This document shows, piece after piece, positions 1 to 64,000 of a stretch of 64,000 nt of DNA. The stretch is taken from contig NZ_CP030034.1 in NCBI RefSeq assembly GCF_006874625.1, positions 1,736,001 through 1,800,000 of the forward strand, in the 5' to 3' direction. Numbering within the stretch: the first letter of the stretch is position 1; every line of letters starts with the position of its first letter. The position numbers and the translations under genes were made by a program. The notes below the pieces were generated by a model that made no database searches, was not told where the DNA came from, and saw only the letters and a list, made by a program, of their open reading frames with translations. The DNA comes from Bdellovibrio sp. NC01. GTDB taxonomy: Bacteria; Bdellovibrionota; Bdellovibrionia; Bdellovibrionales; Bdellovibrionaceae.

Positions 1-1257
1 ATGATGTGCTTGGCGTATTTGTTCGTGGCATTGATGGGTGGTTTCTTAACGGCCAAGGTTCGTAGCCGCGATTTAGATTTGATTCAAAGGGACGAATACA
101 ATCGTGCTTTGTATGAGCTCGTTAAAGAGATGGCTGCCGCTTTGACTTCTTTGGAAGCGTGTTTGAGTGCTGAGCAAAGTCTTGAAACTCTTCTGAAAGG
201 AAAAGTAAAAATCATTTTGACCGATAGCGAAGGTAAGCTTTTAAGAAAGACTTATAACTCTGCCAAATTAGATGAGAAGGATTTGGCCTTAGCCTTGTGG
301 TCTTTTGAAAATCGCAAGAAGGCTGGATGGAAAACGGATACCTTGACGGAATCACGTTGTCTGAGTTTGCCGTTGCGTGGAAAAGAAAATCTTATGGGGA
401 TTTTGCTTTATTATCCTCGTAAAAATGAAGGCTTGCCTTTAGATCAAGAGAATCTACTTGATACAGTTGTTGTGCAATTGGCGATGGCGTTAGAGCGTTT
501 AACACTTCAAGAAAAACTTCAAAGTATCAAAATTTTTGAGGCCTCTGAAAAATTGCATCAGGCTTTGTTGAATTCCGTTTCGCATGAATTAAGAACGCCG
601 CTGACTGCGATCATTGGTTCAGCATCCGCGTTGCAAGATGAAAAGGTGAACAAGGAAGCTGCAATTCAAAAGCAATTGGTCCAGGCTTTGATGGAGTCTT
701 CGCATCGTTTAGATCAAGTTGTTGAGAACTTACTTGATATGTCTCGTTTAAATTCGGGGGTGCTGACTCCGAAGAAGGAATGGGTCGATTTAGTCGATTT
801 ACTTGAAGGTTTGCAGCGTAAAGTGCAAGCGGCGGTGGCTCAGCATAACTTAAAGATGAACTTTACGGATGAGCAGTGCTTGGTTCAAGTGGATGAACGC
901 TTGATGGAACATGTGTTTTTGAACTTGATTACGAACGCAGCCCGCTATGCTCCGCCAGGCACTTTGATTACGGTTAATATCGAGCGAGACAATCGTAAAG
1001 TGTCTGTTCGTGTCACTGATGAAGGGCCGGGTATTCCTGCGAATAATGTCGATAAGATCTTTGAAGCATTTTATCGTGTGCCAGGAAGTGCAGCCGGTGG
1101 CGTCGGGTTAGGCCTTGCGATCGTTAAAGCATTTGTTGAAGCTCATGGCGGACGCGTTTATGCTAGAAATCGAAATGAGCGCAGTGGAGCTGAGTTTGTT
1201 GTGGAGCTTCCGTATGTTGAGCCACCACAGATTTTGTTAGAAGGTCGTGAGTCATGA
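1..1257 (+). CDS. kdpD: KdpD-type sensor histidine kinase, C-terminal part (5' end outside window)
   Basis: Membrane sensor kinase of the KdpD/KdpE system that controls the high-affinity Kdp K+ pump. The visible protein opens in a hydrophobic segment followed by LTAKVRSR, which matches the last transmembrane helix and cytoplasmic exit of KdpD. A weak GAF-like region follows at about residues 40-165. The dimerisation/phosphoacceptor motif SHELRTPL has the His at about 195, and the HATPase domain carries N-box NLITNAARYA and G-boxes DEGPGIP and GVGLGLAI. Family KdpD proteins are about 900 residues, so the N-terminal KdpD and Usp domains must lie upstream of base 1. The stop overlaps the kdpE start by 4 nt (ATGA), so the two are translationally coupled. 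Confidence 0.9.
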   Translation: MMCLAYLFVALMGGFLTAKVRSRDLDLIQRDEYNRALYELVKEMAAALTSLEACLSAEQSLETLLKGKVKIILTDSEGKLLRKTYNSAKLDEKDLALALWSFENRKKAGWKTDTLTESRCLSLPLRGKENLMGILLYYPRKNEGLPLDQENLLDTVVVQLAMALERLTLQEKLQSIKIFEASEKLHQALLNSVSHELRTPLTAIIGSASALQDEKVNKEAAIQKQLVQALMESSHRLDQVVENLLDMSRLNSGVLTPKKEWVDLVDLLEGLQRKVQAAVAQHNLKMNFTDEQCLVQVDERLMEHVFLNLITNAARYAPPGTLITVNIERDNRKVSVRVTDEGPGIPANNVDKIFEAFYRVPGSAAGGVGLGLAIVKAFVEAHGGRVYARNRNERSGAEFVVELPYVEPPQILLEGRES

Positions 1258-1949
1258 AAGAAAATCAACGTCGTGTTTTAGTTATTGATGACGAAGCTTC
1301 TATTCGTAAACTTTTGCGTGTCAGTCTTGAAGCTAATAGTTATCACATTGATGAGGCAAAATCAGCGACTGAAGGTTTACAGATGGCTGCAAGTCTTCGT
1401 CCTGAAATCATTCTTTTGGATTTAGGACTTCCTGACAAAAGCGGGCTTGAAGTTTTAAAAGAGATCCGTGCATGGTCGCAAGTTCCCGTGATCGTTCTGA
1501 CGGTTTTAGATTCTGAAAACGATAAGGTCACAGCTTTAGACGGTGGCGCAGACGACTACGTCACAAAACCTTTTAGCGTGCCCGAACTGTTAGTGCGTAT
1601 GCGTGTGGCTTTACGTCATGCCAATGGAATTGTTCAAGATAAAAAAGATCTAAAAAGTGGCCCCTTAGTCGTGGATCTGCCAGGGCACACAGCCTTAGTC
1701 GACGGGGAGTTGATTAAGCTGACAGCGACGGAATTCAATATCTTAAAAGTTTTAATCAAACACAAAGGTAAGGTTGTGACCCACCGGATGATTTTGAATG
1801 AGGTGTGGGGTCCTAATTCGGTCGAACATACTCACTATTTGCGTGTGTATGTCGGTGCGCTTCGTAAAAAACTGAAAACTCGCGATGATATTCCGGAATT
1901 AATTCAAACTGAGGCCGGTGTCGGCTATCGTCTGTTAGATCTTGAATAA
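1254..1949 (+). CDS. kdpE: KdpE-type OmpR-family response regulator
   Basis: DNA-binding response regulator of the KdpD/KdpE pair, expected to activate the kdpFABC potassium-pump genes. The receiver domain (about 1-120) has the acidic pair D12/D13, phosphoacceptor D56 in LLDLGLP, switch T83 and K105 in VTKPF. The C-terminal winged-helix domain (about 130-231) ends with the usual YRLL segment. The 231-residue length is normal for KdpE. The ATG overlaps the kdpD stop, and a strong terminator follows immediately. No kdpFABC genes are visible downstream, so the pump genes would have to lie upstream of the window. Confidence 0.93.
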   Translation: MKENQRRVLVIDDEASIRKLLRVSLEANSYHIDEAKSATEGLQMAASLRPEIILLDLGLPDKSGLEVLKEIRAWSQVPVIVLTVLDSENDKVTALDGGADDYVTKPFSVPELLVRMRVALRHANGIVQDKKDLKSGPLVVDLPGHTALVDGELIKLTATEFNILKVLIKHKGKVVTHRMILNEVWGPNSVEHTHYLRVYVGALRKKLKTRDDIPELIQTEAGVGYRLLDLE

Positions 1950-1951
1950 AA

Positions 1952-1990
1952 AAATGCCGAAGTTATGAAACCTCGGCATTTTCATTTTTT
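1952..1990 (+). terminator. Rho-independent terminator after kdpE, probably bidirectional
   Basis: Perfect 9-bp stem AAATGCCGA/TCGGCATTT with a 12-nt loop, followed by a T-rich run. The A-run before the stem gives a T-tract on the other strand too, so it can also serve the convergent gene at 2003-2641. Confidence 0.85.
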
Positions 1991-2002
1991 GAACAGTAAA
2001 AA

Positions 2003-2641
2003 TTATTTTAAGATCGATGCCTTAAGATTACCAACGCCGTCATCAGCTGGTTTACCTAACCAGATAGAGAAGATCTGTTGAACAAAGCCCGCTGGTCCTT
2101 TGATTGAAGAGACGTTGCCAGAAGTTGTTTCGTAAATCACTTCTTCAGAACCGTCTTTCAATTTTGAGCCAAGAATAGTTAAAGTCTTACCTTCTTTCGC
2201 TTCGCCACCTTTAGTCACGCTATCCAAGAATTGTTTTACGCTTGAGTCGTCAAGATTTACGCCATTTACTTTTAAGGCCTCTTTAAAAGATTTTTGGACG
2301 TCTTCGCCACCGACAGAGCGCAAGAAGTGAAGTTGAACCGCCACGGCTTTTTGTTCTTTCAATGAAGCCAAAGCTTCGCTTTCAGACTTTTTGAACTTTT
2401 CAGGAGATGAAACAAAAAGTTCGCCCACGTAAACTTTGAAGTTCATGAAAGCGACTTTTTTAGAGCGCAAGCCCGCTCCAATTTGAGACAGCTTTACCGC
2501 TTCGCCTTCGACAGTTGCGGAACTTGTTGAGGACAACGAAACTCCTTCTAATTTGCCTTTGCTGCCTTCATTTGTCAGAAGAGCCGCATAAGAATTGATA
2601 GAGAAGACTAGGCCCAGCATCACAGTTGTAAAGTGTTTCAT
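2003..2641 (-). CDS. Secreted chalcone isomerase-like domain protein
   Basis: 212-residue protein with a signal peptide (about residues 1-19, ending SYA). It belongs to the bacterial chalcone-isomerase-like family: the FKVYVGELFV strand and the C-terminal IFSIWLGKPADD segment are typical. Bacterial members are generally periplasmic or outer-membrane associated; enzymatic activity is unproven, and some relatives of this fold bind fatty acids instead. An AAAGGA ribosome-binding site precedes the ATG. The gene converges on kdpE and stands alone. Assignment to the fold is fairly firm; the role is unknown. Confidence 0.7.
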   Translation of the reverse strand: MKHFTTVMLGLVFSINSYAALLTNEGSKGKLEGVSLSSTSSATVEGEAVKLSQIGAGLRSKKVAFMNFKVYVGELFVSSPEKFKKSESEALASLKEQKAVAVQLHFLRSVGGEDVQKSFKEALKVNGVNLDDSSVKQFLDSVTKGGEAKEGKTLTILGSKLKDGSEEVIYETTSGNVSSIKGPAGFVQQIFSIWLGKPADDGVGNLKASILK

Positions 2642-2745
2642 AAAGATCCTTTCGTTGTTTCTTAAGGATTTGGGGCGACCACCAAAATGTCAACCCGGAA
2701 AAGAATTGTTGGCAGCCACAACTTGCTCAACGTAAAATATGAGTA

Positions 2746-4137
2746 ATGGGGTCATCGACGCGCGACCAATTGGATAAGCGCCCAACACCAATATTCAGGC
2801 AACGTTTGGAGTTTTTGCTGTTAACACAGCGAGAGGACGTGCTTTCTCGCGCGAAAGTCGTGATCTCTGAGTACTATTTGACCTTCAAACAGTTCCCAAG
2901 TCTTGAAAATGCGGGGACTGGCCGCGAACTAAATAACGCGCAGATCGTTTTGATTGCTCAAGAAGAAAAGGAATCAATTAAAGACTTTTCTGGTCGCGTG
3001 GAAGTTTTGCTGCAACGTTTTCCGCGTTCGTGGATTCTAACGGTTTTGCATGAATCGTCTTTACGTGAAAACTTAGCGGGCACGCAGAATGATCGCGTGA
3101 TCCCATTGTCGCCGTCGGAATTTTTCAACACTTTAAAGTTTGAATATATTTGTTTGCAGAAAGCGCGGTCACAATTTTTTGAGATGGCTCCGACAGATTT
3201 ATTCCCAATGACCGAATTACCATTCACGGTGTCCGTGCGCTTGCCGATGAATCAAAAATTTTTAGGCGTTGCTTATAAAGGCCTGGTGCTGTCAGAAACC
3301 AAGTATCAACGCCTTAAGGCTGTCGATAGCATCTTTTTTCAAATTCAAGACGGTCCTTCGTATTATCGCTATATCAATACATACTTTGATGCTTCAGGGG
3401 CGGCTTTGAAAAAGAAGGCACGCGCTTTGTTTTTGAGTGTGTGCAGTCTGTGGCTTGAGATGAATGAATACTTGTTGTTTGATTTTAAATCGAATAGCGA
3501 AGTGAAAGTTCGCGAGTGCTATACGCGTCTGTTGGAGCAAGCAACCGCATTGATTGATTTAATGGCCACAGAAGAAAGTCTTTGGGATGTCTTCCGTGAA
3601 TCCGTGCAGAATGATTTGTTTGTGCAATTCAGATCTCCGTGGATTGCGACTTACGCAGCCTTGATGTGCAAAAAAAGTGGACAAGGTGATCCGTTGGTTG
3701 CGTTTATTTCGGGATTATTTGCCGATGTCGGTTTGTTTGATATTTCTGATGGCACGGCTGCAAAGTACCTGCAAAAGGGCGATAAAGACCTGAATGAAAA
3801 TGAAAGCAAAGAGCTTTCAAAGCATCCGGTACTTTCGTTGAATCGTTGTCTTATCAAAAAACTTCCTTTGAATGAAGCAGTGAAGTCTGTGTTAGTCACA
3901 GTTCATGAGCGTCATGACGAGAAGGGTTATCCCAACCAAGTTCCTGCGGATAAGTTGTCATTAGAAGCCCAAGCGATTCGCTTTGCTGGATTGATCGATC
4001 TGGGTGTGCGCACAACGATGGCAGAAACCGGAGTGGGTTTCCGCTTTATGAAAGAGAAACTGTGGGAGAAGGAGCAATCGGCTCCGGGCAGTTTCAGTCT
4101 TGAATTTTTGAACTCGATTGCCGAGAGTCTGATCTAA
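2746..4137 (+). CDS. Degenerate HD-GYP-family protein
   Basis: 463-residue cytoplasmic protein without membrane segments. The C-terminal third follows the HD-GYP layout: a GLFADVGLF stretch where LLHDIGK is expected, a conserved HP, HERHDEKGYP in place of HHERxDGxGYP, and an FAGLID segment where VADxFDA is expected. The HD dyad is AD, one His of HHE is lost and the late metal Asp is gone, so hydrolysis of cyclic-di-GMP is unlikely. A binding or scaffold role is my inference. The N-terminal two thirds (about 1-300) match nothing I recognise, possibly PilZ-like near residue 150-200. The start is not fixed: no clear Shine-Dalgarno precedes 2746. Confidence 0.65.
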   Translation: MGSSTRDQLDKRPTPIFRQRLEFLLLTQREDVLSRAKVVISEYYLTFKQFPSLENAGTGRELNNAQIVLIAQEEKESIKDFSGRVEVLLQRFPRSWILTVLHESSLRENLAGTQNDRVIPLSPSEFFNTLKFEYICLQKARSQFFEMAPTDLFPMTELPFTVSVRLPMNQKFLGVAYKGLVLSETKYQRLKAVDSIFFQIQDGPSYYRYINTYFDASGAALKKKARALFLSVCSLWLEMNEYLLFDFKSNSEVKVRECYTRLLEQATALIDLMATEESLWDVFRESVQNDLFVQFRSPWIATYAALMCKKSGQGDPLVAFISGLFADVGLFDISDGTAAKYLQKGDKDLNENESKELSKHPVLSLNRCLIKKLPLNEAVKSVLVTVHERHDEKGYPNQVPADKLSLEAQAIRFAGLIDLGVRTTMAETGVGFRFMKEKLWEKEQSAPGSFSLEFLNSIAESLI

Positions 4138-4238
4138 CGACCGCTATCTGGTTTGACACCCATTGTAAGACTTAGATTCCTTTTGCGCCTTTACACACCT
4201 TTGCATTTAATATTGGTTCGAATAAGGAGAATCGTTAA

Positions 4239-4721
4239 ATGCTTAAGAAAGCAGCATGTGCTTTGGCGTTGATTACTTGCGCAAGCGTAGGTCACGCAAA
4301 AGAACTTACAAATCGTTTGGGTGTTGGTGTTAAAAGTCACGAAACTTTGGATCTTCCAGAGTTGGCTATCGTTTACAATCCAACAAATGAAATTGCTATC
4401 ACAGGCGGTTTGGGTATCGATACTAAGAAAGACGAATCTAAATTCGCAGCGAACGTGGGCGTTCGTCGTATCGTGTTTAAAGAAGACAATATGAACTTCT
4501 ACATGGGCGGTACGTTCGGTCTTGTGAACTGGGAAACAGCCGGCGATAAAGAATCAGGTATTGAACTTGATGCTGTCTTCGGTGGTGAGTTCTTCTTGCC
4601 TGGTTTGGATTCATTGGGTTTTACATTTGAAGGCGGTGCGGGCGTTCTTTCAACAGACAATGTTCGTTTCAGAACAATCGCTGACAGCCCACTTCGTGCG
4701 GGAATTATTTTCTACTTCTAA
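4239..4721 (+). CDS. Small outer-membrane beta-barrel-like protein
   Basis: 160-residue exported protein with a signal peptide cut after about residue 20 (VGHA). The mature part is a run of alternating amphipathic strands (for example NEIAITGGLGI, NFYMGGTFGLV, LGFTFEGGAGVL) and ends in the aromatic IIFYF, a classic C-terminal signature for beta-barrel assembly. This suggests a small 8-strand barrel, but no family is recognised. A good AAGGAG ribosome-binding site lies upstream. ridA follows 11 nt after the stop and may be co-transcribed. Confidence 0.65.
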   Translation: MLKKAACALALITCASVGHAKELTNRLGVGVKSHETLDLPELAIVYNPTNEIAITGGLGIDTKKDESKFAANVGVRRIVFKEDNMNFYMGGTFGLVNWETAGDKESGIELDAVFGGEFFLPGLDSLGFTFEGGAGVLSTDNVRFRTIADSPLRAGIIFYF

Positions 4722-4732
4722 GAGGAATAAAT

Positions 4733-5110
4733 ATGAAAAAAGTGATTCACACAGACAATGCTCCTAAAGCAGTTGGTCCATACTCTCAAGCGGTTGCTAT
4801 GGGCGATTTCTTGTTCTGCTCTGGTCAAATTTCAATCGATCCAAAAACGAATGAAGTTTTCACTGGCGACATCAAAACGCAAACTGAAATGGTGATGAAA
4901 AATGTTGAAGCGGTTTTGACTGCGAACAACATGAAATTTTCAAACATCATCAAAACAACTATCTTCATCACGAACATGGCAGACTTTGCCACTGTGAACG
5001 AAGTTTACGCGAAGTCATTTTCTGAAGCTCCGCCAGCTCGTTCAACTGTTGCTGTTGCAGGCCTTCCAAAAGGCGTGAACGTGGAGATCGAAGTCATTGC
5101 TCATCGTTAA
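4733..5110 (+). CDS. ridA: RidA family reactive intermediate/imine deaminase
   Basis: 125-residue YjgF/YER057c/UK114-family enzyme. RidA hydrolyses enamine/imine intermediates such as 2-aminoacrylate made by PLP enzymes, protecting other PLP enzymes from damage. Family hallmarks are all visible: AVGPYSQAV near the N-terminus, FCSGQI, the conserved Arg in PPARSTVAVAGLPKG (about residue 105), and the acidic end of VEIEVIA. Length is typical, and the active form is a cytoplasmic trimer. An AGAGGA ribosome-binding site precedes the ATG. The stop overlaps the next gene by 14 nt. Confidence 0.93.
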   Translation: MKKVIHTDNAPKAVGPYSQAVAMGDFLFCSGQISIDPKTNEVFTGDIKTQTEMVMKNVEAVLTANNMKFSNIIKTTIFITNMADFATVNEVYAKSFSEAPPARSTVAVAGLPKGVNVEIEVIAHR

Positions 5111-5672
5111 GAAGCTTCTTCGTTCGCGCACTTTTTGGCTGGTGCTGATCATCGCCGGTATTGTCGTTTATAGATTTGTAAACGAATACCAGCGAGTGCA
5201 AAGCGAGCCAATGATCTCTTGGACAAAATCACAGACGGCAGATTGCGCTGTGGTTTTGACTGGGGGAGCGGGAAGGGTGCGCGAAGGTTTTGATTTGCTT
5301 GCGAATCAAAATGTAAAGAAGCTTGTGATCTCGGGCGTGTATGCAAATGCACGTCTGCGCGAGATCATGCCCGTGTGGCCATACTATGGAAACTTGAACG
5401 AGAATGATGTCGTTCTTGATCGCCGTTCTGAAACAACTTACGGGAACGCTCAGCAGAGTTTACCGATTGTCGAAGCCTTGAAATGTCGTGACATCTTGTT
5501 AGTCACTTCGCGCATTCACATGTACCGTTCATATCGCACGTTTAGGTCCTCGTTCCCGGAAAATATCTACATTCAAAAACACCCTGTGATTGCCTCGCGC
5601 TATGAGCCGTCATCATGGGAGACGGGCTTTGAAGCCTTAAAGTCCCTGTTTTATTCGCTTTGGGCTTATTAA
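5097..5672 (+). CDS. YdcF/SanA-like DUF218 membrane-anchored protein
   Basis: 191 residues with one N-terminal membrane anchor (about 12-27) followed by a periplasmic DUF218 domain. Domain hallmarks are DCAVVLTGGAGR (strand plus GG loop), VISG, and RSETTYGNA, the TxxNA-type motif of YdcF/SanA/ElyC proteins. Family members such as ElyC and SanA affect envelope and peptidoglycan homeostasis, but the reaction is unknown. The likely start is TTG, overlapping the end of ridA with a GGAG upstream inside ridA, so the two genes appear coupled. Confidence 0.75.
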   Translation: MLIVKKLLRSRTFWLVLIIAGIVVYRFVNEYQRVQSEPMISWTKSQTADCAVVLTGGAGRVREGFDLLANQNVKKLVISGVYANARLREIMPVWPYYGNLNENDVVLDRRSETTYGNAQQSLPIVEALKCRDILLVTSRIHMYRSYRTFRSSFPENIYIQKHPVIASRYEPSSWETGFEALKSLFYSLWAY

Positions 5673-5753
5673 TCTGACATAAAACCAGACCTTTGGTCCG
5701 CCAACAAAAGATAGTAAAAACCCGATACGTCCTTAGAGAAAAGGGACGGTGTC

Positions 5754-6578
5754 ATGGACTCTTTGCTGACGCAAATTGATTCCTTAGGCAGATTTATTAC
5801 CAAAAACGTGGAGTACACATTGCGTGTCCTCTTGATGGTATACCTTTCTCTTCGTGCGACTGTTCTGGATCAGGCGCAAGGCCTTCGCCAAATCTTCGGA
5901 GTTATTTCAGCGCAAATTTATTTCACCGGCTGGCAAGCGCTTCCGCTTGTGACCGTGTTAGCGTTGGGTACGGGCGGAGTTTTGATTTTACAATCACTGA
6001 CAAATTTAACTCTGCTAGGCGGAACTGCGATGATCGGGAACTTTCTGATCGTGATGGTTTTGCGTGAGGCAGGTCCATTACTTGTTGCCCTTGTCGTGAT
6101 CGCACGCTCGGGGACTGCTGTTGCTTCGGAACTTGGTAACATGCGTGCGAATCGTGAAATCGAAGCCCTTGAAAGTATGGGTATTAATCCGCTGAGTTTC
6201 ATCGTGTTCCCACGTGTGTTGGGCGGTGTTGTCAGCGTTTTGTGTCTGGCATTTTATTTTAACTTTATGGCGTTAATCGGTGGATTTGCGATTACTCGTC
6301 TTATTCAGGATATGCCGTTTGCGTTTTATTCTGATTCATTGATGCGCGCCTTTACGAAGGAAGACGTGTTTATTTTCCTTCTTAAAAACAGCTTCAGCGG
6401 AATGATTATATTTGTGGTGTCATGTTATCAAGGCTTGTCTGTGAAAAAGAGCCCGCATGAGGTTCCTCAGGTTACAACTCAAGCGGTTGTAAACAGTATT
6501 ATCTTCGTCGTGATTTTCAATTTAATGGTTACAGCTTTGTTTTATCTCAATCAACTTCGCAATTTGGGGGTGGTCTAA
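5754..6578 (+). CDS. mlaE: MlaE-family lipid ABC transporter permease
   Basis: 274-residue inner-membrane permease of the MlaE (YrbE) family, which moves phospholipid-like substrates between the inner membrane and a periplasmic MCE protein. It shows about five hydrophobic helices and the diagnostic loop MRANREIEALESMGINP (about 130-146), which couples to the ATPase. First gene of a tight operon: its TAA overlaps the ATG of the ATPase gene, and an MCE gene follows. No MlaB STAS gene is present. A GGGACGG stretch precedes the ATG. Confidence 0.9.
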   Translation: MDSLLTQIDSLGRFITKNVEYTLRVLLMVYLSLRATVLDQAQGLRQIFGVISAQIYFTGWQALPLVTVLALGTGGVLILQSLTNLTLLGGTAMIGNFLIVMVLREAGPLLVALVVIARSGTAVASELGNMRANREIEALESMGINPLSFIVFPRVLGGVVSVLCLAFYFNFMALIGGFAITRLIQDMPFAFYSDSLMRAFTKEDVFIFLLKNSFSGMIIFVVSCYQGLSVKKSPHEVPQVTTQAVVNSIIFVVIFNLMVTALFYLNQLRNLGVV

Positions 6579-7288
6579 TGAAAATCGAAAGTCTTAAGTT
6601 TGAAGGCGTATCATTTACGCACGAAGGGCAAGAGCCAATCATTCACAACGTGGAATTCGATTTCCCAATGAACGAAATTCTTTGGGTTAAAGCTGAAGAA
6701 GGTGCTGGCAAAAGCTCTTTGCTGCAAATTTTAGGTGGCTTGCAAATCCCTCAATCAGGCCAATATTTGATTAACGGTGAAAACGTTGTCGATATGTCGT
6801 TTGAAGAGTTTTTGCCATACCGTTTGCAAATCGGCTATTCATTCGATTACGGCGGTTTGATTAATAATCGTACTTTGTATGACAACTTGATGTTGCCACT
6901 TCTTTATCACAAAGCTGTTTCGCAAAAAGAAGCGAAAGAGCGTGTTGATGAGATGATCCGTATTTTTGATATCGGTAAATTCGCCAATGAACGTCCTGCC
7001 CATGTGCCAGGTCGTGTTCGTAAGTTGACGTGCTTGATGCGCTCGCTTGTTATGAGACCGCAAGTTTTGTTGCTTGATGATCCAAGTGTCGGTCTTGGTC
7101 AAGATAGCGTTTACACATTCGTAGATTACGTTCATCAGTTACGTAAAGAAGGTTGTTTGAATCACGTATTCATCAGTTCATACGATGAAAAATTCATGAA
7201 CTTGATGAATTACCAGATCATTCACCTTGATGAAGGCCAATTGTACTTCCAAGCTGTCGATCCAGAGAAAAGAGTTGTTCACCTATGA
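6578..7288 (+). CDS. MlaF-like ABC ATPase subunit with degenerate catalytic motifs
   Basis: 236-residue ABC-ATPase fold placed where MlaF is expected, between permease and MCE genes, with overlapping starts on both sides. Walker A is AEEGAGKSS (residues 39-47), keeping GxGKS but losing the first Gly. The Q-loop Gln is Asp90, the LSGGQ signature is replaced by VPGRVRK (about 143-149), Walker B is LLLDDP with Asp168 in place of the catalytic Glu, and the H-loop His is replaced within SSYDEK (about 200-205). ATP may be bound, but normal hydrolysis is doubtful. Overall length and position argue for a real, maintained subunit and not a pseudogene. Confidence 0.85.
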   Translation: MKIESLKFEGVSFTHEGQEPIIHNVEFDFPMNEILWVKAEEGAGKSSLLQILGGLQIPQSGQYLINGENVVDMSFEEFLPYRLQIGYSFDYGGLINNRTLYDNLMLPLLYHKAVSQKEAKERVDEMIRIFDIGKFANERPAHVPGRVRKLTCLMRSLVMRPQVLLLDDPSVGLGQDSVYTFVDYVHQLRKEGCLNHVFISSYDEKFMNLMNYQIIHLDEGQLYFQAVDPEKRVVHL

Positions 7289-8241
7289 GGCCTTTGAAGT
7301 TCAATAAATACGAACGGGTCGCGGGACTTTTTGTTCTGTGTGCGATCTTCGGGGTTGCATTGACTGCTGTCAGTGTCGCGATCAAACAAGGTTGGTTTGA
7401 AACGAAAGTTTACTATACCACGGTGTTTGAAACGGCCGACGGTATTCATCAAGGTACAACGGTACAGATGGCGGGGCTTCGTGCTGGCGCTGTTGATGAC
7501 GTTGAACTTGAAGACAACAACCAAGTTCGTGTGACGTTCTATGTTTTGGGCAAATTTCAAAATCGTGTTCGTCAAGACAGCGGCATTCAGTTGATTCGTC
7601 CGTTTGTGATTGGTGAACGAGTGATTGACGTGAGTGTGGGATCTGAAGCAAGTCCTGTGCTTGCTGCAAATAGTTTTATTAAGTCGACGGAAACCACAGA
7701 CTTTATGACTTTGATGAGTGGCAAACACTTGAATCAATATCTGGGTAAGCTCGGTGGTATTCTTGAAAACATGCAGATCCTAGTGGAAGCGTTTGCAGAT
7801 AAAAAACGCGCGCAAAGTATCGTCAGTATCTTTGACCGTATGGACCCGTTGATTAAAAACTTGAATACAATGTCTGTCGAAGTGATCAAGCTTTCAAAAC
7901 AAGCAACCCACGATGATGGTGTACAAAAGTTAGTTGGCAACTTGGCAGTGACAACGGGAGAGATCAATAAGATCCTTCCAGAGTTGAATGAAGAAAATCC
8001 GAAGTTGGCAAAAGACTTGGCGTCTATGACGCAAAACTTGGCAGTTATGACCAAAGCGTTGGGCCCCGCAGTTCAGGCGGTTGAACCACAACTTCCAGGC
8101 GCTAGTGTGCGCCTTGTCGAAGCTTTAAATGAAACTGTCGTTGTTCTGAAGGCGATGCAAAAAAGCTTTTTCATGAAAAGCAACGTGAAGGAAGTCCAAG
8201 AGGAAGAATCCACACGCCGCGTTCCTGCGAATTCGAAATAA
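7285..8241 (+). CDS. mlaD: MlaD-like MCE domain protein
   Basis: 318-residue protein with one N-terminal transmembrane anchor (about 11-32) and a periplasmic MCE domain (about 38-118). The conserved DGIHQGTTVQMAGLRAG and IGERVIDVSVG segments are typical. The MCE domain forms the hexameric lipid-carrying ring of Mla-type systems. After it comes a long helical, partly coiled-coil tail (about 140-290) and a charged C-terminus. That is longer than E. coli MlaD (about 180 residues) and suggests a needle-like extension. The ATG overlaps the ATPase stop (ATGAG). Confidence 0.88.
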   Translation: MRPLKFNKYERVAGLFVLCAIFGVALTAVSVAIKQGWFETKVYYTTVFETADGIHQGTTVQMAGLRAGAVDDVELEDNNQVRVTFYVLGKFQNRVRQDSGIQLIRPFVIGERVIDVSVGSEASPVLAANSFIKSTETTDFMTLMSGKHLNQYLGKLGGILENMQILVEAFADKKRAQSIVSIFDRMDPLIKNLNTMSVEVIKLSKQATHDDGVQKLVGNLAVTTGEINKILPELNEENPKLAKDLASMTQNLAVMTKALGPAVQAVEPQLPGASVRLVEALNETVVVLKAMQKSFFMKSNVKEVQEEESTRRVPANSK

Positions 8242-8279
8242 CTTCTTGAAACAACAGAGCTTAATAATATGATGAAGAG

Positions 8280-9545
8280 ATGCTAGTTGGGCATCTCTTT
8301 CGTCATTTTATCTTCTCTAAACGTGCAGGAGCGCTGGTAAAGCGTATTGCTTGGCTGTCGATGGGGGCGATCTCTATCAGTGTGACAGCGTTTTTAGTTG
8401 TTCTGTTTGTGATGAATGGGATGAATGCCAGTATTAAATCGCGCATTGTCGGTCTTGAGCCACATATGTACGTGCAAATTCCTACGGCTAAAACAGCGCA
8501 AGCATTAGAGGTTCACCCGAGCTTTCAGCGCTTGAAAGAAGATCCAGGCAACAAAGTTTATGTCTATGAAACCCAAGACATCATCATTCGCAGTCAGGAT
8601 GGACAATTTCGCGGTGGTATTGCGCGAGGTGTGACAAAGCCAAGTCTTGAGCATTTTGTCGAACAACTGCGAAAGCTCGACAGTAAAAAACCTTCGACGC
8701 AAAATCTGAAAGATGAAAGTCCCACTTACTTCTGGGACCCGCAAGAGATTCCAGATGAGGGCGAAGTTGTTCTGGGTGTTGATCTTGCGCAATCGCTGGG
8801 TGTCTTTGAAGGTGATTTCATCACGGTGGTGTCGCCTGCAGGCTTGTTGTTGCCGCCTGGGGAAACTCCAAAATTTGAACGTGTGCGTATCAAGAAGATT
8901 GTGACGACGAGTCTTGCCGATATCGATTCGCAGTATTTGTTCTATCAGCGTGGTAAAGCGCTGAAGCAACTTGATAATGAAGGCTTAAAGAAAATCGGTA
9001 TTGAAGCGTGGCTTTCCGATGAGTCAAAGATCGATAGCGTGAAAGAAGATTTGTTGAAATTCCCAGACGTGCAGGTTGAGACGTGGGAAGATCGCAATGG
9101 CGCTTTGCTTTACGCTTTAAAATTAGAAAAGCTGACAATTGGGTTCTTTTTAGGTCTTGCTGGGATGATTGCGGCAAGCTCCATTCTGACGGTGTTAGCA
9201 CTTTTGCTTTCGCAAAAAAGAAGGGACATCGCGATTCTTCGTGCGATTGGATTGTCGGGTCGTTTGACGGTTCGTACATTCACACAAATCGGTTGTATGT
9301 TGTCGGCGATCGGTGTGCTGACGGGCGTGATTTTAGGAACCGGTATTGGCATTTATATCGAACACAATCCGATTAACTTCTTACCGCAGCAAATTTATTA
9401 CGATGCTTCGATCCCGGCTCTTGTCGACTGGAAATTGGTTGTTGGAACGTTGTTTGTCAGCGCTGGGATTGCGTGGTTGGGATCTTACGTTCCAGCTAGA
9501 ACATCTTCAGAAGTTCAGCCATCAGAAGCTTTGCGCATTAAATAG
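8280..9545 (+). CDS. LolC/LolE-type FtsX-family permease
   Basis: 421-residue ABC permease with one N-terminal transmembrane helix (about 20-45), a large periplasmic domain (about 46-270) and three C-terminal helices carrying the FtsX-like domain, including the coupling segment RRDIAILRAIGLS. This is the architecture of LolC/LolE, which release lipoproteins from the inner membrane to LolA. No LolD ATPase is adjacent; it would have to be encoded elsewhere or shared. It sits 38 nt after the MCE gene in the same direction and is followed by a terminator, so it is probably the last gene of that operon. The MacB-type permease is an alternative but fits the length less well. Confidence 0.8.
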   Translation: MLVGHLFRHFIFSKRAGALVKRIAWLSMGAISISVTAFLVVLFVMNGMNASIKSRIVGLEPHMYVQIPTAKTAQALEVHPSFQRLKEDPGNKVYVYETQDIIIRSQDGQFRGGIARGVTKPSLEHFVEQLRKLDSKKPSTQNLKDESPTYFWDPQEIPDEGEVVLGVDLAQSLGVFEGDFITVVSPAGLLLPPGETPKFERVRIKKIVTTSLADIDSQYLFYQRGKALKQLDNEGLKKIGIEAWLSDESKIDSVKEDLLKFPDVQVETWEDRNGALLYALKLEKLTIGFFLGLAGMIAASSILTVLALLLSQKRRDIAILRAIGLSGRLTVRTFTQIGCMLSAIGVLTGVILGTGIGIYIEHNPINFLPQQIYYDASIPALVDWKLVVGTLFVSAGIAWLGSYVPARTSSEVQPSEALRIK

Positions 9546-9578
9546 TTTTCTAAGGTCAGGCTTTGCTTGAGCAATAAA

Positions 9579-9607
9579 AGAGGGACCTTGCGGTCCCTTT
9601 GCTTTTT
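9579..9607 (+). terminator. Rho-independent terminator between the MCE/Lol operon and dapD
   Basis: AGGGACC/GGTCCCT stem with a TTGC loop and a T-rich tail. An A-run on the other side makes it usable by the convergent dapD operon, whose stop codon abuts it. Confidence 0.85.
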
Positions 9608-10429
9608 TTAAACGCTCACTTGATAGTCACGAAGAGCATCCGTCAAAGATGTCTTCAAGTCTGTTGAAGGTTTGCGTTTGCCGATGATCAATGCGCACGG
9701 CACACCGAATTCGCCGGCTGGGAATTTCTTCATTTGTGTGCCCGGAATCACAACAGAGTTCGCTGGAACACGGCCGCGATATTCAGTGGCTTTGCCTTCA
9801 GAAACGTCGATGATTTTTGTGCTGGCAGTGATCGTGACGCCGGCACCAAGAACCGCACCTTCTTCGATCAGGGCGCCTTCAACCACGATGCAACGGCTGC
9901 CAATGAATGCGTTATCTTCAACGATCACCGGAGAAGCTTGTACGGGCTCTAGAACGCCACCGATACCCACGCCACCAGACAGGTGAACGTTTTTGCCGAT
10001 TTGTGCGCATGAACCCACTGTTGCCCAAGTATCAACCATTGTACCTGCGCCCACATAAGCACCGATGTTGACGTAAGAAGGCATTAAGATCGCGCCTTTT
10101 TCAATGAAGGAACCTTTGCGCGCCAATGCATGAGGCACAACGCGCACGCCGTCTTCTTCGCTCCATTGTTTTACTGGAATTTTATCCCAATAAGTAAAGT
10201 CACCGGCTTGCATCACAGTCATTTGTTGAACGCGGAAATAAAGTAAGATCGCTTTTTTGATCCACTCGTTTGTTTTCCAACCTTCCGAAGTTTTTTCGCA
10301 CACGCGGATTTTGCCCGAGTTCAAACCTTCGATCGTTTCGAAGATGTGTTTCAGATCGTTCGTTGAAAATTCAGAGACAGGTCTGCCACCTTGAACGTCT
10401 TGAAAAAGTTGTGTCACTTCATTTTGCAT
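9608..10429 (-). CDS. dapD: 2,3,4,5-tetrahydropyridine-2,6-dicarboxylate N-succinyltransferase
   Basis: 273 residues, nearly identical in length to E. coli DapD (274). It transfers succinyl from succinyl-CoA to tetrahydrodipicolinate in the lysine/meso-DAP pathway, feeding peptidoglycan. The left-handed beta-helix of hexapeptide repeats runs from about residue 105 to 215 (PSYVNIGAYVGAGTMVD, GIGGVLEP, and similar), with the characteristic MKKFPAGEFG near the C-terminus. AGGAGA precedes the ATG. The preceding gene (MpaA-like amidase) ends 9 nt upstream and lysA is divergent from it, which makes this a DAP cluster. Confidence 0.95.
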   Translation of the reverse strand: MQNEVTQLFQDVQGGRPVSEFSTNDLKHIFETIEGLNSGKIRVCEKTSEGWKTNEWIKKAILLYFRVQQMTVMQAGDFTYWDKIPVKQWSEEDGVRVVPHALARKGSFIEKGAILMPSYVNIGAYVGAGTMVDTWATVGSCAQIGKNVHLSGGVGIGGVLEPVQASPVIVEDNAFIGSRCIVVEGALIEEGAVLGAGVTITASTKIIDVSEGKATEYRGRVPANSVVIPGTQMKKFPAGEFGVPCALIIGKRKPSTDLKTSLTDALRDYQVSV

Positions 10430-10438
10430 AAATATCTC

Positions 10439-11089
10439 CTACTTGTTGTAAACCTTCAAAGCTTCCAAAATCGCTGGCACGTGGATCTTGATGATGTCCT
10501 CTGCGATTTGCCCACGTTGAATTTCGTAAGTCAAAGTCGGGCAGTTGCGCTCTAAACCTGAATAAGTACCTAAGCAACCAGGCGTTGGGTAGCCAATATC
10601 GTCATCAATTTTATAACCCGTATGTTCTGCCAACACTTTTGCGAAAGCGTAGCAATCACCATTCACATTCAATACGGGATTCCACGAATGCAAAGAGCAG
10701 ATCAAAACTGGTTTTTTCTTTTCGATGTATTCCATCAAGCCTTTGTTTTCAGGCTCAGAGGCGGCGAATGGTCCTGGATTATAACGTGGAGTTTTTACTT
10801 CAGGGGACCAGTCTTTTGTTGGCAGGTTGCGATTCAAATCGACACCGTTGCCGTTGCCGCGCGTTTTATAGATCACGCCTTCCAAGTTGAATTGCGGAAC
10901 CAGTGTCAGATTCATTTTGTAAGTGAACGACGTCATGAAATGCTTCAATAATTCTTGTGCGCAGATCACACCTTCGATTTCATCGCCGTGAACGCCGCCA
11001 AGGATCAGAACTTCCGGTCCGCCATTTTCGAATTCGAAGGCAGGAACAGGCATTCCCTTAGAAGTGTAAGTAAAGATCGAAGTTTTCAT
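10439..11089 (-). CDS. M14-family zinc carboxypeptidase, MpaA-like murein peptide amidase
   Basis: 216-residue cytoplasmic M14-type metallopeptidase. Zinc ligands appear as HGDE (GVHGDEIEG, about residues 34-37) and the His of LICSLHSW (about 138). The substrate-binding NRNLP and the general-base Glu in LTYEIQRG (about 197) are also present. The closest functional analogue is MpaA, which removes meso-DAP from murein tripeptide (gamma-D-Glu-DAP bond). Its location between dapD and lysA supports a role in DAP salvage from degraded peptidoglycan, which would suit a predator. Substrate is inferred from family and context only. No signal peptide is seen. Confidence 0.75.
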   Translation of the reverse strand: MKTSIFTYTSKGMPVPAFEFENGGPEVLILGGVHGDEIEGVICAQELLKHFMTSFTYKMNLTLVPQFNLEGVIYKTRGNGNGVDLNRNLPTKDWSPEVKTPRYNPGPFAASEPENKGLMEYIEKKKPVLICSLHSWNPVLNVNGDCYAFAKVLAEHTGYKIDDDIGYPTPGCLGTYSGLERNCPTLTYEIQRGQIAEDIIKIHVPAILEALKVYNK

Positions 11090-11157
11090 GACAAAGGTTC
11101 CTTCTTGAGTAATGATAAGCTGTCTTTGGCTTGACCGACGTAGTTTAAGAGGAATTC

Positions 11158-12333
11158 GTGGAATACATCAATAATGAACTGCATATAGGCCCTAATAAAA
11201 AGAATTTGAAAAGCCTCACAGCAAATTATATGCGGCCTATCTACGTTTATGACTTAGATTTCATTCGTATGCGCTTCAAAGCGATGGCGGCGGCGCTGCA
11301 AAATGTGCGTATTTTCTACGCAATGAAAGCGAACTCAAATCCCGAAGTCTTGGCTTGCCTTAAAGAATGTGGGGCGGGTGCTGACGTTGTGTCTTTAGGT
11401 GAAATCAAGCGCGCTTTAGAAAGCGGATTTACGCCGGCGGATATCGTTTATAGCGGTGTCGGTAAAACTCGCCACGAGATTACTGAGGCATTGAAATTAG
11501 AAATCTATCAAATCAACGTCGAAAGTCTGCCGGAGCTAGAGCGCATTGGTGAAATCGCAAAAGCCATGGGCAAAAAAGCGTCCATTGCTTTGCGTTTAAA
11601 TCCTGACATCGATATCAAAACACACCCTTATATTGCGACGGGTCTTCGTGACAACAAGTTCGGTATGGAATTGTCGCTGATTCCGGAATTGATCGCGTGC
11701 CTTAAAAAATATGCGAGCTCTTTAGAGTTAGTCGGTGTGAGCTTGCACTTGGGTTCGCAGATGCTTGAGTTCGATGGCTATCAAGAGGCTTTAGAGCGTC
11801 TTAAAAATGTTTATCACTCGTTGAAACAGGAATTTTCGACTTTGCGTCGTTTTGATTTCGGTGGTGGCTTAGGCATTATTTACGAGCGTTCTGAATTGGA
11901 TAAAGAACAAAGTCTTTTGCAGGAATACGCAAAGATCACTTTGAATTCTTTAAAAGAATTAAACTGTGAATTGCAGTCAGAACCAGGTCGGTGGTTGCTT
12001 GCTCATGCAGGTGTGCTGATCACTCAAGTACAATATGTGAAAAAGACGTCCGAGAAAACATTCGTAATTGTCGATTCAGGAATGAATCACTTGGTGCGTC
12101 CGTCGCTGTACGAGGCTTATCATACGATTTTACCGCTGGATAAAAAATCGCACGAAGGTGTTTACGATATCGTGGGGCCTATCTGCGAATCTTCAGACTT
12201 CTTTGCTAAAGATCGTAAGCTTCCTGAAGTGAAAGAAGGAGATTTCTTAGCTATTGCGGATGCGGGGGCCTATGGATACTCCATGGCTTCGACCTACAAT
12301 CAGCAAGAACTGCCTTTGGAAATCTGTATTTAA
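11158..12333 (+). CDS. lysA: Diaminopimelate decarboxylase
   Basis: 391-residue fold-III PLP enzyme that decarboxylates meso-DAP to L-lysine. Visible motifs are FYAMKANSNP with the PLP lysine (about residue 64), HLGSQ, the glycine-rich FGGGLGI phosphate-binding loop, EPGRWLLA, and the active-site GPICESSDFFAKD with the catalytic Cys from the partner subunit. The start is GTG at 11158, supported by AGAGGA 5 nt upstream. It is transcribed divergently from the amidase/dapD pair across a 68-nt gap. Confidence 0.95.
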   Translation: MEYINNELHIGPNKKNLKSLTANYMRPIYVYDLDFIRMRFKAMAAALQNVRIFYAMKANSNPEVLACLKECGAGADVVSLGEIKRALESGFTPADIVYSGVGKTRHEITEALKLEIYQINVESLPELERIGEIAKAMGKKASIALRLNPDIDIKTHPYIATGLRDNKFGMELSLIPELIACLKKYASSLELVGVSLHLGSQMLEFDGYQEALERLKNVYHSLKQEFSTLRRFDFGGGLGIIYERSELDKEQSLLQEYAKITLNSLKELNCELQSEPGRWLLAHAGVLITQVQYVKKTSEKTFVIVDSGMNHLVRPSLYEAYHTILPLDKKSHEGVYDIVGPICESSDFFAKDRKLPEVKEGDFLAIADAGAYGYSMASTYNQQELPLEICI

Positions 12334-13143
12334 TTAAACTAAATCAACGACGCGGAATTCGTCAGCTTTCACAGGTTTTAAAATTCTGTGGGCGAGTTCC
12401 GTAAAGTGTGTCGAAGAATCCGTTGTTGAGACCGTTACCATGCGCGGGGCTGGATCTTTGCGGCGTTGCAGACGGCCTGCGATGAAGTCTTCTTCCAACC
12501 AGTCGGCGATAGCTTCACCCGAATCGACAAGTTCAATACTTGAGCCCGTCACACGTGCAATCGAATTTTTCAAAATAGGATAGTGAGTGCAACCCAGAAT
12601 CAATGTGTCGATCTGGTTTTGCATAAGTGTACTTAAGTAACGGAACACGATCAAATTAGTGACCGGATCTGAATCCCAACCTTCTTCAGCCAAAGGCACA
12701 AATAAAGGACAGGCTTGATCGAAGACCTGTGCTTTTGGATTCATGCTGTGAATGCGTTTTGTATAAGCTTGGCTATTGATCGTGGCACGTGTGCCAAGGA
12801 TCCCAATGCGCAGACCACTTGAAACTTCCAAAGCTCTTTGTGAGCCCGGGCCAATGACGTTGTAAACAGGCAAACCTGCAAATTCACTTTCAGGAACTTG
12901 CGTGGAGGCAGAATTACAAGCGATCACGATGGCTTTAACGTCTTGGCGTTTTAAGAATTCGATATTCTGTTCAGAATATTTTCGAATGGTGTGACCTGAT
13001 TTCGAACCATAGGGCAATCGAGCCGTATCCCCCAAGTAAAGAAAACTTTCTTGAGGGAATTGTAAAGCGAGCTCTTTCAATACTGTGAGCCCGCCGATAC
13101 CTGAATCAAAAACACCTATGGGACGTGAATCATGATCTTTCAT
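12334..13143 (-). CDS. murI: Glutamate racemase
   Basis: 269-residue cofactor-independent racemase that makes D-glutamate for peptidoglycan. The N-terminal IGVFDSGIGGLTVL, first catalytic Cys in IACNSAST (about 76) and second in LGCTHYP (about 186) are all present, so the enzyme should be active. It converges head-on with lysA with no gap and no terminator between the stops, and it lies downstream of the IMPDH/GMP reductase-family gene (9-nt gap), so it is probably co-transcribed with it. Confidence 0.95.
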   Translation of the reverse strand: MKDHDSRPIGVFDSGIGGLTVLKELALQFPQESFLYLGDTARLPYGSKSGHTIRKYSEQNIEFLKRQDVKAIVIACNSASTQVPESEFAGLPVYNVIGPGSQRALEVSSGLRIGILGTRATINSQAYTKRIHSMNPKAQVFDQACPLFVPLAEEGWDSDPVTNLIVFRYLSTLMQNQIDTLILGCTHYPILKNSIARVTGSSIELVDSGEAIADWLEEDFIAGRLQRRKDPAPRMVTVSTTDSSTHFTELAHRILKPVKADEFRVVDLV

Positions 13144-13152
13144 AAATCTCTC

Positions 13153-14202
13153 TTAGCTCTTTACTCCGTGAGCGCGAGATTCAGAAATACCATTAGAAGA
13201 CATTTCGATAAAGAGTGCTTTCTCTTTAATTTCAGCAATGCTTGTTGCATTGATGTAGCTCATGCCAGAACGGATGCCGCCAGTGACTTCAAAAATCACG
13301 TCTTTCACGTGACCTTTTACTGCAACTTGCGTTGATTCTCCCTCTGGAGCCATACCTTCTGGAACGCCACCGCGCCAGTTGTCTTGCGCTGCACGTGAAG
13401 CCATACCGCGATATTGCTTTTTACCGTTTTTGATTTCGCCCGGCGTTTCGATTGTGCCGGAAAGCATGCTACCCAACATAACTGTTGAAGCACCTGCCGC
13501 AAAAGCTTTCACCATATCACCTGAAGTACGGATACCACCGTCAGCGATAACAGGTACGCCATAACCGGCTGCAACTTCAGCACACAATGCAATAGCTGTT
13601 AATTGTGGGACACCACAACCTGTGATGATACGAGTTGTACACATCGAGCCAGGACCGATACCAACTTTGATAGCGTCAGCGCCTGATTCAATCAAATCAC
13701 GAGCGGCATCTGGAGTCGCCATGTTGCCCGCAATCAAATCAACTTGTGGGTAGTGATCTTTCAACCACTTCATCGTTTCCATCATTTGCACAGAGTGACC
13801 GTGAGCGATATCAATCGTGATCACATTCACACCTGCATCCACCAACGCTTTTGCGCGAGTTTTAAATTCTTCTCCAACGCCGACGCTGGCAGAAATATTT
13901 TTTACACCAGCTTCTTTCAAGCGGCGTGCTTGCGCTGCTTGATCTTCAATTGAAAGGAAGCGGTGAAGGATACCGATACCACCCAATTGATTCATCGCGA
14001 AGGCCATGTCGTACTCTGTCACCATGTCCATGTTCGCACTGACGATCGGAGTTTCGATGGAAACGTTTTTAGTCAGTTTTGTCGTCAATTGTGGATCACG
14101 ACGAGAACGCACGTCAGAACGCGCTGGCATAATCAAGACGTCATCGAAAGTGAGACCTTTTCCACGGTGCTTAATATCTTTCCAGTTAAACATGAGAGTC
14201 AT
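13153..14202 (-). CDS. IMP dehydrogenase/GMP reductase family enzyme without CBS domains
   Basis: 349-residue TIM-barrel purine enzyme. The catalytic loop GPGSMCTTR carries the nucleophile Cys (about 188), and the NAD-site region GNMATPDAA and phosphate loop [10 protein letters not shown] are intact. The two CBS domains found in most IMPDHs after the second barrel strand are absent; sequence runs straight from [10 protein letters not shown] to ISASVGVG. The C-terminal tail ESRAHGV resembles IMPDH (ESHVHDV). The flap [13 protein letters not shown], however, looks more like GMP reductase and lacks the IMPDH Arg-Tyr pair. Direction of catalysis is therefore undecided. A start a few codons inside (MFNWKD) is also possible. 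Confidence 0.75.
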
Positions 14203-14902
14203 GTTTTCTTACCTCGCTTTGAAATACATTAAATAGAAGCTGTGTCGAAACCAAAAGCAAATAGGTATCAAGCAAGCTCAAGGCCAAGCTTGCAATCGGC
14301 GTCTTCCAAATCAAACGATACGAATCAAAGATGCTCGTAAGAATAAGAGGAATGAAAAGATGGAAGATAAATAAAATCGCGATGGCTTTAAACCAATGAC
14401 GACGGAAAACGTGGCTAGAAGCTTTTAAAGCATCGATTTCGCCATTTTCATAACTGACTGAAGATGTGACCACGAACGGAACGAAAATCAGCTCTACGTA
14501 TTTCCAAACTCCTGGAAGAATGAAGAGCAACGACCAACCCAAGATCTTGCCCCACGAGCGCAAGGTTTCAATAAACACTTGATTAAGATAGCGACCAAAA
14601 AAAGTCGTGATATTTTCCCAATGTTGTTGCGCCTTACTCATGGCGTACAAAGCTGTTGTGATTAAAAGAACTGGGAAGATGATGCTGCTGATGATGGAAA
14701 GGAAACCGAAGAAGTAAACTTGATTGATAGCGCCCAGAGGATTCTGCAATGCCTGTTCGACCTGAATATTGAGATATTGATCGATGTTGTTCGACACTAT
14801 CACAAGGACGAAAAGGGGGAGGGCTGCTTTTTTAAATACCTTCAGGTTTTCCGCAAAAAAATTCACGTAAGTAAATAGACCCCAGAAGCCCCGGGTGGTC
14901 AA
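14186..14902 (-). CDS. Integral membrane protein of unknown function
   Basis: 238-residue polytopic membrane protein with about five or six hydrophobic helices (around residues 25-45, 65-90, 118-140, 165-195 and 205-225). The layout resembles proteins with a glycerophosphoryl-diester-phosphodiesterase-type membrane domain, including an amphipathic ENGEIDALKASSHVFRRHW segment between helices. I cannot name a substrate. Its 3' end overlaps the start of the IMPDH/GMPR gene by 17 nt, indicating one transcript. Confidence 0.6.
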   Translation of the reverse strand: MTTRGFWGLFTYVNFFAENLKVFKKAALPLFVLVIVSNNIDQYLNIQVEQALQNPLGAINQVYFFGFLSIISSIIFPVLLITTALYAMSKAQQHWENITTFFGRYLNQVFIETLRSWGKILGWSLLFILPGVWKYVELIFVPFVVTSSVSYENGEIDALKASSHVFRRHWFKAIAILFIFHLFIPLILTSIFDSYRLIWKTPIASLALSLLDTYLLLVSTQLLFNVFQSEVRKHDSHV

Positions 14903-14956
14903 GAAGACACTTGTTAAGAAACAGGTCCCGAAAAAAGACCCATCGCGCGATACTAA

Positions 14957-15847
14957 ATGTCTATGGCATGGAGAATTCTGGTGACCGGCGCAACCGGTTG
15001 TTTAGGCAGAGAAATCGTAAAGCGGCTCCATCAACGTGAGGTCGACTTTGTCGCGGCTTGTCGTCAAGACAGCATCTTCCCGGAAGAGATTCGCAATTTG
15101 ACTGTAAATTATGAATCTCCTGCGGTTTTGGACCAAGCTTTCCGCGAAATAGATCTTTTATTCTTGTTGATCCCGTTTGCTGAAGACATGAAGCAATGGG
15201 CGCGAAATGCCATTCGTGCGGCTCAAAAAGCCGGTGTGAAGTTGATCGTGCGACCTTCTGTTGTGGGCGCCGATATTGAGTCGCCCTATTTATGGTTACG
15301 AACTGAAGGGGAGATTAATAAGCTCTTACAAGAAAGCGGCATTCCTTCGGTGATCGTGAAGGGCACGGGCTTCATGCAAAACTATTCACGCTTGTATGGC
15401 GATGCTTTGAAGCAAGGAAATCTTTTTTTACCAGAAGGCGAAGGCCGGGTCGCATATCTTGATGCGCGCGATCTGGCCGCTGTTTGTGCGGAAATTTTAG
15501 TAAATCCATTTCAACATATTGGCCGAGATTATGAAGTGACGGGGCCTCGCGCGATTTCAAATGCTGAAGCTTTAAGATTATTATCGCTCGCAGCTCGGCG
15601 CAGGATTTCGTACATCCCCGTGACGGAAGAGGCGACACGCAAAGCACTTTCTAAGGCGGGAGCGTCCCGTTGGTGGACGGAGTTTGTATTAAGCCGCCAT
15701 CTTTCAAATCGTGATGGCATCGGCGAACTTGTGACTTCAACCATTGAAGAGATATTAGGACGTCAGCCTTTAACGTTTGAAGAATATTGCGATGAAGTGG
15801 CAGAGGAATTTCAAAGCCCCGCGCAGAATTTGGGACTTCGCTCGTAA
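14957..15847 (+). CDS. NmrA-like NAD(P)-binding Rossmann protein
   Basis: 296-residue atypical short-chain dehydrogenase/NmrA-type protein. The N-terminal VTGATGCLGREIV is the GxxGxxG dinucleotide motif. It is followed by the LLIPFAED segment, DARDLAAVC and VTGPRAISNAEALRLLS, which are common in NmrA/YtfG-like proteins that act as NAD(P)H-dependent quinone reductases or redox sensors. The catalytic Tyr-x-x-x-Lys of classical SDRs is not obvious. Start may be the first or third codon. It is separated from divergent and convergent neighbours, with no operon partner. Confidence 0.8.
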   Translation: MSMAWRILVTGATGCLGREIVKRLHQREVDFVAACRQDSIFPEEIRNLTVNYESPAVLDQAFREIDLLFLLIPFAEDMKQWARNAIRAAQKAGVKLIVRPSVVGADIESPYLWLRTEGEINKLLQESGIPSVIVKGTGFMQNYSRLYGDALKQGNLFLPEGEGRVAYLDARDLAAVCAEILVNPFQHIGRDYEVTGPRAISNAEALRLLSLAARRRISYIPVTEEATRKALSKAGASRWWTEFVLSRHLSNRDGIGELVTSTIEEILGRQPLTFEEYCDEVAEEFQSPAQNLGLRS

Positions 15848-15854
15848 ACGGAAA

Positions 15855-17150
15855 TTAAAAATGATAAAGCTGAAAAACTTCGTGCTCTGTCATGTGAGTT
15901 TTTTGTGACAGTGTCTTGAGTAACTCGAGTCCGGGCTTGATATTATTTTTAGTGAAAAATTCTTCGGTCATATCAAGATAGCTTTGACGAATCGTCAATA
16001 AATCCGGACAAAGCTTTTGTAAAAATAAAGCATCAATCACAGTGTAAGCAAAATGCAAGCGACTGTTGCGAGCTTTTTTCAAACGCTGAAGGATATTCTT
16101 CTTTGATTCTTCAAAGCGAGCATTGCTAATTTGATAAAGGAATTCAATCTGTGCCACATGAGGATCGTGACGACGTTCCTTTACAAAGTGATGAAATACT
16201 CGCGCTTTGCCGAAATGTCTGTGCACTAGATGGCTGCGACCTGCTAATTTGTAAACCACTGCAAGATAGAAGTGTCCGAAACTAACGCCGCGAACCCATC
16301 CCGCTTTTTCCGCGCAACGAAGCATGCGTTGAAACATAATCTTTGCTTTTAAATAATTTCCTAAACGCAAGTGTGTGCAACCAACCTGGAAGTACTGCAA
16401 AGAAATATGCAACATGTTTGGAGCTTCCTCCATTGTATATTCCAAGAGCAGCGCTTGTTTTCCGAATGCTAAAGACGCTTCGTAATGTCCTTCTTGATGT
16501 AGGAACTGCGCTTTGTAGTAGAAGTACCACGCGTGAATGCTCATATCATCGGTGTGGGAAAGAAGTTCTTCTGCACGCAAAAGATGATTTTGTGCTTCTG
16601 CGAAATTTCCGAGGTTGTGCTCGCGTGCGGCTTGCCACTTGTAGATCAATAATTTTTCAACGGGGCGGTTGAGAGCATCAGCAATTTCATCGGCGCGTTT
16701 AAGATACAGGCGACATGCTTTGAATTTACGAAGATAGTAAGAGCAAATTCCAATATGCTTATACAAATCCAAACGTTGTTCAGAAGAAAGAGCTTGCGGA
16801 TTGAACGTTTTTAAAATGTCGAGATAGTTTTCCCAATCGCCATTGGTTCTGACTTTTTTGAAGAACTCGAAGGAGCACAACTGATCTAAAGTTTTGTTTG
16901 TTTTATGATTGGCTATAGGTGTGGCTGACTTTTTAAGTTGCTCTGGATTGACCTCCAAAGCGCCGGCTAATCGTTCTAAGGTTTCGAGTCGAATACGTCG
17001 GACCGACTCATTCAACCATCGCTGCACTGTCTTGGTGGAAATATCTAATTTCTTCGCAAGATCATAACGGGAGAGTCCCCGCGTGCGGAGCAAAGCCCGA
17101 AGTTCATTCGGGTCAATCTCTATTAATTCGCTACTCATATTGGATAGCAT
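15855..17150 (-). CDS. XRE-type HTH regulator with C-terminal TPR array
   Basis: 431 residues. The N-terminal HTH_3 domain (about 12-66) includes SRYDLAKKLDISTKTVQRWL, a standard helix-turn-helix. The rest (about 90-420) is helical and rich in TPR-like pairs such as QRLDLYKHIGICSYYLRKFK and YFQVGCTHLRLGNYLKAKIMF. HTH-plus-TPR proteins often sense peptides or partner proteins (compare the Rgg/PlcR/Rap group), but a ligand is not known here. It lies 2 nt downstream of the KH-domain gene, so the two form one operon. No clear Shine-Dalgarno close to the ATG, consistent with coupling. Confidence 0.8.
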   Translation of the reverse strand: MLSNMSSELIEIDPNELRALLRTRGLSRYDLAKKLDISTKTVQRWLNESVRRIRLETLERLAGALEVNPEQLKKSATPIANHKTNKTLDQLCSFEFFKKVRTNGDWENYLDILKTFNPQALSSEQRLDLYKHIGICSYYLRKFKACRLYLKRADEIADALNRPVEKLLIYKWQAAREHNLGNFAEAQNHLLRAEELLSHTDDMSIHAWYFYYKAQFLHQEGHYEASLAFGKQALLLEYTMEEAPNMLHISLQYFQVGCTHLRLGNYLKAKIMFQRMLRCAEKAGWVRGVSFGHFYLAVVYKLAGRSHLVHRHFGKARVFHHFVKERRHDPHVAQIEFLYQISNARFEESKKNILQRLKKARNSRLHFAYTVIDALFLQKLCPDLLTIRQSYLDMTEEFFTKNNIKPGLELLKTLSQKTHMTEHEVFQLYHF

Positions 17151-17152
17151 AT

Positions 17153-17512
17153 TTATACGTGATCTTCCGGAGCGAAGTAAGGGATTTCGACAATAGATCT
17201 ATATCCATGTCTAGCTGTGATTGCTAAAGCCATGTTACGTACACTAGAAATCATTCTTCCTTTGGAACCTAAGATCTTTGAGAAATTTCGCTTTGTACAT
17301 TCCACACGAAAAACAGTGGTACGTTCGCCGTATTCAATCGCTACGCTGACTTCTTCGGGATGATCGACAATCAGGCGGAGAAACTCTTGAATCATAGTGC
17401 AAGTGAGTTCAGCGACTTCTTCACGTGACATCACCTTTTGTAAACTGCAAGACGAAGGACTTGTGTTTGAATTTCTCACTCTTACCACCAGAGGTTGCTT
17501 TATTGCCGACAA
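17153..17512 (-). CDS. KH-domain RNA-binding protein, KhpA-like
   Basis: 119-residue protein with a type-II-like KH core in its second half: EYGERTTVFRV, then the GxxG loop at GSKG (residues 82-85) and the following helix ISSVRNMALAI. This is the layout of KhpA, a small RNA chaperone of about 76 residues, with roughly 30 extra N-terminal residues here. Starts with TTG, supported by AGGAG 6 nt upstream; an internal ATG (residue 29, MSREEVAEL) is a shorter alternative that would match KhpA length. First gene of a two-gene unit with the HTH-TPR regulator. Confidence 0.75.
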   Translation of the reverse strand: MSAIKQPLVVRVRNSNTSPSSCSLQKVMSREEVAELTCTMIQEFLRLIVDHPEEVSVAIEYGERTTVFRVECTKRNFSKILGSKGRMISSVRNMALAITARHGYRSIVEIPYFAPEDHV

Positions 17513-17695
17513 TCGAAACTCCTAAATAGATTTTTAATTATAATTACGCTTCGGTAATCGACGACTGAAAAGTAGTACGGACATGAAGGAAGTGCCCGTG
17601 TCCTAGATGTCCTCTAATTAGGATTCGAAATAGTTAAGGGTGTCTTAAGAAATTTCAGCCTTGAGTGGAAGTGACGGAGTCCTTAGACTAAAGCG

Positions 17696-18055
17696 ATGAA
17701 GTATGTTGCGGTCTTTTTCTTAGTCCTGATTTGTTCGAATGTGAATGCGCAAGTCCTTGCACAGAAAGATGTGCACTTCAGTGCGAACTTTGGAAAAGTG
17801 AAAATCGGTGAAAGTGCACGAGTTCATTGGAATCTTCGTGCGAAAGATTTTGATCTTGCGATTCAAAGTATTGATGTGAGTGGTTTGGCTTTTAAACTTG
17901 AAACCGATTGTCCCGTCACGTTACCAGCGCAGCAGCGTTGTGCGGTTGGTGCGGTTTTTACTCCGTCTACGGAAGGGGTCCAGCAAGGGCAACTTGTTGT
18001 TGATCTCTATACGGAAAAATTCGTCATTGATCTTGCTGGAGAAGGTATTAATTAG
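17696..18055 (+). CDS. Small secreted single ASH/choice-of-anchor-D-like domain protein
   Basis: 119 residues with a signal peptide (about 1-19, ending VNAQ). The mature protein has one immunoglobulin-like ASH/HYDIN-type repeat: FGKVKIGESARVHWNL, a Cys pair (CPVTLPAQQRC) and VFTPSTEG near residue 88, then VDLAGEG at the end. Such domains are usually multiple in large surface proteins; a free single copy is unusual. Function unknown. Its last codons overlap the convergent gene at 18052 by 4 nt. Confidence 0.65.
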   Translation: MKYVAVFFLVLICSNVNAQVLAQKDVHFSANFGKVKIGESARVHWNLRAKDFDLAIQSIDVSGLAFKLETDCPVTLPAQQRCAVGAVFTPSTEGVQQGQLVVDLYTEKFVIDLAGEGIN

Positions 18056-18768
18056 CGACACTGAAGAAGTTCAGTTGTTTTCAATGCGTAAAGTTGATTG
18101 TTCAAATCTGCAAGACGTTGCGAGTTTTCATACAAAGACAAAGTCCACGCATTATCCAAAGCGCCTAAAGACAAACCATCCAAAAATTGATTTGGAGCTT
18201 GCTCGATCAATGCTGATTGTTGCGCACGTAAAACTTCAATACGTTGTTTGATCGCTTCTTCAGACATCGTTACTAAAACTTTTTGTTCATTATGAATGTT
18301 TTCTTGAGCTTTGCTTTCGCTGTTTCTCATATTGATGATCACAGAAGCTGCAATAGAATTGACCGGAGGAATCGTCACTGCCGGAGATGCTGCGACAAGG
18401 GCCGCGCCTAAAAATTGATTTTGAATTCTTGCAGCGACAAATTCAGCAACGCCTTCGACAGCATTTGAATGTGCTGCGCCTGCTTTTCCTACAACGCCCA
18501 CTGAACCTTCACCCACAAGTAAATATTCAGCGGTAAACAAAAGAGCGAGACTTGAAACCATTGTGATCAGAGAGCGATTATTCCATTTGACTGCATCGGT
18601 GTTCATATCCTTGAAGTTATCAGCGATCATTTGCGCATCAGAAGCTTGCATTTTATAAGCGCGTGACATGCGGGCGAGGGCTTCGCGATCACAGTTTTGA
18701 GCATGAGCCATTGTCAGGCTAGAGAAGGTTAGAGCTAGAGCTGTGACAGTCGAAACGAGCTTATTCAT
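18052..18768 (-). CDS. Secreted protein of unknown function with internal hydrophobic segment
   Basis: 238 residues counted from the ATG at 18768, which has GGGAG a few bases upstream and begins a clear signal peptide (MNKLVSTVTALALTFSS, cleaved near AHAQ). A longer reading from 18924 exists, but its first 52 residues look like non-coding translation. The mature protein has a hydrophobic stretch (about 68-90), then a second one around 115-130, and a long helical C-terminal half rich in Gln and Glu. No family recognised. Possibly periplasmic and membrane-associated. Confidence 0.6.
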   Translation of the reverse strand: MNKLVSTVTALALTFSSLTMAHAQNCDREALARMSRAYKMQASDAQMIADNFKDMNTDAVKWNNRSLITMVSSLALLFTAEYLLVGEGSVGVVGKAGAAHSNAVEGVAEFVAARIQNQFLGAALVAASPAVTIPPVNSIAASVIINMRNSESKAQENIHNEQKVLVTMSEEAIKQRIEVLRAQQSALIEQAPNQFLDGLSLGALDNAWTLSLYENSQRLADLNNQLYALKTTELLQCR

Positions 18769-19058
18769 GAGTACTCCCAGTAGGTACAGGTTGATTCCGG
18801 CTCGAGCTATTTCAAGTCTTGTTCCTAGGTCAGATCGCATATATCTGCTTACACGCCGTTTTAGCTGTCTTAAAAATATACAGCTTGCAATCCTTGGCAA
18901 TGCTACAAAGGGCAGCGGGAGCACATTGGCCCTGGTGAAGTTTTGACTTCTGACTTTTTACAGAGGCGTGAATTACTCATCGACAGAAAAATTAAAACAG
19001 CATTTTATCCCTCATGGATGCAGCTTCGAGATTTTCGAAGCGTTCACATGGGGGAATT

Positions 19059-19499
19059 ATGAAAGCGTTTTTGAATTTAACAGCAGCTTCTGTTCTGACT
19101 TTGTTGGTTTCGCCGGCATTCGCATCAGACATCACTGCGCAAAGTTTAGTAGGTCGTTATCGTATCGAAGCACATGCTTTTGGTAAAAGTGCTGTCCTGA
19201 AATTCACGGTCTTGAATGATCATGAATTTGAAGTGCAAAGAATTTATGCCGATCATGAAGGCAAAATCTGCAATGGAACTTTCAAAGTAGAGCGCGAGAA
19301 AAAACCATGGCCATTTAAAGATGCGACGGTCTTTAACGGTGTTGGATCTTGTCCAGACGATCGTTCGAAAGTGGCTGACTTTAAGGTCAACTTTAAAGAA
19401 GAATCCATGAATGATCTTCGTAATGGTACCGAGGTCTCAGTAACAAGTTCATTGGCTGCTGGCATCACAGTAAAAGCTCAGATGCGTAAAGAGCAATAG
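19059..19499 (+). CDS. Small secreted protein of unknown function
   Basis: 146 residues from the ATG at 19059, chosen because GGGGA lies just upstream and the N-terminus MKAFLNLTAASVLTLLVSPA then forms a signal peptide ending FASD. The mature part looks like a beta-rich, lipocalin-like or META-like small domain: LVGRYRIEAHAF, CNGTFKVERE, a second Cys at GSCPDD, so probably one disulfide. No family assigned. The upstream 290-nt region is shared with the divergent gene at 18768. Confidence 0.6.
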   Translation: MKAFLNLTAASVLTLLVSPAFASDITAQSLVGRYRIEAHAFGKSAVLKFTVLNDHEFEVQRIYADHEGKICNGTFKVEREKKPWPFKDATVFNGVGSCPDDRSKVADFKVNFKEESMNDLRNGTEVSVTSSLAAGITVKAQMRKEQ

Positions 19500-19644
19500 C
19501 TTTAGTTAGCGTGAGCGCATATCTGAGTGCGCTCACAGCTCCGCAATTAGCTCGTAGGGCTGATAAATCTTAACAAAGATCCAACTTTTCATTCTGTCAA
19601 AAAGCGCTTATAAACTCCTCCATTCAATCTTTTGGAGGTAATTT

Positions 19645-20106
19645 ATGAAACGCATCGTATTTGCTGTTCTAGTATCAGTATTGGCTTCTTACCAAGCTCA
19701 AGCTTCTTGTGACACGAACCTGACTTTGATTTGCCAAGGTGCTTTTCTTTCTGCTGGCAAAGCCGTTGTGACAGGCACTGCTTTGGATGGTTTCGCCGAT
19801 GAGCATTGGGATGAGCCGTCTTTGGCAAACTGTGCTGCGACTGTGTATTTGACGAACGTGCCCAATACTTCCGTGCGTGTTTACGCGCAAGTTGAAGGTT
19901 CGCAAGTGGCGATTGATTCAGTAGCAGTGCAAACCTACCGCGATGATCAAAATCAATTGAGTGCTTATTATTCAAATACTGTGAACGCTACGCAAGCAGT
20001 TGGCGCAGTGAACACTGTTGGTGTTCTTAAATTGGCGAACCCAGTGAGCTATGGCCCGCAGATGATTATGATTGATAGTGTTGCGGTGGCTTGCCAAGTT
20101 CGTTAA
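19645..20106 (+). CDS. Small secreted Cys-containing protein of unknown function
   Basis: 153 residues with a strong TTTGGAGGT ribosome-binding site 5 nt before the ATG, unusually good for this window and suggesting high expression. Signal peptide to about residue 20 (YQAQAS). The mature protein is beta-rich with four cysteines (SCDTNLTLIC, NCAATV, VACQVR), compatible with two disulfides. It stands alone and is followed by a terminator. No family recognised. Confidence 0.65.
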   Translation: MKRIVFAVLVSVLASYQAQASCDTNLTLICQGAFLSAGKAVVTGTALDGFADEHWDEPSLANCAATVYLTNVPNTSVRVYAQVEGSQVAIDSVAVQTYRDDQNQLSAYYSNTVNATQAVGAVNTVGVLKLANPVSYGPQMIMIDSVAVACQVR

Positions 20107-20132
20107 GAATGGCATGTATAACTGTTTAATGA

Positions 20133-20160
20133 AAAAGGCCACCTTATTAGGTGGTCTTTT
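20133..20160 (+). terminator. Rho-independent terminator
   Basis: AAGGCCACC/GGTGGTCTT stem (one G-T pair) with a 6-nt TTATTA loop and TTTT tail after the small secreted-protein gene. The A-run on the left also suits the convergent acetyltransferase gene. Confidence 0.8.
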
Positions 20161-20162
20161 GT

Positions 20163-20714
20163 TTAGACGAATAGAACCATTGTGAGTACGTCGTCGTAAG
20201 AATCATCATCGAATTTTATACCCTTGATTTGGCGCCCTTCGATTTTGAATCCCAATTTTTCGTATAATGTGACGGCTGGGGTGTTTTTCGAATGAACTTC
20301 TAAGCGTAAAGCTTCAACGCGTGGATTAGCTTGCGCCCAGCTAATAAGTTCGTTCATCAATAAACGCCCAAGGCCTTTTCCCGTATATTCTGGGACAAAT
20401 GAAAGTCCTAGCATCCCATGATGGGCGATTCGACGACGACCACCGACCTTGAAATCGGTCATACCGACGATTTTTCCGTCAATCTTCGCGACCAATAAAA
20501 GACCATCGGGGTGATCTGTGAAGTCACGGATTCGCTTTTCTTGCATTTCAACTGTGAATTGAAACTCATCTCCTTGAGTCAGGAGGTGCTTGCTTTCAGT
20601 CATAATTCTTTTGGCCACGGCTAGAAGCTCGGCGGAATCACTGATGCTTGGAGTTCCAATAAGAACATCGTTGCCGTTTTTTGTTTTGAACGTCTTGTAG
20701 GGAAGTATTGCCAT
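20163..20714 (-). CDS. GNAT-family N-acetyltransferase
   Basis: 183 residues from the ATG at 20714. A longer frame to 20816 runs back into the tRNA-Leu gene (its first codons read MPVQFRPEAP, a translation of tRNA sequence) and is rejected. The GNAT fold is clear: LLLVAKIDGKIVGMTDF strands, the acetyl-CoA loop in EYTGKGLGRLLMNEL, and NTPAVTLYEKLGFKIEGR near the C-terminus. The RimI/RimL-type layout suggests acetylation of a protein N-terminus or small amine, but substrate cannot be read from sequence. Confidence 0.85.
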   Translation of the reverse strand: MAILPYKTFKTKNGNDVLIGTPSISDSAELLAVAKRIMTESKHLLTQGDEFQFTVEMQEKRIRDFTDHPDGLLLVAKIDGKIVGMTDFKVGGRRRIAHHGMLGLSFVPEYTGKGLGRLLMNELISWAQANPRVEALRLEVHSKNTPAVTLYEKLGFKIEGRQIKGIKFDDDSYDDVLTMVLFV

Positions 20715-20751
20715 GACTTTAACGATAAGCGGACGAGCAGGCAGATTAAAT

Positions 20752-20776
20752 AAAAAAAGCACCTTGTGGGTGCTTT
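20752..20776 (-). terminator. Terminator of the tRNA-Leu gene
   Basis: Stem AAAGCACC/GGTGCTTT with a short loop. Read on the minus strand it ends in seven T's, 10 nt after the tRNA 3' end. Confidence 0.85.
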
Positions 20777-20786
20777 TCTTATTTAA

Positions 20787-20878
20787 TGGTGCCTCGGGCC
20801 GGAATTGAACCGGCACGACCCTGTAAAGGAATCCCAGGATTTTAAGTCCTGTGCGTCTACCAATTTCGCCACCGAGGC
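20787..20878 (-). tRNA. tRNA-Leu (anticodon UAA), CCA encoded
   Basis: Minus-strand cloverleaf of class-II size (89 nt plus CCA). The acceptor stem is GCCTCGG pairing with CCGAGGC at the other end, the T-arm reads GGTTCAATTCC on the minus strand, and there is a long variable arm. The anticodon loop is CTTAAAA, giving UAA, which decodes UUA/UUG. The 3' CCA is encoded in the DNA. Confidence 0.93.
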
Positions 20879-20971
20879 ATCGATAGAAGAGCCATGATCA
20901 CTGCTTTTGCCAGAAAGGTCAATGGCTTGGCGCGGGTTCCCATTGCTCAAATTCAGAGCAATATCGATTCC

Positions 20972-21328
20972 TTATTCAGAAATCTGGCACTGCATCTGAA
21001 GATCGTAGTTCGCTTCGCCCAAGCAATCGATATTGATGTCGATTACGGCGTGAGCTGTTCCCGTTGCTGGGTTTGCGGAATCACGCGAAAGTGTGACGGT
21101 AGCATCATAAGAATCATAGTCGACAACTTGGCCTGAAAGAGACGTCTTATCGCCGGCGACGTCTACACTTTGAAAACTAAAAATACCACTAATTTGACCA
21201 ACACTTTTACCGTCTGCAGAGACCTTCACGGTCATTGTTTCGCCGCTAGAGCTTTTGCAATCCCAAGTTTCTGCGTGTGCTGCTAAAGTTAGGAATGTAG
21301 TCGCCAGAAATAAAATACTTTTCTTCAT
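20972..21328 (-). CDS. Small secreted protein of unknown function
   Basis: 118 residues from the ATG at 21328, selected for GGGAG upstream and because it then begins a signal peptide, MKKSILFLATTFLTLAAHA. A longer reading from 21406 lacks both. The mature protein has three or four Cys (DCKSSSGE, DCLGEANYD, QCQ) and alternating strands. Size and pattern recall other small beta-rich secreted proteins in this window (19059, 19645), but sequence similarity is not evident by eye. Confidence 0.6.
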   Translation of the reverse strand: MKKSILFLATTFLTLAAHAETWDCKSSSGETMTVKVSADGKSVGQISGIFSFQSVDVAGDKTSLSGQVVDYDSYDATVTLSRDSANPATGTAHAVIDINIDCLGEANYDLQMQCQISE

Positions 21329-21485
21329 AAATACTCCCTTTGATGTTTTAGTTTTTCCGTTCTCTAAGTTTACGTCGAGAACTTGCAGGCAAATATTGCT
21401 TATCAAAGAAAGAAGGCAAGTTACGAAGCGCTTCTTAACGAAACTCTAATAATGGGAATATAATTAATCCAAGGCGAAACGCTGT

Positions 21486-22163
21486 TTAGGAAAGCTTCTT
21501 TTTAAATTCCGCCATGTCGTCAGGAAGAGTGCTTGCGATTGTGATTGGCTCTTGAGTAAACGGGTGAGTGAACTCCAAGCTGTAGGCGTGCAACATCAAA
21601 CGCGGGGCTGCTGGGCTCTTTAAGCACGGATAAATATCGTCACCGAAGATGCCCAAACCTTTTTCGGCCAGATGCACGCGGATTTGATGCATACGTCCTG
21701 TCAGAGGACGGGCTTGGATGAGCAAACCTTTTTTAAGGCGCTCAAGAACTGCGAACTGTGTATGCGCGACTTGTCCGCCAGAGCGCACCGACTTCATTTT
21801 CATCTTTTTTAAAACAGGATCCCGAACTTCGGCTAAGAAGTTTTTTTCGTCCCATTTTTCAGCAGCTTTACCCGTTTGAGTCAGGCACAGATAAGTTTTT
21901 TGAATGCGATGCTTTTTAAAAAGATCCGCAAGCGGTTCGTTGGCTTCTTTGTTTTTAGCAAAGATCATCACGCCCGATGTGTCGCGGTCTAAACGATGGT
22001 GCAGAGCTAGGTAGAAACCCGCTCCGCGTTCGTCTTGCAGTTGTTTTTTTAAGAGAGTGAAGAAGTTCGGTCTCTTTTTATCAACCGTTGGTTGTGAGGG
22101 AAGTCCTGCAGGTTTTTCTGCGATAATGAAGTACTCGTCCTCAAAGAGAATCTTAAAAATCAT
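21486..22163 (-). CDS. RluA-family pseudouridine synthase
   Basis: 225-residue RNA-modifying enzyme without an S4 domain. The catalytic motif HHRLDRDTSG (about 59-68) contains the nucleophile Asp; GRMHQIRVHL and the C-terminal LHAYSLEFTHP are typical of RluA/RluC/TruC members. Converts specific uridines in rRNA or tRNA to pseudouridine; the exact site cannot be inferred. It overlaps the end of the secreted nuclease gene by 4 nt (ATGA), so the two are co-transcribed even though they act in different compartments. Confidence 0.88.
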   Translation of the reverse strand: MIFKILFEDEYFIIAEKPAGLPSQPTVDKKRPNFFTLLKKQLQDERGAGFYLALHHRLDRDTSGVMIFAKNKEANEPLADLFKKHRIQKTYLCLTQTGKAAEKWDEKNFLAEVRDPVLKKMKMKSVRSGGQVAHTQFAVLERLKKGLLIQARPLTGRMHQIRVHLAEKGLGIFGDDIYPCLKSPAAPRLMLHAYSLEFTHPFTQEPITIASTLPDDMAEFKKKLS

Positions 22164-23119
22164 CTTTTATTGATCATGCAGAAATTCAAATTGGCTTCGA
22201 TGAAGTCGCGTTGTTGCGCCAAGCCGTCTTTGCTCATCATGAAGTTTTGAACTTTGCATTTGTATTGTTTGAAAGCGTCAGCAATAGCTTGAACTTCATC
22301 TGGATTCATTTTCAATTTCCAGATTGTTTTTACTGCCAACCAGTTACGAACGTATTCGCAACGATAGTCTTCATTCGGTGGAAGATATTTTTCCGGACCG
22401 CTATCGCTCTTAGACATGTTTTCGTGTCCGCCAGCAGATACCAAGTGCGGTTTGAAGTACATATAGTTCGCGTACAGGCAGCGAGTTTTGTAATCCCACT
22501 CCCAAGCACCAGACAAGTAAGCATTTTTCAAAGGAACCAAGTGGTCGATTTGAATGCCTTTGGCTTCAGTCACTTCTTGGTTTGCATAAGGATCAAGCCA
22601 TTTGCCAGATTCAACTGTGCACTGTCTTGTACCTTTATATGTCACATCGACTTCGCTATCACGAACCAGGACACGAGCGCGTGTGTTCATGCATGTATCG
22701 TCCATTGGGTCATTGATCCAGCGGCCGAAGTGAAGTTTACGAATATATTTTTCTTGAGGAACTGAAAGAGGCTCGTTGTGCGCAACCCATTTCAAAATAT
22801 TGATAACAATGACTTTCGCCTTTGCTGCCAATTGAGCGGGGCTGAAGTCTTTCGTTAAGTCGAAAGTGCCAGAGACATTCTTTTTAGCGGGGACTTCGAT
22901 TGTCTCTGTCGCGCTTTCATTCACAGTGTAATACTGTTGATAGGCGGGCTGTTGCGCTTGTTGCGTTGGTTGTTGCGACGAAGAATCCTGTTGCGAGCTT
23001 GATGCGCCCTCAACGTTTTCTTGTGCGTGAACTGATATTGAAACAAGAACTGCAGCGATCGACAGTGTGATTTGTGCTACAGCTTTTGTATGAATTTTCA
23101 TTCCCCTAATGAAATTCAT
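22160..23119 (-). CDS. Secreted HNH-type nuclease (DUF1524/GmrSD C-terminal-like fold)
   Basis: 319 residues with a signal peptide (about 1-32, ending SVHAQ), a low-complexity Gln/Ser linker (about 36-62) and a nuclease domain from about residue 90. The core has IDHLVPLKNAY (His193), YANYMYFKPHLV and HENMSKSDSGPEKYLPP, which is the D-H-V-P-L ... N-x-S-K motif set of this extracellular HNH family. Four or more Cys suggest disulfides and export. A predator would use such an enzyme to degrade prey nucleic acid, which is inference. The first ATG has GGGGGA upstream; an inner ATG at 23101 is possible. Confidence 0.8.
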   Translation of the reverse strand: MNFIRGMKIHTKAVAQITLSIAAVLVSISVHAQENVEGASSSQQDSSSQQPTQQAQQPAYQQYYTVNESATETIEVPAKKNVSGTFDLTKDFSPAQLAAKAKVIVINILKWVAHNEPLSVPQEKYIRKLHFGRWINDPMDDTCMNTRARVLVRDSEVDVTYKGTRQCTVESGKWLDPYANQEVTEAKGIQIDHLVPLKNAYLSGAWEWDYKTRCLYANYMYFKPHLVSAGGHENMSKSDSGPEKYLPPNEDYRCEYVRNWLAVKTIWKLKMNPDEVQAIADAFKQYKCKVQNFMMSKDGLAQQRDFIEANLNFCMINKR

Positions 23120-23439
23120 TATTCCCCCACTGAATGAATGGGGCCATTTAGCCGGAATCCGTTTTCAGATTCAACAAAACAATTTGTCAGTTTATCGTTA
23201 GTTTTTAACGCTCCACATTAAGTCGTGTCGACTCGTGAAAATTGCCGTGTTTTTGCCCACTTGTAAGCTTATTTCCTGCCAAATAGCGTCGTTTTTAGTA
23301 AATATTTCTATGTTTTCCGGCAGCCCATCAACCCTGGACTTCGAGTTTTTGCTTCTTGTACTCGGACAACGAAGGTCGATATTCTTGCATAGTAACTGCC
23401 TCTATAAATAGAGAGCGATCACCTTCAAGGAGTAAAAAA
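23120..23439 (+). other. 320-nt intergenic region with divergent promoters
   Basis: No coding potential that I can support. It must hold the promoter of the leftward nuclease operon and that of the rightward Cys-rich lipoprotein. A weak candidate for the latter is TTGTAC (23356-23361), 18 nt, TATTCT (23380-23385). The transcript leader then contains a small inverted repeat CTCTA/TAGAG (23400-23413) before the ribosome-binding site AAGGAG. Confidence 0.4.
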
Positions 23440-23628
23440 GTGAAATTGAAATCTCTGATCATGACTGCAGCCGTTGCCTTGACTCTTTCAGCTTGCGCTC
23501 ACAAAGCCACAGAGACTTGCGCTTGTGGTAAAGATAAAACGGCTTGTTCAGAAACAAAAGAATGCCCAATGCACAAAGGTGAAGGTTGCGAGCACTGCAA
23601 AGGCGAAGAGAAAACTCCAGGTAAGTAG
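23440..23628 (+). CDS. Small Cys-rich lipoprotein, possible metal binder
   Basis: 62 residues with GTG start at 23440, fixed by AAGGAG 7 nt upstream. The N-terminus is a lipoprotein signal with lipobox LSAC. The mature peptide is short, charged and Cys-rich: CAC, then CPMHKGEGCEHC, a pattern reminiscent of heavy-metal-binding CPMH motifs. It has six Cys after the lipid-anchored one. A role in binding copper or another soft metal is inferred. Followed by a terminator; not in an operon with the TolC/RND genes. Confidence 0.7.
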   Translation: MKLKSLIMTAAVALTLSACAHKATETCACGKDKTACSETKECPMHKGEGCEHCKGEEKTPGK

Positions 23629-23658
23629 TTTTCTAGAGCACACTGAAAGTTTATTGAA

Positions 23659-23686
23659 AGCCTCGGCGATCGCTGAGGCTTTTTTA
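23659..23686 (+). terminator. Rho-independent terminator
   Basis: AGCCTC...GAGGCT stem extended by inner pairs around GCGATCGC, followed by six T's, after the Cys-rich lipoprotein gene. Confidence 0.87.
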
Positions 23687-23786
23687 TTATCAGTTATTAT
23701 GCAAATCGTTAGCTTGCGTAATGATTTGATTTACCACTCATAATAAATAAGATTAGGTTCATGCTCTTTTGAAGGGGATGATACCG

Positions 23787-25217
23787 ATGAAGATGAAGTC
23801 TCTTTTGGCCCTGATGTTAGTGGCCCCGTCCTGCGCTTTCGCGCTGAACTTGCAGGAATATCTTTCGACAGTCAGAAGCAAACACAAATCAATGCAAGCT
23901 TTCGAAGTACAAAAGGAAGCCGCGGATCTGCGTAAAGAAGCGGGTGATATTGATCTCGTTCCGATTCTTGCTGCAAGCATTTTCTATACGAATGATAAAA
24001 GTCCGTTAAATCAATTTGCTACGATGGGTGCATCGCAAAGTAAAAGCTATGGCGGAATGCTTGGCCTTCAGTCGAAATTTTCGACGGGTACGAGTGTTGC
24101 GGTTCAAGCGGAAGCTGCTGACTTCGACAATCCTGATGTGCAATTTACTTTTAATGGCAGAAGTCTTTCAAGATTCGGTACAGGTTCGTTGGGAATCTCA
24201 TTGAGTCAATCATTGTGGAGAGACTTCTTCGGTCGCGCGACGTCTTTGCGCCGTGAGACGGATACCGTTGTCGCTGAAGCGCAAAAGGGCCGTTACGACT
24301 TGCAAGGTAAAGGTTTGTTAGTCAATGCGGAAGCCGCTTACTGGGATTATCTTTACGCTCTTCAAAATGTATCAATCAGTCGTGACTCTTTGGAGCGTGC
24401 GAAACGCATCGAAGCGTGGACGCGTCGTCGCGTTGCTGATGGGATTAGTGAACAAGCGGATTTGTTGCAAACACAAGCTTTGGTATCGACAAGAACTTTG
24501 CAGTTGATTGCGGTTGAAGACGATTTAGCGACAGCTCGTCAAGCTTTGCGCGATTACCTAGAGCTAGCACCTGGCGAAGCATTGCCGCCCATTGATGGTG
24601 ATCTGTCGCAAATGCGCACGATTGCTTCCATGGTCGATGGCACAAAAGGAAAAGTTGTAAAGCTAGATGCTTATCTTTCTTATTTGGATGCGCGCGCACA
24701 GCAATTGTCTGCTGAACAAGTTGAAGATGCTTATCGTCCTGAACTGACTTTGGTGGGTTCATATAAAACGAATTCTTTCGAAGACAATATGCCGAAAGCA
24801 GCAGAAAAGTGGGCTGATACGCAACACCCAACGGCGAAGATCTCTTTAAACTTCACGTACATGTTTGATACGGACGTGAAAAATGCGGCTCGCAATATCT
24901 CTAAGAAAACGGCTTTGGCTGCGAAACTACAAAGCGAACGTCTATTTATTGATAGCGATAGCGCGTGGGTTGAATTGAATCGTAAATATTCAGAGATGAC
25001 TCGCAGAATTCAAGCCGCCGAACAAACGGCGAGGTTGCAAGACGATCGCGCGAAAGCCGAAGGCGTTTTATTTAACAAAGGTCGCTCCATCACAAACAAC
25101 GTTGTGAATGCAGAAGAAGATGCCGGTATTTCAAAATTGAACTTGGTTCGTTTGAAATCCGAGCAAAGAAAAATGGAGGCTCAAGGGCGTTTATTTATCG
25201 CCATTGAGGAGAAATAA
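23787..25217 (+). CDS. TolC-family outer membrane efflux protein
   Basis: 476 residues from ATG 23787, chosen because AAGGGG ends 9 nt upstream; TTG 23769 and ATG 23778 are in frame but sit on or too near that site. Signal peptide ends at CAFA. The mature protein has the two outer-membrane efflux repeats: long amphipathic helices such as VNAEAAYWDYLYALQNV (about 185-200) and the C-terminal LNRKYSEMTRRIQAAEQ, the pattern of TolC tunnels. Its stop overlaps the RND pump start (TAATG), so they form a unit. No periplasmic adaptor gene is beside them. Confidence 0.85.
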   Translation: MKMKSLLALMLVAPSCAFALNLQEYLSTVRSKHKSMQAFEVQKEAADLRKEAGDIDLVPILAASIFYTNDKSPLNQFATMGASQSKSYGGMLGLQSKFSTGTSVAVQAEAADFDNPDVQFTFNGRSLSRFGTGSLGISLSQSLWRDFFGRATSLRRETDTVVAEAQKGRYDLQGKGLLVNAEAAYWDYLYALQNVSISRDSLERAKRIEAWTRRRVADGISEQADLLQTQALVSTRTLQLIAVEDDLATARQALRDYLELAPGEALPPIDGDLSQMRTIASMVDGTKGKVVKLDAYLSYLDARAQQLSAEQVEDAYRPELTLVGSYKTNSFEDNMPKAAEKWADTQHPTAKISLNFTYMFDTDVKNAARNISKKTALAAKLQSERLFIDSDSAWVELNRKYSEMTRRIQAAEQTARLQDDRAKAEGVLFNKGRSITNNVVNAEEDAGISKLNLVRLKSEQRKMEAQGRLFIAIEEK

Positions 25218-28200
25218 TGAATTTACCAAGTCTATCGATTCGTAGACCGATCACGATTTTATGCGTGGTCATTTTGATGCTGATCTTGGGTACGTTTTCA
25301 CTGATTAAAATGCCAGTGGATTTGTTCCCCGATGTCACATTCCCGGTGTTGGCGATTCAAGTGATCTATCCAGGTGCCTCGCCGCTGGATTTGGAAAAAC
25401 AAGTTTCAAAACCGATTGAAGATGAATTGGGAAGTTTATCTGGTTTGAAGACGTTAACATCTTCAAACTTAGACGGTGTTGCGCAAATCGTTCTGGAATT
25501 CAACCTTGGTACCGACATCAAAGAGATGGAGCAAGAAACGCGCAATCGTATCGGCAACATCCGTCGTGATCTGCCATCCGATATCGAAGAGCCGATTGTT
25601 CGTCGTTTCGATCCTGCCGATCAGCCGATTGTGACATTGGCATTGACTTCAGATTTGCCTCCGGGTGAAGCGTATGACCTTGCCAATGAAACTGTGAAGC
25701 CGTTGTTTGACCGTCTGAAAGACGTCGGCCAAGTAGAGATTTATGGTGGTCGTAAGCAAGAAATCCATGTTCTTGTCGACAAAAACAAAATTCAAGATCG
25801 TAAGATCTCGATGCTACAAGTTTCTAAGCGTATCATTGATACGTCGAAAGATATTCCCATCGGTAAAGTTTGGAATTCAAAGGATGAAACGGCTTTGCGT
25901 ACGCGCGGGGAGTTTGAATCTTTAAAACAACTGGCTGAAGTGAATGTGAATTTCTTGGGTTCTGACCGTCCAGTTCTAGTCAGTGACATCGGTAAAGTGG
26001 TGCGCAGTCTTGAAGATGAAAAGACAGTGGGTCGTATTCAAGGTCAGAATGCGCTGTTGATGCAAATCTATAAGCAACGTGGTTCAAACACGGTGCAAGT
26101 GGCTGATGCCGTAAAAAAGAATATCGATAAAGCCAACGCCTTCTTAAAAGACAAAGGCTTGCATGGCGAAGTGAAGATGGTGCGTGATACGTCTCGTCCG
26201 ATTCGTTTGAACGTTGAAGACGTGAATGAGTCGATCATCATCGGGGTCTTGCTGTGCGTGCTTGTGGTGTTCTTCTTCTTGGGTTCGGCGCGTTCGACGT
26301 TGATCACAGGGATGGCGCTTCCGAACTCCCTTTTGGGCGGTTTCGTGATCATGTATGCGATGGGCTTTACGATCAATTTGATGACTTTGCTCGCGTTATC
26401 GTTAGCAGTGGGTCTATTGATCGACGATGCCATCGTTGTCCGTGAAAACATCTTCCGTCACTTAGAGATGGGTAAAAAACCTAAAGACGCTGCTTTGGAT
26501 GGTACAAAAGAAGTCGCGATGGCCGTTGTGGCAACGACTTTGGTTGTTATTGCAGTTTTCGGTCCGATTTCATTCTTGGGTGGTATCGTCGGTCAGTTCT
26601 TTAAACAGTTCGGTTTAACGGTCGTATTTACGATGATCATTTCGATCTTCGACGCCTTCACTGTGGCGCCAATGATGTCAGCTTACTTGGCTCATCCAGA
26701 TGAGCATAAAAAAGGTGACGGCATCGTGGGACGTATGTTGAAAGCCTTCGATAATTTCCAAACGAAGCTTGAAGATATTTACGAGCACTTGTTGAAATTT
26801 ACGTTGCGTCGTCCAAAAACGGTTTTGGCGTCAGCAGTTGTGATCTTCGTGTTGTCATTGGGAACGGTCGCTTTCATTCCAAAAACGTTCTTGCCAGCGA
26901 ATGACGCCGGCGAATTTATGGTCAGTATCGAAACGCCGGTGGGTTCTTCATTGGATGCAACAGCTGCGTTTACCGCAGAAGTTGAAAAAGTATTCGATAA
27001 AGACTCTGCTGTTGATATCGTTGTATCAACAATCGGTACGTCTAATAACGAATCGAATAAAGCAAATCTCTTCATCCGCTTGGTTGAACGTAAAAAACGT
27101 AGCATGACGACGACGGACTATAAAGAAACTGTTCGTAAGAAGCTTGCCGGGTTTAATGACCGTGCGATTGTAGCTGTTGGTGATATCGATGCCGTCGGTT
27201 CTGGACAAAAACCTTTGAATGTCAACTTCACGGGACAAAATCTGGAAGAGCTGAATGCTTACGTGCAAAAAGTTGTAGAGCGCGTGAAGAAGATTCCGGG
27301 CCTGGTGGATGTTGATACCAACTTCCGTTCTGGTAAGCCTGAATTCCACGTGATCTTCGATCGTAAAAAATCGGAAGCCTTGGGTGTGTCGACTGTTACT
27401 GCGGGGGCAGAACTTCGTAACCGCACGGAAGGTAATAACGATGCGATTTATCGTGAAAACGGTATCGATTACAAAATCCGTGTACGTTTTGAAGAAATGT
27501 TCCGTGATTTGCGCACTCAGTTCGCGACGACATTGGTTCCGAATAACAATGGTAACATGATCCCATTGCCACGTATCGCAAAGGGTGAAGAGACGAAGGG
27601 CTATTCGCAAATCAATCGTCAAAACAAAAACCGTTTCATTCAATTGTCTGCGAACTTGGCTAAGAATGGTGCTTTGGGAACGGCTTCTGCTGAAATTGAA
27701 AGAATCGTAAAGACAGAGTTGCCGCCACCTCCAGGAGTTGATTATAAATTCCAGGGTCAAGCGGATGACTTTAAAGATTTGATCAATAATATGTTGATCG
27801 CGATCTTCTTAGGCGTGACGTTCATTTACCTGGTTCTTGCAAGCCTTTATGAAAGTTTCATTACTCCATTTGCGATCTTGCTTGCGTTGCCTTTGGCAAT
27901 GACCGGTGCGTTCTTAGCATTGTTGATCTTTGGTAAGACGATCGACATCTTCTCGTTGATTGGTATCGTTTTGCTGTTAGGGGTTGTGGCGAAGAACTCG
28001 ATCCTGCTTGTGGATTACACGAATCATCTTTTGCATGAAGGTTTGGAGCGTAATGCGGCGTTGTTGAAAGCCTGCCGTACACGTCTTCGTCCGATCTTGA
28101 TGACGTCGTTAGCATTGATTGCCGGTATGATTCCAATCGCAATCGGTTTGAATGAAGCTTCTGCGATGAGAACATCCATGGGTATCGCGATTATCGGTGG

Positions 28201-28321
28201 TTTGATCAGCTCGACGTTATTAACGTTGGTGGTGGTTCCTGCCGCATTTGGTTTCATTGATGACTTCAGAACTTGGGTCCGTAAGTGGTTAGCTAAAATC
28301 AGCGGATATCAATCGCACTAA
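25217..28321 (+). CDS. RND-family inner membrane efflux pump
   Basis: 1034-residue proton-driven transporter of the AcrB/MdtB type with twelve transmembrane helices and two large periplasmic loops. Start SIRRPITILCVVILML and KMPVDLFPDV are typical. The proton-relay residues are present: D403 and D404 in GLLIDDAIVVREN (helix 4) and the helix-10 Lys in GVVAKNSILLVDY. Length and motifs place it in the hydrophobe/amphiphile efflux group; substrate unknown. It is coupled to a TolC-like gene upstream and closed by a strong terminator, with no membrane-fusion (adaptor) gene in the operon. Confidence 0.92.
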   Translation: MNLPSLSIRRPITILCVVILMLILGTFSLIKMPVDLFPDVTFPVLAIQVIYPGASPLDLEKQVSKPIEDELGSLSGLKTLTSSNLDGVAQIVLEFNLGTDIKEMEQETRNRIGNIRRDLPSDIEEPIVRRFDPADQPIVTLALTSDLPPGEAYDLANETVKPLFDRLKDVGQVEIYGGRKQEIHVLVDKNKIQDRKISMLQVSKRIIDTSKDIPIGKVWNSKDETALRTRGEFESLKQLAEVNVNFLGSDRPVLVSDIGKVVRSLEDEKTVGRIQGQNALLMQIYKQRGSNTVQVADAVKKNIDKANAFLKDKGLHGEVKMVRDTSRPIRLNVEDVNESIIIGVLLCVLVVFFFLGSARSTLITGMALPNSLLGGFVIMYAMGFTINLMTLLALSLAVGLLIDDAIVVRENIFRHLEMGKKPKDAALDGTKEVAMAVVATTLVVIAVFGPISFLGGIVGQFFKQFGLTVVFTMIISIFDAFTVAPMMSAYLAHPDEHKKGDGIVGRMLKAFDNFQTKLEDIYEHLLKFTLRRPKTVLASAVVIFVLSLGTVAFIPKTFLPANDAGEFMVSIETPVGSSLDATAAFTAEVEKVFDKDSAVDIVVSTIGTSNNESNKANLFIRLVERKKRSMTTTDYKETVRKKLAGFNDRAIVAVGDIDAVGSGQKPLNVNFTGQNLEELNAYVQKVVERVKKIPGLVDVDTNFRSGKPEFHVIFDRKKSEALGVSTVTAGAELRNRTEGNNDAIYRENGIDYKIRVRFEEMFRDLRTQFATTLVPNNNGNMIPLPRIAKGEETKGYSQINRQNKNRFIQLSANLAKNGALGTASAEIERIVKTELPPPPGVDYKFQGQADDFKDLINNMLIAIFLGVTFIYLVLASLYESFITPFAILLALPLAMTGAFLALLIFGKTIDIFSLIGIVLLLGVVAKNSILLVDYTNHLLHEGLERNAALLKACRTRLRPILMTSLALIAGMIPIAIGLNEASAMRTSMGIAIIGGLISSTLLTLVVVPAAFGFIDDFRTWVRKWLAKISGYQSH
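25792..25797 (+). other. Note: no separate feature inside RND gene
   Basis: Placeholder position inside the RND gene; nothing beyond the coding sequence is supported here. Confidence 0.05.
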
Positions 28322-28324
28322 AAG

Positions 28325-28350
28325 AAAAAGCCCTCTTCGGAGGGCTTTTT
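28325..28350 (+). terminator. Strong bidirectional terminator with UUCG loop
   Basis: Perfect 11-bp stem AAAAAGCCCTC/GAGGGCTTTTT closing a TTCG tetraloop. It ends the RND operon and, read on the other strand, can end the convergent selO gene (stop at 28400). Confidence 0.92.
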
Positions 28351-28399
28351 TGTTTTTGAAGAAATAGACGGTTTTTTGTCGTCAAAGGTAACGGTGATT

Positions 28400-29809
28400 T
28401 TAATAAACTCCACGGAATGAACGAATTTCTTTTAGTTTATCTTCAAAGAGTGACCAGTCGTCTTTTTCAGCGATGGGTGCCCAGATCGATTCCAATTCGT
28501 CGATTAATAGCGAACAGCATTTTGTGCGAGTGAAGTAGGGGTGTTGTTCGTTTTCTTCGTTGGCGATTTCGAAACAATCTAGCGTTTCTTTTAATTTTGC
28601 AAATGACGGGTGAGTGTAAGCTTGCGCTTGGACGGAACGCGCTAGGCGTTCTGCTTTGGCTCCCGAGTGCAAATCAAAGAACGTTTGTTCATACAAAGGT
28701 TTTGCTTCATCCATAAACTGGAAGAAGTGCATCACCAGCTCTTCATTTAATTCGCCAGCGGCGGCCTCGTCTAATAAAGGATTGCGCAGATTCAAGCGCG
28801 ATAATAATTTCGCGCGCATTTGGATGTTGAATTCATCGCCGAAGTCTTCAAGCAATTCTTCGTAAGGAGGTTCAGGGAAGGCAACTTTCAGTGAGCCACC
28901 CAATTGATGTAAATTCCAATACACCGCAGGCGGCTGACGCCCAAAAGCGTACAGACCTGAATTGTCGAAATAGGCGGCCGTAAATGTTGGATCGTAAGTT
29001 GGTAAGAAACGATAAGGTCCATAGTCGAAACTTTCGCCCGTGATGTTCATGTTGTCAGTATTTAAAACTCCGTGAACGAAGCCACCGACAATCCATTCAG
29101 CGACAGTCTTTGCAATATTTCGCGCAACTTTTTGTAGGAATAAAGCAGCTTGCTCTGATTCTTCGTGGTTTGCAATTTCGGGATAATAATGACGAATGCA
29201 ATACGCCATTAATTTTTTAATATTTTCCGTCTGATTGTAGAAAGCCAAGCGTTGAAAAGTTCCAAAGCGAATATGACTGTGAGACATTCGCACCAGCACT
29301 CCCGCACGAGTCGGTGATGGTTCATCATGACGATCAAGACTTTCGCCAGTTTCGAATACAGAAAAAGTTTTGCTGGTGTTGACGCCAAGAGATTCTAAAA
29401 GTTCCGTAGCAAGAATTTCGCGGAAAGCACCTTTTAAAGTCAGTCGTCCATCACCACGACGTGAATAAGGAGTTTGCCCACTGCCTTTTGTGCCAAGGTC
29501 ATAAAGCTTGTTGTCGCCGTAAGCTTGGGCGAACAAGAAGCCGCGACCATCACCGAGGTCAGGGTTGTAATGACGGAATTGGTGGCCGTGGTAGCGCAAA
29601 GCCAAGGGCTTTTGAATGTTGTTGGGAAGAGTTTTAAATTGCGCAAAGTGCTCAAACCACTCCACGTCAGAGAGTTGCTCAAGGCCAATTACTTTTGCGG
29701 CCTGATTATTCCTATAACGCAGTTTAAGCGCAGGGAAGACGGCAGCATCAACTTCGTCATAGAAGTCAGAACCTAATTCATATATGGGAGGAGTTTTCAC
29801 TTGTGACAC
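28400..29809 (-). CDS. selO: SelO (YdiU) protein adenylyltransferase
   Basis: 469-residue pseudokinase-fold enzyme that attaches AMP to protein Ser/Thr/Tyr residues, in bacteria linked to oxidative-stress defence. Family blocks are RYHGHQFRHYNPDLGDGRG, DLGTKGSGQTPYSRRGDGRLTLKGA, VGGFVHGVLNTDNMNITGESFDYGP (with the DNM metal Asn-Asp region), and PAVYWNLHQLG. Many SelO proteins end in a Cys-x-Sec/Cys motif; this one ends FRGVY without it. Start is GTG at 29809 or the in-frame GTG at 29800. The gene is divergent from the MerC-domain gene. Confidence 0.93.
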   Translation of the reverse strand: MSQVKTPPIYELGSDFYDEVDAAVFPALKLRYRNNQAAKVIGLEQLSDVEWFEHFAQFKTLPNNIQKPLALRYHGHQFRHYNPDLGDGRGFLFAQAYGDNKLYDLGTKGSGQTPYSRRGDGRLTLKGAFREILATELLESLGVNTSKTFSVFETGESLDRHDEPSPTRAGVLVRMSHSHIRFGTFQRLAFYNQTENIKKLMAYCIRHYYPEIANHEESEQAALFLQKVARNIAKTVAEWIVGGFVHGVLNTDNMNITGESFDYGPYRFLPTYDPTFTAAYFDNSGLYAFGRQPPAVYWNLHQLGGSLKVAFPEPPYEELLEDFGDEFNIQMRAKLLSRLNLRNPLLDEAAAGELNEELVMHFFQFMDEAKPLYEQTFFDLHSGAKAERLARSVQAQAYTHPSFAKLKETLDCFEIANEENEQHPYFTRTKCCSLLIDELESIWAPIAEKDDWSLFEDKLKEIRSFRGVY

Positions 29810-29895
29810 CCTTATTTTATGAGCCGATTCCTTTAGAAACGCAAGGCCGCTCGCGAAGTCTAGTTGACAGTGACTTGCATTTAGGAGACAACAGA

Positions 29896-30345
29896 GTGCT
29901 CGAGGTGCCTGTGGAAGATGCTAAACACTGTTGTGAAGTAAACCATGCTGAACACGATCAATTCGTGGAGCAGACGGATCGCTGGGATAAACTGGGCATC
30001 ACTCTGTCTACGATTTGCGCTATTCACTGTGTGATCACACCGTTCTTGGCGTTAGCAGTTCCTGTGTTAGGTGAAACTTTTGAACAGCCATGGGTGCATT
30101 TGGTAATGGCTGTGTTTGTTGTGCCGACGGGTCTTTATGCGTTTTTCTCTGGCTATCAACATCACAAACAAAAGGGCCTGGTGGCCCTTGGTGTGCTTGG
30201 TATTATTTTGATCGCAATTGGTTTGCTTGCCCCGATCTCAGGGCTCAATCTCTTCGGGCATGACGTTATTACTATTATCGGTAGTGCTGCCCTTATTGTT
30301 GCCCACGTTTTGAACCGTAGGGCTTGTCACTGCGACAGGCATTAA
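29896..30345 (+). CDS. MerC-domain membrane protein
   Basis: 149 residues from GTG 29896, which has TAGGAGA 7 nt upstream. A GTG at 29803 would add 31 residues and overlap selO, and has no ribosome-binding site. Four transmembrane helices follow a short His/Cys-containing N-terminus (HCCEVNHAEH). The first helix has CAIHC, the vicinal Cys pattern of MerC mercury transporters, and the C-terminus is RRACHCDRH. No other mer genes are present, so the family role in Hg uptake cannot simply be transferred; transport or sensing of another soft metal is possible. The last 108 nt overlap the convergent L,D-transpeptidase gene. Confidence 0.78.
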   Translation: MLEVPVEDAKHCCEVNHAEHDQFVEQTDRWDKLGITLSTICAIHCVITPFLALAVPVLGETFEQPWVHLVMAVFVVPTGLYAFFSGYQHHKQKGLVALGVLGIILIAIGLLAPISGLNLFGHDVITIIGSAALIVAHVLNRRACHCDRH

Positions 30346-31008
30346 GTCTTTGTGGTAAGCATAAACAACAGCGCCGTCTTTTAAGAGTGGAATCAATTTC
30401 TTAATGATCTGCTGAGAGACGGCGGGACAACCCCAGCTTCTTCCCATACGGCCGTATTTATCTAAGAAATCCATCGAAACATAAGTAGCCCCGTGCATGA
30501 CGATGGCGCGCTCAAACGCACGGTCGTTCGATTTTTCCAAACCATACAGATACAAAGATTCGCCATGTTTGCCGACGTAAGATCCGCCGGTTAGATACAA
30601 ACCTAAAGAGGATTTGCGCGAATCCGGGATGTTTGAAAACTTCTCGGCATCATCATCGCCGGTGTTTACTCCGTGCGCGACATAGAATTTTTCAACAGCG
30701 CCGGTATTAAGATTCAAAAGATAAAGACGACGAGACGACGAAGGTTTTGTGAAGTCGATGATGACCGCGTAGTTTTTGTTCGTGATTTCTTTTGTGACTA
30801 AGCGTTCGTCGGCACGAACTTTAAATTCTTTTTCAGAATTCAAATCTAGAAATTCAAATGTGCGCTGTAAGGCGGGCGTGGGGACTCCGGCTTTTCTGTA
30901 GAGATCGTAAAGCAAAACGCCTTTTGATTTTCGCGTGTAGAAAGAAGAGCCTGCGTAAACAGGTTGAGCGATAAAGGCAAGCGCTGCCAGGCCGTATAGT
31001 GGTTTCAT
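30238..31008 (-). CDS. Secreted L,D-transpeptidase catalytic-domain (YkuD_2-type) protein
   Basis: 256 residues with a signal peptide (about 1-19, ending VYAG). The domain shows HGVNTGDDDAEKFSNIP, SSLGLYLTGG and the catalytic VMHGATYVS...SWGCPAVS block, where the Cys attacks peptidoglycan stem peptides to form or remodel 3-3 cross-links or anchors. This is the YkuD-like-2 subfamily, often annotated murein L,D-transpeptidase catalytic domain family. The C-terminal tail of about 35 residues, rich in Asn/Ser, is encoded antisense to the end of the MerC gene. Confidence 0.85.
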   Translation of the reverse strand: MKPLYGLAALAFIAQPVYAGSSFYTRKSKGVLLYDLYRKAGVPTPALQRTFEFLDLNSEKEFKVRADERLVTKEITNKNYAVIIDFTKPSSSRRLYLLNLNTGAVEKFYVAHGVNTGDDDAEKFSNIPDSRKSSLGLYLTGGSYVGKHGESLYLYGLEKSNDRAFERAIVMHGATYVSMDFLDKYGRMGRSWGCPAVSQQIIKKLIPLLKDGAVVYAYHKDLMPVAVTSPTVQNVGNNKGSTTDNSNNVMPEEIEP

Positions 31009-31177
31009 TCTTCACCCCCCGATGAAGCAAATTTTCAGATGCAACCTTTGCGGAAATTCAAACTGTGTGCCGCGAAAAACGCGGCTGGAGGTGCAACAAT
31101 TTGTTTCTGAGGTGAAATGAAGTGCTGCAGTGACGGCGATTTTTTGAACAATTCGGTAGTTTTTTCAAAAAATCTAA

Positions 31178-31205
31178 TTGAAAACCAAATGAAAGGGCGT
31201 AGTAT
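31178..31205 (+). promoter_or_regulatory. Sigma-70-like promoter for the HiPIP gene
   Basis: TTGAAA at 31178-31183 and TAGTAT at 31200-31205, 16 nt apart, about 30 nt before the HiPIP start. Spacing and near-consensus boxes in an AT-rich stretch support it; no experimental data. Confidence 0.45.
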
Positions 31206-31236
31206 CGGGACATAAATTCAAATTTTGGAGGCATCT

Positions 31237-31617
31237 ATGATCGATAACAAAATGAATCGTCGCGGTTTCTTTAAAGCTCTTGCTTCAGTAGTAGGAGTGG
31301 CAGCAGTCGCACCAACAGTATTGAATACAGTTTTCTCTTCACAAGCTAACGCTCAAGAAAAAAGACGTGGTTCAGCTCCAGCAGCTGGCGGCGCCGCTAT
31401 GCCAATGGTTGATCCAAACGACGCTGTAGCAAAAGCAGTAAAATACGTTGAAGATCACAACAAATCTCCAGAAGCAAAAGGCAACCACTGCGGTACTTGC
31501 GGCTTCTACGCTAAAAAAGAAACTCGTAACGGCAAAGAAGTTGGCACATGCACAATCTTCGCAGGTAAGCTTGTTTACAACAACGCTTGGTGCGGATCTT
31601 GGAATAAAAAAGCCTAA
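31237..31617 (+). CDS. Tat-exported high-potential iron-sulfur protein (HiPIP)
   Basis: 126 residues from ATG 31237 with GGAGG 5 nt upstream. The signal NRRGFFKAL is a twin-arginine motif followed by a hydrophobic stretch, so the protein is exported folded. The mature domain has Cys at about 85, 88, 105 and 119 in HCGTCGFYAKKE, GTCTIFAGK and NAWCGSW, the canonical HiPIP ligands for one 4Fe-4S cluster. It would serve as a periplasmic one-electron carrier. Partner complex unknown; no redox enzyme genes flank it. Monocistronic between promoter and terminator. Confidence 0.92.
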   Translation: MIDNKMNRRGFFKALASVVGVAAVAPTVLNTVFSSQANAQEKRRGSAPAAGGAAMPMVDPNDAVAKAVKYVEDHNKSPEAKGNHCGTCGFYAKKETRNGKEVGTCTIFAGKLVYNNAWCGSWNKKA

Positions 31618-31648
31618 CGGCTACGCTGGAGTTATCTCCAAACACAAA

Positions 31649-31674
31649 AAAGGAGCCATTCGGCTCCTTTTTTG
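31649..31674 (+). terminator. Rho-independent terminator, usable in both directions
   Basis: Perfect 9-bp AAAGGAGCC/GGCTCCTTT stem with ATTC loop and T-tract. Lies between the HiPIP gene and the convergent acyl-CoA ligase. Confidence 0.9.
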
Positions 31675-31698
31675 TTTTCATCTTACTAAGTTTTCTTA

Positions 31699-33366
31699 TT
31701 AAGCCGGATTCTCTCTCAAAGCACGGCGCAGAATTTTTCCAACATTCGTCTTAGGCAATTCAGTTCTGAACTCCACCAATCTTGGAATTTTATAATTCGT
31801 CAAACTCTTACGAGCGTGAGCGATCACATCTTCTGCGGTTAAATTCTGATCGCGTTTTACGATCACAACTTTTACGATCTCGCCGGAGTGAGTATCAGGA
31901 ACACCAATCGCAGCAACTTCAAGAACGCCTGGGTGTGAAGCAATCGCTTCTTCGACTTCATTCGGATAAACGTTGAAGCCAGAAACCAAGATCATATCCT
32001 TTTTGCGATCGACGATTTTAAAGAAACCATCAGCATCGACAGTCGCGATGTCACCCGTGCGCAACCAACCATCCGCCGTCATCACTTTTTCAGTTTCGTC
32101 GGGACGATTCCAGTAGCCCTTCATGACTTGAGGACCTTTCGCGCAAAGTTCACCAGCTTCGCCCATCGCCACTTCTTGATCGTTGTCGTTCAAAAGTTTT
32201 ACGTCGGTGCTTGGAACGGGAAGGCCGATCGTGCCGACTCTGTCCGTGCCATCAATAGGGTTGCACGAAACGACCGGAGACGCCTCTGTCAGGCCATAAC
32301 CTTCAACGATTACGGACTTTGTAAGCTCCATCCATTTTTCAGCAACCGGGCGTTGTAAAGTCATGGCGCCTGCAACGCTGATTTTCACTCTGCTAAAATC
32401 GATAGTTACAAATTCTGGATTGTTCATCAAAGCATTGAAAAGCGTGTTCACGCCCGCAAGAGCTGTGAACGGCGTTTTTTTAAGTTCTTTGATGAAGCCA
32501 GGAATATCTTTTGGATTTGTGATCAAAATATTTTCAGCGCCGTACTTCAAGAACGCTAAGCAATTCAAAGTTAAAGCGAAGATGTGGTAAAGCGGTAAAG
32601 CAGCGATTGCGACTTCTTGGCCTTCAACCAATTTTGGCGACATCCACCAGCGAATTTGCAACATATTCGCAAGAACATTTCGGTGAGTTAACATCGCGCC
32701 CTTGGCAACACCTGTCGTACCACCTGTGTACTGAAGGAAGGCAAGGTCATCGTGATTTGTTTTTACTTTTTCAACGGGTCTCATCGCGCCCAACTCGAGA
32801 GCTTGGCGGAATGTGTAGGCGTTTGGAATGTGGTAAGGGGGAACCATCTTCTTGATGTATTTCACAACCGAATTCACGAGAATTCTTTTTGGAGTTGGGA
32901 AAAGATCCGCAAGCTCTGTGATCACAACACTTTCAATCGCTGTGTCCTTGATGATTTGTTCAAGGTGGGAAGCAAAGTTCGCCATGATAACAATGGCTTT
33001 AGCACCAGAGTCTTTGAATTGGTGTTGCATCTCTTTCGCTGTGTAAAGCGGATTTGTGTTAACAATCGTCAGACCAACGCGCAAAGCGGCGAAAGCAACA
33101 ACTGGGAATTGCAACAAGTTCGGCATTTGAATCGCAATGCGATCGCCTTTTTTAAGTTTTAATTCGTGTTGCAGGAAAGAAGCGAAGTCATTCACTTTCT
33201 GGTCAAGCTGACTAAAAGTGAGACTCACGCCCATGTTCGTGAAAGCTTTTTTGTTCGCGAATTTGCGAATAGACTCATCATAGATGTCAGTCAGGGATTC
33301 GTACTGGCTCAAATCAATCTCTGCAGGAATGCCTTTAGGGTAGTTTTTAAGCCAAATCTTTTCCAT
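31699..33366 (-). CDS. fadD: Long-chain fatty acid-CoA ligase
   Basis: 555 residues from ATG 33366, which has GGAGG just upstream. Adenylate-forming enzyme that activates long-chain fatty acids to acyl-CoA. Motifs are the P-loop TGGTTGVAKGAM, GYGLTEASPV, WLRTGDIATVDADGF and the hinge DRKKDMILVSGFNVYPNEVEE, which is the FadD-type fatty-acid signature segment. C-terminal catalytic Lys in TNVGKILRR. The start of the protein (KNYPKGIPAEIDL) also matches FadD. Likely used to burn or reuse prey lipids. Monocistronic. Confidence 0.93.
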   Translation of the reverse strand: MEKIWLKNYPKGIPAEIDLSQYESLTDIYDESIRKFANKKAFTNMGVSLTFSQLDQKVNDFASFLQHELKLKKGDRIAIQMPNLLQFPVVAFAALRVGLTIVNTNPLYTAKEMQHQFKDSGAKAIVIMANFASHLEQIIKDTAIESVVITELADLFPTPKRILVNSVVKYIKKMVPPYHIPNAYTFRQALELGAMRPVEKVKTNHDDLAFLQYTGGTTGVAKGAMLTHRNVLANMLQIRWWMSPKLVEGQEVAIAALPLYHIFALTLNCLAFLKYGAENILITNPKDIPGFIKELKKTPFTALAGVNTLFNALMNNPEFVTIDFSRVKISVAGAMTLQRPVAEKWMELTKSVIVEGYGLTEASPVVSCNPIDGTDRVGTIGLPVPSTDVKLLNDNDQEVAMGEAGELCAKGPQVMKGYWNRPDETEKVMTADGWLRTGDIATVDADGFFKIVDRKKDMILVSGFNVYPNEVEEAIASHPGVLEVAAIGVPDTHSGEIVKVVIVKRDQNLTAEDVIAHARKSLTNYKIPRLVEFRTELPKTNVGKILRRALRENPA

Positions 33367-33466
33367 GATGTCCTCCAAGGTGCTTCAAGCTCAATCCTAG
33401 AGTAAGTATTCAGTCGCGGTAAAGGAAATTCTTGAGTTAAATCCAGGTCTTTGTAAGACTCTTTGT

Positions 33467-34651
33467 ATGAGATGGATGGGTCGCTTGAGTATTTTTGCTG
33501 CACTTTTGCTAACAGCTTGCTTCGGTAAGAAGGAAGCTGCTGCGCCATCAGAACCTCCTGCGGTCGAGGCGAAGGTTTCTGCTCCGAAAAAACAGGACGC
33601 AGCAGCGACAAATAAGGATAAAGATCTAGGAAAAATCACGCGCTATTTCTCGCAAGCAGACGGAATTCACCGCGAAGCTTGGTGGGTCTTAACATCTGAA
33701 AAGAAACCGATGCAGAAAACTCCTTTCGGAAAAGTCGAAAGAGCTTTGCTGGCCTCTGAAAATATCAAATTGCCGAATAAATCCATTTTTCGTTGTGACC
33801 GTTACGTTGTTACGCGCAAAATTTTGAATCCCACGGGTTATCCGCAAAGTGCCGAAGTTTTAGAAAAGTGCAGTGAAAAACAAGCCGGTAAAAAAATTGC
33901 GGATCTTAACATTCCCAATGTCAACGAAGTCAGTGTGACGTTTTACCCGGATAACTTGGAAGAGATTCTGGGGCTTGGTCCCAGTATCTTGAATAAGCGC
34001 ATTGAATGTACTTTGAAAGCGAACGATTCTGAAGCACTGACATCGTTGCAGTGTAAGAACTGGGCAGAGGATCGTACCAAAGAACAGATGATTCGTCTGG
34101 ATACTTATGACTACGCCAAAGAAGGTAAAAATCTTTTAAAGTTGCGTGGCAAAGTTTTCGAAAATCTTTCTGACATTCGCAAGATTGAAGCGGATGTGCC
34201 GATGCAAGGTAAAATTCAAGTCGTTGAGACAGAGTTGTATGCACCGGTCGTAAAAGAAAAACCGGAAGATAAAAAGAAAAAAGAAGAAGGCTCGGCGGTC
34301 AGCGGTGTTCCTAGTAAATCGGAGGGCGCTCCAGATACACCTGCGATTGATCCTGATATTCAACGCGCTCAAGGTCATGGTGATCAAGTGCCGGCAGCGC
34401 CGCAAGTTTTATTGCCACCAGATCAGCAAGAGCCGCAAGCACAAACACCCGCTGCGGCGGCAAGCAGTCAGGGTTGGCCTTTGGATGAAAATGGCAACCC
34501 GATCACTCCAGAAAACTTGCCACCTGAGCAGCAACAACAGTTGATGGAACAACAACAGCAGCAGCAAGAGATGCGCGAAAATCCTGCGCCGATTGCAAAT
34601 CCGAATATACAACCTCCACCGCAAGCACCGGGAGCACCACATGGCCGCTAA
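33467..34651 (+). CDS. Lipoprotein of unknown function with Pro/Gln-rich tail
   Basis: 394 residues. Lipoprotein signal with lipobox LLTAC (Cys about 18). A charged linker leads to a central globular region (about 55-260) with several Cys (FRCDRYV, LEKCSEK, ECTLKA, LQCKNWA), possibly disulfide-bonded. The last 120 residues are low-complexity, rich in Pro, Gln and Ala, with runs of Gln. The tail may reach through peptidoglycan or the surface; that is inference. No family recognised. Overlaps the following bcp start by 11 nt, which suggests co-expression. Confidence 0.65.
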   Translation: MRWMGRLSIFAALLLTACFGKKEAAAPSEPPAVEAKVSAPKKQDAAATNKDKDLGKITRYFSQADGIHREAWWVLTSEKKPMQKTPFGKVERALLASENIKLPNKSIFRCDRYVVTRKILNPTGYPQSAEVLEKCSEKQAGKKIADLNIPNVNEVSVTFYPDNLEEILGLGPSILNKRIECTLKANDSEALTSLQCKNWAEDRTKEQMIRLDTYDYAKEGKNLLKLRGKVFENLSDIRKIEADVPMQGKIQVVETELYAPVVKEKPEDKKKKEEGSAVSGVPSKSEGAPDTPAIDPDIQRAQGHGDQVPAAPQVLLPPDQQEPQAQTPAAAASSQGWPLDENGNPITPENLPPEQQQQLMEQQQQQQEMRENPAPIANPNIQPPPQAPGAPHGR

Positions 34652-35111
34652 AGTTCAAATGGGAAAGAAAGTTCCTAATTTTAAAATCGAATCTTCGAAT
34701 GGCGAAACTTTTAATTTAGCCGATTACAAAGGTAAGAAAGTGCTTTTGTATTTCTATCCAAAAGACAATACGCCGGGATGTACGACTGAAGGTATTGAGT
34801 TCAATGAACTTCTGCCTAAGTTTAAAAAGTTGAATACGGAAGTGTTCGGTATTTCGCGTGATAGTTTAAAGTCTCACGATAAATTTATCTGTAAGTATGA
34901 CTTTAAGTTCCATCTTTTGTCCGATGAAGAGGAAGAAGTTTGCAAGCTCTTCGACGTCATCAAAGAAAAGAACATGTACGGAAAAATGGTGATGGGGATT
35001 GAGCGCAGTACATTCATCATCGATGAAGATGGAAAGCTAGTCGGGGAGTTTCGAAAAATCAAAGCCGCAGGGCATGCGGCTGAGATGCTTGAAGCTGTTA
35101 AAGCTCTTTAG
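34641..35111 (+). CDS. bcp: Bcp/PrxQ-type thiol peroxidase
   Basis: 156 residues from ATG 34641, preceded by GGGAG inside the lipoprotein gene; a longer frame from 34593 is only the out-of-frame tail of that gene. Peroxiredoxin that reduces hydroperoxides. The peroxidatic Cys is in NTPGCTTEG with the preceding FYPKD; the catalytic Arg is in GIERSTFIID. The second Cys found five residues later in E. coli Bcp is absent (TEGIEFN), so this is probably a 1-Cys form or uses the more distant Cys in FICKYD. Confidence 0.92.
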   Translation: MAAKVQMGKKVPNFKIESSNGETFNLADYKGKKVLLYFYPKDNTPGCTTEGIEFNELLPKFKKLNTEVFGISRDSLKSHDKFICKYDFKFHLLSDEEEEVCKLFDVIKEKNMYGKMVMGIERSTFIIDEDGKLVGEFRKIKAAGHAAEMLEAVKAL

Positions 35112-35138
35112 ATTCCAAACTAGATTTTAGTTTTGGCG

Positions 35139-35169
35139 AAGGCTCTACTTAGACTGTAGAGCCTTTTCT
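35139..35169 (+). terminator. Terminator of bcp, overlapping the fibre gene's stop codon
   Basis: Perfect 10-bp stem AAGGCTCTAC/GTAGAGCCTT with a 7-nt loop and T-rich tail on the plus strand. The minus-strand stop codon (TAG) of the convergent fibre gene lies inside the left arm. Confidence 0.82.
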
Positions 35170-38100
35170 ATTTTATCCAAACGCTGTTGAAGCTTGTCGT
35201 TTTGAATTTTCAACTGATCGTTCTGTTCTTTGAGTGATGCGATTTCACGATGAAGGATCTGACTGTCAGCGTGCCACTGAGAATAGAATTCCTTGATAGC
35301 ATTGATCGCGACGTAGATGAAGGCACTGTAGTTAACGACCTTCAATTCTGTTTTATCTTTATCAGTGGGGTGCAGTTTAGCCATTTTCGTGCCGACTAAA
35401 CTGGGCGCAACCTTTTCGATTTCTTGGGCGATCACACCCATTTGTTCAGCTTTAGTTTCAGCTTCTTCTCCTAAACCATTGTACTTGAAGTATTTTGGAT
35501 TGATTCCTAAAAGCTCTTTCAGTCCTAAATCAAAGGCGTGAATATCTTTTTTAAGGCGCACATCGGAAGTGCAAGTTCCAAGCGTGCTTGAAGCATAACG
35601 TAAGCACGATGAAGTTCTAATATCACCAACAACGTCTAAAGGATAAGCTGGCGCTGTCGTTCCAATGCCTACAGTACCACTTGCAGTGATACGCATTCTT
35701 TCAAGCGGTGCGGCTGATGTTGCGAAGGTGATGGGTGCCGAGGCCCCTGTAGCTGAAATTTTCACGCCGTTTGTGATGCTAGAATTTGTAAATAAATTGA
35801 GAACGTCAGGAGATGCGCTGTGCGCGCTGCCTCCTAAAATAAGTCCTCCGGAAGAAGCCCCGTAAGCGGTGCCTCTGTTCGTTAGAACGACACCGGCTCG
35901 TGCGCTTGTTCCTGTGCTGTTGTTGTTCACGTTAAAGAATGCATCGCCATCGAAATCTTTTTCAAAGGCTAAAGGATCTGTTGGATTTGTCGTACCTATA
36001 CCAACATTGCCTGCGCCTGTCAGAGTGATGCGAGGTGTATCTGCGGTAATTAAGTGCAGCGGAACATTTGAGCCTGTGCCGACTCCCATGCTGGAGGGAG
36101 GTGTTGTTGTATAAGAACGCAAAACCACTGAATCCGCTTTCGGAATAGTACTTGTGCCCCAAGTTCCGGTCGTGCCGGTGCTGTAAGCGATCATTTGTAA
36201 ACCTGTGCCATCCGTTTCGATATCAATGGCGCTGGCTGCATTGTCGACGCTAGATGGATTGCGAACAAGGACTGCGGTATCAGCGGCTTGTGAGTTTAGA
36301 ATGTGAAGCGATTTCGTGGGCGCTATCGTTCCAATACCGACGTACCCTGTAGAATCAATTGTCACGCGATCTGCAGTCGTCGTTGTACCGAGAGCTGTTG
36401 TTGCAAAGCTAATTCTCGAACCTTGAGTACTTGAAGTAAAGTTTTCCGCTGCATAGAAGTTAATGGCGGTTTTGCCACCGGTTTGAAAAGCAGAACCCGT
36501 GTAACCAATTGCAGTGACTTGACCAAGACTGTCGTTTGCGACAATTGCACCTGGCGTTGCCTTGGCACTTTTTGCGCGCAGCAAACTAAATGTTGGAATT
36601 TCTGTATCCGAGTAAGTCAAAGTATTGATTCGTCCCGAAGGAGATGTGCCCTCACCCTCAACTAAAATTCCTGCGCGATATGGCCATACGGCGGTAGCAG
36701 AGACTGGCGTTGTTACGTGAAATGGAACTTGTGGAGACGTTGTTCCCACTCCAATCAGACCATTCGGATCTATACGCATGCGTTCAACAGGGCCTGAAGT
36801 GTTCGGGCTCGTCAAGAATGTTAAGTGAGCGCTTTGCGCCCAAAGACTACCGTTTATGGCGCGAATCGAGGCGGACGGTAAGTTGGCGCTTGCTTTGACG
36901 AAATCAATTTGTGAAAGCAGAGCGCCCCCAGATTCCTTACCAACTAGTTCTAAGGAAGTAGGGCCTTGATTTGTATAGAGTGTTAAATAACGACTTGCAC
37001 CCGGGACTGCGCCAGCAGTTGAAGTACCAATCGCTAAATTGCCTGACGTATCGAATGTTGCACGATCCGTGTTACCTGTACGCAAAACTAAATTAAAAGC
37101 ATCCGTTGTGCCCAAGGTTGCGTTGGCACCAAAACTATTGCCGCCATTTACGAAGACACCGCCGGTTCCAGTTTTAGGAAGATCCGAAGAAGCAATCGCA
37201 CGGAATGTCGGAGTTGCTGAACCTGTCGTCGGTCCCGCAAAAAAAGTTCCCGCTGTTTGTGTTCCAAATGCAGAGCCTGTGATTGAAATTGTAGAGCATG
37301 TCCACGTGCCCGTCGGTGAAGAGAATGTTAATGTCTGACTTGCCGTACAGTTGCCCGGCATCTGCGAAGATTTAATCAGAGAGCTTGCATCTGATAAATC
37401 TGCGGTTGACGGTAAAACGTTAACCCAATCCGTGCCGTTATATTTTAAATAATTTCCTGAAGCTAAAGAGGTTAGCGTAATGGCCTTGCCAGAAAGCTTT
37501 GCAATTGTAGGGTTTGGATAAGTTCCCGTCAGATCGCCGCCTGCTGTTGATAAGCCTAAGTTTGCGCGAGCTGTGGCAGCATTAGCAACGTCGCTAAGAT
37601 TGTTCGCTGGATTCAAAGGAGTGAAGCCGAGTGAGCTTTGTTTGTTATTAAATGTATTCCAGTCGGTGGAAGTTAAATAACCATTTGTAGAGCCGCTTGC
37701 TTGAGTGATCGCAATATTTGGGCTTGAGCCGCCACTTGATGTTAACGGAGCACTCGCAGTCACTGCTGTGAGTGAACCCACAGACCCGCATTGCCATCCA
37801 TTGGTCGTATCCCAAGTCAGACTTTGTCCTTGAGAAGAGCAAGTAAATGGTTTCAAAGTTGCGCCGGTTGAATTATCCGTCGCAACCAGGCGATTGATTC
37901 CAGGGTTTGCAAAAAGTTTCGACGTGGTCACGGCATTTGCCGCGATAGTTGGTGACGGATAGGTTCCAGTCAGGTCACCACCCGCAGTCGACAAACCTAA
38001 ATTCGCGCGCGCTGTCGCTGCATTCGCGAGATCGCTTAAATTATTTGCAGGATTCAGCGGAGTAAATCCCAATGCAGACGAACATTGCCAGCCATTGGTT

Positions 38101-39179
38101 GTATCCCATGTCAGACTTTGTCCTTGAGAAGAACATGTAAATGGTTTCAACGTTGCGCCGGTAGAGTTGTCCGTTGCAACGATACGATTGACTCCGGGAT
38201 TTGCAAAAAGTTTTGAAGTTGTTACTGCATTTGCCGCGATAGTTGGTGACGGATAAGTTCCCGTCAGGTCACCACCCGCAGTCGACAAACCTAAATTCGC
38301 GCGTGCTGTCGCTGCATTCGTGACATCGCTTAAATTATTTGCGGGATTCAGAGGTGTGAAGCCCAAGGCATTTTGTTTTGCTTGGAAACTTTGATAGTCA
38401 GAATTGGATAACAAACCGGCAGCAACGCCAGAATTTGCAGCGAGTGGTAAATTCAAAGTGTGCACACCACTTGAGTGAGTCCAATTCAAAATGCTGCCCG
38501 TTGCATTCACAGCAAGTGCATGCGCAGTTGCTAGGTCACCATTGATACTTTGAATTCCCGAACCGGTTGAGCCCAACTGATCTGCAACGCAGGTGAATGT
38601 GTTTCCTGAGTAAGTTAATACCTCACCCGAGGAACAATTCGCAGCCGGAAGTTGCGTTTTTAGAGCCACGTCGTTTTGCGAAAGTGTTCCTAATTTTTCT
38701 GAAGCTAAAGAATAAGCCGCGTACGGAACTGAGCGCACCACAGTATCAGGTGAAATCAATTGCCAGCCGAAACCATCCCAGAATGTTACGCGCAGTTTGC
38801 GGCCATCAGTCGTTGCTGCGCTGAAAGTGGACGTAGAGTCAGTGTTGTCTGAATTTGCGCAGGTATAAGATTTAGAATTATTAAAATAATCCAGGACCGT
38901 TGAGGTGCCTGAAGCCGGGTATTGACGTGAACCGGTGCCGATCGCAACGTCGAACACACCACTGGAGTTTCTCATGTCGATGCCTGATTTTAATTCTCGG
39001 TAAATAACGCACGAACCATCTGGGCTTGTTAGTTCGAAGATAAAATTGACGCCGTTGACTTCAAGAGGTTCTCCCGAAGACTTCATAATGCGTCCTTGAT
39101 AGGTCAGCGATGAAGGAGCACCTTGCGCCGCAAAGCTAAGCAATACCAACGGTAAAGTAACGTACAGTAGTAATCCCAT
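35145..39179 (-). CDS. Giant secreted tail-fibre-like protein with S74 intramolecular chaperone (MAT-like)
   Basis: 1344 residues. Signal peptide (about 1-20), then an N-terminal module (about 21-205) shared with the 1073-residue protein at 52444-55665: SLTYQGRI, a Cys pair, VFDVAIG, RKLRVTFWDGFGW and VRSVPYAAY. The middle is beta-rich, fibre-like and contains a 98-residue repeat twice plus a third partial copy (ATARANLGLSTAGGDLTGTY). Many NxGIGTT/VGIGT turns suggest a trimeric beta-helix shaft. The C-terminus is a Peptidase_S74 endosialidase chaperone (SDVRLKKDI...QMGVIAQEIEKVAP) ending in a coiled coil (LHREIASLKEQ to end). Resembles phage tail fibres and the mosaic adhesive trimer proteins of B. 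bacteriovorus, used for prey recognition. No Shine-Dalgarno before the ATG. Confidence 0.85.
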   Translation of the reverse strand: MGLLLYVTLPLVLLSFAAQGAPSSLTYQGRIMKSSGEPLEVNGVNFIFELTSPDGSCVIYRELKSGIDMRNSSGVFDVAIGTGSRQYPASGTSTVLDYFNNSKSYTCANSDNTDSTSTFSAATTDGRKLRVTFWDGFGWQLISPDTVVRSVPYAAYSLASEKLGTLSQNDVALKTQLPAANCSSGEVLTYSGNTFTCVADQLGSTGSGIQSINGDLATAHALAVNATGSILNWTHSSGVHTLNLPLAANSGVAAGLLSNSDYQSFQAKQNALGFTPLNPANNLSDVTNAATARANLGLSTAGGDLTGTYPSPTIAANAVTTSKLFANPGVNRIVATDNSTGATLKPFTCSSQGQSLTWDTTNGWQCSSALGFTPLNPANNLSDLANAATARANLGLSTAGGDLTGTYPSPTIAANAVTTSKLFANPGINRLVATDNSTGATLKPFTCSSQGQSLTWDTTNGWQCGSVGSLTAVTASAPLTSSGGSSPNIAITQASGSTNGYLTSTDWNTFNNKQSSLGFTPLNPANNLSDVANAATARANLGLSTAGGDLTGTYPNPTIAKLSGKAITLTSLASGNYLKYNGTDWVNVLPSTADLSDASSLIKSSQMPGNCTASQTLTFSSPTGTWTCSTISITGSAFGTQTAGTFFAGPTTGSATPTFRAIASSDLPKTGTGGVFVNGGNSFGANATLGTTDAFNLVLRTGNTDRATFDTSGNLAIGTSTAGAVPGASRYLTLYTNQGPTSLELVGKESGGALLSQIDFVKASANLPSASIRAINGSLWAQSAHLTFLTSPNTSGPVERMRIDPNGLIGVGTTSPQVPFHVTTPVSATAVWPYRAGILVEGEGTSPSGRINTLTYSDTEIPTFSLLRAKSAKATPGAIVANDSLGQVTAIGYTGSAFQTGGKTAINFYAAENFTSSTQGSRISFATTALGTTTTADRVTIDSTGYVGIGTIAPTKSLHILNSQAADTAVLVRNPSSVDNAASAIDIETDGTGLQMIAYSTGTTGTWGTSTIPKADSVVLRSYTTTPPSSMGVGTGSNVPLHLITADTPRITLTGAGNVGIGTTNPTDPLAFEKDFDGDAFFNVNNNSTGTSARAGVVLTNRGTAYGASSGGLILGGSAHSASPDVLNLFTNSSITNGVKISATGASAPITFATSAAPLERMRITASGTVGIGTTAPAYPLDVVGDIRTSSCLRYASSTLGTCTSDVRLKKDIHAFDLGLKELLGINPKYFKYNGLGEEAETKAEQMGVIAQEIEKVAPSLVGTKMAKLHPTDKDKTELKVVNYSAFIYVAINAIKEFYSQWHADSQILHREIASLKEQNDQLKIQNDKLQQRLDKIEKALQSK
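37500..38366 (-). repeat. Coding tandem repeat in the fibre gene (98-residue unit)
   Basis: Unit of 294 bp, copy 1 at 38073-38366 and copy 2 at 37779-38072, differing by a handful of residues (for example NRIVATD versus NRLVATD). A partial third copy of 44 residues is at 37500-37631, after an unrelated insert. Each unit starts LGFTPLNPANNLSD and ends in WDTTNGWQC. Confidence 0.88.
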
Positions 39180-39186
39180 ACACTTG

Positions 39187-39214
39187 ATATCGGCTTACTA
39201 AATAAAAAAAATTA
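39187..39214 (-). promoter_or_regulatory. Sigma-28-like promoter of the 1344-residue fibre gene
   Basis: Minus-strand -10-like box GCCGATAT (39187-39194) and -35-like TAATTTTT (39207-39214), 12 nt apart, compared with the FliA consensus TAAAGTTT-N11-GCCGATAA. The -10 box ends exactly 7 nt before the ATG, which would put the start of transcription at or next to the start codon. A near-identical arrangement precedes the other fibre gene. Confidence 0.5.
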
Positions 39215-39336
39215 AGTTAACTCGAGATAATATGAGACGAATTCGCTGAATGTGTTCCAGGTCTAGTCCCTCGACGAGTCCATAAAAACGAATGCGTGAA
39301 GGCTTCGAATTTAAATGTCTCAGTGGTGGAACGCAA

Positions 39337-39362
39337 AAGAGCCGTCTGGTGAGACGGCTCTT
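39337..39362 (-). terminator. Terminator of htpG
   Basis: Perfect 11-bp stem AAGAGCCGTCT/AGACGGCTCTT with GGTG loop. On the minus strand it is followed by TTTTGCG, 35 nt after the htpG stop. Confidence 0.8.
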
Positions 39363-39396
39363 AATTTAGATAACAAATGTCTTCTTACGACACAGC

Positions 39397-41274
39397 TTAG
39401 TGTTTTGTGGCATCAGCAGCCTGAACCATCAGTTCCGCAATTTGCTGCGAAAACTTCACTGGATCAGGGATGTTTGAGCCTTCGTTCAACAATGCTTGGG
39501 CAAAAAGAATTTCTGTCCATTTCGTTTGTTGTTCAGGAGTCGCTTTTAACATCTTTTCAAACACTGGATGCTTTGGATTGATCTCCATGATGCGTTTCAC
39601 TGGGGTGCCATACTCACGACCCATTTGCGATAACAACTTCTGCATGTGTGCGGAAGGGTCTTGAGACGCAGACACCAAGCACGCTGGTGTGTTTGTCAAA
39701 CGCTCTGAAAGAACAACGTCTTTGACGTCGTTTTCCAAAGTTTTCTTCATCGTATCAAGGACAGGGCGAAGAGTGAATTCAGCTTGCTTTAACTCTTCTT
39801 CTTTTTGTTTTTTCTCTGCCTCTGAATCAAGGTCTAAACCTTGCGCCATAATGCTTTGCAATTTTTTGCCTTTGAATTCTGGCATTGAGTTCACAACCCA
39901 TTCGTCCACAGGATCAACCAACAGAAGAACTTCGTAGTTTTTCTCTTTCAATTTTTCCAAGTAAGGGCTGTGGCTGACTTGAGTCAAGTTGTCACCCGTG
40001 ATGAAGTAAATGTCTTTTTGACCTTCCTTCATGCGAGTCACGTATTCTTCAAGAGTCGTCATTTTGTCTGAAGACGTTGAATGGAACAAGGTCAGTTCTT
40101 CAAGTTTTTCTTTATTCGCGCCATCGCTAGGAATGCCTTCTTTTAAAGTGGCGCCGAATTCAGTCCAGAAGTTTTCATACTGGCTGCGATCGTTTTTCAA
40201 AAGATCCTTCAAAGCGGCAAGAACCTTGTTTGTCACATTTTTGCGAATCTGCGTGACTTGACGGTCTTGTTGTAAGATTTCGCGCGACACGTTCAAGGAA
40301 AGATCGGCGCTGTCGACCAAACCTTTTACGAAGCGCAAGTAAGTTGGAATCAACTCTTTGCAATCAGCCATGATGAACACACGTTTGATGTAAAGGCTTA
40401 GACCGTAAGCAGAATCCTGCATGTTAAAGTTGAACGGCTTTTTAGCAGGGATGTACATAAGCGCGTTGAACTCCATTGTACCTTCCGCTTTGTAGTGGAT
40501 GGTTTTCAATGGTTCGTTCCAGTCGTGTGACAAGTGCTGGTAGAATTCCTTGTGTTCTTCTTTCGTCACTTCAGAAGGGGATTTCAACCAGATCGCTTTT
40601 TGTGAATTGATTGTTTCGTCTTCAGCTTTATCGTTTTTCAATTTAATTGGATGCGCGATAAAGTCAGAATATTTTTTAACCAAAGACTTCAATGTCCAAG
40701 TATCAGTGAAGTCTTGAACTTCATCTTCTTCTTTAAATGCCTTCAAATGCAAAGTGATTGTCGTGCCGGTACCACCTGGACGAGGAACCGAATCAATCGT
40801 GTAAGTGCCATCGCCATTTGATTCCCACACTGTGCCGTCATTGGTGCCGGCTTTTTGGGTATGCAAAGTCACTTTATCAGCAACCATAAATGCAGAATAG
40901 AAGCCAACACCGAATTGACCAATCAATTCGGGTTTGTTTTTCATTTCTTCATTCATTTGCACGAAGGCTTTTGCGCCAGAACGGGCGATTGTTCCGATAA
41001 ACTGTGTGACTTCTTCTTGAGTCATACCGATACCGTTATCGATGATTTTCAAAGTGCGTGCTTGAGTGTCTGGTTCCAAACGGATCTCAGGTTGCCAGTT
41101 TTCAGGCAACAAAGCCGCGTGAGTCAAAGATTGGAATTTAAGTTTGTCGATAGCATCAGAGGCGTTGGAAACGAGCTCTCTTAAAAAGATTTCTTTGTGT
41201 GAATACAAAGAGTGAATAACGATATCTAATAGCTGTTTAATCTCTGCGTTAAAACTTTGGGTTTGTTTCGCCAT
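39397..41274 (-). CDS. htpG: HSP90-family molecular chaperone HtpG
   Basis: 625 residues, the usual length of HtpG. GHKL ATPase motifs are LRELVSNASDAIDKL (catalytic Glu region), DNGIGMT and IGQFGVGFYSAFMVAD with the ATP lid. Middle domain (about 230-500) includes SREILQQDR with the conserved Arg, and the C-terminal dimerisation domain follows. Cytoplasmic client-protein chaperone. A TTGAGGAGTT ribosome-binding site precedes the ATG. Monocistronic. Confidence 0.97.
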   Translation of the reverse strand: MAKQTQSFNAEIKQLLDIVIHSLYSHKEIFLRELVSNASDAIDKLKFQSLTHAALLPENWQPEIRLEPDTQARTLKIIDNGIGMTQEEVTQFIGTIARSGAKAFVQMNEEMKNKPELIGQFGVGFYSAFMVADKVTLHTQKAGTNDGTVWESNGDGTYTIDSVPRPGGTGTTITLHLKAFKEEDEVQDFTDTWTLKSLVKKYSDFIAHPIKLKNDKAEDETINSQKAIWLKSPSEVTKEEHKEFYQHLSHDWNEPLKTIHYKAEGTMEFNALMYIPAKKPFNFNMQDSAYGLSLYIKRVFIMADCKELIPTYLRFVKGLVDSADLSLNVSREILQQDRQVTQIRKNVTNKVLAALKDLLKNDRSQYENFWTEFGATLKEGIPSDGANKEKLEELTLFHSTSSDKMTTLEEYVTRMKEGQKDIYFITGDNLTQVSHSPYLEKLKEKNYEVLLLVDPVDEWVVNSMPEFKGKKLQSIMAQGLDLDSEAEKKQKEEELKQAEFTLRPVLDTMKKTLENDVKDVVLSERLTNTPACLVSASQDPSAHMQKLLSQMGREYGTPVKRIMEINPKHPVFEKMLKATPEQQTKWTEILFAQALLNEGSNIPDPVKFSQQIAELMVQAADATKH

Positions 41275-41383
41275 AATAACTCCTCAATACAAATACGGGC
41301 CCGCTCATTGCTGACAGCAAGCGTCCTTAGAAATATGAGGATTGGATGGAGTTTGGCAAGGCGCTAAGAGTAAAAAAATGAGC

Positions 41384-42163
41384 TTATTTGATGGCTTTTA
41401 TGACATTTGAGACTTTGTCTAAAGCGACTTTGCCCCACGGCGTTTTTTCGCAAGAGACGCGACCAAAGTGCCCTTCGTTCATTTGTTTGACCGGCTGAAA
41501 TCCCATATCTGCCGCAGGATTTTTTGTCAGATAGTCTTCAATTTCAAACTTATAACCCAAAGTTCCCTGAACGCGGTTTTTTTCAAGAAGCTTAAATACC
41601 GCAGCCATATTTTCTTCATCACGCACCAAAGAGATCGTGCGAGCACTGTATTTTTTTAGAATCGGAGCGACATCATTGCCATAGAAGCGTTTGCTTAACA
41701 CCGCCAGGGTAAAGTCTTTTTTATCAAGATAAGCTTCAAGATCGGTGTTTTTAGCGTCGATATATTTTTTTAAAGTGATCAGACCCATTTTGTATGGCGT
41801 CTTGGTGAAGGATGCCCCGAAGTAAGCGAACTCTTCACGCTGTGGGCTTTGCAGCAAAATCAGTGTGCAATAGTGGTTTTTCTTTTTTAAAGAAACTTCG
41901 CCGCGGGGAATGCTCTGTAAATGGTAGCGGTGTTCGTATTCAGGAAGAGATTTTTCAATCTGTCTGTGAAGATCGGCGATAGGACCGCTGGCTGCTTGGA
42001 TATCAATAATTTCGTGTGCAGTGTTGGTTGAGATGAAAGGTGGCATATCTGCCACGAACCAATTGATGACTTCTTTTGCCTGAGCATTGAATCCGCTAAG
42101 CAGAGTCAGTGCGAAGACCCATGTACTGAAATGTTCCATAGATTTTAGTTTATTCGAAAACAC
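41384..42163 (-). CDS. Orphan periplasmic solute-binding-like protein (SBP_bac_3-type, TIGR02285-like)
   Basis: 259 residues from GTG 42163, which has GGAGGAG upstream; ATG 42139 is an alternative. Signal peptide to about AQAKE. The mature protein begins with VINWFVADMPPF, the opening strand of class-F amino-acid-binding-type proteins; conserved spacing to HYCTLILLQSP (single-domain ligand strand) and VSCEKTPWG at the end matches the paralogue at 48428-49333. No ABC permease or ATPase genes accompany it, so it may be a sensor component or a free binding protein. Confidence 0.7.
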   Translation of the reverse strand: MFSNKLKSMEHFSTWVFALTLLSGFNAQAKEVINWFVADMPPFISTNTAHEIIDIQAASGPIADLHRQIEKSLPEYEHRYHLQSIPRGEVSLKKKNHYCTLILLQSPQREEFAYFGASFTKTPYKMGLITLKKYIDAKNTDLEAYLDKKDFTLAVLSKRFYGNDVAPILKKYSARTISLVRDEENMAAVFKLLEKNRVQGTLGYKFEIEDYLTKNPAADMGFQPVKQMNEGHFGRVSCEKTPWGKVALDKVSNVIKAIK

Positions 42164-42243
42164 GAACTCCTCCAAGAGCTTCGTGTTTTTGAAAACTAAT
42201 TTAACGCGAAGTCTAGGGTCAAAAAGACTCCGCCGTGGGGGTA

Positions 42244-43323
42244 TTAGTAATGAAAATTCATTCTGTCTGCAATTGTTTTAGGCAATTGCGGAACTTTCGA
42301 GCGCGGAATGAAGAACGTCGTTAAGTTAAAGAAGTCTGTGAAAATCTTGTGCTTCGAAGTCGCATCGGCAAGATATTTGTGACCACTTGAACCACCCGTA
42401 CCAATTTTTTGTCCCAACATACGATAAGCCATCAAAGCATGGCGATAGCGCCACGTTGTCATTGTCTCATCGATGTCTAGCAATGCACGAATAATTCTGA
42501 ATGGCGTCTGCAGAATGGGTTGATCGCGGTAGAGCTGAATCAACAACGCCGCATGCATCGCTTTGTAGCTAAGACGGAAGTGACCGCCTGCGCGCAATTC
42601 GTTGAATGCTTTTTCGTCAAACAAGGCGTCGAAAGTTTTCAATGAAGCTTCAAGGCCTTTGATGTTTTTTTCTTTATCTTCTTCCGGCAAACGTGGGTTT
42701 GCTTTTACTGTGTTGATGTCTTCTTGGAACATCTGATTCACAGCCTGCTTGTACGTATCCCAGAAGTTGAAATTTTCACCTTGCAGGAACGGAGTGCGCT
42801 CGAGCCATTTTTCCACCGCATCAAACAACGAACTTTGATTTAACACGTCCATCATTTCTTTTGCTTGGTCGTCAGTCAGCGATTTGTAGAAGGGAGATTG
42901 ATTGTAAGCCAAGCGGTCGTCAATGCGCAGACCTAGCTTTGTTTCAATCAAGCGCCATTGGTAGCTTTGGAACCCTGACGCTGGATAAAGCATGTCGCGG
43001 AAATCCAAGAAATCAAGGGGAGTCATCGTTTCTAAAACGTCAACCTGGCCAATGATTAACTTCAAGATGCTGACGATACGCTCTAAGCGAGCGCTCGCGC
43101 GACCCATTTCTTCTTCTTGAATTTGTGGCTGTTGGAAAGTTTTAAGAACTGAATCCAATTCAAAAAGAATTTGTTTGAACCACAACTCATAAGTTTGGTG
43201 AACGACGATAAAAAGCATTTCATCGTGAGCAGGTTTTCCATACTCAACACTTTTCGGGTGTTGCGCATGCAAGATTTTATCGATGTCTAGATAGTTGTGG
43301 TAGTGCACCGGAGGATATTTCAT
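42244..43323 (-). CDS. kynA: Tryptophan 2,3-dioxygenase
   Basis: 359-residue haem enzyme that opens the tryptophan ring to N-formylkynurenine, the first step of the kynurenine route. Family marks are YHNYLDIDKIL, DEMLFIVVHQTYELWFKQILFELDSV (substrate and haem region), SGFQSYQWR, and GTGGSSGHKYL near the C-terminus. The haem-axial His lies in TTWRYRHALMA. Start overlaps the stop of the PLP-lyase gene (ATGA), and that gene is preceded by the ureohydrolase gene, so the three form an operon. Confidence 0.95.
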   Translation of the reverse strand: MKYPPVHYHNYLDIDKILHAQHPKSVEYGKPAHDEMLFIVVHQTYELWFKQILFELDSVLKTFQQPQIQEEEMGRASARLERIVSILKLIIGQVDVLETMTPLDFLDFRDMLYPASGFQSYQWRLIETKLGLRIDDRLAYNQSPFYKSLTDDQAKEMMDVLNQSSLFDAVEKWLERTPFLQGENFNFWDTYKQAVNQMFQEDINTVKANPRLPEEDKEKNIKGLEASLKTFDALFDEKAFNELRAGGHFRLSYKAMHAALLIQLYRDQPILQTPFRIIRALLDIDETMTTWRYRHALMAYRMLGQKIGTGGSSGHKYLADATSKHKIFTDFFNLTTFFIPRSKVPQLPKTIADRMNFHY

Positions 43324-44345
43324 CTTGAAAGTTCCTTAATGGCTTGTGCGAATCCTTGAATATCTTCAGGGGTTGTATCCCACGAAGTCATCCAACGGCA
43401 TTCGAATGTGTTTTCGTCCCAAACGTAAAAGAAATATTTTTCGCGCAAAGGTTTTACCCACGTCGAAGGAATCGTTGCAAAGACTGCGTTGCTTTGCGGT
43501 TTTTCACGAAGTTTGACTCCGGGAATGCCTTCGACAAGAGTGTAAAGTTCTTGAGCGCGTTTTAAAGAATTATCTGCGATGGACTTCCACAGATCATTTT
43601 TAAAGTAAGAAATAAACTGACAAGCAATGAAGCGCGACTTCGAGGGAAGTTGGCTGCTTTGTTTGCGGATGTATTTAAAATCCTGGGCCAGGGCTTTATT
43701 CAAAAAGATCACCGCTTCACCCATCAGCAATCCGTTTTTAGTACCGCCAAATGAAACGACGTCCACACCAAGATCGGTGGTGATTTCTTTAAAGCTTTTC
43801 TTTAAGAAACAAGCCGCATTGGCAAGGCGCGAGCCATCGATATGCACGAACAGCTTTTTGTCTTTGGCCCATGTGATAAGAGCCGTGAGCTCTTCAACAG
43901 AATAGGTCGTACCAAGTTCTGTGGGTTGCGTGATACTTAAGACTTGCGCTTGCGAATAGTGCTGATCGCCGCGACGAATGAAATACTTTTCAAGTTCGGC
44001 TACGGACAGTTTGCCGTTCGTAGACGGTACAGGGATCAACTTGCATCCCGCCATTTGTTCAGGCGCGCCACATTCATCTACGTTGATGTGGGCAACGTCC
44101 GAACATAAAACCGATTGATAAGGACGAGTTAGTGCGCGTAAAGCGGTAACGTTCGCTGCCGTGCCATTAAAGACAAAGAACACCTGCGCGTCTTTACCGA
44201 AGTGTTTGCGGAATTCTTCGATGGCTTGTTCAGTCCAATCGTCAGTTCCATAAGACGGCGCATGTTCAATATTTGCTTCTGCGAAAGAAGCAAGAATTAG
44301 TGGATGAACTCCCGCGTGATTGTCGCTGCCGAAACCACGTTTCAT
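43320..44345 (-). CDS. PLP-dependent threonine aldolase/beta-eliminating lyase family protein
   Basis: 341 residues of the fold-I aminotransferase-like group of low-specificity threonine aldolases. FNGTAANVTALRAL binds PLP phosphate, HIDGSRLANA holds the PLP-pyridine Asp, and VSFGGTKNG contains the Schiff-base Lys (K203). The standard role is cleaving L-threonine to glycine and acetaldehyde. Position between tryptophan dioxygenase and a ureohydrolase raises a second possibility, a kynureninase-like beta-gamma cleavage, but this is inference. Coupled to kynA by a 4-nt overlap. Confidence 0.88.
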   Translation of the reverse strand: MKRGFGSDNHAGVHPLILASFAEANIEHAPSYGTDDWTEQAIEEFRKHFGKDAQVFFVFNGTAANVTALRALTRPYQSVLCSDVAHINVDECGAPEQMAGCKLIPVPSTNGKLSVAELEKYFIRRGDQHYSQAQVLSITQPTELGTTYSVEELTALITWAKDKKLFVHIDGSRLANAACFLKKSFKEITTDLGVDVVSFGGTKNGLLMGEAVIFLNKALAQDFKYIRKQSSQLPSKSRFIACQFISYFKNDLWKSIADNSLKRAQELYTLVEGIPGVKLREKPQSNAVFATIPSTWVKPLREKYFFYVWDENTFECRWMTSWDTTPEDIQGFAQAIKELSR

Positions 44346-44348
44346 AGA

Positions 44349-45302
44349 CTAGCCTTTGTTAAGTTGCGCAAAGATAAAGTTATGCGAAAGAAGTGCCGCT
44401 AATTTGCTAGTGCGTTTATCTTGATCGAGCGCCGGTGACACTTCGTAAATGCCCATGCCACGCACGTCAAAGTTCGCAATCATCCACTGCAAGCTTGCTA
44501 AGAAGTCGCGAGTAAATAATCCCGTTGTCCAAGACTGACTGCAACCTGGAGCTTCGTTGGAGGTGAAAGCATCGATATCCACACTTAAGAAAATCTTTTT
44601 CTTTTCTTTACCTTTAAGGAAAGAGGCAAGAACGGTTTGCAGACCTTTTTCATTTACGTCATCCAACATGAAGATGGAAGCGCCTTTGTCAGTGGCCCAG
44701 TTCATGTGGAATTTGCTATTGCATTGATTTTGAATTCCGACTTCCGCGAAATCAACTTTGCCAGCGAATTCAGTCATCAAGCGATAGAACGGAGTTCCTG
44801 AATTAAAGCCTTTATCGGTAGGGCGAACATCCATATGGGCATCAAAGTTGATCACCACCGCATCGTTTGGAAATGCCGACACAAAAGCTGTGCTGTCGCA
44901 ATAGCCGTAGTCATGACCGCCACCAAACGAAATCCAGCGAATGTTTTTTTGCGCTAAACCGTGAACGATCTCGCGACCTTTTTCATGGCGAGCGGCCAAC
45001 GGTTGTGACGTGTGCAAATCACCCAAGTCAGCAATCGCAGGCATGCGAGTCGCTAAAGGGTGCGGGGTCATCTTGTAAAGGAAAGTGCGAATCTCTTTAG
45101 GAGCTAAGTGAGCACCAACGCGACCGCCATTCAAAGCGATGCCTTCGTCATCAGGGTAGCCAAGGATTGCGATGTCAGTTGAAGAAGAGATGCTTTCTAG
45201 GGCCGTCTCGGCGATAAGCTGTACGCATTCACCTAGACGAGGATCTTCTTTGTCGTTTTTAGTAAAAAGAAGATTCTTGTCGGTAGGATGTAGCCAGTTC
45301 AT
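44349..45302 (-). CDS. Ureohydrolase (arginase/agmatinase/formimidoylglutamase) family protein
   Basis: 317 residues. Binuclear Mn centre motifs are complete: GGGHDYG, NFDAHMDVRP and SVDIDAFTSNEAPG. The family includes arginase, agmatinase and formimidoylglutamase, all hydrolysing C-N bonds of guanidino or formimino groups. No arginine or histidine degradation genes are near. It is first (5'-most but one) in the operon with the PLP lyase and tryptophan dioxygenase, so a role on a formyl/formimino intermediate of tryptophan breakdown is plausible but unproven. The start overlaps the preceding gene's stop (TAATG). Confidence 0.85.
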   Translation of the reverse strand: MNWLHPTDKNLLFTKNDKEDPRLGECVQLIAETALESISSSTDIAILGYPDDEGIALNGGRVGAHLAPKEIRTFLYKMTPHPLATRMPAIADLGDLHTSQPLAARHEKGREIVHGLAQKNIRWISFGGGHDYGYCDSTAFVSAFPNDAVVINFDAHMDVRPTDKGFNSGTPFYRLMTEFAGKVDFAEVGIQNQCNSKFHMNWATDKGASIFMLDDVNEKGLQTVLASFLKGKEKKKIFLSVDIDAFTSNEAPGCSQSWTTGLFTRDFLASLQWMIANFDVRGMGIYEVSPALDQDKRTSKLAALLSHNFIFAQLNKG

Positions 45303-45895
45303 TATTTCAGATTGCCTCGACGAGTAAGGATCAATGTTTTAGTCACATTGCCGTTGTCAGTATCGTAGATCTTCATGATGGCGATCTCTTTGCTGAATTG
45401 GATTGTTGCGAATGTTGTGCTTTCAAGATCAGACAAGAAAAGCACCCACTCTTTACCATCAGAAGGAGTTACGCTGTATTTGTAATCAACTGGTTTTACA
45501 GTTTGGAAGTCATCGCTATTACGAGACGCCTTAAGATCTGTGTTTGAACCAGGATAGAAGCTTAATGTCTTGAAGTCGTGAACAGAGATCACACCTTGGC
45601 GGCTGATCCATGTACCCAGCATGCGTTTCAAACCAACGTAATCAACGCTTTCGATAGAAGCTTGGCATGTGTCTTTGTCGTAGATTCCAGTTGCTGTAAT
45701 GTGATCGCCAGGAGAAAGTTTTTCTAAAGCAACTTGGGCATCCGTAGATTTTGTTTCAATGCGATAGCTTGGGCAATCATCGTTCGCTTGCAAATAGATG
45801 TCTTGGCCTTTTCTTTCAATGAAGCCCGCAACCGGTTGCACAGCAACGGCCCATGTTGAAAAAACAGAGGTGAGGACGAAAAGTAATACTCGCAT
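45302..45895 (-). CDS. Secreted protein of unknown function
   Basis: 197 residues from ATG 45895, preceded by AAGG. A longer frame to 45931 lacks a ribosome-binding site. Signal peptide MRVLLFVLTSVFSTWAVA. The mature protein has two Cys near residues 42 and 83 (DDCPSYRIE, DTCQASIESV) and short beta segments; GDHITATGIYDKDTC recalls an OB-like strand. First gene of the tryptophan-dioxygenase operon by overlap with the ureohydrolase gene, though nothing links it to that pathway. Confidence 0.6.
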   Translation of the reverse strand: MRVLLFVLTSVFSTWAVAVQPVAGFIERKGQDIYLQANDDCPSYRIETKSTDAQVALEKLSPGDHITATGIYDKDTCQASIESVDYVGLKRMLGTWISRQGVISVHDFKTLSFYPGSNTDLKASRNSDDFQTVKPVDYKYSVTPSDGKEWVLFLSDLESTTFATIQFSKEIAIMKIYDTDNGNVTKTLILTRRGNLK

Positions 45896-46196
45896 GGCTG
45901 ACCTTGTTCCATGGCTCCGAAATCCGGTCAATAGTAAAACTACTCTAAAGTTTGACTGTGCGAGTCAACTGCTTAACAAAAGGGCAATTTTCAGCATTTT
46001 TCAGAGAGAAGTTGCGCAGTCTAATAAACTCTTAACTTTAAACTGTTATTTGAAACAATTTACTAAAATTTGCCGGAAATGGGCCTGACTATTTGGGGCC
46101 TAAAATCATAAAGTGAGGACAGATTCGTTTGCATTTGATAATTGCCTGCCGACATTTCTTGCGTGGTTATTCAGGAAACGCTTAAACTATCAGCAC
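45896..46196 (+). other. 301-nt intergenic region between divergent genes
   Basis: AT-rich stretch with no coding potential that I can support. It must carry the promoter of the leftward tryptophan-dioxygenase operon and of the rightward gene at 46197. I see no convincing -10/-35 pair, operator repeat or hairpin. A GTG at 46113 could extend the rightward gene by 28 codons, but those residues look like non-coding sequence. Confidence 0.4.
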
Positions 46197-47042
46197 ATGT
46201 CCAAAAATAACGAGTCGTCTTATCTAGTGTTTCCTTGGAACGGTCAGATCCCAGCGGGTGAAACGGTAACGCTTCGTGATTTGGATGTCATCGGTGTGGG
46301 CGCTAAGCGCCGCAAACAAATCGAAGCTTTGCAGGGCGCGAAGCAAATTATTCTGCAAACTCACGAAGCTTTTATTCCTGATGGCGTACGTAGCATTTAC
46401 GATGATGAGTTGTTTCGCAGTCTGCAGTGGTTGCGACCTTTGCGCATTGATAAAATTTCCGAATTCAATTTGTTAGACGAACAGAAAAAAATCTTCCAAC
46501 GTGTGTTTCCTAAAACGGCGCAAACTCTGGGACTTGCGGCAGCAAAGGTTCGTGATTCCTATTTGGCTGAAATGGAATGGAGCAGTTGGTTGCTGCAAGA
46601 TCACTGGCGTTATTTCGTAGGTTATCTTCGTCAGCGTTTTCCGCAACAAAAAGAACTTGTTGATCTTGCTTATTGGGAGTGGGTGCAAGCGTGGTTGGAA
46701 GTTCAACCTTTTGATCTGCACACGAATTTGGAAAAAGGCATCTTGACGGTGAATCCGTCTTTGCAAATTGTTCCGCTGCTTGAGAACAATTCGATCTTAG
46801 GAAAAATGAAAGGCATGTACGCCTTTGTTTATTCTGAAAAACAGGAACAAGTTCTTGAAAAACCTCTGACGGCAGCACAAGCCTTGTTGTTAGATTTGCT
46901 GCAAGAAGATCGCAAATTTTCAACGGAACAGTTGGTAGAGATGGCGAGCATCAGCGAAGAACTTCAACCCAATTTAAATAAAACACAATGGGCTGAAGTC
47001 GTAACAGACATGCTTAACTCAGAGATTCTTTTTCAGAACTAA
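46197..47042 (+). CDS. Conserved-looking cytoplasmic protein of unknown function
   Basis: 281 residues from ATG 46197 (no good ribosome-binding site; GTG 46113 is an alternative). No signal peptide or membrane segment. Mostly helical with many Trp (WSSWLLQDHWRYFVGYLRQRF, LAYWEWVQAWLEV). The C-terminal 65 residues (from LTAAQALLLDLLQED) have the helix spacing of a winged-helix or PqqD-like domain. I do not recognise the family. Its 3' end overlaps the convergent ClC gene by 29 nt. Confidence 0.55.
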   Translation: MSKNNESSYLVFPWNGQIPAGETVTLRDLDVIGVGAKRRKQIEALQGAKQIILQTHEAFIPDGVRSIYDDELFRSLQWLRPLRIDKISEFNLLDEQKKIFQRVFPKTAQTLGLAAAKVRDSYLAEMEWSSWLLQDHWRYFVGYLRQRFPQQKELVDLAYWEWVQAWLEVQPFDLHTNLEKGILTVNPSLQIVPLLENNSILGKMKGMYAFVYSEKQEQVLEKPLTAAQALLLDLLQEDRKFSTEQLVEMASISEELQPNLNKTQWAEVVTDMLNSEILFQN

Positions 47043-48384
47043 CTAAAGCTGTCGCACTGGATTCTTTATTCTGATGCTCATGCAGAAAATCTTCTTTAAC
47101 GCGATCATAGAACGAATGTTTTTGCAGCAGACTTGAAACCCACATGGCCACAGTCGCTGCAATCATCATTGGGAACAGCGCCGAGTGACGATCTGTCATT
47201 TCAAAAATTAAAATAAATGCAGTGAATGGCGTGCGCATGAAACCGGTTAGGAAGGCGATCATACCAGCCATAATCAAAAGATGGTGATTATGAGTCCAGA
47301 AGAACTCCGAAAGCAAAGAGCCCATCGTTGCACCGACCGCTAATGATGGCGCGAATAAACCGCCGGCAACTCCAGCAAGTGACATTAATAGAGGCCCTGC
47401 AATACGCACTAGCATATCAAACGGTGTGGCCCAGTTGTTTTTAAATAACAGATCCATGATCAGGACCTTGCCACCGCCAACTCCCGTTGCGCTTACAAAA
47501 TAAATTCCCAGCCAGAACAACAAACCACACGCAAGATTCAGAGCGATCAGTTTTTTTATTCCCTTTAAACGTTTTCTGAATTTTGAAATTTCATAAAGGG
47601 CCGAACCAAAATACGATCCCATGGCGCCAGCAAGAATGCCAATGACGACAACAAAAAGATAAGTTTGGAACACAACACTTTCCAGGTGCGGGAATCCGAA
47701 ATAGAGATAACCGCCTGAAAAAGTTTGCACGATAATGCCGGTTGTGATGATCGACCACAGAACGTATGTTTTAAAGTTGTTAAAACTATCTTTGCTTAAC
47801 TCTTCAAGAGCATAAGCGATACCACCCAGGGGTGTGTTGAAAGCGGCAGCAAGACCTGAAGCACCACCGGCAAGAATGAAAGTGCGCAACGTCGTTTGGC
47901 GAATCCATTTCGTTGATTTTTCGCCAATGCGATAAAAGATGCCCGACGCGATTTGTAGTGTAGGACCTTCTTGACCGACAGCACCACCACCTAAGACACA
48001 CACCAAAGACGCAATGATTTTAACTAAGATCACACGAATGCCGATCAATTTGCGAATGATCATCTTGTCTTTAGAGGGATCAAGTTCATTTGCGATTAAC
48101 ATCTGCGGAATACCGCTGCCCCCGGCTTGTGCTGCGATCTTATGCGGAATAAACCAGCTTAAAAACACCGTTGCTAGGGTGGCCAGTAACGAAACGCTCC
48201 AGTGGGTTTCGCGCAAAATCCATGACGCCGCTTCCTCGACTTGAAAGAACAGTTTGGAATAGATAATGGCCGTACCTGCAGCCACAAGACTGGCAATCAG
48301 ATAAGGCACGACACGAAGTGACTCTTCGTATTCAACTTTCTTTAAAAGATATTGAGCTTTAGAGCGTAAAGAAGAAATAAGCAT
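47014..48384 (-). CDS. ClC-family chloride channel/antiporter
   Basis: 456 residues, about ten to twelve membrane helices. Selectivity motifs are GGSGIPQ (GSGIP), GAVGQEGPT with the gating Glu, and GLAAAFNTPLGGIAYALEEL, where the last Glu corresponds to the internal proton-transfer Glu of H+/Cl- exchangers. The third loop GVAGGLFAPSLAVGA is also present. Both Glu residues retained point to a proton-coupled antiporter and not a passive channel; that is inference. No cytoplasmic CBS domains. Stands alone. Confidence 0.92.
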   Translation of the reverse strand: MLISSLRSKAQYLLKKVEYEESLRVVPYLIASLVAAGTAIIYSKLFFQVEEAASWILRETHWSVSLLATLATVFLSWFIPHKIAAQAGGSGIPQMLIANELDPSKDKMIIRKLIGIRVILVKIIASLVCVLGGGAVGQEGPTLQIASGIFYRIGEKSTKWIRQTTLRTFILAGGASGLAAAFNTPLGGIAYALEELSKDSFNNFKTYVLWSIITTGIIVQTFSGGYLYFGFPHLESVVFQTYLFVVVIGILAGAMGSYFGSALYEISKFRKRLKGIKKLIALNLACGLLFWLGIYFVSATGVGGGKVLIMDLLFKNNWATPFDMLVRIAGPLLMSLAGVAGGLFAPSLAVGATMGSLLSEFFWTHNHHLLIMAGMIAFLTGFMRTPFTAFILIFEMTDRHSALFPMMIAATVAMWVSSLLQKHSFYDRVKEDFLHEHQNKESSATALVSSEKESLS

Positions 48385-48427
48385 CTCTTAAAGAAATACG
48401 CCTCTTATTTCAAAATGCAAATCTTAA

Positions 48428-49333
48428 TTAATCTTTGTGAAGAGAAGGTGCGTTGGTCCATGTTTCTGAAGAGCGACGTTGATAGAATTCATCAAATTCT
48501 TTGCGATAGCTCTTTAATAAAGCCTCGGAATGCCAGGACTCCATCAGCTCTTTATATTTAGGTGTCCCTGATATCCTGCGCAGTATTGAATCCAGGCGCG
48601 AAATGGTTTTTAAACCCCAGTCTGTTTTACTGCACGCGATATGCACAACAACTAAGCCTCGTTGTTCTTCGATTTCAGCAAATGAAAAGTTGCCGATAAC
48701 AAGTTTATTGCTTTGCAGATAGCGGGCGACTTCTTCGTATTCGATCGCATAATCGAAGCGTTTTGCCGACAGCATATTCAAAGTGCTGGAGGAATCAGGA
48801 ATGCCCTGCAACGTTTCGACATTTGATTTGTTTTTATGTGTTTTAATAATCGCATCAAGTGTTGAACCGTAAGATCTGTCCGCCGATAAACCCGCGCGCA
48901 AATCTTTTTGATCAAGCAAACGCGCAAGCGATACGACTTTGGCTTCAAACATTTTGTTTTTAAAGTCTTCTGTGCGGAACACTAATTGAGGTGGTGGTTG
49001 AATATAAAACGCCGTGAAGTAAGCATACTTTTCGCGCTCCGGGGTGCGCAGATGCGAGACATTGCAAGTGTAGGGACTTTGTTTGCGCATTTGCGCGAGG
49101 GAATTGAGGGAGTAATACAACGATTCAAACTGCGTATCCGGCATTTGACTTTGCAGATAATCCAGCAGTTTGTCGATATAGCCTTGGCCAGCTCGTGGTC
49201 CCGAAGTTTCAAAGTAGGGTGGCCAATTAGGTTTGTACCAAATGATGCGTTCTTTTGTAGAAGCGGCTTCAGCAAAACTTGAACTGAAGAGGAATGACAC
49301 AGAAAAAATAAACGAGAAGAGTGAAGCCAACAT
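48428..49333 (-). CDS. Orphan periplasmic solute-binding-like protein (TIGR02285-like)
   Basis: 301 residues with signal peptide (about 1-23, AEAAS). Starts IIWYKPNWPPYFETSGPRAGQGYID, the signature of this binding-protein branch; TCNVSHLRTPEREKYAYFTAFY aligns with the first-lobe strand of the protein at 41384-42163, and HIACSKTDWG near the C-terminus aligns with its VSCEKTPWG. Two paralogues of this kind in one 64-kb window, both without transporter genes, suggest they are not transport components. Confidence 0.72.
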   Translation of the reverse strand: MLASLFSFIFSVSFLFSSSFAEAASTKERIIWYKPNWPPYFETSGPRAGQGYIDKLLDYLQSQMPDTQFESLYYSLNSLAQMRKQSPYTCNVSHLRTPEREKYAYFTAFYIQPPPQLVFRTEDFKNKMFEAKVVSLARLLDQKDLRAGLSADRSYGSTLDAIIKTHKNKSNVETLQGIPDSSSTLNMLSAKRFDYAIEYEEVARYLQSNKLVIGNFSFAEIEEQRGLVVVHIACSKTDWGLKTISRLDSILRRISGTPKYKELMESWHSEALLKSYRKEFDEFYQRRSSETWTNAPSLHKD

Positions 49334-49373
49334 GAAGTCTCCGCAATTGACTTCATTTTAACGGGGCTTAGCC

Positions 49374-49919
49374 TTATTGCACACTATGTAGTTTTGCTGG
49401 CTTGTAGTCTGACAAGGGCCAAAGCTGATCGACCCAAGAATTTAAAGCAAAATTCTTAAACTGACGGTGGCGGTCTTTCGCATGCAGTTGAGTTTGCTCA
49501 AAGGATTCAGAAAGATAAGCCAGATCTGCTTTTGAATCGTCCATCAAACGTAATGCAAGGGCGTTCAATATTTCAGAGCTATGTAAACCTTGAAGTTCTG
49601 TTTGCGCGATACTTTCACCAGAATAAGTTTTAACACGCATTAAAAGATGCGCATGGCTTTGGCGAAGATCGGCTAGGTCAATCGGTGCCAGATCGTGCAA
49701 CGATTGATTCCAGACGTGTTTTAAGCGCAAATCCAAATACTCAAAGACTTGGAAGCCAAGAATTTTATCGCCGTAAAGTAAAACACTCACCTGATCGCCG
49801 GGCCACTGTGTTGCTGGTGATTTTTGTTGAAGATAAAGATTGTAAACACGGTTGAACAGCTCGACATGACTGTGAGGAAGGGACCGAGGGTTCAAAAGAA
49901 GAAATTGAAATCCGTGCAT
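49374..49919 (-). CDS. Cytoplasmic protein of unknown function
   Basis: 181 residues, soluble, no signal peptide. Sequence has beta-rich first half (QFLLLNPRSLP, VSVLLYGDKILGFQVF) and helical second half (LLMRVKTYSGES, ILNALALRLMDD). No family recognised. It follows the HD-GYP-like gene on the same strand, but a terminator lies between them, so its promoter would have to be in the short gap or be read-through. Confidence 0.5.
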   Translation of the reverse strand: MHGFQFLLLNPRSLPHSHVELFNRVYNLYLQQKSPATQWPGDQVSVLLYGDKILGFQVFEYLDLRLKHVWNQSLHDLAPIDLADLRQSHAHLLMRVKTYSGESIAQTELQGLHSSEILNALALRLMDDSKADLAYLSESFEQTQLHAKDRHRQFKNFALNSWVDQLWPLSDYKPAKLHSVQ

Positions 49920-49942
49920 GGATTTCTTATCGGAAGATCCAG

Positions 49943-49969
49943 AAAAAAGAAGAGCCTCTTTTTAGAGGC
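49943..49969 (-). terminator. Terminator of the HD-GYP-like gene
   Basis: GCCTCT/AGAGGC stem with TTTT loop; on the minus strand it leads into a T-rich run. The gene's TAA stop (49962-49964) lies in the loop and stem. Confidence 0.65.
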
Positions 49970-50888
49970 CCCTGATGATGTCGTTTAAAAATTGAAGATG
50001 TTGTAAAGGATGTTTGCCCACGTGTTCGATCATAAGCTTTTTCGCAGCTTCTGCTTTCGGCACGCCTTCGAATGTGATCAGACGATCCATCGCATTTGCT
50101 GAAGAAACGATCACTGCAAGCGGGTCGGTGTCTTTTTCGCGAAGACCCAAGGGGCCTGTGCCGTTCGAAGTTTCTTCATGTTGTGCGATGATATTGATAA
50201 CAGCTTGGTCAAAGTGCTTTTTGTCTTGAACTTTTTCAGCACCAGCTTGGGGATGGCGTTTCCAGTTTACAAGATCTTCGCCAGCCATTTTATCAAGTGG
50301 TTGCACCAAGTTGATATTCGTATTGTAGTGACCGTAATCGTGTAACAAAGCTCCCAGAGTCAGAAGCTGCGTTTTCTTTGGATCGTTCATTCCTAGTTTT
50401 TGCGCAAGCGCAATCGCGAGGGTAGAAACAGTCACACCGTGATGGGCAATATTCTTATCGGTATTTTCTAAATTCATTACAGTGTTTAATGCCTGAGCAT
50501 TGCTCATAATGAAATTAACATACTTCCCTGCGGCGTCTTTGGCGTAGTTATACGATTCGACGTTTTCTGGATTCTCAAATACTTCTTCAGCATTGCTTTG
50601 TTGCGCGCCTTGAATGATCTCGGCACGAGTGCCGATGTCTTTGTTTGAGTTGTTGTCGTAAGCGATCTCGATGTTTTTTTGAAGGTAGTTGCGATAACTC
50701 ACTTCTTCGTCTGTCAGGATGAACATCTTCTTGAGTTTTTTCTCTTTCAAGCGTTGCAGACGATCGCCTTCAAAACTGTCCCCACGACGAAGGTAGAGGA
50801 TCATTTTCTCATTGATCTTGATATAGGCGTTAAAGTCGATCTTCTGATCTCCGCGTAGAGTACTCACGCGAATAGAAACATAATCCAT
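49962..50888 (-). CDS. Variant HD-GYP-family protein
   Basis: 308 residues. N-terminal region (about 1-75) resembles the small beta/alpha domain often found before HD-GYP in this genus. The HD domain runs from about 130: TLGALLHDYGHYNTN keeps the HD dyad, RHPQAG and QHEETSNGTGP keep part of the metal set, but GYP is GPL and the first His of HHE is Gln. Metal binding and some phosphodiesterase activity on cyclic-di-GMP remain possible. It is exactly back-to-back with the pseudo-HPt gene, sharing one promoter region. Confidence 0.75.
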   Translation of the reverse strand: MDYVSIRVSTLRGDQKIDFNAYIKINEKMILYLRRGDSFEGDRLQRLKEKKLKKMFILTDEEVSYRNYLQKNIEIAYDNNSNKDIGTRAEIIQGAQQSNAEEVFENPENVESYNYAKDAAGKYVNFIMSNAQALNTVMNLENTDKNIAHHGVTVSTLAIALAQKLGMNDPKKTQLLTLGALLHDYGHYNTNINLVQPLDKMAGEDLVNWKRHPQAGAEKVQDKKHFDQAVINIIAQHEETSNGTGPLGLREKDTDPLAVIVSSANAMDRLITFEGVPKAEAAKKLMIEHVGKHPLQHLQFLNDIIRGL

Positions 50889-50923
50889 TGCCTGCCATTC
50901 CTTCGGTTGCTATCGTTGACTTA

Positions 50924-51442
50924 ATGTCGATTGATAAAGAGATTGTAGAAGATTTTGTAAGCGAGTCAAAGACCTTGATTGAAGAGTTGATTGACCTTCT
51001 CGAAAGTATTGAAGGTGATTTTTCTCGTGTTCATGAATTGGCTGACTATGGAAACAACGTGGACCGCATTATGGGGGGCGCAAAAAATTTAGCGCTCATG
51101 GCAGATGGGGATCACGCACTTCATATGATTTCTGACTATGCGGCTTTGTGTAAAGCTGTCGGTTATAAGGCGTCACAAATCAAAAACAATGAAGGTTTTT
51201 TCGACGTCTGTGTGGCGTTGTTGTTAGATGCTACGGAAACGCTTGAAGTTCTGCTACAACACATTCACGATCCTGCAGCAAAATTGCGTCAAACAATTCC
51301 TGAAGCTTTTATCGAAAGATTGCGTTGGGTGTCTCAACAATTCAGTGACGAATATTCTATGAGTGTCGGCACAGGACAGACTGAGAGCAAGAAAATGGCT
51401 CAATCAGAAATCGACGATCTTTTAAAAAAGCTCGGCCTTTAA
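50924..51442 (+). CDS. Pseudo-HPt domain protein with CheZ-like C-terminal CheY-binding tail
   Basis: 172 residues from ATG 50924 (TTG 50888 would add 12). The body is a helical bundle like a CheA P1/HPt domain: EDFVSESKTLIEELIDLLESIEGDF then NNVDRIMGGAKNLALM, where the HxxKG phosphoacceptor His is replaced by Asp47 and Lys by Met50. No His remains at that site. The last 14 residues, MAQSEIDDLLKKLGL-like (159-172), closely match the E. coli CheZ C-terminal peptide that binds CheY (QVDDLLDSLGF). A CheY-P binding adaptor is inferred. No chemotaxis kinase is adjacent, but it is divergent from the HD-GYP-like gene. Confidence 0.65.
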   Translation: MSIDKEIVEDFVSESKTLIEELIDLLESIEGDFSRVHELADYGNNVDRIMGGAKNLALMADGDHALHMISDYAALCKAVGYKASQIKNNEGFFDVCVALLLDATETLEVLLQHIHDPAAKLRQTIPEAFIERLRWVSQQFSDEYSMSVGTGQTESKKMAQSEIDDLLKKLGL

Positions 51443-51453
51443 TTTTATACAGA

Positions 51454-52431
51454 TTAATAACAAATCACGACAAGACCAACTGCGCCTGAACCCGCAGTTG
51501 CGGCTGTGCTTCCGCCAGGCAAAGAACCCGCGCCGCCGCCGCCACCTCCGTAGCTGCCAGCAGTACCACCATTTTTACCTTCATAGCCACCACCACCGCC
51601 GCCACCAGATCCTAGAGTAGGGGACGTGGAAATATCTGATGCTATCGCAGGAGTTGAAGGAGGAGTACCCAAAGCTTGAGAACCCGTGGCTCCAACGCCA
51701 CCGAATCCGCCGCCGCCGTTACCACCATTGCCACCTTTAGCGCCATTTGCAGGGGCGACTGCAGAGACTCCGGCGCCTTTAGGTCCCGCAGCACCACCAC
51801 CGCCTCCGCCACCACCAGAGCCTGATGCCGTGACACCGATTGAACCGTTACCACCAGAGTACACAAGAACATTGCCCGATGAAGTTGCCGGAGTAGGAGT
51901 CCCACCAACACCCACCGTGCCGACACTACTTGCTGAAGTGCCACCGCCGCCACCACCACCAGCGATGTAAGTTGTGCCGCCAATAGTAATGGAAGTCGCT
52001 CCTCCTGCGGTTCCCGCAATACCTGTATCTTTTGAAGAAGCTCCAGCGCCACCAGCGCCGACTGTGTAAGAAAGAACTTGATTCGCAGTTAATGTCGCGT
52101 TGGTGATTTTCACCATCGCGCCGCCACCACCGCCACTGCCACCGTATTTACCAAAATTGGTGTCAGTTGTTGAACCCCCACCACCGGCGCCGATAAGTAA
52201 AATCCAATTTTTAGAATTATTCGCGGCGGTCCACGTATTCGGAACTGTAAATGTGCCAGAGCCCGCGGTGTTATAATAAGTCTGCACCGTTGTGCACACG
52301 GCAGCGCTTTGATTATTGCTCATCATAGCAAACGGGATTAGTTGAGCATGGGAAGCTGTTGATGCGAGAAGAGTGAAAGAAAATACTCCAAGACATAAAC
52401 GTTTGCGAAGGGATGAGTTTTTAAAAATCAC
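51454..52431 (-). CDS. Secreted glycine-rich protein
   Basis: 325 residues from GTG 52431 with GGAGG upstream. Signal peptide about 1-30 (ASHAQ). After TVQTYYNTAGSGTFTVPNTW, which is the entry sequence of the glycine-rich domain found in phage tail tips and bacterial surface proteins, the protein is a near-continuous Gly-rich sandwich (GGGGG runs) to the end. Probably extracellular and adhesive. It lies 12 nt downstream of the second fibre gene on the same strand, so it is co-transcribed and likely part of the same surface structure. Confidence 0.75.
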   Translation of the reverse strand: MIFKNSSLRKRLCLGVFSFTLLASTASHAQLIPFAMMSNNQSAAVCTTVQTYYNTAGSGTFTVPNTWTAANNSKNWILLIGAGGGGSTTDTNFGKYGGSGGGGGAMVKITNATLTANQVLSYTVGAGGAGASSKDTGIAGTAGGATSITIGGTTYIAGGGGGGGTSASSVGTVGVGGTPTPATSSGNVLVYSGGNGSIGVTASGSGGGGGGGGAAGPKGAGVSAVAPANGAKGGNGGNGGGGFGGVGATGSQALGTPPSTPAIASDISTSPTLGSGGGGGGGYEGKNGGTAGSYGGGGGGAGSLPGGSTAATAGSGAVGLVVICY

Positions 52432-52443
52432 GCACCCTCCGAG

Positions 52444-55400
52444 TTAGTAGCCGTCAATTGATGCAAGGTAAACGTAGTTGCCCATCACAATGAAAGTGAA
52501 CAGGGCGTGTTTGCCTGCCGTCTGTACAAGACTGACGGATCCAGTTTTTAAAGTAAGGGCTGTCGATCCTGCATCACTGAATGTGCTGAAGGCGCAAGTG
52601 CCACCATTGGTACCTTGAACGGCGAGTGTGTAAGTCGCACCACTTTTCATGTTGTTCAGGGTGATCGAACCGCAATCAGTTGTTGTGTACTGCAAGTTCC
52701 CAGTCGAAAAATCGATAACTGTGCCTGAACCGTTGGATACCGCAGTGGATTTGATTGTTCCATTGACGTCGAGTGTGGCTGTAGCAGTGCCTAACCCGAT
52801 GCCAACCATGCCCCCGGTCGGATTCAGCATGATCGAGCCGTGACCGCTATTGTTTAAACCACCGTAGATCGAAACAGTTCCAGGATTGCCCGAGCCAGTG
52901 CCGCCATTGTTACTTTGGCCGGCCATTAAGGTGATGCTGCCACCATTTCCGTTATTTACGCCATAGCCCGCCGTAAGGGAAATATCTCCACCATTGTATG
53001 TTGTCGTGGTTTGTGAGTTCGCATTTCCCGACATTAGTGAGATGGGACTGCCTGAGCCTTCATAGGAAGAGCCAGCGTTCAAACTGATGCTGCCAGCTGA
53101 ACCCGTGGAAGCAATAGTGGAGAAGACCATGTTTTTACCAGTCGGACCAGTGAAGCCGTTCCCAGAGACGTAACTTGGATACCAAGTCGAACCTCTCCAA
53201 GTGAATTTGTAGTAACTGCCATTGCGAGGGATGTTGTAAGTCGCTAATCCTGCATCGAATAATATGCCGTCAGGAGTGTTCGCCGTAAGAGCTCTAGTGC
53301 TAGAGTTGTCTGCTACAATGACCCACCAACCCACTGGCAAACCAGAAGTTGCAGGCAAAGTCACCGTAGAGTTCGCACTCGGTGTGAAATTCAAAGTTTG
53401 ATAACCATCCGCCGCCGTCAGAGTTTTTGAAGCCGTGAAAACTGTCGAGTTGTATTTGTCTTTGAAGGGAATCCACGCGGAACCGTCGTTATATTCAAGC
53501 GTCGTCAAATCCGAGTTGTAACGAACGACACCCGCGTTCGCAGTTGGTTGTTGCGCGGTCGTACCTGCAGGCAAACGAAGACCATCGGATCTTGCAGCAA
53601 GGTCGAGAGTATATCCCGGTGCTGTTGTTCCAATCCCCATGTTTCCAGAAGAGTTGATCACCATACGATAAGTCACGGCATTTTTATCGAAGACACCGAA
53701 GGTGCCAGCGCCCGGGCCATTCGCAGAACCCGTCGAAATTAATAGATACTCGCGGCCGCCAGTGTCTGTACTTTTCAAAGAAAGTTCAGGGCCTGCAACG
53801 CCAGAGGATTCAATTTTAATTCCGTCATCACCCGTACTTGCATTTGAGATATGAAGTTTATAATCAGGAGCCGCCGTACCGATACCGATGTTACCACCAG
53901 AAGCAATCGTCATGCGAGATGTGTTGTTCGTAACAAATGAAAGAGATTTGTTATCAGTCGTACCCAACACAGCATTCGCTCCGAAAGCGTTACCACCATT
54001 CGAGAAAATGCCTGCTGAAGTTAACGAATAACAGCCAGCGATGCCTGAAGCATCAAAGCCAATCGTTTGACCAATTGTGCAATTAAACGAAGTGAAACCT
54101 GTGCCAGTTCCATTCGTCATCAAGATAGAATTTGCATTCAAGCTTGTTGAACCCGTACCACCTTTATTGACCGGAACGGCAGAAGGGAAGTTTGCTGGAT
54201 CAGCAGAGATTGTGCCGGAAGAAACCGCGATACCAGAGCCGACTTGAACTACGCCCGATGTAGACGTTGTTGCTGCATTCACAGAGATCGCCGGAGTCGT
54301 TGAACCATTCGTCACAACAATGGGCGCCGTGCCACTGACAGTGGAAACAGTTCCTGTCGACGGGGAGATCCATTTTAGACCCGACGCTTGTGAAGAGTCC
54401 GCAGCTAAGATTTGACCGTCAGAACCTGCATTAAAACGAATATTGTTAGAACCATCGAAGGTTATCAAATCACCCTTCGTGGTAAGCGGTGATAAAGCAT
54501 TAAACGCCGGAGCTTTCGTTGTTTGTCCCGTACCACCATTTGCGATTGGCAGAGTGCCCGTAATGTCTGAAGCTAAACTCACAGCAGAACCATTTGCCGC
54601 AGAAGTGAGGCGACCTTGAGCATCCACTGTGATATTCGCACGAGTGTAAGAGCCTGCTGTCACAGCCGTGTTTGCAAGATTCACAGTCACCGAACCCGAA
54701 GTGCCACCACCAGATAAACCAGTACCCGCAGTCACGCCTGTGATCGAACCGCCGCCACCCGCTGACGGAGTTGCCGGAGCCCAGTTCGTGCCATCGTAAG
54801 TTAAAACTTGTCCCGAAGTTGGAGCCGTCGTCGCTACATTCACGCCGCGAATTTTTGCAACAGTAGGGCTTGGCAATGTACCACTCAAGTCACCACCCGC
54901 TGTGGCGCCACTTTGTAGTGCGCCCACGATACGCGAATCATTACCAGCAGCCACCGTATTTGCAGCTGTGCCCACATTCACAGTCAAAGCCGGAGTTGAA
55001 GTTCCCGTCGCAACAGTCAAATACGAATTCGATGAAGTCACCGCAGTCACTGTGCCTGAACTTGGAATCGGCGAACACACCATGTTCGTGCCATTGAAAG
55101 TCAGGAAGTTATTTGCAGGACAAGTCGCAACCGGCATGATCGCTTTCAACAAGAAATCTGTTGAAGAATAGTTACCTAATTTTTCAGCGGAACGTGCGAT
55201 CGCCGCATAAGGAACCGAGCGCACAGTTAAGTCCGGCGACAAAGTTTTCCAACCTGTGCCATCAAAGAACATCACACGCAGTTTTCGTGTATCGCCGGAA
55301 GCCGCGGCATATGTTGAACCGCCAGAGCACGTATAAGTTTTTGTATTATCGAAAACATCAAGAATTGTCAGCGAGCCATCGGAAGGATAAGTGACGGAGC

Positions 55401-55665
55401 CGCTACCGATCGGTACGTCAAAAACACCTTTAGAGTTCGTCATGTCATAACCACTGATTTGTTCTTGATAGATGATGCAAGTGCCAGCAGCATTTGTGAC
55501 TTTAAAGATGAAGCTTACGTTATTGTATTCAAGAGGAGTATTATCAGAAGCTTCGATTTTGCCTTGATAACTTAACGACGCAGGTGACGCAAAAGTGCCC
55601 AAAGGAAAAAGCACCGCAAAAAAAACCATGAGACTGCGAAGGTACGAGCGAGTTTGCATCATCAT
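52444..55665 (-). CDS. Giant secreted tail-fibre-like protein (MAT-like), no S74 chaperone
   Basis: 1073 residues. Signal peptide (about 1-25) and an N-terminal module (about 28-205) matching the 1344-residue fibre: SLSYQGKI, GVFDVPIGSG, RKLRVMFFDGTGW, VRSVPYAAI, SAEKLGNYSS. The shaft is built of repeated GTVSxVS, NGGTGQTT and IGIGTxAP phrases of phage fibre type. The C-terminal part replaces the chaperone with a glycine-rich region (GSISLNAGSSYEGSG and similar, about 870-960) and a small beta-domain with three Cys that probably forms the tip. Three consecutive ATG codons start the gene, with no Shine-Dalgarno. Confidence 0.83.
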   Translation of the reverse strand: MMMQTRSYLRSLMVFFAVLFPLGTFASPASLSYQGKIEASDNTPLEYNNVSFIFKVTNAAGTCIIYQEQISGYDMTNSKGVFDVPIGSGSVTYPSDGSLTILDVFDNTKTYTCSGGSTYAAASGDTRKLRVMFFDGTGWKTLSPDLTVRSVPYAAIARSAEKLGNYSSTDFLLKAIMPVATCPANNFLTFNGTNMVCSPIPSSGTVTAVTSSNSYLTVATGTSTPALTVNVGTAANTVAAGNDSRIVGALQSGATAGGDLSGTLPSPTVAKIRGVNVATTAPTSGQVLTYDGTNWAPATPSAGGGGSITGVTAGTGLSGGGTSGSVTVNLANTAVTAGSYTRANITVDAQGRLTSAANGSAVSLASDITGTLPIANGGTGQTTKAPAFNALSPLTTKGDLITFDGSNNIRFNAGSDGQILAADSSQASGLKWISPSTGTVSTVSGTAPIVVTNGSTTPAISVNAATTSTSGVVQVGSGIAVSSGTISADPANFPSAVPVNKGGTGSTSLNANSILMTNGTGTGFTSFNCTIGQTIGFDASGIAGCYSLTSAGIFSNGGNAFGANAVLGTTDNKSLSFVTNNTSRMTIASGGNIGIGTAAPDYKLHISNASTGDDGIKIESSGVAGPELSLKSTDTGGREYLLISTGSANGPGAGTFGVFDKNAVTYRMVINSSGNMGIGTTAPGYTLDLAARSDGLRLPAGTTAQQPTANAGVVRYNSDLTTLEYNDGSAWIPFKDKYNSTVFTASKTLTAADGYQTLNFTPSANSTVTLPATSGLPVGWWVIVADNSSTRALTANTPDGILFDAGLATYNIPRNGSYYKFTWRGSTWYPSYVSGNGFTGPTGKNMVFSTIASTGSAGSISLNAGSSYEGSGSPISLMSGNANSQTTTTYNGGDISLTAGYGVNNGNGGSITLMAGQSNNGGTGSGNPGTVSIYGGLNNSGHGSIMLNPTGGMVGIGLGTATATLDVNGTIKSTAVSNGSGTVIDFSTGNLQYTTTDCGSITLNNMKSGATYTLAVQGTNGGTCAFSTFSDAGSTALTLKTGSVSLVQTAGKHALFTFIVMGNYVYLASIDGY

Positions 55666-55672
55666 GATATAT

Positions 55673-55700
55673 TGATCGGTCTTTCACAAAAGTAACTGAA
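55673..55700 (-). promoter_or_regulatory. Sigma-28-like promoter of the 1073-residue fibre gene
   Basis: Minus-strand -10-like ACCGATCA (55673-55680), 12 nt, then -35-like TTCAGTTA (55693-55700). The -10 box ends 7 nt before the first ATG, the same distance as in the other fibre gene. Confidence 0.45.
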
Positions 55701-55814
55701 GGAAGACTCTTAATCGGTGATTAATTTTCCTTCCTGAGAACACAAGTTTATGCAAGCAGTGCTCGCATTAGAACAAAAACTCGCAACAATCGGAGATCGT
55801 TAGGAGTGCATACT

Positions 55815-56864
55815 TTATGTATGCAACTTTTCAAGAGTCCACTGCGCAAGTTCACCCAGACGTTCGTGACTTGCAAGTTCCGCAACCTCTTCACGAAGGA
55901 CAGATAATTTTCTATTCGCGATAACGATCAAAGCATTGCGCTTTAATCCAAAAGATCCCGCGCGCGCCAGGGGAGTTCCAAAAAAATCTTTTTCTAATTT
56001 CTTTCCAGAAGAAATCAGAATGTAGCGCAAATCAGAAGTCAGAATTTCTTCGTCGTCAGTATTTAAAGCCTGCACCTGTTCAACGGACAATTGGCCTTTA
56101 AAAACTTTCTGATTCCACGGGCAAACTGTCTGGCATAAATCGCAACCAAAAAACCAATCACCAATTTTTTCACGCAGCTCTACCGGTGGCAACGCTCGCG
56201 ATTCAATTGTCAGATAAGAAATGCATTTACGTGCATCCATTTTTTTTGGTTCAAGCAAAGCGCCTGTGGGACAAATATCAATACAGCGAGTGCAGGTGCC
56301 ACAGAAGTCAGGCAGTGGTGCAACTTCGTGATCCACTTTTAAGGACGTGTAGATTTCACCAATAAAAAACAAGCTGCCTTTTTTGGGATGAATGATGCAC
56401 GTGTTTTTTCCAACCCAGCCAAGGCCCGCACGTTTTGCAAGATCGCGTTCCAAAATCGGGCTGCTGTCTGTGAAAGATAAAAACTCTTCGTCGGGGAATT
56501 GTTCTTTCAGTTTTGCACACAGTTTGTTCATGCGCTCGCGGAACCAGTAGTGATAGTCGTAGCCTTTGGCGTACATACTAATGCGCGCATTCTTGACCGG
56601 AAAATCAGGCTTTTGTTCGGGATGAGGAAAATAGGGAATCGCAAACACCAAAGCCGATTGAGCACGCGGCCACTTCACCTGGGGCGTGTGTTTGATCGGG
56701 GCGTGTTCCGCAAGGTACTTCATGTCTCCATGCAGACCCTGATCTAACCACTCTTGATAGAATTCAAAACTCAAGGGTTTTGACAAAGGACTGTAGCCGA
56801 AATGGGAAAATCCCAGCTCCGTCAGTTCTTTTTCTATGAAGGTTGTCATCTCCTGAGGCGTCAC
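55815..56864 (-). CDS. queG: Epoxyqueuosine reductase
   Basis: 349 residues, cobalamin- and Fe-S-dependent enzyme making the last step of tRNA queuosine. Two 4Fe-4S motifs: CGTCTRCIDICPTGAL and FFGCDLCQTVCPWNQK. The catalytic Asp is in SFTDSSPILERDLAKRAGLGWVGKNT, the family signature. A HEAT-like C-terminal helical part follows. Start GTG at 56864; an ATG at 56849 is possible. Back-to-back with the CCA-adding enzyme, another tRNA-modifying gene. Confidence 0.93.
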   Translation of the reverse strand: MTPQEMTTFIEKELTELGFSHFGYSPLSKPLSFEFYQEWLDQGLHGDMKYLAEHAPIKHTPQVKWPRAQSALVFAIPYFPHPEQKPDFPVKNARISMYAKGYDYHYWFRERMNKLCAKLKEQFPDEEFLSFTDSSPILERDLAKRAGLGWVGKNTCIIHPKKGSLFFIGEIYTSLKVDHEVAPLPDFCGTCTRCIDICPTGALLEPKKMDARKCISYLTIESRALPPVELREKIGDWFFGCDLCQTVCPWNQKVFKGQLSVEQVQALNTDDEEILTSDLRYILISSGKKLEKDFFGTPLARAGSFGLKRNALIVIANRKLSVLREEVAELASHERLGELAQWTLEKLHT

Positions 56865-56924
56865 AAGATCAACTTTTTCCTTTCGAGCTTTCTTTCGGGA
56901 AGTTCTTTCCCTAAACTAAATGTG

Positions 56925-58199
56925 ATGAGCCAAGTACGAACTCTTCTTCATTCACATCCTCATTGGGCCGCGGTGCAGTCAATCTATCACAAGTTGAGTG
57001 CGCAAGGCTACAAGGCCTTTTTGGCTGGCGGCTGCGTCCGTGACGCTTTATTGGGTCTAGAGGCCAATGATTTGGATATCGCAACCAGCGCAACCCCGGA
57101 TCAAATTGAGCAGCTTTTTGATAAGACCGTGAATGTCGGTAAAAGCTTCGGGGTTATGCGGGTGATCGTCGATGGGGCTGATGTTGAAGTCGCAACCTTC
57201 CGTACCGACATGGAATATAAAGACGGGCGCAGACCTGAAGGGGTGATTTTTTCTTCTCCGGAAGAGGACGCGCAACGCCGCGATTTCACCATCAATGCGT
57301 TGTTTTTTGATTTAGCGACAGAGCAAGTTCTTGATTTCGTACAAGGGCAAGAAGATTTAAAAAAACAAATCATCCGCACAGTCGGTGAAGCGAAATTCCG
57401 TTTTGAAGAAGATCAGTTGCGTTTACTTAGAGCGGCACGTTTTTCGGCCCAGCTTGATTTCAAGATTGAAGATAAAACGTTTCAGGCGATGACGACAATG
57501 GCTACGGCCGTCACTTCCGTCAGTGGCGAGCGCATCCGTGATGAAATGGCGAAGCTCTTTAAATCAAAAAATCCAGAACGGGGTTTAAAAGTGATGAACG
57601 AGTGCGGCTTGATGGCCGTGCTATTTCCATTTCACGTGAAAGAACATCAGTGGCCACGCAGTCTGTATCAGGCCGGGGAGCTTGATACGTGGAAAGCCTT
57701 CACTTTGTTTTTAGCGAAAGCGCCAGCGGCAGATTTGACTGCGGCCCTAGATCTTTTAAAACTTTCAACCAAAGAACGTCGCGCCATTGAGGAATGCCTT
57801 GCTCTGTGGAGTAAGCCCAATGAATTCTTCAAGGAACGTCTTGGGTTTAAACTTCAAGCGCTTTCTAAGGCGGGAGTCCTGTGGGCCCTGCAGGCGGCAA
57901 AAGCTTTTGCGGAATCTAAGGTCAGCCTTCTGTCTTCGGATTTGCTGAGTATTTCGGTGGTCTTGTCGATGACGGCCCACCATTTCGTCGCAATTAACGA
58001 GTTATTCTCTCTTCGTGATTCTTTTGGCGAAAATTTGCCAAAAGCCTTCTTGAATGGTGAGGACCTTAAAGGAAAACTTCAAGGCGAAGCGATTGGTCGC
58101 TGTTTGCAAGAAGCTTATAATTTACAACTTGAACGACAACTTACAAGTCGGGATGAGGCCTTAAAGTGGCTTCAGTCTTATCAGCACAAAGGTTCTTAA
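56925..58199 (+). CDS. CCA tRNA nucleotidyltransferase / poly(A) polymerase-family protein
   Basis: 424 residues from ATG 56925, where similarity begins; upstream codons to 56802 overlap queG and look non-coding. Class-II nucleotidyltransferase: LAGGCVRDALLG, then NDLDIATSATPDQ with two catalytic Asp, RRDFTINALFFD, and RLLRAARFSAQLDF (tRNA-binding neck). Adds CCA to tRNA 3' ends or poly(A); the CCA-adding role is more likely for an essential gene of this length, though the local tRNA already encodes CCA. Stop is immediately followed by the RDD gene ATG. Confidence 0.88.
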   Translation: MSQVRTLLHSHPHWAAVQSIYHKLSAQGYKAFLAGGCVRDALLGLEANDLDIATSATPDQIEQLFDKTVNVGKSFGVMRVIVDGADVEVATFRTDMEYKDGRRPEGVIFSSPEEDAQRRDFTINALFFDLATEQVLDFVQGQEDLKKQIIRTVGEAKFRFEEDQLRLLRAARFSAQLDFKIEDKTFQAMTTMATAVTSVSGERIRDEMAKLFKSKNPERGLKVMNECGLMAVLFPFHVKEHQWPRSLYQAGELDTWKAFTLFLAKAPAADLTAALDLLKLSTKERRAIEECLALWSKPNEFFKERLGFKLQALSKAGVLWALQAAKAFAESKVSLLSSDLLSISVVLSMTAHHFVAINELFSLRDSFGENLPKAFLNGEDLKGKLQGEAIGRCLQEAYNLQLERQLTSRDEALKWLQSYQHKGS

Positions 58200-58820
58200 A
58201 TGGGCGATATTTTTATTCCCAGCACATGGCGACGTCTGTTTGCATTTATTATTGATCAGTTTTTTATTTTCTTCTTTTATCTGCCATTTGCAGGAACGTT
58301 CGCACGCATCTTTTTTACGGACGAAGACGTTTATATTTCATTGATTCAGCTTTTCGTTATTTTCATGGTGCCGGCGATTTATGAATTTGTGTTCTTAATG
58401 ATCTTGCAGGCAACACCGGGAAAATGGTTATTAGGATTGAAAGTTGTGCCGGCCCACAATGCCGATGCAGAACTGCATGCCTTTCAGTGTGCGCTTCGCC
58501 CTTTGGTCAGTCGTTTAAGTTTCTTTTTTGCATGGGCCATTTACGCTTTAGCGTTCTTCCGCTACGACCGCACACATTTGGCAGACTGGGTGGCAGAAAC
58601 CCGTGTGATTCAGTTTAAGCCCCGCAGTGCGCGTCCTAAGATCCGCTGGATTATTGGAAGTATCTTGTTCGTCGCGTATTTGTTCGAAGGTTTGAATTAT
58701 TCTATGGCCGTTCTTCAGCAAATTGATTGGAAAGAAAAGAAGGTCGAGTTGCGCTCGGTCCTACAAAGTACCGAAATGATGGACATCGATTTTGGGGATG
58801 GAGCCGGGGACGAGGACTAA
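58200..58820 (+). CDS. RDD-family membrane protein
   Basis: 206 residues with about four membrane helices. The N-terminal FIPSTWRRLFAFIIDQFFIF has the RxxAxxxD motif (here RLFAFIID) that names the RDD family, and PGKWLLGLKVVP follows helix 2-3. RDD proteins have been linked to Na+ or Li+ export and stress, but function is uncertain. No gap from the CCA enzyme stop codon, so it is co-translated. Its end overlaps the convergent HD-GYP-like gene by 4 nt. Confidence 0.8.
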   Translation: MGDIFIPSTWRRLFAFIIDQFFIFFFYLPFAGTFARIFFTDEDVYISLIQLFVIFMVPAIYEFVFLMILQATPGKWLLGLKVVPAHNADAELHAFQCALRPLVSRLSFFFAWAIYALAFFRYDRTHLADWVAETRVIQFKPRSARPKIRWIIGSILFVAYLFEGLNYSMAVLQQIDWKEKKVELRSVLQSTEMMDIDFGDGAGDED

Positions 58821-60208
58821 GCCGCTGCCGGCTTAAACTTCTTAGAAAGCTTCGTCGTCATTAAAAGATCAACTTCGCCATTGCCGACAAGGGCATTGTC
58901 TTTCATCTTTTCAAGAGCTGCGGCTGGAGACATCGCGGCAATACCTTCGCGCAACGCCGTCAATTCATGAAAGTTAAAAGCGACCTGCATCAGTTTGCCA
59001 AAATCAGAAATATCATCAGCAGGCAGGGCTTTCGGAAAGCCTGTGCCTTTTAAGTTTTCACGATGTTGAAGGATGCCGTCAGAGACTTCTTGGCTGATAG
59101 GCACTTTCTTGCCTTTCACCATATTCACTGAACGCTCTGGATAGCGTTGGAATTCTTTTTTCTCGTCAGGTGACATGTCCTTCATTTCTTTAACCGCAAT
59201 CTTAGCAGATACTTGCGCTAAGCCGATATTGTGCAAAAGACCAGCGATACCCGCTGCTTCACGTTTTTCAGCAGGCCATTCTAAAAGCTGTGCAAAGTAA
59301 GCGGCGTAAGCAGCCACACAGATACAGTCGTGATAGTACGAACGTGTATTGCCGGCGTAGCGATAAATTTCGTCATAGATCTCGGGTGCGCTTAAGTCTT
59401 TGTTCAACTCAAGATCGACAAGGATCGACTTACATTTATCAAGGATCAGTTTTCCTTCAGAATAATCCGTCGTTGCGCCATTTAAAAACTGACCCATGAA
59501 ATCATAGATCGTTTTCATCGAACGATGGAATTTTTCTGTCATGGAAATCGGGAAGGGAATATTGCGTAAGCTCATCACCGTGCGCGCGTACTCAAAAAAC
59601 TCTTTGGTTTGAGTCTTTTTAACGTACATTTGCTGGCGAAGATTTTTAAACTTTTCCACCTGGCGTTGGTCAATCACGTCACCCGCACGGCGAAGTACGA
59701 TGGATTTGTGATTGGCAGGAAGATGTACGAACACATCAAAATTGATGTTAATGCCAGCTTCAATGTCGCGCAAATCAACAGGCATCAAGGCCGTGATAGG
59801 GATCGCATCGCCTTCCATATCAATCGGTGCCAGTTGTAAAACCATGTCAGAGATAAATTCGCGGTCGAAGTTGATATGCATCACTTCATTGGCGCCATTT
59901 TTCTTTACGATATTAAAATCCAAAGCCGCTTCAGCTGACGAATGTAAAACGATCAGCGGGCAGTCTGGATAATTCATCTTGGTGCTTTGCACCCATTCGT
60001 TGGTTTTTTGCGTGCCGTCTTGTCCATCAATTAAGGCGAGGATGGGATTGAAACCTTCAATAGAGTTATCAAGAATTTCGTCGACGGAAGAGAAGAACTG
60101 AAGTTTGTACGGATAAAACCCACTTAGGATAGACTGGATTGTTTCAAGGAAGTCCTTGCGAGGACTTCCAATGATGACATCAACAGTCTTACCTGAAGTG
60201 GATGACAT
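58817..60208 (-). CDS. Degenerate receiver plus HD-GYP-like protein
   Basis: 463 residues. N-terminal domain (about 1-125) has the layout of a receiver but without the acidic pair (IIGSPRKD) and with a doubtful phospho-site in LALIDGQDG. A PilZ-like or linker region follows (about 140-220, with VFVHLPANHKSIVLRR). The C-terminal HD-GYP-like domain (about 290-455) reads GLLHNIGLA where HD is expected, RYPERS, QHRENLKGTGFP (HHE and GYP changed), so it is catalytically doubtful. It is third in the operon cheY-cheX-this gene; the start overlaps the cheX stop (TAATG). Confidence 0.78.
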   Translation of the reverse strand: MSSTSGKTVDVIIGSPRKDFLETIQSILSGFYPYKLQFFSSVDEILDNSIEGFNPILALIDGQDGTQKTNEWVQSTKMNYPDCPLIVLHSSAEAALDFNIVKKNGANEVMHINFDREFISDMVLQLAPIDMEGDAIPITALMPVDLRDIEAGININFDVFVHLPANHKSIVLRRAGDVIDQRQVEKFKNLRQQMYVKKTQTKEFFEYARTVMSLRNIPFPISMTEKFHRSMKTIYDFMGQFLNGATTDYSEGKLILDKCKSILVDLELNKDLSAPEIYDEIYRYAGNTRSYYHDCICVAAYAAYFAQLLEWPAEKREAAGIAGLLHNIGLAQVSAKIAVKEMKDMSPDEKKEFQRYPERSVNMVKGKKVPISQEVSDGILQHRENLKGTGFPKALPADDISDFGKLMQVAFNFHELTALREGIAAMSPAAALEKMKDNALVGNGEVDLLMTTKLSKKFKPAAA

Positions 60209-60708
60209 TATTGCACCGTGATCTCCACGTAGAAAGTGGAGTTGTTGGGCAAATTGAAAGGAATTACGAGTGTGGCCCCTTTGTCAGCGTGTGAGATTTT
60301 GAACTCACCAGCGATGACCGTTGGGATTGCCATTTCAAAGTTGTAGCCTAGTTGATTTAACGTTGTCTTTGCAGAGCCGTAAATCATGTTAGTCATTTCG
60401 CCGACAGCGTCAGATACTTCGCCGTTAAGCTCTGTATACTTTTCGCCAAGCATGTTTTCCAAGATGTGGAAGATGCTATCTTTGCCGTAAGAAATTAGCA
60501 GTGTGCCTTTTAACGGTGGTGCAACCATACCGACCATACCAGCAATTTCGCCTTTAAGAACGAATTGTGGTTCGATGAATGGTTTACCTGGAGTCGCATC
60601 CGTTTGCGCGATCGTTTTCAAAGTTTTAAGTACTCCGTCTACAAACGCATTGATCAGGCGTTTATCAAACAGAGGATTGAGTGCTTCCACTTTAGGTGCA
60701 GCAGACAT
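60208..60708 (-). CDS. cheX: CheX-type CheY-P phosphatase
   Basis: 166 residues. The CheC/CheX/FliY phosphatase motif is clear: DAVGEMTNMIYG, with E104 and N107 as catalytic residues, and the family's LISYGKDSIFHILENML and GEIAGMVG strands. CheX is a dimer that removes phosphate from CheY-P. Located directly after cheY in an operon, this is presumably its partner. AGGAGA ribosome-binding site upstream. Confidence 0.88.
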   Translation of the reverse strand: MSAAPKVEALNPLFDKRLINAFVDGVLKTLKTIAQTDATPGKPFIEPQFVLKGEIAGMVGMVAPPLKGTLLISYGKDSIFHILENMLGEKYTELNGEVSDAVGEMTNMIYGSAKTTLNQLGYNFEMAIPTVIAGEFKISHADKGATLVIPFNLPNNSTFYVEITVQ

Positions 60709-60729
60709 TTGTTTCTCCTAAGCGCCTGA

Positions 60730-61155
60730 TTAAGAAGCTTTTGGTTGAGCAGTTGGGTGGTGTTTTGCGTAAACTCTTTCCATCTTTTGTTTCAAAGTAG
60801 CAGAGTTAAATGGCTTAACGACATAGTCAGAAACGCCAGCTTTTGCCGCTTCCAAGATATGTTTTTGCTCAGATTCAGCAGTTACAAGCATGAAAGGCGT
60901 TGCTTTAAAACGTGGGTCCGCTTTGCAGGCCTTTAGAAGGTCGATACCTTGCATACCTGGCATATTCCAGTCAGAGATGATGAATTCGTAAGGCTTACCT
61001 GCGTCATGAGCTTGCTGAATCATCGGGAGAGCGGTTTTACCGTCATCTGCCTCTTCGACGTTCGTATAGCCTAGCTCGTTTAGGACTTTTTTGATGATTT
61101 TTCGCATAGTTGCGAAGTCATCGACCACTAAAAACTTCGTTGTATTGGGAAACAT
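60730..61155 (-). CDS. cheY: CheY-like single-domain response regulator
   Basis: 141 residues from ATG 61155 with AGGAG 6 nt upstream; a longer frame to 61194 has none. Receiver domain complete: D12 and D13 (VVDDFATMRKI), phosphoacceptor D62 (ISDWNMPG), switch T92, K114 (VKPF). MRKI after the acidic pair and the whole pattern match CheY. A short C-terminal extension (about 15 residues) follows. Binds the flagellar switch or another target when phosphorylated. First gene of the operon with cheX and the HD-GYP-like gene, under a sigma-28-like promoter. Confidence 0.92.
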   Translation of the reverse strand: MFPNTTKFLVVDDFATMRKIIKKVLNELGYTNVEEADDGKTALPMIQQAHDAGKPYEFIISDWNMPGMQGIDLLKACKADPRFKATPFMLVTAESEQKHILEAAKAGVSDYVVKPFNSATLKQKMERVYAKHHPTAQPKAS

Positions 61156-61196
61156 AATATCTCCTGAAATATATGTATCGTGTAAAATCCTCATGC

Positions 61197-61223
61197 TTAT
61201 CGGTCTAGTTTTTTAAAACTAGA
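61197..61223 (-). promoter_or_regulatory. Sigma-28 (FliA)-like promoter of cheY operon
   Basis: Minus-strand TCTAGTTT (61216-61223), 11 nt, ACCGATAA (61197-61204), compared with consensus TAAAGTTT-N11-GCCGATAA: 6 of 8 and 7 of 8 matches with exact spacing. An 18-nt palindrome CTAGTTTT-TT-AAAACTAG (61205-61222) overlaps the spacer and -35. Confidence 0.65.
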
Positions 61224-61368
61224 GTCCAAAGCTATTGCGAAATACGGATTTTATGTCAGACTTTATTACAGGTGGTCGTGCTTCTTTTTGGACATGAGTC
61301 CTGAGGAAGCATCAGAGTGTAGGTTTAGGATTTAAAAAACTAAAACAATTTAGCGGGAGGGAGCAAGG

Positions 61369-61761
61369 ATGCTCAGAGATGTCCTGATTCAAAAAGGTCT
61401 TTCAAATAGAGAGGCAGAAGTTGCTGAACTTGTGTCTAAAGGCTTGTCCAACAAGGAAGTTGCGAACCAGCTTTTTGTAACTGAAAAAACAGTAAAATTT
61501 CACCTCACAAATATTTATAAAAAAATGAATGTGAAGTCGCGTGCACAATTGATCGTATGGTGCTTGCCTCACCTTGGTTTCGTTGAAAGCGAAATTCGCG
61601 CTGAAAACAACAACCAAAGTGCAGCTGCTACGACTGCATTCAATAACAATGCAACTCAAACAATCCCAGCGGGTTCTGCGACAGTTGCAGGTCAAACGAC
61701 TCTTCCAGGTGGCGGAATGAACCGTAATGGTAATTCAGACATCGGTATGGGTGGCATCTAA
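61369..61761 (+). CDS. Stand-alone LuxR/GerE-type HTH regulator
   Basis: 130 residues. The GerE domain occupies about 1-68: LSNREAEVAELVSKGLSNKEVANQLFVTEKTVKFHLTNIYKKMNVKSR, with the recognition helix intact. No receiver or ligand domain precedes it. The last 60 residues are low-complexity (Asn, Ala, Gly, Thr). GGGAGGGAG upstream gives a strong ribosome-binding site. It faces away from cheY across a 213-nt region and has its own terminator. Confidence 0.88.
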   Translation: MLRDVLIQKGLSNREAEVAELVSKGLSNKEVANQLFVTEKTVKFHLTNIYKKMNVKSRAQLIVWCLPHLGFVESEIRAENNNQSAAATTAFNNNATQTIPAGSATVAGQTTLPGGGMNRNGNSDIGMGGI

Positions 61762-61807
61762 GTCTTTGCTCATTGCATTGACTAGATACTCCAACGAGGA
61801 GTTTAAT

Positions 61808-61837
61808 AAAGGCACAGTTGAATAAACTGTGCCTTTT
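61808..61837 (+). terminator. Rho-independent terminator of the LuxR-type gene
   Basis: Perfect stem AAAGGCACAGTT/AACTGTGCCTTT with GAATA loop and T-rich tail. Confidence 0.9.
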
Positions 61838-61868
61838 GTTTTTTCAGCACTCCGAAAGTGAGTATCTC

Positions 61869-62345
61869 GTGGCTAAGACTTCGAAACCCGTTTCCTCTTC
61901 CCAAGTAACAATGACTGAACTAGTTCTTCCTTCTCATACCAATGCTTTGGGCACGGTGTTTGGTGGAACGATCATGTCATGGATTGATATCGCAGCTGCC
62001 ATCGCAGCACAAAGACACTCGAACAAAGAAGTCGTTACTGCAAGTATCGATCGTTTGGATTTCGTCGCTCCGGTTTATAAAGGCTGGGTTGTGAATCTTC
62101 ATGCCAGCGTGAATTACACTTCAAGAACTTCCATGGAAGTGGGTGTACGCGTTGAAGCAGAAAATCCAAAAACAGGGGAGATGTTCCATACAGCCTCTGC
62201 CTATACGACATTCGTTGCTTTAGGTTCTAATGGTAAGCCTGTAGAAATTCCTGAGTTAATTCTAGAAACCGACGATCAAAAACGTAGATTCGCAGATGCG
62301 AAAAAACGCCGTGAAGATCGTTTGGCGCAAAGACATAAAACTTAG
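61869..62345 (+). CDS. Hotdog-fold acyl-CoA thioesterase
   Basis: 158 residues from GTG 61869; codons before it run through the terminator and are not coding. YciA/ACOT-type thioesterase: LPSHTNALGTVFGGTIMSWIDIAAAIAA with the catalytic Asp, VVTASIDRLDFVAPVYKGW and YTSRTSMEVGVRVEAE. Hydrolyses acyl-CoA esters; chain length unknown. C-terminal basic tail. Monocistronic; a GTGAG element serves as weak ribosome-binding site. Confidence 0.88.
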   Translation: MAKTSKPVSSSQVTMTELVLPSHTNALGTVFGGTIMSWIDIAAAIAAQRHSNKEVVTASIDRLDFVAPVYKGWVVNLHASVNYTSRTSMEVGVRVEAENPKTGEMFHTASAYTTFVALGSNGKPVEIPELILETDDQKRRFADAKKRREDRLAQRHKT

Positions 62346-62385
62346 TTAGAATGTCTACTCCGGCGAAGTCGGAGTGTAGGACAAG

Positions 62386-62874
62386 TTATTCTTCGTCGAT
62401 CACTTCAGGACAAATAAGATTCAGCCATTTATAGGCTTCTAATGCAGGCGTGCCAGTAGGGGCACCTTCGCTTTTTCCCATGCTATCAGATGTTTTGATT
62501 TCCTGACGAGTGCGCGAGCACTTGTCTGGTTCTATCTTTTTATCTTTCGCTAACTTAAAAACCGGCTCCAAAGTGTAGAATAAGAGCGAAACTTCTTCTT
62601 CAGCTTTGTTGCCTTCCTTTGGCAGAGCTTTTTCATACTCATCCAAAGTTTTCTTAAAGGATTTCTCGAGGGCAAGAAGCTTTTCGGTTTTATCTTTATC
62701 GCTCTGTGCTTTTTTAAAAAGGTCCGACGATTCCGCATAGAAATCAGAGACGGTTTTTAGCTTAGATTCTACTTTAGGTTTTTCCGACTCGGGTTTGTTG
62801 GCAGCGGGAGTTGTTCCGGCTTGCGCGGCTGCCGTCATAGACACAATAAGCATCAATGCTATTTGGAGACGCAT
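62386..62874 (-). CDS. Secreted helical protein of unknown function
   Basis: 162 residues with signal peptide (about 1-19, AAAQAG). Highly charged, Lys/Glu-rich helical body (about 35-110) suggesting coiled coil, then two Cys (DKCSRTRQE, LNLICPEV) near the C-terminus. No family recognised. Starts inside the end of the transglycosylase-like gene (16-nt overlap), so they share a transcript. Confidence 0.6.
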   Translation of the reverse strand: MRLQIALMLIVSMTAAAQAGTTPAANKPESEKPKVESKLKTVSDFYAESSDLFKKAQSDKDKTEKLLALEKSFKKTLDEYEKALPKEGNKAEEEVSLLFYTLEPVFKLAKDKKIEPDKCSRTRQEIKTSDSMGKSEGAPTGTPALEAYKWLNLICPEVIDEE

Positions 62875-64000
62875 GAATCACCTCGCAACTCTTCAGGTGT
62901 CGGATTTGGCTTCTTTAAGTTTGCAAGAAGCTCCTTCATCTTATCATTTGTTTGCGAAACGTAAGCACTGTCATTTGTAACTTTCTTCAATGCTTCCGCT
63001 GCGTTCGAGCGATCATTTAAACGAAGTTTGCGAATTAAAGCTTTCGCTTGAGCCGGACCACCAGGGCCGTAAGCGACAAGGGTTAGGGCATTCACAAGTT
63101 CTTTGCTTTTAGCAAGTTCAGGCGCGCGCTCTTTCAAGGTGTCTTTGATGAAGTGATCGCGAGCATAAACGAAATAACCCAAACCATAAACTAAACTACG
63201 AGCGACACCGTCGCCGACACTGACCCATGAACAATAGTTCTTTTTAGAGCCTGGAGTTGGTGGTGGATCATTCAGTTCTTTTTCCACGATTTTTTTGAAA
63301 GGCGCACAGGCCGGATTATTAGAAGCTGCAAGAGTTTCTAAAATAGAGTGCGCGTTACCAGGGTTGTATTTGGATTTTGTTTTTACGATCTTCTTGGTTC
63401 TTTTATCGCGAACTTGAGTGTAATCCCACCAGCCAGCGATTTCATTCACAGGATCTGAAGTCAGTTGTCCAATGCCGACACCGCCAACGTAGCCTAAATA
63501 AAAGTTAAAACCCGTCTCGTTGTTGATCTTTTTTAAGATCACACGCGGGTCGATGGGATCTTCAGGCGGGGACATGCAGTTGATCGCTTGATTGACAGAA
63601 TACTGAATGAAATCCGCAGTCTTTTTGTTCAGACATTGTGCTGATGATTTGGCGTTATCAAACGCAGTCGGGACGCCCTTCGCGCACGTGTATCCGGTAT
63701 TGCCAACTTCACGTTGTAGTGAGGCTTGAATGCATTCCGCTTTGATTTTGCCGATGTTTAAAGTGGCACCGGTTACGGCACTCATGTCTTTGGCAGTTTT
63801 TGTTGGTGTGCTTGCCGGTGGACAAGCCGTTTTGCTTTGGGAAGCTGTAAACGCTTTTGTCAGGGGATCTGTGGCGTTGTGAAAAGCCGTATTGATCTGT
63901 TGGCCTTTGACTCCGCGAGTGCCGTCGGGGTCATTTACGCACACGTCAGCCGCGAATGATTTCGCAGTCATAACGAGCATAATAATAAGGATGAAGAAAC
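62859..64000 (-). CDS. Secreted lytic-transglycosylase-like protein (N-terminus outside window)
   Basis: At least 380 residues; the frame stays open to the window edge and the first codons (FFILIIM then LVMTAKSFAAD) are the hydrophobic core and cleavage site of a signal peptide, so the true start lies beyond base 64000. A region near residue 155-180 has INNETGFNFYLGYVGGVGIGQLTSDP, resembling the SLT motif ESGFNP...GIGQLTP with the catalytic Glu in NNETGF. LVAYGPGGPAQA later fits the AYNAGPG motif. Many Cys indicate disulfides. Peptidoglycan cleavage is inferred. Confidence 0.65.
   Translation of the reverse strand, partial: FFILIIMLVMTAKSFAADVCVNDPDGTRGVKGQQINTAFHNATDPLTKAFTASQSKTACPPASTPTKTAKDMSAVTGATLNIGKIKAECIQASLQREVGNTGYTCAKGVPTAFDNAKSSAQCLNKKTADFIQYSVNQAINCMSPPEDPIDPRVILKKINNETGFNFYLGYVGGVGIGQLTSDPVNEIAGWWDYTQVRDKRTKKIVKTKSKYNPGNAHSILETLAASNNPACAPFKKIVEKELNDPPPTPGSKKNYCSWVSVGDGVARSLVYGLGYFVYARDHFIKDTLKERAPELAKSKELVNALTLVAYGPGGPAQAKALIRKLRLNDRSNAAEALKKVTNDSAYVSQTNDKMKELLANLKKPNPTPEELRGDSCVSK

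Follow-up and report, generated by a model that had tools for sequence, protein, structure and literature searches.

Sequence evidence for an ancient loss of ATPase motifs from the MlaF-like subunit of one MCE system across the phylum Bdellovibrionota

Results

The window analysed here, a stretch of 64,000 nucleotides from the Bdellovibrio sp. NC01 genome (one contig of 3.98 Mb), contains a three-gene MCE operon in which the central gene encodes a MlaF-like ABC nucleotide-binding subunit with degenerate ATPase motifs. We name this subunit MlaF* and its two operon partners MlaE* and MlaD* (Table 1). The mlaF* gene is one uninterrupted reading frame, 236 codons long with a terminal stop codon, overlapping mlaE* by 1 base and mlaD* by 4 bases; the first-pass annotation had described the frame as undamaged over 236 codons and overlapping both flanking genes, and frame analysis confirmed this. 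All three products scored above the Pfam cut-offs (ABC_tran, 65 bits for MlaF*; MlaE, 215 bits; MlaD, 49 bits), and MlaE and MlaD were present on either side of MlaF* in the loci of the class wherever the contig reached far enough. No mlaB lies beside mlaF* in the operon, and no MlaC was detected in the genome by a search that found MlaC in E. coli and Caulobacter. In a structure model of MlaD*, the MCE domain leads into a mainly helical stretch of about 160 residues; the model is of low confidence (pLDDT 66, pTM 0.39) and was used for the list of elements alone.

Several further features were seen around the operon. A small protein with a signal-peptide-like start and no Pfam match is encoded at window positions 4239-4721, upstream of RidA, and is conserved in many genomes of the order. 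Some loci have a gap between MlaD* and the LolC/LolE-like permease, a gap that the window is without, and a conserved frame of roughly 160-210 amino acids was found there in 12 of the 12 gap-bearing loci chosen and translated (L079, L087, L117 and L129 among the examples); the 2 of these 12 translations that were scanned gave no Pfam match above the cut-off. One genome (G142, contig 58) holds a second, diverged MlaE*-MlaF*-MlaD* copy (L130) with a stop codon within the mlaE* match.

Table 1. Genes and sequence features of the operon, in window positions
Feature	Position	Strand	Basis
MlaE*: permease, distinct MlaE clade, coupling-helix region still MlaE-like	5754..6578	+	Pfam, tree
MlaF*: MlaF-like ABC nucleotide-binding subunit, degenerate ATPase motifs (putative pseudo-ATPase)	6578..7288	+	frame, Pfam, alignment, AlphaFold model
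Walker A AEEGAGKS, residues 39-46; K45 and S46 kept, first Gly lost	6692..6715	+	
Residues 75-111 (FEEFLPYR...FDYGGLINNRTLYDNLMLPLLYH); most conserved segment; decays where MlaE* is lost	6800..6910	+	
Q-loop FDYGGL, residues 89-94; Gln90 to Asp; acidic in 89/95 orthologues	6842..6859	+	
Signature VPGRV instead of LSGGM, residues 143-147	7004..7018	+	
Walker B VLLLDD, residues 163-168; D167 kept, catalytic E168 to Asp	7064..7081	+	
D-loop GLGQ instead of GLDP, residues 172-175	7091..7102	+	
Switch/H-loop SSYD, residues 200-203; His to Tyr202	7175..7186	+	
MlaD*: N-terminal helix, MCE domain, helical C-terminal extension	7285..8241	+	Pfam, structure model
LolC/LolE-like permease; usually the next gene; adjoins MlaF* in the genus without MlaE*/MlaD*	8280..9545	+	

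Motif positions were set by alignment with E. coli MlaF and the intact paralogues of the same genome. The GxGKS core, reported in the first-pass annotation as kept, is indeed present (G42, G44, K45 and S46), though residue 39 is changed from Gly to Ala. That annotation had also listed the Q-loop Gln, the LSGGQ signature, the catalytic Glu and the H-loop His as altered. The alignment placed three of these changes at the catalytic positions themselves (Q90D, E168D and His202 to Tyr), with the Walker B region reading LLLDDP and the switch region reading SSYDEKF (SHD to SYD). For the signature, S144P and G146R are real losses, while the missing final Gln is not, as the last signature residue of MlaF is normally Met (LSGGM) according to the motif description in PMC7367683. 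The loss of the D-loop Asp comes in addition to the changes listed before. Aligning MlaF* with E. coli MlaF and 50 intact paralogues ruled out that the residues are shifted rather than lost. Judged by these substitutions, MlaF* is very probably dead as a catalyst.

MlaF* is under purifying selection like that on MlaE: within the genus (23 loci each), mean pN/pS was 0.111/0.791 for MlaF*, 0.103/0.714 for MlaE and 0.182/0.765 for MlaD, these ratios being rough with synonymous sites near saturation. The motif loss, which had been proposed to be either tolerated or selected, is real and old and sits in a protein that selection maintains. A sequencing error, a frameshift or a pseudogene is ruled out by the open frame, by purifying selection in the 23 genus loci and by the presence of MlaF* in 97 of 101 class loci. 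Retention of the fold, also claimed before, agrees with a confident ABC-domain model (AlphaFold2 with 36 sequences; pLDDT 92.9, pTM 0.90) that matches E. coli MlaF (6xgz) with a Z of 25.9 and an rmsd of 2.6 over 229 residues. FtsE, LolD, YbbA, MacB domains and E. coli MlaF were the best structural matches, all in a narrow Z range, and the predicted fold is that of an ordinary, intact NBD.

An MlaF* match was found in 64 of 79 genomes (the source genome and 78 relatives; E 1e-32), and the matching permease MlaE* in 100 of the 143 genomes of the class (E 1e-40). From those 100 genomes 101 class loci were read, 97 with MlaF*; two truncated copies (L095 and L104) were dropped to give 95 complete rows. 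Of the other sets of rows, one excluded L161, whose match region contained a stop, and another excluded L133, L155 and L160, in which MlaD is incomplete or absent. The remaining four class loci (L118, L119, L125 and L126) yielded no readable MlaF*; three of them lie on contigs that stop after MlaE*, and in the fourth MlaE* leads into an antiporter-like frame. In this last locus (L125; G036 contig 68, 3514-5517), MlaE* is in frame with cation antiporter-like sequence and no MlaF* follows, and the fusion is probably an assembly chimera of a draft genome.

None of the 95 complete orthologues kept the full set of K45, Q90, S144-G145, G146, E168 and H202, so that the alignment with MlaF homologues of Bdellovibrionota, suggested earlier as a check, found the residues lost. 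Taken singly, K45 is kept in 70 of them, S46 in 85 (with Thr in 5 more), Q90 in 1, S144 in 31, G145 in 84, D167 in 94 and E168 in 11, while His stands at exactly position 202 in a single orthologue (L055) and one or two residues off this position in L068 and L103. The three best-preserved orthologues (L074, L101 and L105) keep K45, the SGG signature and E168 and are without the Q-loop Gln and the switch His, and the catalytic parts that have been lost differ between MlaF* lineages. A new motif, FDxGGL, spans the Q-loop (F89 in 94, D or E at 90 in 89, G92 in 91, G93 in 93 and L94 in 93 of the 95).

These counts bear on whether MlaF* still uses nucleotide. One reading is that MlaF* binds ATP without hydrolysis, with binding and release gating MlaE* as a ligand-gated lipid channel. 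In its favour, K45, S46 and D167 are retained in most orthologues, and K45 and S46 are kept in all 23 aligned orthologues of the window's genus, as is D167 in that genus. However, K45 is lost in 25 of 95 orthologues through at least 8 changes on an MlaE tree that covers 77 loci, including 5 of the 23 from the genus; well-supported branches force 3 of these changes. Walker A is, furthermore, beyond recognition in G053, G059 and G049 and in genus g3, and 64 of 95 orthologues have another residue at the position of the signature Ser, which clamps ATP in the dimer. The loss of K45 indicates that ATP binding cannot be the shared function, though it is possible in the window's genus, and it weakens nucleotide binding alone, proposed earlier as one way of regulation, as a general explanation; gating by ATP is thus unlikely. 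The acidic residues at position 90 (89 of 95) and position 168 (88 of 95) fit instead with a slow or unconventional but working ATPase, in which Asp168 would act as the base and Asp90 or Tyr202 would take other roles, and an Asp in place of Glu need not be fully dead. By contrast, the changes affect five motifs together, E168 is gained and lost on the tree as if unconstrained (9 changes versus a mean of 10.4 in shuffles) and the gene is kept in lineages without Walker A. We consider such a working enzyme very unlikely.

An intact MlaF paralogue (the L090 system) served as the control, with orthologues taken from 24 genus genomes (23 of which matched) and 32 diverse genomes. All nine checked residues were kept in 50 of the 50 orthologues aligned. 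The orthologue coexists with MlaF* in 28 of the 32 diverse genomes (56-100% identity), in answer to the earlier suggestion to look for a second, intact MlaF; G050, G059, G064 and G078 have other MlaF paralogues only. The 50-row control excludes L229 and L230, which are different paralogues. The comparison of 50 intact controls out of 50 with 0 of 95 indicates that the motif loss is confined to the MlaF* subunit and does not concern the MlaF of the phylum in general, and a phylum-wide relaxation of all MlaF is ruled out for the paralogue tested. The genome has five MlaE genes, each with a MlaF beside it, and no orphan MlaF. As the other four MlaE each have a MlaF of their own, the idea that another ATPase drives transport through this system is weakened.

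Outside the class, MlaE* was found in 12 genomes (E 1e-50; 368 genomes of the phylum searched), with an adjacent NBD at 11 of the 12 loci and the contig ending after MlaE* at the twelfth. By-eye reading found all 11 readable orthologues to be degenerate, with an acidic Q-loop residue in 11, the catalytic Glu in 1 (L196) and the switch His in none. For the MlaF, MlaE and LolD/FtsE-comparison trees, class loci were chosen manually to give a wide spread (32, 33 and 11, respectively). A branch with 100/99 support separates all 45 MlaE* (33 from the 101 class loci plus the 12 from outside the class) from the five MlaE of non-degenerate systems, in a tree with long branches and a bootstrap not fully settled. 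The MlaF tree groups MlaF* of the class and of family f12 on one side (100/100) with L196 and L199-L201 outside, and a single origin of degeneration is therefore not established by the tree. A non-exhaustive contig scan with one short conserved peptide pattern gave at least 36 loci, nearly all in bins named as Bdellovibrionota-type; the named relatives were Bdellovibrio and Bdellovibrionaceae, with 86% identity to B. bacteriovorus strain kdesi. Taken together, the sequences indicate that the loss of ATPase motifs in this one MCE system is real, ancient and selected across the whole phylum.

The ancestry of MlaF* is less evident from its own sequence. The NCBIfam models for FtsE (105 bits, cut-off 264.85) and LolD (98.7 bits, cut-off 307.75) outscore the MlaF model (73 bits) on MlaF*, all far below their cut-offs, so that MlaF* fails the curated LolD and FtsE models. 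In the LolD/FtsE-comparison tree, from which long-branch rows were left out, MlaF* joins intact MlaF with weak support (81/73) and a grouping with LolD/FtsE is disfavoured (p-AU 0.049). A MlaF ancestry is likely, from position rather than sequence.

To locate remaining constraint, mean pairwise identity per position was compared in the 28 genomes holding both MlaF* and the intact paralogue. Identity was 1.00 in intact MlaF versus 0.63 in MlaF* at ATP-contact positions and 0.61 versus 0.33 at background positions. The corresponding values for segment 75-111, which runs through the Q-loop into the helical subdomain and carries FDxGGL, were 0.75 and 0.67, and this smaller drop indicates that the segment kept most of its constraint. 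The Q-loop/helical-subdomain region of ABC transporters is where the NBD meets the coupling helix of the permease.

A genus of the same family, g3, allows this segment to be viewed in the absence of the permease. MlaE* was not found in 14 g3 genomes (E 1e-45), and MlaE* and MlaD* gave no match at E 1e-5 in the locus stretches of six genomes. The neighbours in those six are a small outer-membrane-like protein, RidA, DUF218 and the LolC/LolE-like permease, with DapD in 4 of the 5 longer stretches (missing in G044). A MlaF* homologue is found in 6 of 6 genomes read (L262-L267), directly before the LolC/LolE-like gene. When five of the g3 frames were compared by BLAST with the reading frames of 27 loci of the source genome, E. 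coli and two relatives, MlaF* was the best match for all five (E 1e-19 to 1e-28) with other ABC proteins at best at 2.5e-7, and profile-profile comparison gave 99.9% probability. Every ATPase motif is erased in these proteins, with SSNP or SANP replacing Walker A, and 2 of 6 fall below the Pfam ABC_tran cut-off. The identity of segment 75-111 decreases from 0.74 in 21 family members with MlaE* to 0.35 within g3, where it also bears a deletion, and the C-terminal part is conserved (residues 161-192 at 0.62 and 193-236 at 0.55). Over 15 pairs, pN was 0.21-0.47 versus a pS of 0.73-0.88. That the segment decays where MlaE* is gone indicates that its conservation tracks MlaE*, and the segment is probably a contact to MlaE*.

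On the other hand, the retention of MlaF* in g3 without MlaE* and MlaD* and with its motifs erased points to a further role needing neither partner nor ATP. A second, MlaE*-independent role of MlaF* in g3 is likely, and scaffolding of MlaE* cannot be the whole story. This raises the question of whether the main partner of MlaF* is the LolC/LolE-like permease, with MlaF* as its pseudo-NBD or as a regulator of lipoprotein release, given that MlaF* lies directly beside this gene in all six g3 genomes after the loss of MlaE*/MlaD* and that the FtsE and LolD models score above the MlaF model, at values far below the cut-offs. However, segment 75-111 tracks MlaE* while the LolC/LolE-like gene is present in both groups; it lies on the opposite strand in 3 loci (L102, L108 and L128), and at some further loci, L068 and L083 among them, none was found close to the operon; an intact LolD-like gene is encoded elsewhere in the genome (L005, scoring 272 bits and so short of the 308-bit cut-off); and the grouping of MlaF* with LolD/FtsE is the one disfavoured above. 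Such a main partnership appears rather improbable.

Discussion

The reading that we favour, as somewhat likely, is that MlaF* is a pseudo-ATPase scaffold holding MlaE* in a nucleotide-free, open state and so making an ATP-independent MCE lipid conduit. MlaF* would be an NBD that has kept its fold and its grip on the permease without hydrolysing ATP, taking the place of MlaF in a MlaE*-MlaF*-MlaD* complex; that it binds MlaE* is quite probable. Without a cycle of binding, closing and hydrolysis, MlaE* would be held nucleotide-free and outward-open, and MlaE* together with the MlaD* ring would form a standing, ATP-independent lipid path between the inner membrane and the periplasm. Lipid movement would then be driven by supply and demand, most likely outward, and energised transport would be left to the intact MCE transporters of the genome. 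The helical extension of MlaD* (~160 residues in a low-confidence model) could help to bridge the periplasm. The sequences themselves show the lost catalytic residues, the conservation, the selection, the predicted fold, the synteny and the behaviour of segment 75-111. From these data we infer that MlaF* has no ATPase activity and acts as a scaffold, that lipid flows passively and in which direction, and also the substrate and the bridging of the periplasm, with direction and substrate drawn by analogy to E. coli. Of the three options offered in the first-pass annotation for lipid movement, the passive, ATP-independent one fits best, while a drive by another ATPase and control by nucleotide binding alone have both lost ground. 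Some points run counter to a pseudo-ATPase: MlaF* of the window's genus retains K45, S46 and D167 and may thus still bind nucleotide; an Asp at position 168 can leave slow turnover; and 3 of 95 orthologues are short of the Q-loop Gln and H-loop His alone.

The logic of an open permease comes from E. coli MlaE: by this logic, a permease with NBDs unable to close would stay open and let lipid leave the inner membrane. Nucleotide-free MlaE is described in PMC10212509 as V-shaped and open to the MlaD channel, and the same account gives lipid transfer from MlaD to MlaC as spontaneous and without ATP, with ATP hydrolysis reported to prevent outward transfer. By this analogy a passive conduit is plausible at slightly under an even chance. 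However, genetic and recent biochemical data are stated there (PMC10212509) to favour inward transport for E. coli Mla, so that an outward role here would be a difference and not a copy. As for the motor, E. coli MlaF carrying K47A or E170Q fails to complement as reported in PMC7367683, while MlaFEDB with E170Q kept about 20% activity in the assay described in PMC7784689.

The system resembles E. coli MlaFEDB (MlaF, PDB 6xgz/6xbd) in the adjacency of the MlaE, MlaF and MCE-domain genes, in the NBD fold (Z 25.9, 229 residues aligned) and in a recognisable coupling-helix region of MlaE. By contrast, E. coli MlaF keeps the Q-loop Gln, LSGG, the catalytic Glu and the switch His, none of which MlaF* has in canonical form, and it needs K47 and E170 according to the mutant data of PMC7367683; the lack of an mlaB beside mlaF* and of a detected MlaC in the genome are further differences from MlaFEDB. 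The minimal MlaEFD of Veillonella parvula is similar in having three genes only and no MlaA/MlaC, and its MlaD is likewise longer than that of E. coli and has a helical region, as presented in PMC10665443. Its mlaE and mlaF, unlike mlaF*, are described as closely resembling the genes of model diderms, in a survey that mapped Mla across 1,083 genomes and found MlaF by synteny (PMC10665443). In our search of the open-access literature, neither a degenerate MlaF nor an ATPase-free MlaE system turned up as reported for Bdellovibrio. The PqiABC/LetAB MCE lipid systems (PqiABC is mentioned in PMC10897342) are not known to use a MlaF-type ATPase and have PqiA/LetA as the inner-membrane partner, whereas MlaE*-MlaF*-MlaD* has a MlaE permease with an NBD.

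There is disagreement over which way Mla/MCE systems move lipid and what powers them. A natural and strongly conserved MCE system with no competent ATPase would set what the motor does structurally apart from ATP hydrolysis, and with the MlaF* system the passive-outward model could be put directly to the test beside the ATP-driven paralogues of one cell. Genus g3, with MlaF* but no MlaE*, provides a natural map of the permease-binding segment, and its MlaF* would exemplify an ABC domain turned to a non-enzymatic use. More broadly and more tentatively, there may be an ancient class of MCE 'ABC transporters' free of ATP, in which MlaF* locks an always-open MlaE*-MlaD* bridge and has a role of its own in the permease-less genus, perhaps as a pseudo-NBD partner of the LolC/LolE-like permease.

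Loss of a catalytic Glu with the fold and the transporter kept is also described for ABCB11, which has one degenerate nucleotide site (PMC7544095). Such transporters retain one working site per dimer, whereas a MlaF* homodimer would have two dead sites, unless MlaF* paired with an intact MlaF from another locus to make a heterodimer with one active site, in the manner of asymmetric ABC transporters. An apparently asymmetric MCE system with two MlaE and two MlaF in the same genome makes this conceivable, and 7 of 95 orthologues keep the SGG signature while K45 and E168 are lost. However, the five MlaE with five adjacent MlaF genes leave no orphan as a partner; in the window's family the ATP of the partner would face the VPGR signature, damaging both composite sites; and the MlaF* operon itself has one MlaE and one MlaF*, with Walker B and signature both altered. 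A heterodimeric MlaF* is therefore highly improbable, and our literature search found no report of a heterodimeric MlaF.

The two-MlaE, two-MlaF system (L091, G000:C1:3867894-3871020; orthologues L231-L256) is an observation in its own right. In one of its nucleotide-binding subunits, NBD-a, the signature is broken ([IL]S[YF]G in 17 of 17) and Glu and His are intact. In the other, NBD-b, SGG is intact, Glu is changed to Asp in 26 of 26 and His to Asn in 23 of 26, the exceptions (L253, L255 and L256) being diverged copies. From these residues, the L091 system looks like an asymmetric heterodimer with one canonical and one degenerate composite site.

Follow-up and report, generated by a model that had tools for sequence, protein, structure and literature searches.

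Two fibre genes and a glycine-rich companion

The window analysed here is a 64,000-nucleotide stretch of the genome of Bdellovibrio sp. NC01 (contig NZ_CP030034.1, positions 1,736,001 to 1,800,000). Its minus strand encodes two long fibre proteins, P0001 and P0002, which begin with the same N-terminal domain and which we assign to the MAT (mosaic adhesive trimer) superfamily, the surface fibres for gripping prey described in Bdellovibrio bacteriovorus (Caulton et al. 2024, PMC10769870), together with a secreted glycine-rich protein, P0003, immediately behind P0002. The features are as follows.

35145..39179, minus strand: P0001, S74-type MAT fibre, 1344 aa (ORF; Pfam S74 and DUF5907 repeats)
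39120..39179, minus strand: P0001 signal peptide, aa 1-20 (hydrophobic stretch ending ..FAAQGA, judged by eye)
38586..39119, minus strand: P0001 shared N-terminal MAT domain, aa 21-198 (alignments; all-beta model)
36300..36833, minus strand: P0001 beta-helix module, aa 783-960 (phmmer match to PDB 8oml, 7.1e-33)
35394..35567, minus strand: P0001 Peptidase_S74 intramolecular chaperone/protease, aa 1205-1262 (PF13884, 4e-11)
52444..55665, minus strand: P0002, non-S74 MAT fibre, 1073 aa (ORF; shared domain)
55588..55665, minus strand: P0002 signal peptide, aa 1-26 (hydrophobic stretch ending ..PLGTFA, judged by eye)
55072..55587, minus strand: P0002 shared N-terminal MAT domain, aa 27-198 (alignments)
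53512..54042, minus strand: P0002 beta-helix region, aa 542-718 (phmmer match to Bd2133, 8ond, 9.2e-10)
52771..53103, minus strand: P0002 glycine-rich repeats, aa 855-965 (read from the sequence)
52447..52770, minus strand: P0002 C-terminal tip domain, aa 966-1073 (recurrent tip family)
51454..52431, minus strand: P0003, secreted and glycine-rich (Gly_rich_2), 12 bp behind the end of P0002

Both open reading frames picked out in the original prediction are present, and their N-terminal modules align as it had described (53% identity over about 175 residues), with every motif quoted for this region in place. The whole proteins match each other by BLASTP at an E-value of 2e-57, and the P0001 domain, used as a query on its own genome, retrieves that of P0002 at 3.9e-53. 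The S74 chaperone tip attributed to one of the two proteins belongs to P0001, where an SDxxxK-type motif, SDVRLK, starts at residue 1205 within the PF13884 match; the glycine-rich stretch and small domain attributed to the other are those of P0002, in which a Pfam scan found no S74 domain. P0001 matches phage tail-fibre PHROGs in profile comparison and has a full-length relative in Bdellovibrio sp. BIN15 (L131; 54.6% over 1403 columns). The shafts of both proteins match crystallised MAT beta-helices, homology from which a trimeric state is predicted. Going by construct length, since the source table carries no names, 8oml is probably a Bd1334 construct, and 8ojn, which is matched by aa 568-692 of P0002 (phmmer, 5.6e-8), is probably the tip of Bd3182.

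Some 13 kb of ordinary chromosomal genes separate P0001 from P0002. Each fibre gene stands alone among housekeeping genes, P0001 preceded by htpG and P0002 by a queG-like gene, and tail or virion genes were sought beside both and not found, the neighbours being ordinary chromosomal genes.

The MAT family and the exchange of tips

The architecture of P0001 and P0002 has already been published for the MATs of B. bacteriovorus (Bd3182, Bd2133, Bd1334, Bd2439, Bd2734, Bd2740; PMC10769870), so that the core finding is known and the window contributes two new members. Like those proteins, both begin with a signal peptide (by eye) and a conserved N-terminal domain, rich in beta structure and some 130 aa long, continue in a homologous beta-helix shaft, and end in a tip that is S74 with its SDxxxK motif in P0001 and non-S74 in P0002; and in both species the paralogues are many. 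MATs sit on the predator surface, S74 self-cleavage has been reported in Bd3182, and Bd2439 binds O-antigen (PMC10769870). The family is a proposed explanation for how one predator recognises many prey.

A genome-wide profile search with the shared N-terminal domain, which had been put forward as a check on the original prediction, finds this base domain in 30 genes, the highest number among the 24 genomes of the genus searched (range 3 to 30). This differs from the 21 MATs published for B. bacteriovorus (PMC10769870), a number that our calibration genome G001 reproduces, with 21 matches to the divergent-domain profile and 20 to the canonical one. Twenty-three of the 30 end in S74 and the remaining seven in five other tip families, and every one of the 23 S74 matches in the genome lies within an open frame of a MAT gene. 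The 28 canonical members have no recurrent neighbours of note, tandem MATs excepted. On C1, three MAT genes stand in tandem at ~3353400-3369300 and two at ~2037700-2047500; the genes in these arrays share large blocks and are likely substrates for recombination.

The proposal that tips have been exchanged in modular fashion on a common base has held up well. A tree of the 30 base domains places the seven non-S74 members such that at least six tip-class changes are needed, out of a maximum of seven, a count that is weak by itself because the tree is poorly resolved (3 of 27 branches starred). Direct pairs make the stronger case: an S74 MAT at 577816 and a non-S74 MAT at 1314470 are 66% identical over 886 residues and then run into unrelated tips, and the first 286 residues of P0002 are 60% identical to the S74 MAT at 2251968. 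The P0002 tip is itself widespread, its C-terminal 384 aa being matched in 19 of the 24 genus genomes, with most matches reaching its end, and it is also borne by the MAT at genome position 3880933. It has no close match among PDB sequences, a difference from the B. bacteriovorus MATs, and a search for viral relatives of the tip found no close one; tblastn of P0002 against phages returned, among the matches listed, matches to the shaft only (aa 330-800). As for the shafts, which had been said to diverge, it is their arrangement that differs; their modules are related, being of the GIGTTxP beta-helix type and changed in number and order. BLASTP also aligns stretches of the fibre repeats and of the beta-helix modules, so that P0001 and P0002 are, to judge by these alignments, mosaics of related blocks. 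The sequences show that both tips and shaft blocks have been exchanged between MAT genes on a common base, a conclusion that is well supported for the tips.

We think it very probable that P0001 and P0002 are two of the approximately 30 MAT fibres of a Bdellovibrio species, secreted, held at their base and contacting prey with their tips. Each would be secreted by way of its signal peptide, after which the Ig-like N-terminal domain would most likely lie at the predator surface and retain the fibre there. Homology to solved MAT chains predicts, after the base, a long shaft in which triple beta-helix modules form a trimer, and the C-terminal tip would make contact with the prey through glycans or other epitopes of its surface. 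The S74 domain of P0001 is probably an intramolecular chaperone that would cleave itself off after trimerisation; P0002 has a small independent domain in its place.

The glycine-rich protein behind P0002

P0003 is the sole Gly_rich_2 protein of this genome, and its position directly behind P0002 is a further difference from the B. bacteriovorus MATs; a secreted glycine-rich protein behind a MAT gene goes beyond the main text of PMC10769870. Its start codon is GTG, preceded by GGAGGG, and its PF21722 match (2e-9) passes the Pfam gathering cut-off, with 38.3 bits against 24.3. PHROG matches are to tail fiber assembly and minor tail proteins (~3e-9), and the Pam3 fibre 7yfw (gp24) is matched weakly (7e-4). 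BLAST found no homologue in the 23 other genus genomes, which suggests that P0003 was gained recently, and a search for viral relatives found no close one. Terminator and promoter scans around P0002 and P0003 were uninformative, and a single-sequence structure of P0003 (pLDDT 41) was discarded as unusable.

Within the Bdellovibrionaceae, four MAT-like fibres (L067, L068, L084, L085) carry the Gly_rich_2 domain as a fused tip, and at five loci (the window, L066, L071, L072 and L094) a total of six free-standing glycine-rich ORFs come straight after fibre genes; of these loci, L066 has two such ORFs in tandem, L072 falls below the Pfam cut-off, and L094 has its fibre cut by the contig end, with the base unseen. 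The domain is also found on three lipoproteins, two prepilin-like proteins and five small secreted proteins that stand in isolation. Beyond this family there are three more MAT fusions (L293, L307, L312) and two split cases (L286, L287) among many isolated ones. On the evidence of gene order, then, the succession of a fibre and a glycine-rich tip is recurrent.

At L086 (9682-10896) and L092 (3094-4413), prepilin-like N-termini are fused to a glycine-rich C-terminal domain, which suggests adhesins that present a tip of this kind at the end of a pilus. The isolated small secreted proteins (L087, L089, L090, L091, L093) share an IPF-[AS]-FWK-like mature N-terminus, to which the start of P0003 (QLIPFAMM) corresponds in part, and a neighbouring protein in L087 bears such a start on a different, cysteine-containing domain. 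The possibility that this start is a second docking tag was considered and rejected, all matches to the pattern inside the genus being chance.

P0003 is probably a co-expressed surface adhesin, an assignment we make more guardedly than that of the fibres. That it is a secreted adhesin or matrix protein in its own right, which only happens to share the P0002 transcript, strikes us as a proposition as easily right as wrong: five of the 11 free-standing Bdellovibrionaceae members lie away from MATs, and the lack of BLAST homologues elsewhere in the genus is in keeping with it, but adjacency to fibre genes is repeated in unrelated lineages.

In T-even phages and in S16- and T2-like phages, the gene for gp37, the long tail fibre, is followed by that for gp38, a glycine-rich tip. 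By analogy, P0003 is perhaps a separately encoded distal cap that stands to the P0002 fibre as gp38 stands to gp37, so that the tip would be made of two proteins; this is a possibility that we take seriously without leaning towards it. P0003 resembles gp37/gp38 of S16 and Pam3 gp24 in its glycine-rich motifs, in its weak gp24 match and in gene order, whereas it differs in being bacterial, in having a signal peptide of its own and in that its pairing with P0002 is known from gene order alone. The glycine-rich tip of Pam3 gp24 in turn resembles gp38 of S16 (PMC9608196). The cap would account for the tight spacing behind P0002 with a separate ribosome-binding site, for the combination of PF21722 with a tail fibre assembly PHROG, and for the fused and adjacent cases listed above, inside the family and outside it; with at most 30 MATs among several thousand genes, chance adjacency comes to about 1% or less per gene. 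However, the mature N-terminus (QLIPF..) recurs in isolated glycine-rich proteins from other genera, which lack an adjoining MAT, one of the upstream fibres (L094) is truncated, and the P0002 tip is already complete; because that tip recurs in genus members that have no P0003, P0003 is not needed for it. The glycine-rich companion suggests that the predator may rely on the same device as phages, a fibre tip that can be exchanged because it has a gene of its own.

The base domain and its lipoprotein neighbours

In every copy the base domain comes straight after the signal peptide, and 15 of its columns, two cysteines among them, are invariant across all 30 copies of the genome. It had been allowed that the region might turn out to be a general, low-information beta domain; the invariant columns argue that it is specific in sequence, even though its fold is Ig-like. 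A model made from 14 sequences (the window plus loci from a pattern scan) is all beta, with a mean pLDDT of 80.8 and about 90 over residues 11-128. Foldseek searches with this model against PDB and BFVD gave no match at E <= 0.001, in agreement with the statement that the MAT N-terminal domain has no PDB homologue (PMC10769870), and a second structural look returned Ig-like domains with a VIA Z of 6.3 at best, a value that does not rise above the background expected from common Ig-like arrangements. The predicted fold is Ig-like, with no clear PDB match. The domain is present in 61 of the 66 genomes of the family and in 88 of 291 sampled genomes of the phylum; outside the phylum, genomes were touched only by the pattern scan, whose 12 loci are all Bdellovibrio. 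The viral contigs searched encode no relative of it.

What the MAT N-terminal domain binds on the predator is an open question of PMC10769870, in which the docking role of the base is likewise inferred. We note that a small lipoprotein ORF abuts upstream of 28 of the 62 divergent-domain MATs and of none of the 54 canonical ones (strict lipobox filter; Fisher 8e-10), and that under the same filter none of 84 other ORFs has such a neighbour. About 14 further divergent MATs qualify by eye, a tally made only after looking. With domains clustered at 80% identity the counts are 24/49 divergent against 0/46 canonical (4e-9), and at 65% they are 15/24 against 0/14 (1e-4); at 55% the canonical set shrinks to two clusters and the test is without power. 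Six of the eight seeds of the divergent profile were picked after their lipoproteins had been noticed, and with the seeds removed the count is 22/54. The lipoproteins form six clusters with no detectable similarity to one another, which argues against one inherited coincidence. This genome has two cases of its own, L030 (M3628979p) and L029 (M2443495p), and relatives in which the lipoprotein abuts or overlaps upstream include L067, L068, L071, L072, L186, L187, L195, L199, L203, L210, L240, L243, L244 and L252; P0001 and P0002 have no recurrent upstream neighbour.

The lipoprotein is a candidate docking partner of the divergent MAT N-terminal domain. Divergent MATs would dock on it, and canonical MATs on an element encoded in trans. 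These genes offer concrete, testable candidates for what the domain binds on the predator. They are absent from the main text of PMC10769870, and one literature search found no report of a link between MATs and lipoproteins; it is on this link and on the glycine-rich companion, both of which go beyond that main text, that the interest of the present comparison would rest.

The shared domain could instead be a trimerisation or export signal, and its invariable place after the signal peptide, together with the lack of a partner encoded alongside canonical MATs, would suit such a role. We consider this unlikely, since the coupling of divergent members to small lipoproteins fits a surface anchor and full-length Bd2133 (residues 21-1031) makes fibres in vitro, so that export is not needed for assembly (PMC10769870).

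Phage fibres and spikes with an S74 chaperone, such as K1F and the T5 L-shaped fibre, are like P0001 in their SDxxxK S74 domain, and like the MAT fibres in their GIGTTxP repeats and, by homology only, in a trimeric beta-helix. They are unlike P0001 and P0002 in that the latter are chromosomal, carry a signal peptide and begin with a base domain that the viral contigs lack. It is most improbable that P0001 and P0002 are true phage tail fibres of a prophage or tailocin: MAT shafts and S74 do have matches among tail-fibre PHROGs of phages and among the fibres of cyanophages or pelagiphages, but each gene has a signal peptide and a lone position among housekeeping genes, the base recurs across the family with no relative in the viral contigs searched, and 30 scattered copies are not a phage module.

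Returning to surface-held predator fibres, we tentatively suggest that the MATs of the Bdellovibrionota can be multi-gene devices, made up of a surface lipoprotein on which the N-terminal domain docks, the fibre, and a gp38-like glycine-rich tip. Complete operons of this kind are present in two relatives, L071 (9364-15083) and L072 (1922-10643), each with three genes for a small lipoprotein, an S74-type MAT fibre and a secreted glycine-rich protein; P0002 and P0003 would then be the fibre-tip half in this genome.

The window also encodes, at 41384-42175 and 48428-49333 on the minus strand, two secreted proteins that resemble periplasmic solute-binding proteins, and a similar-looking protein lies close to the fibre operon of L071.
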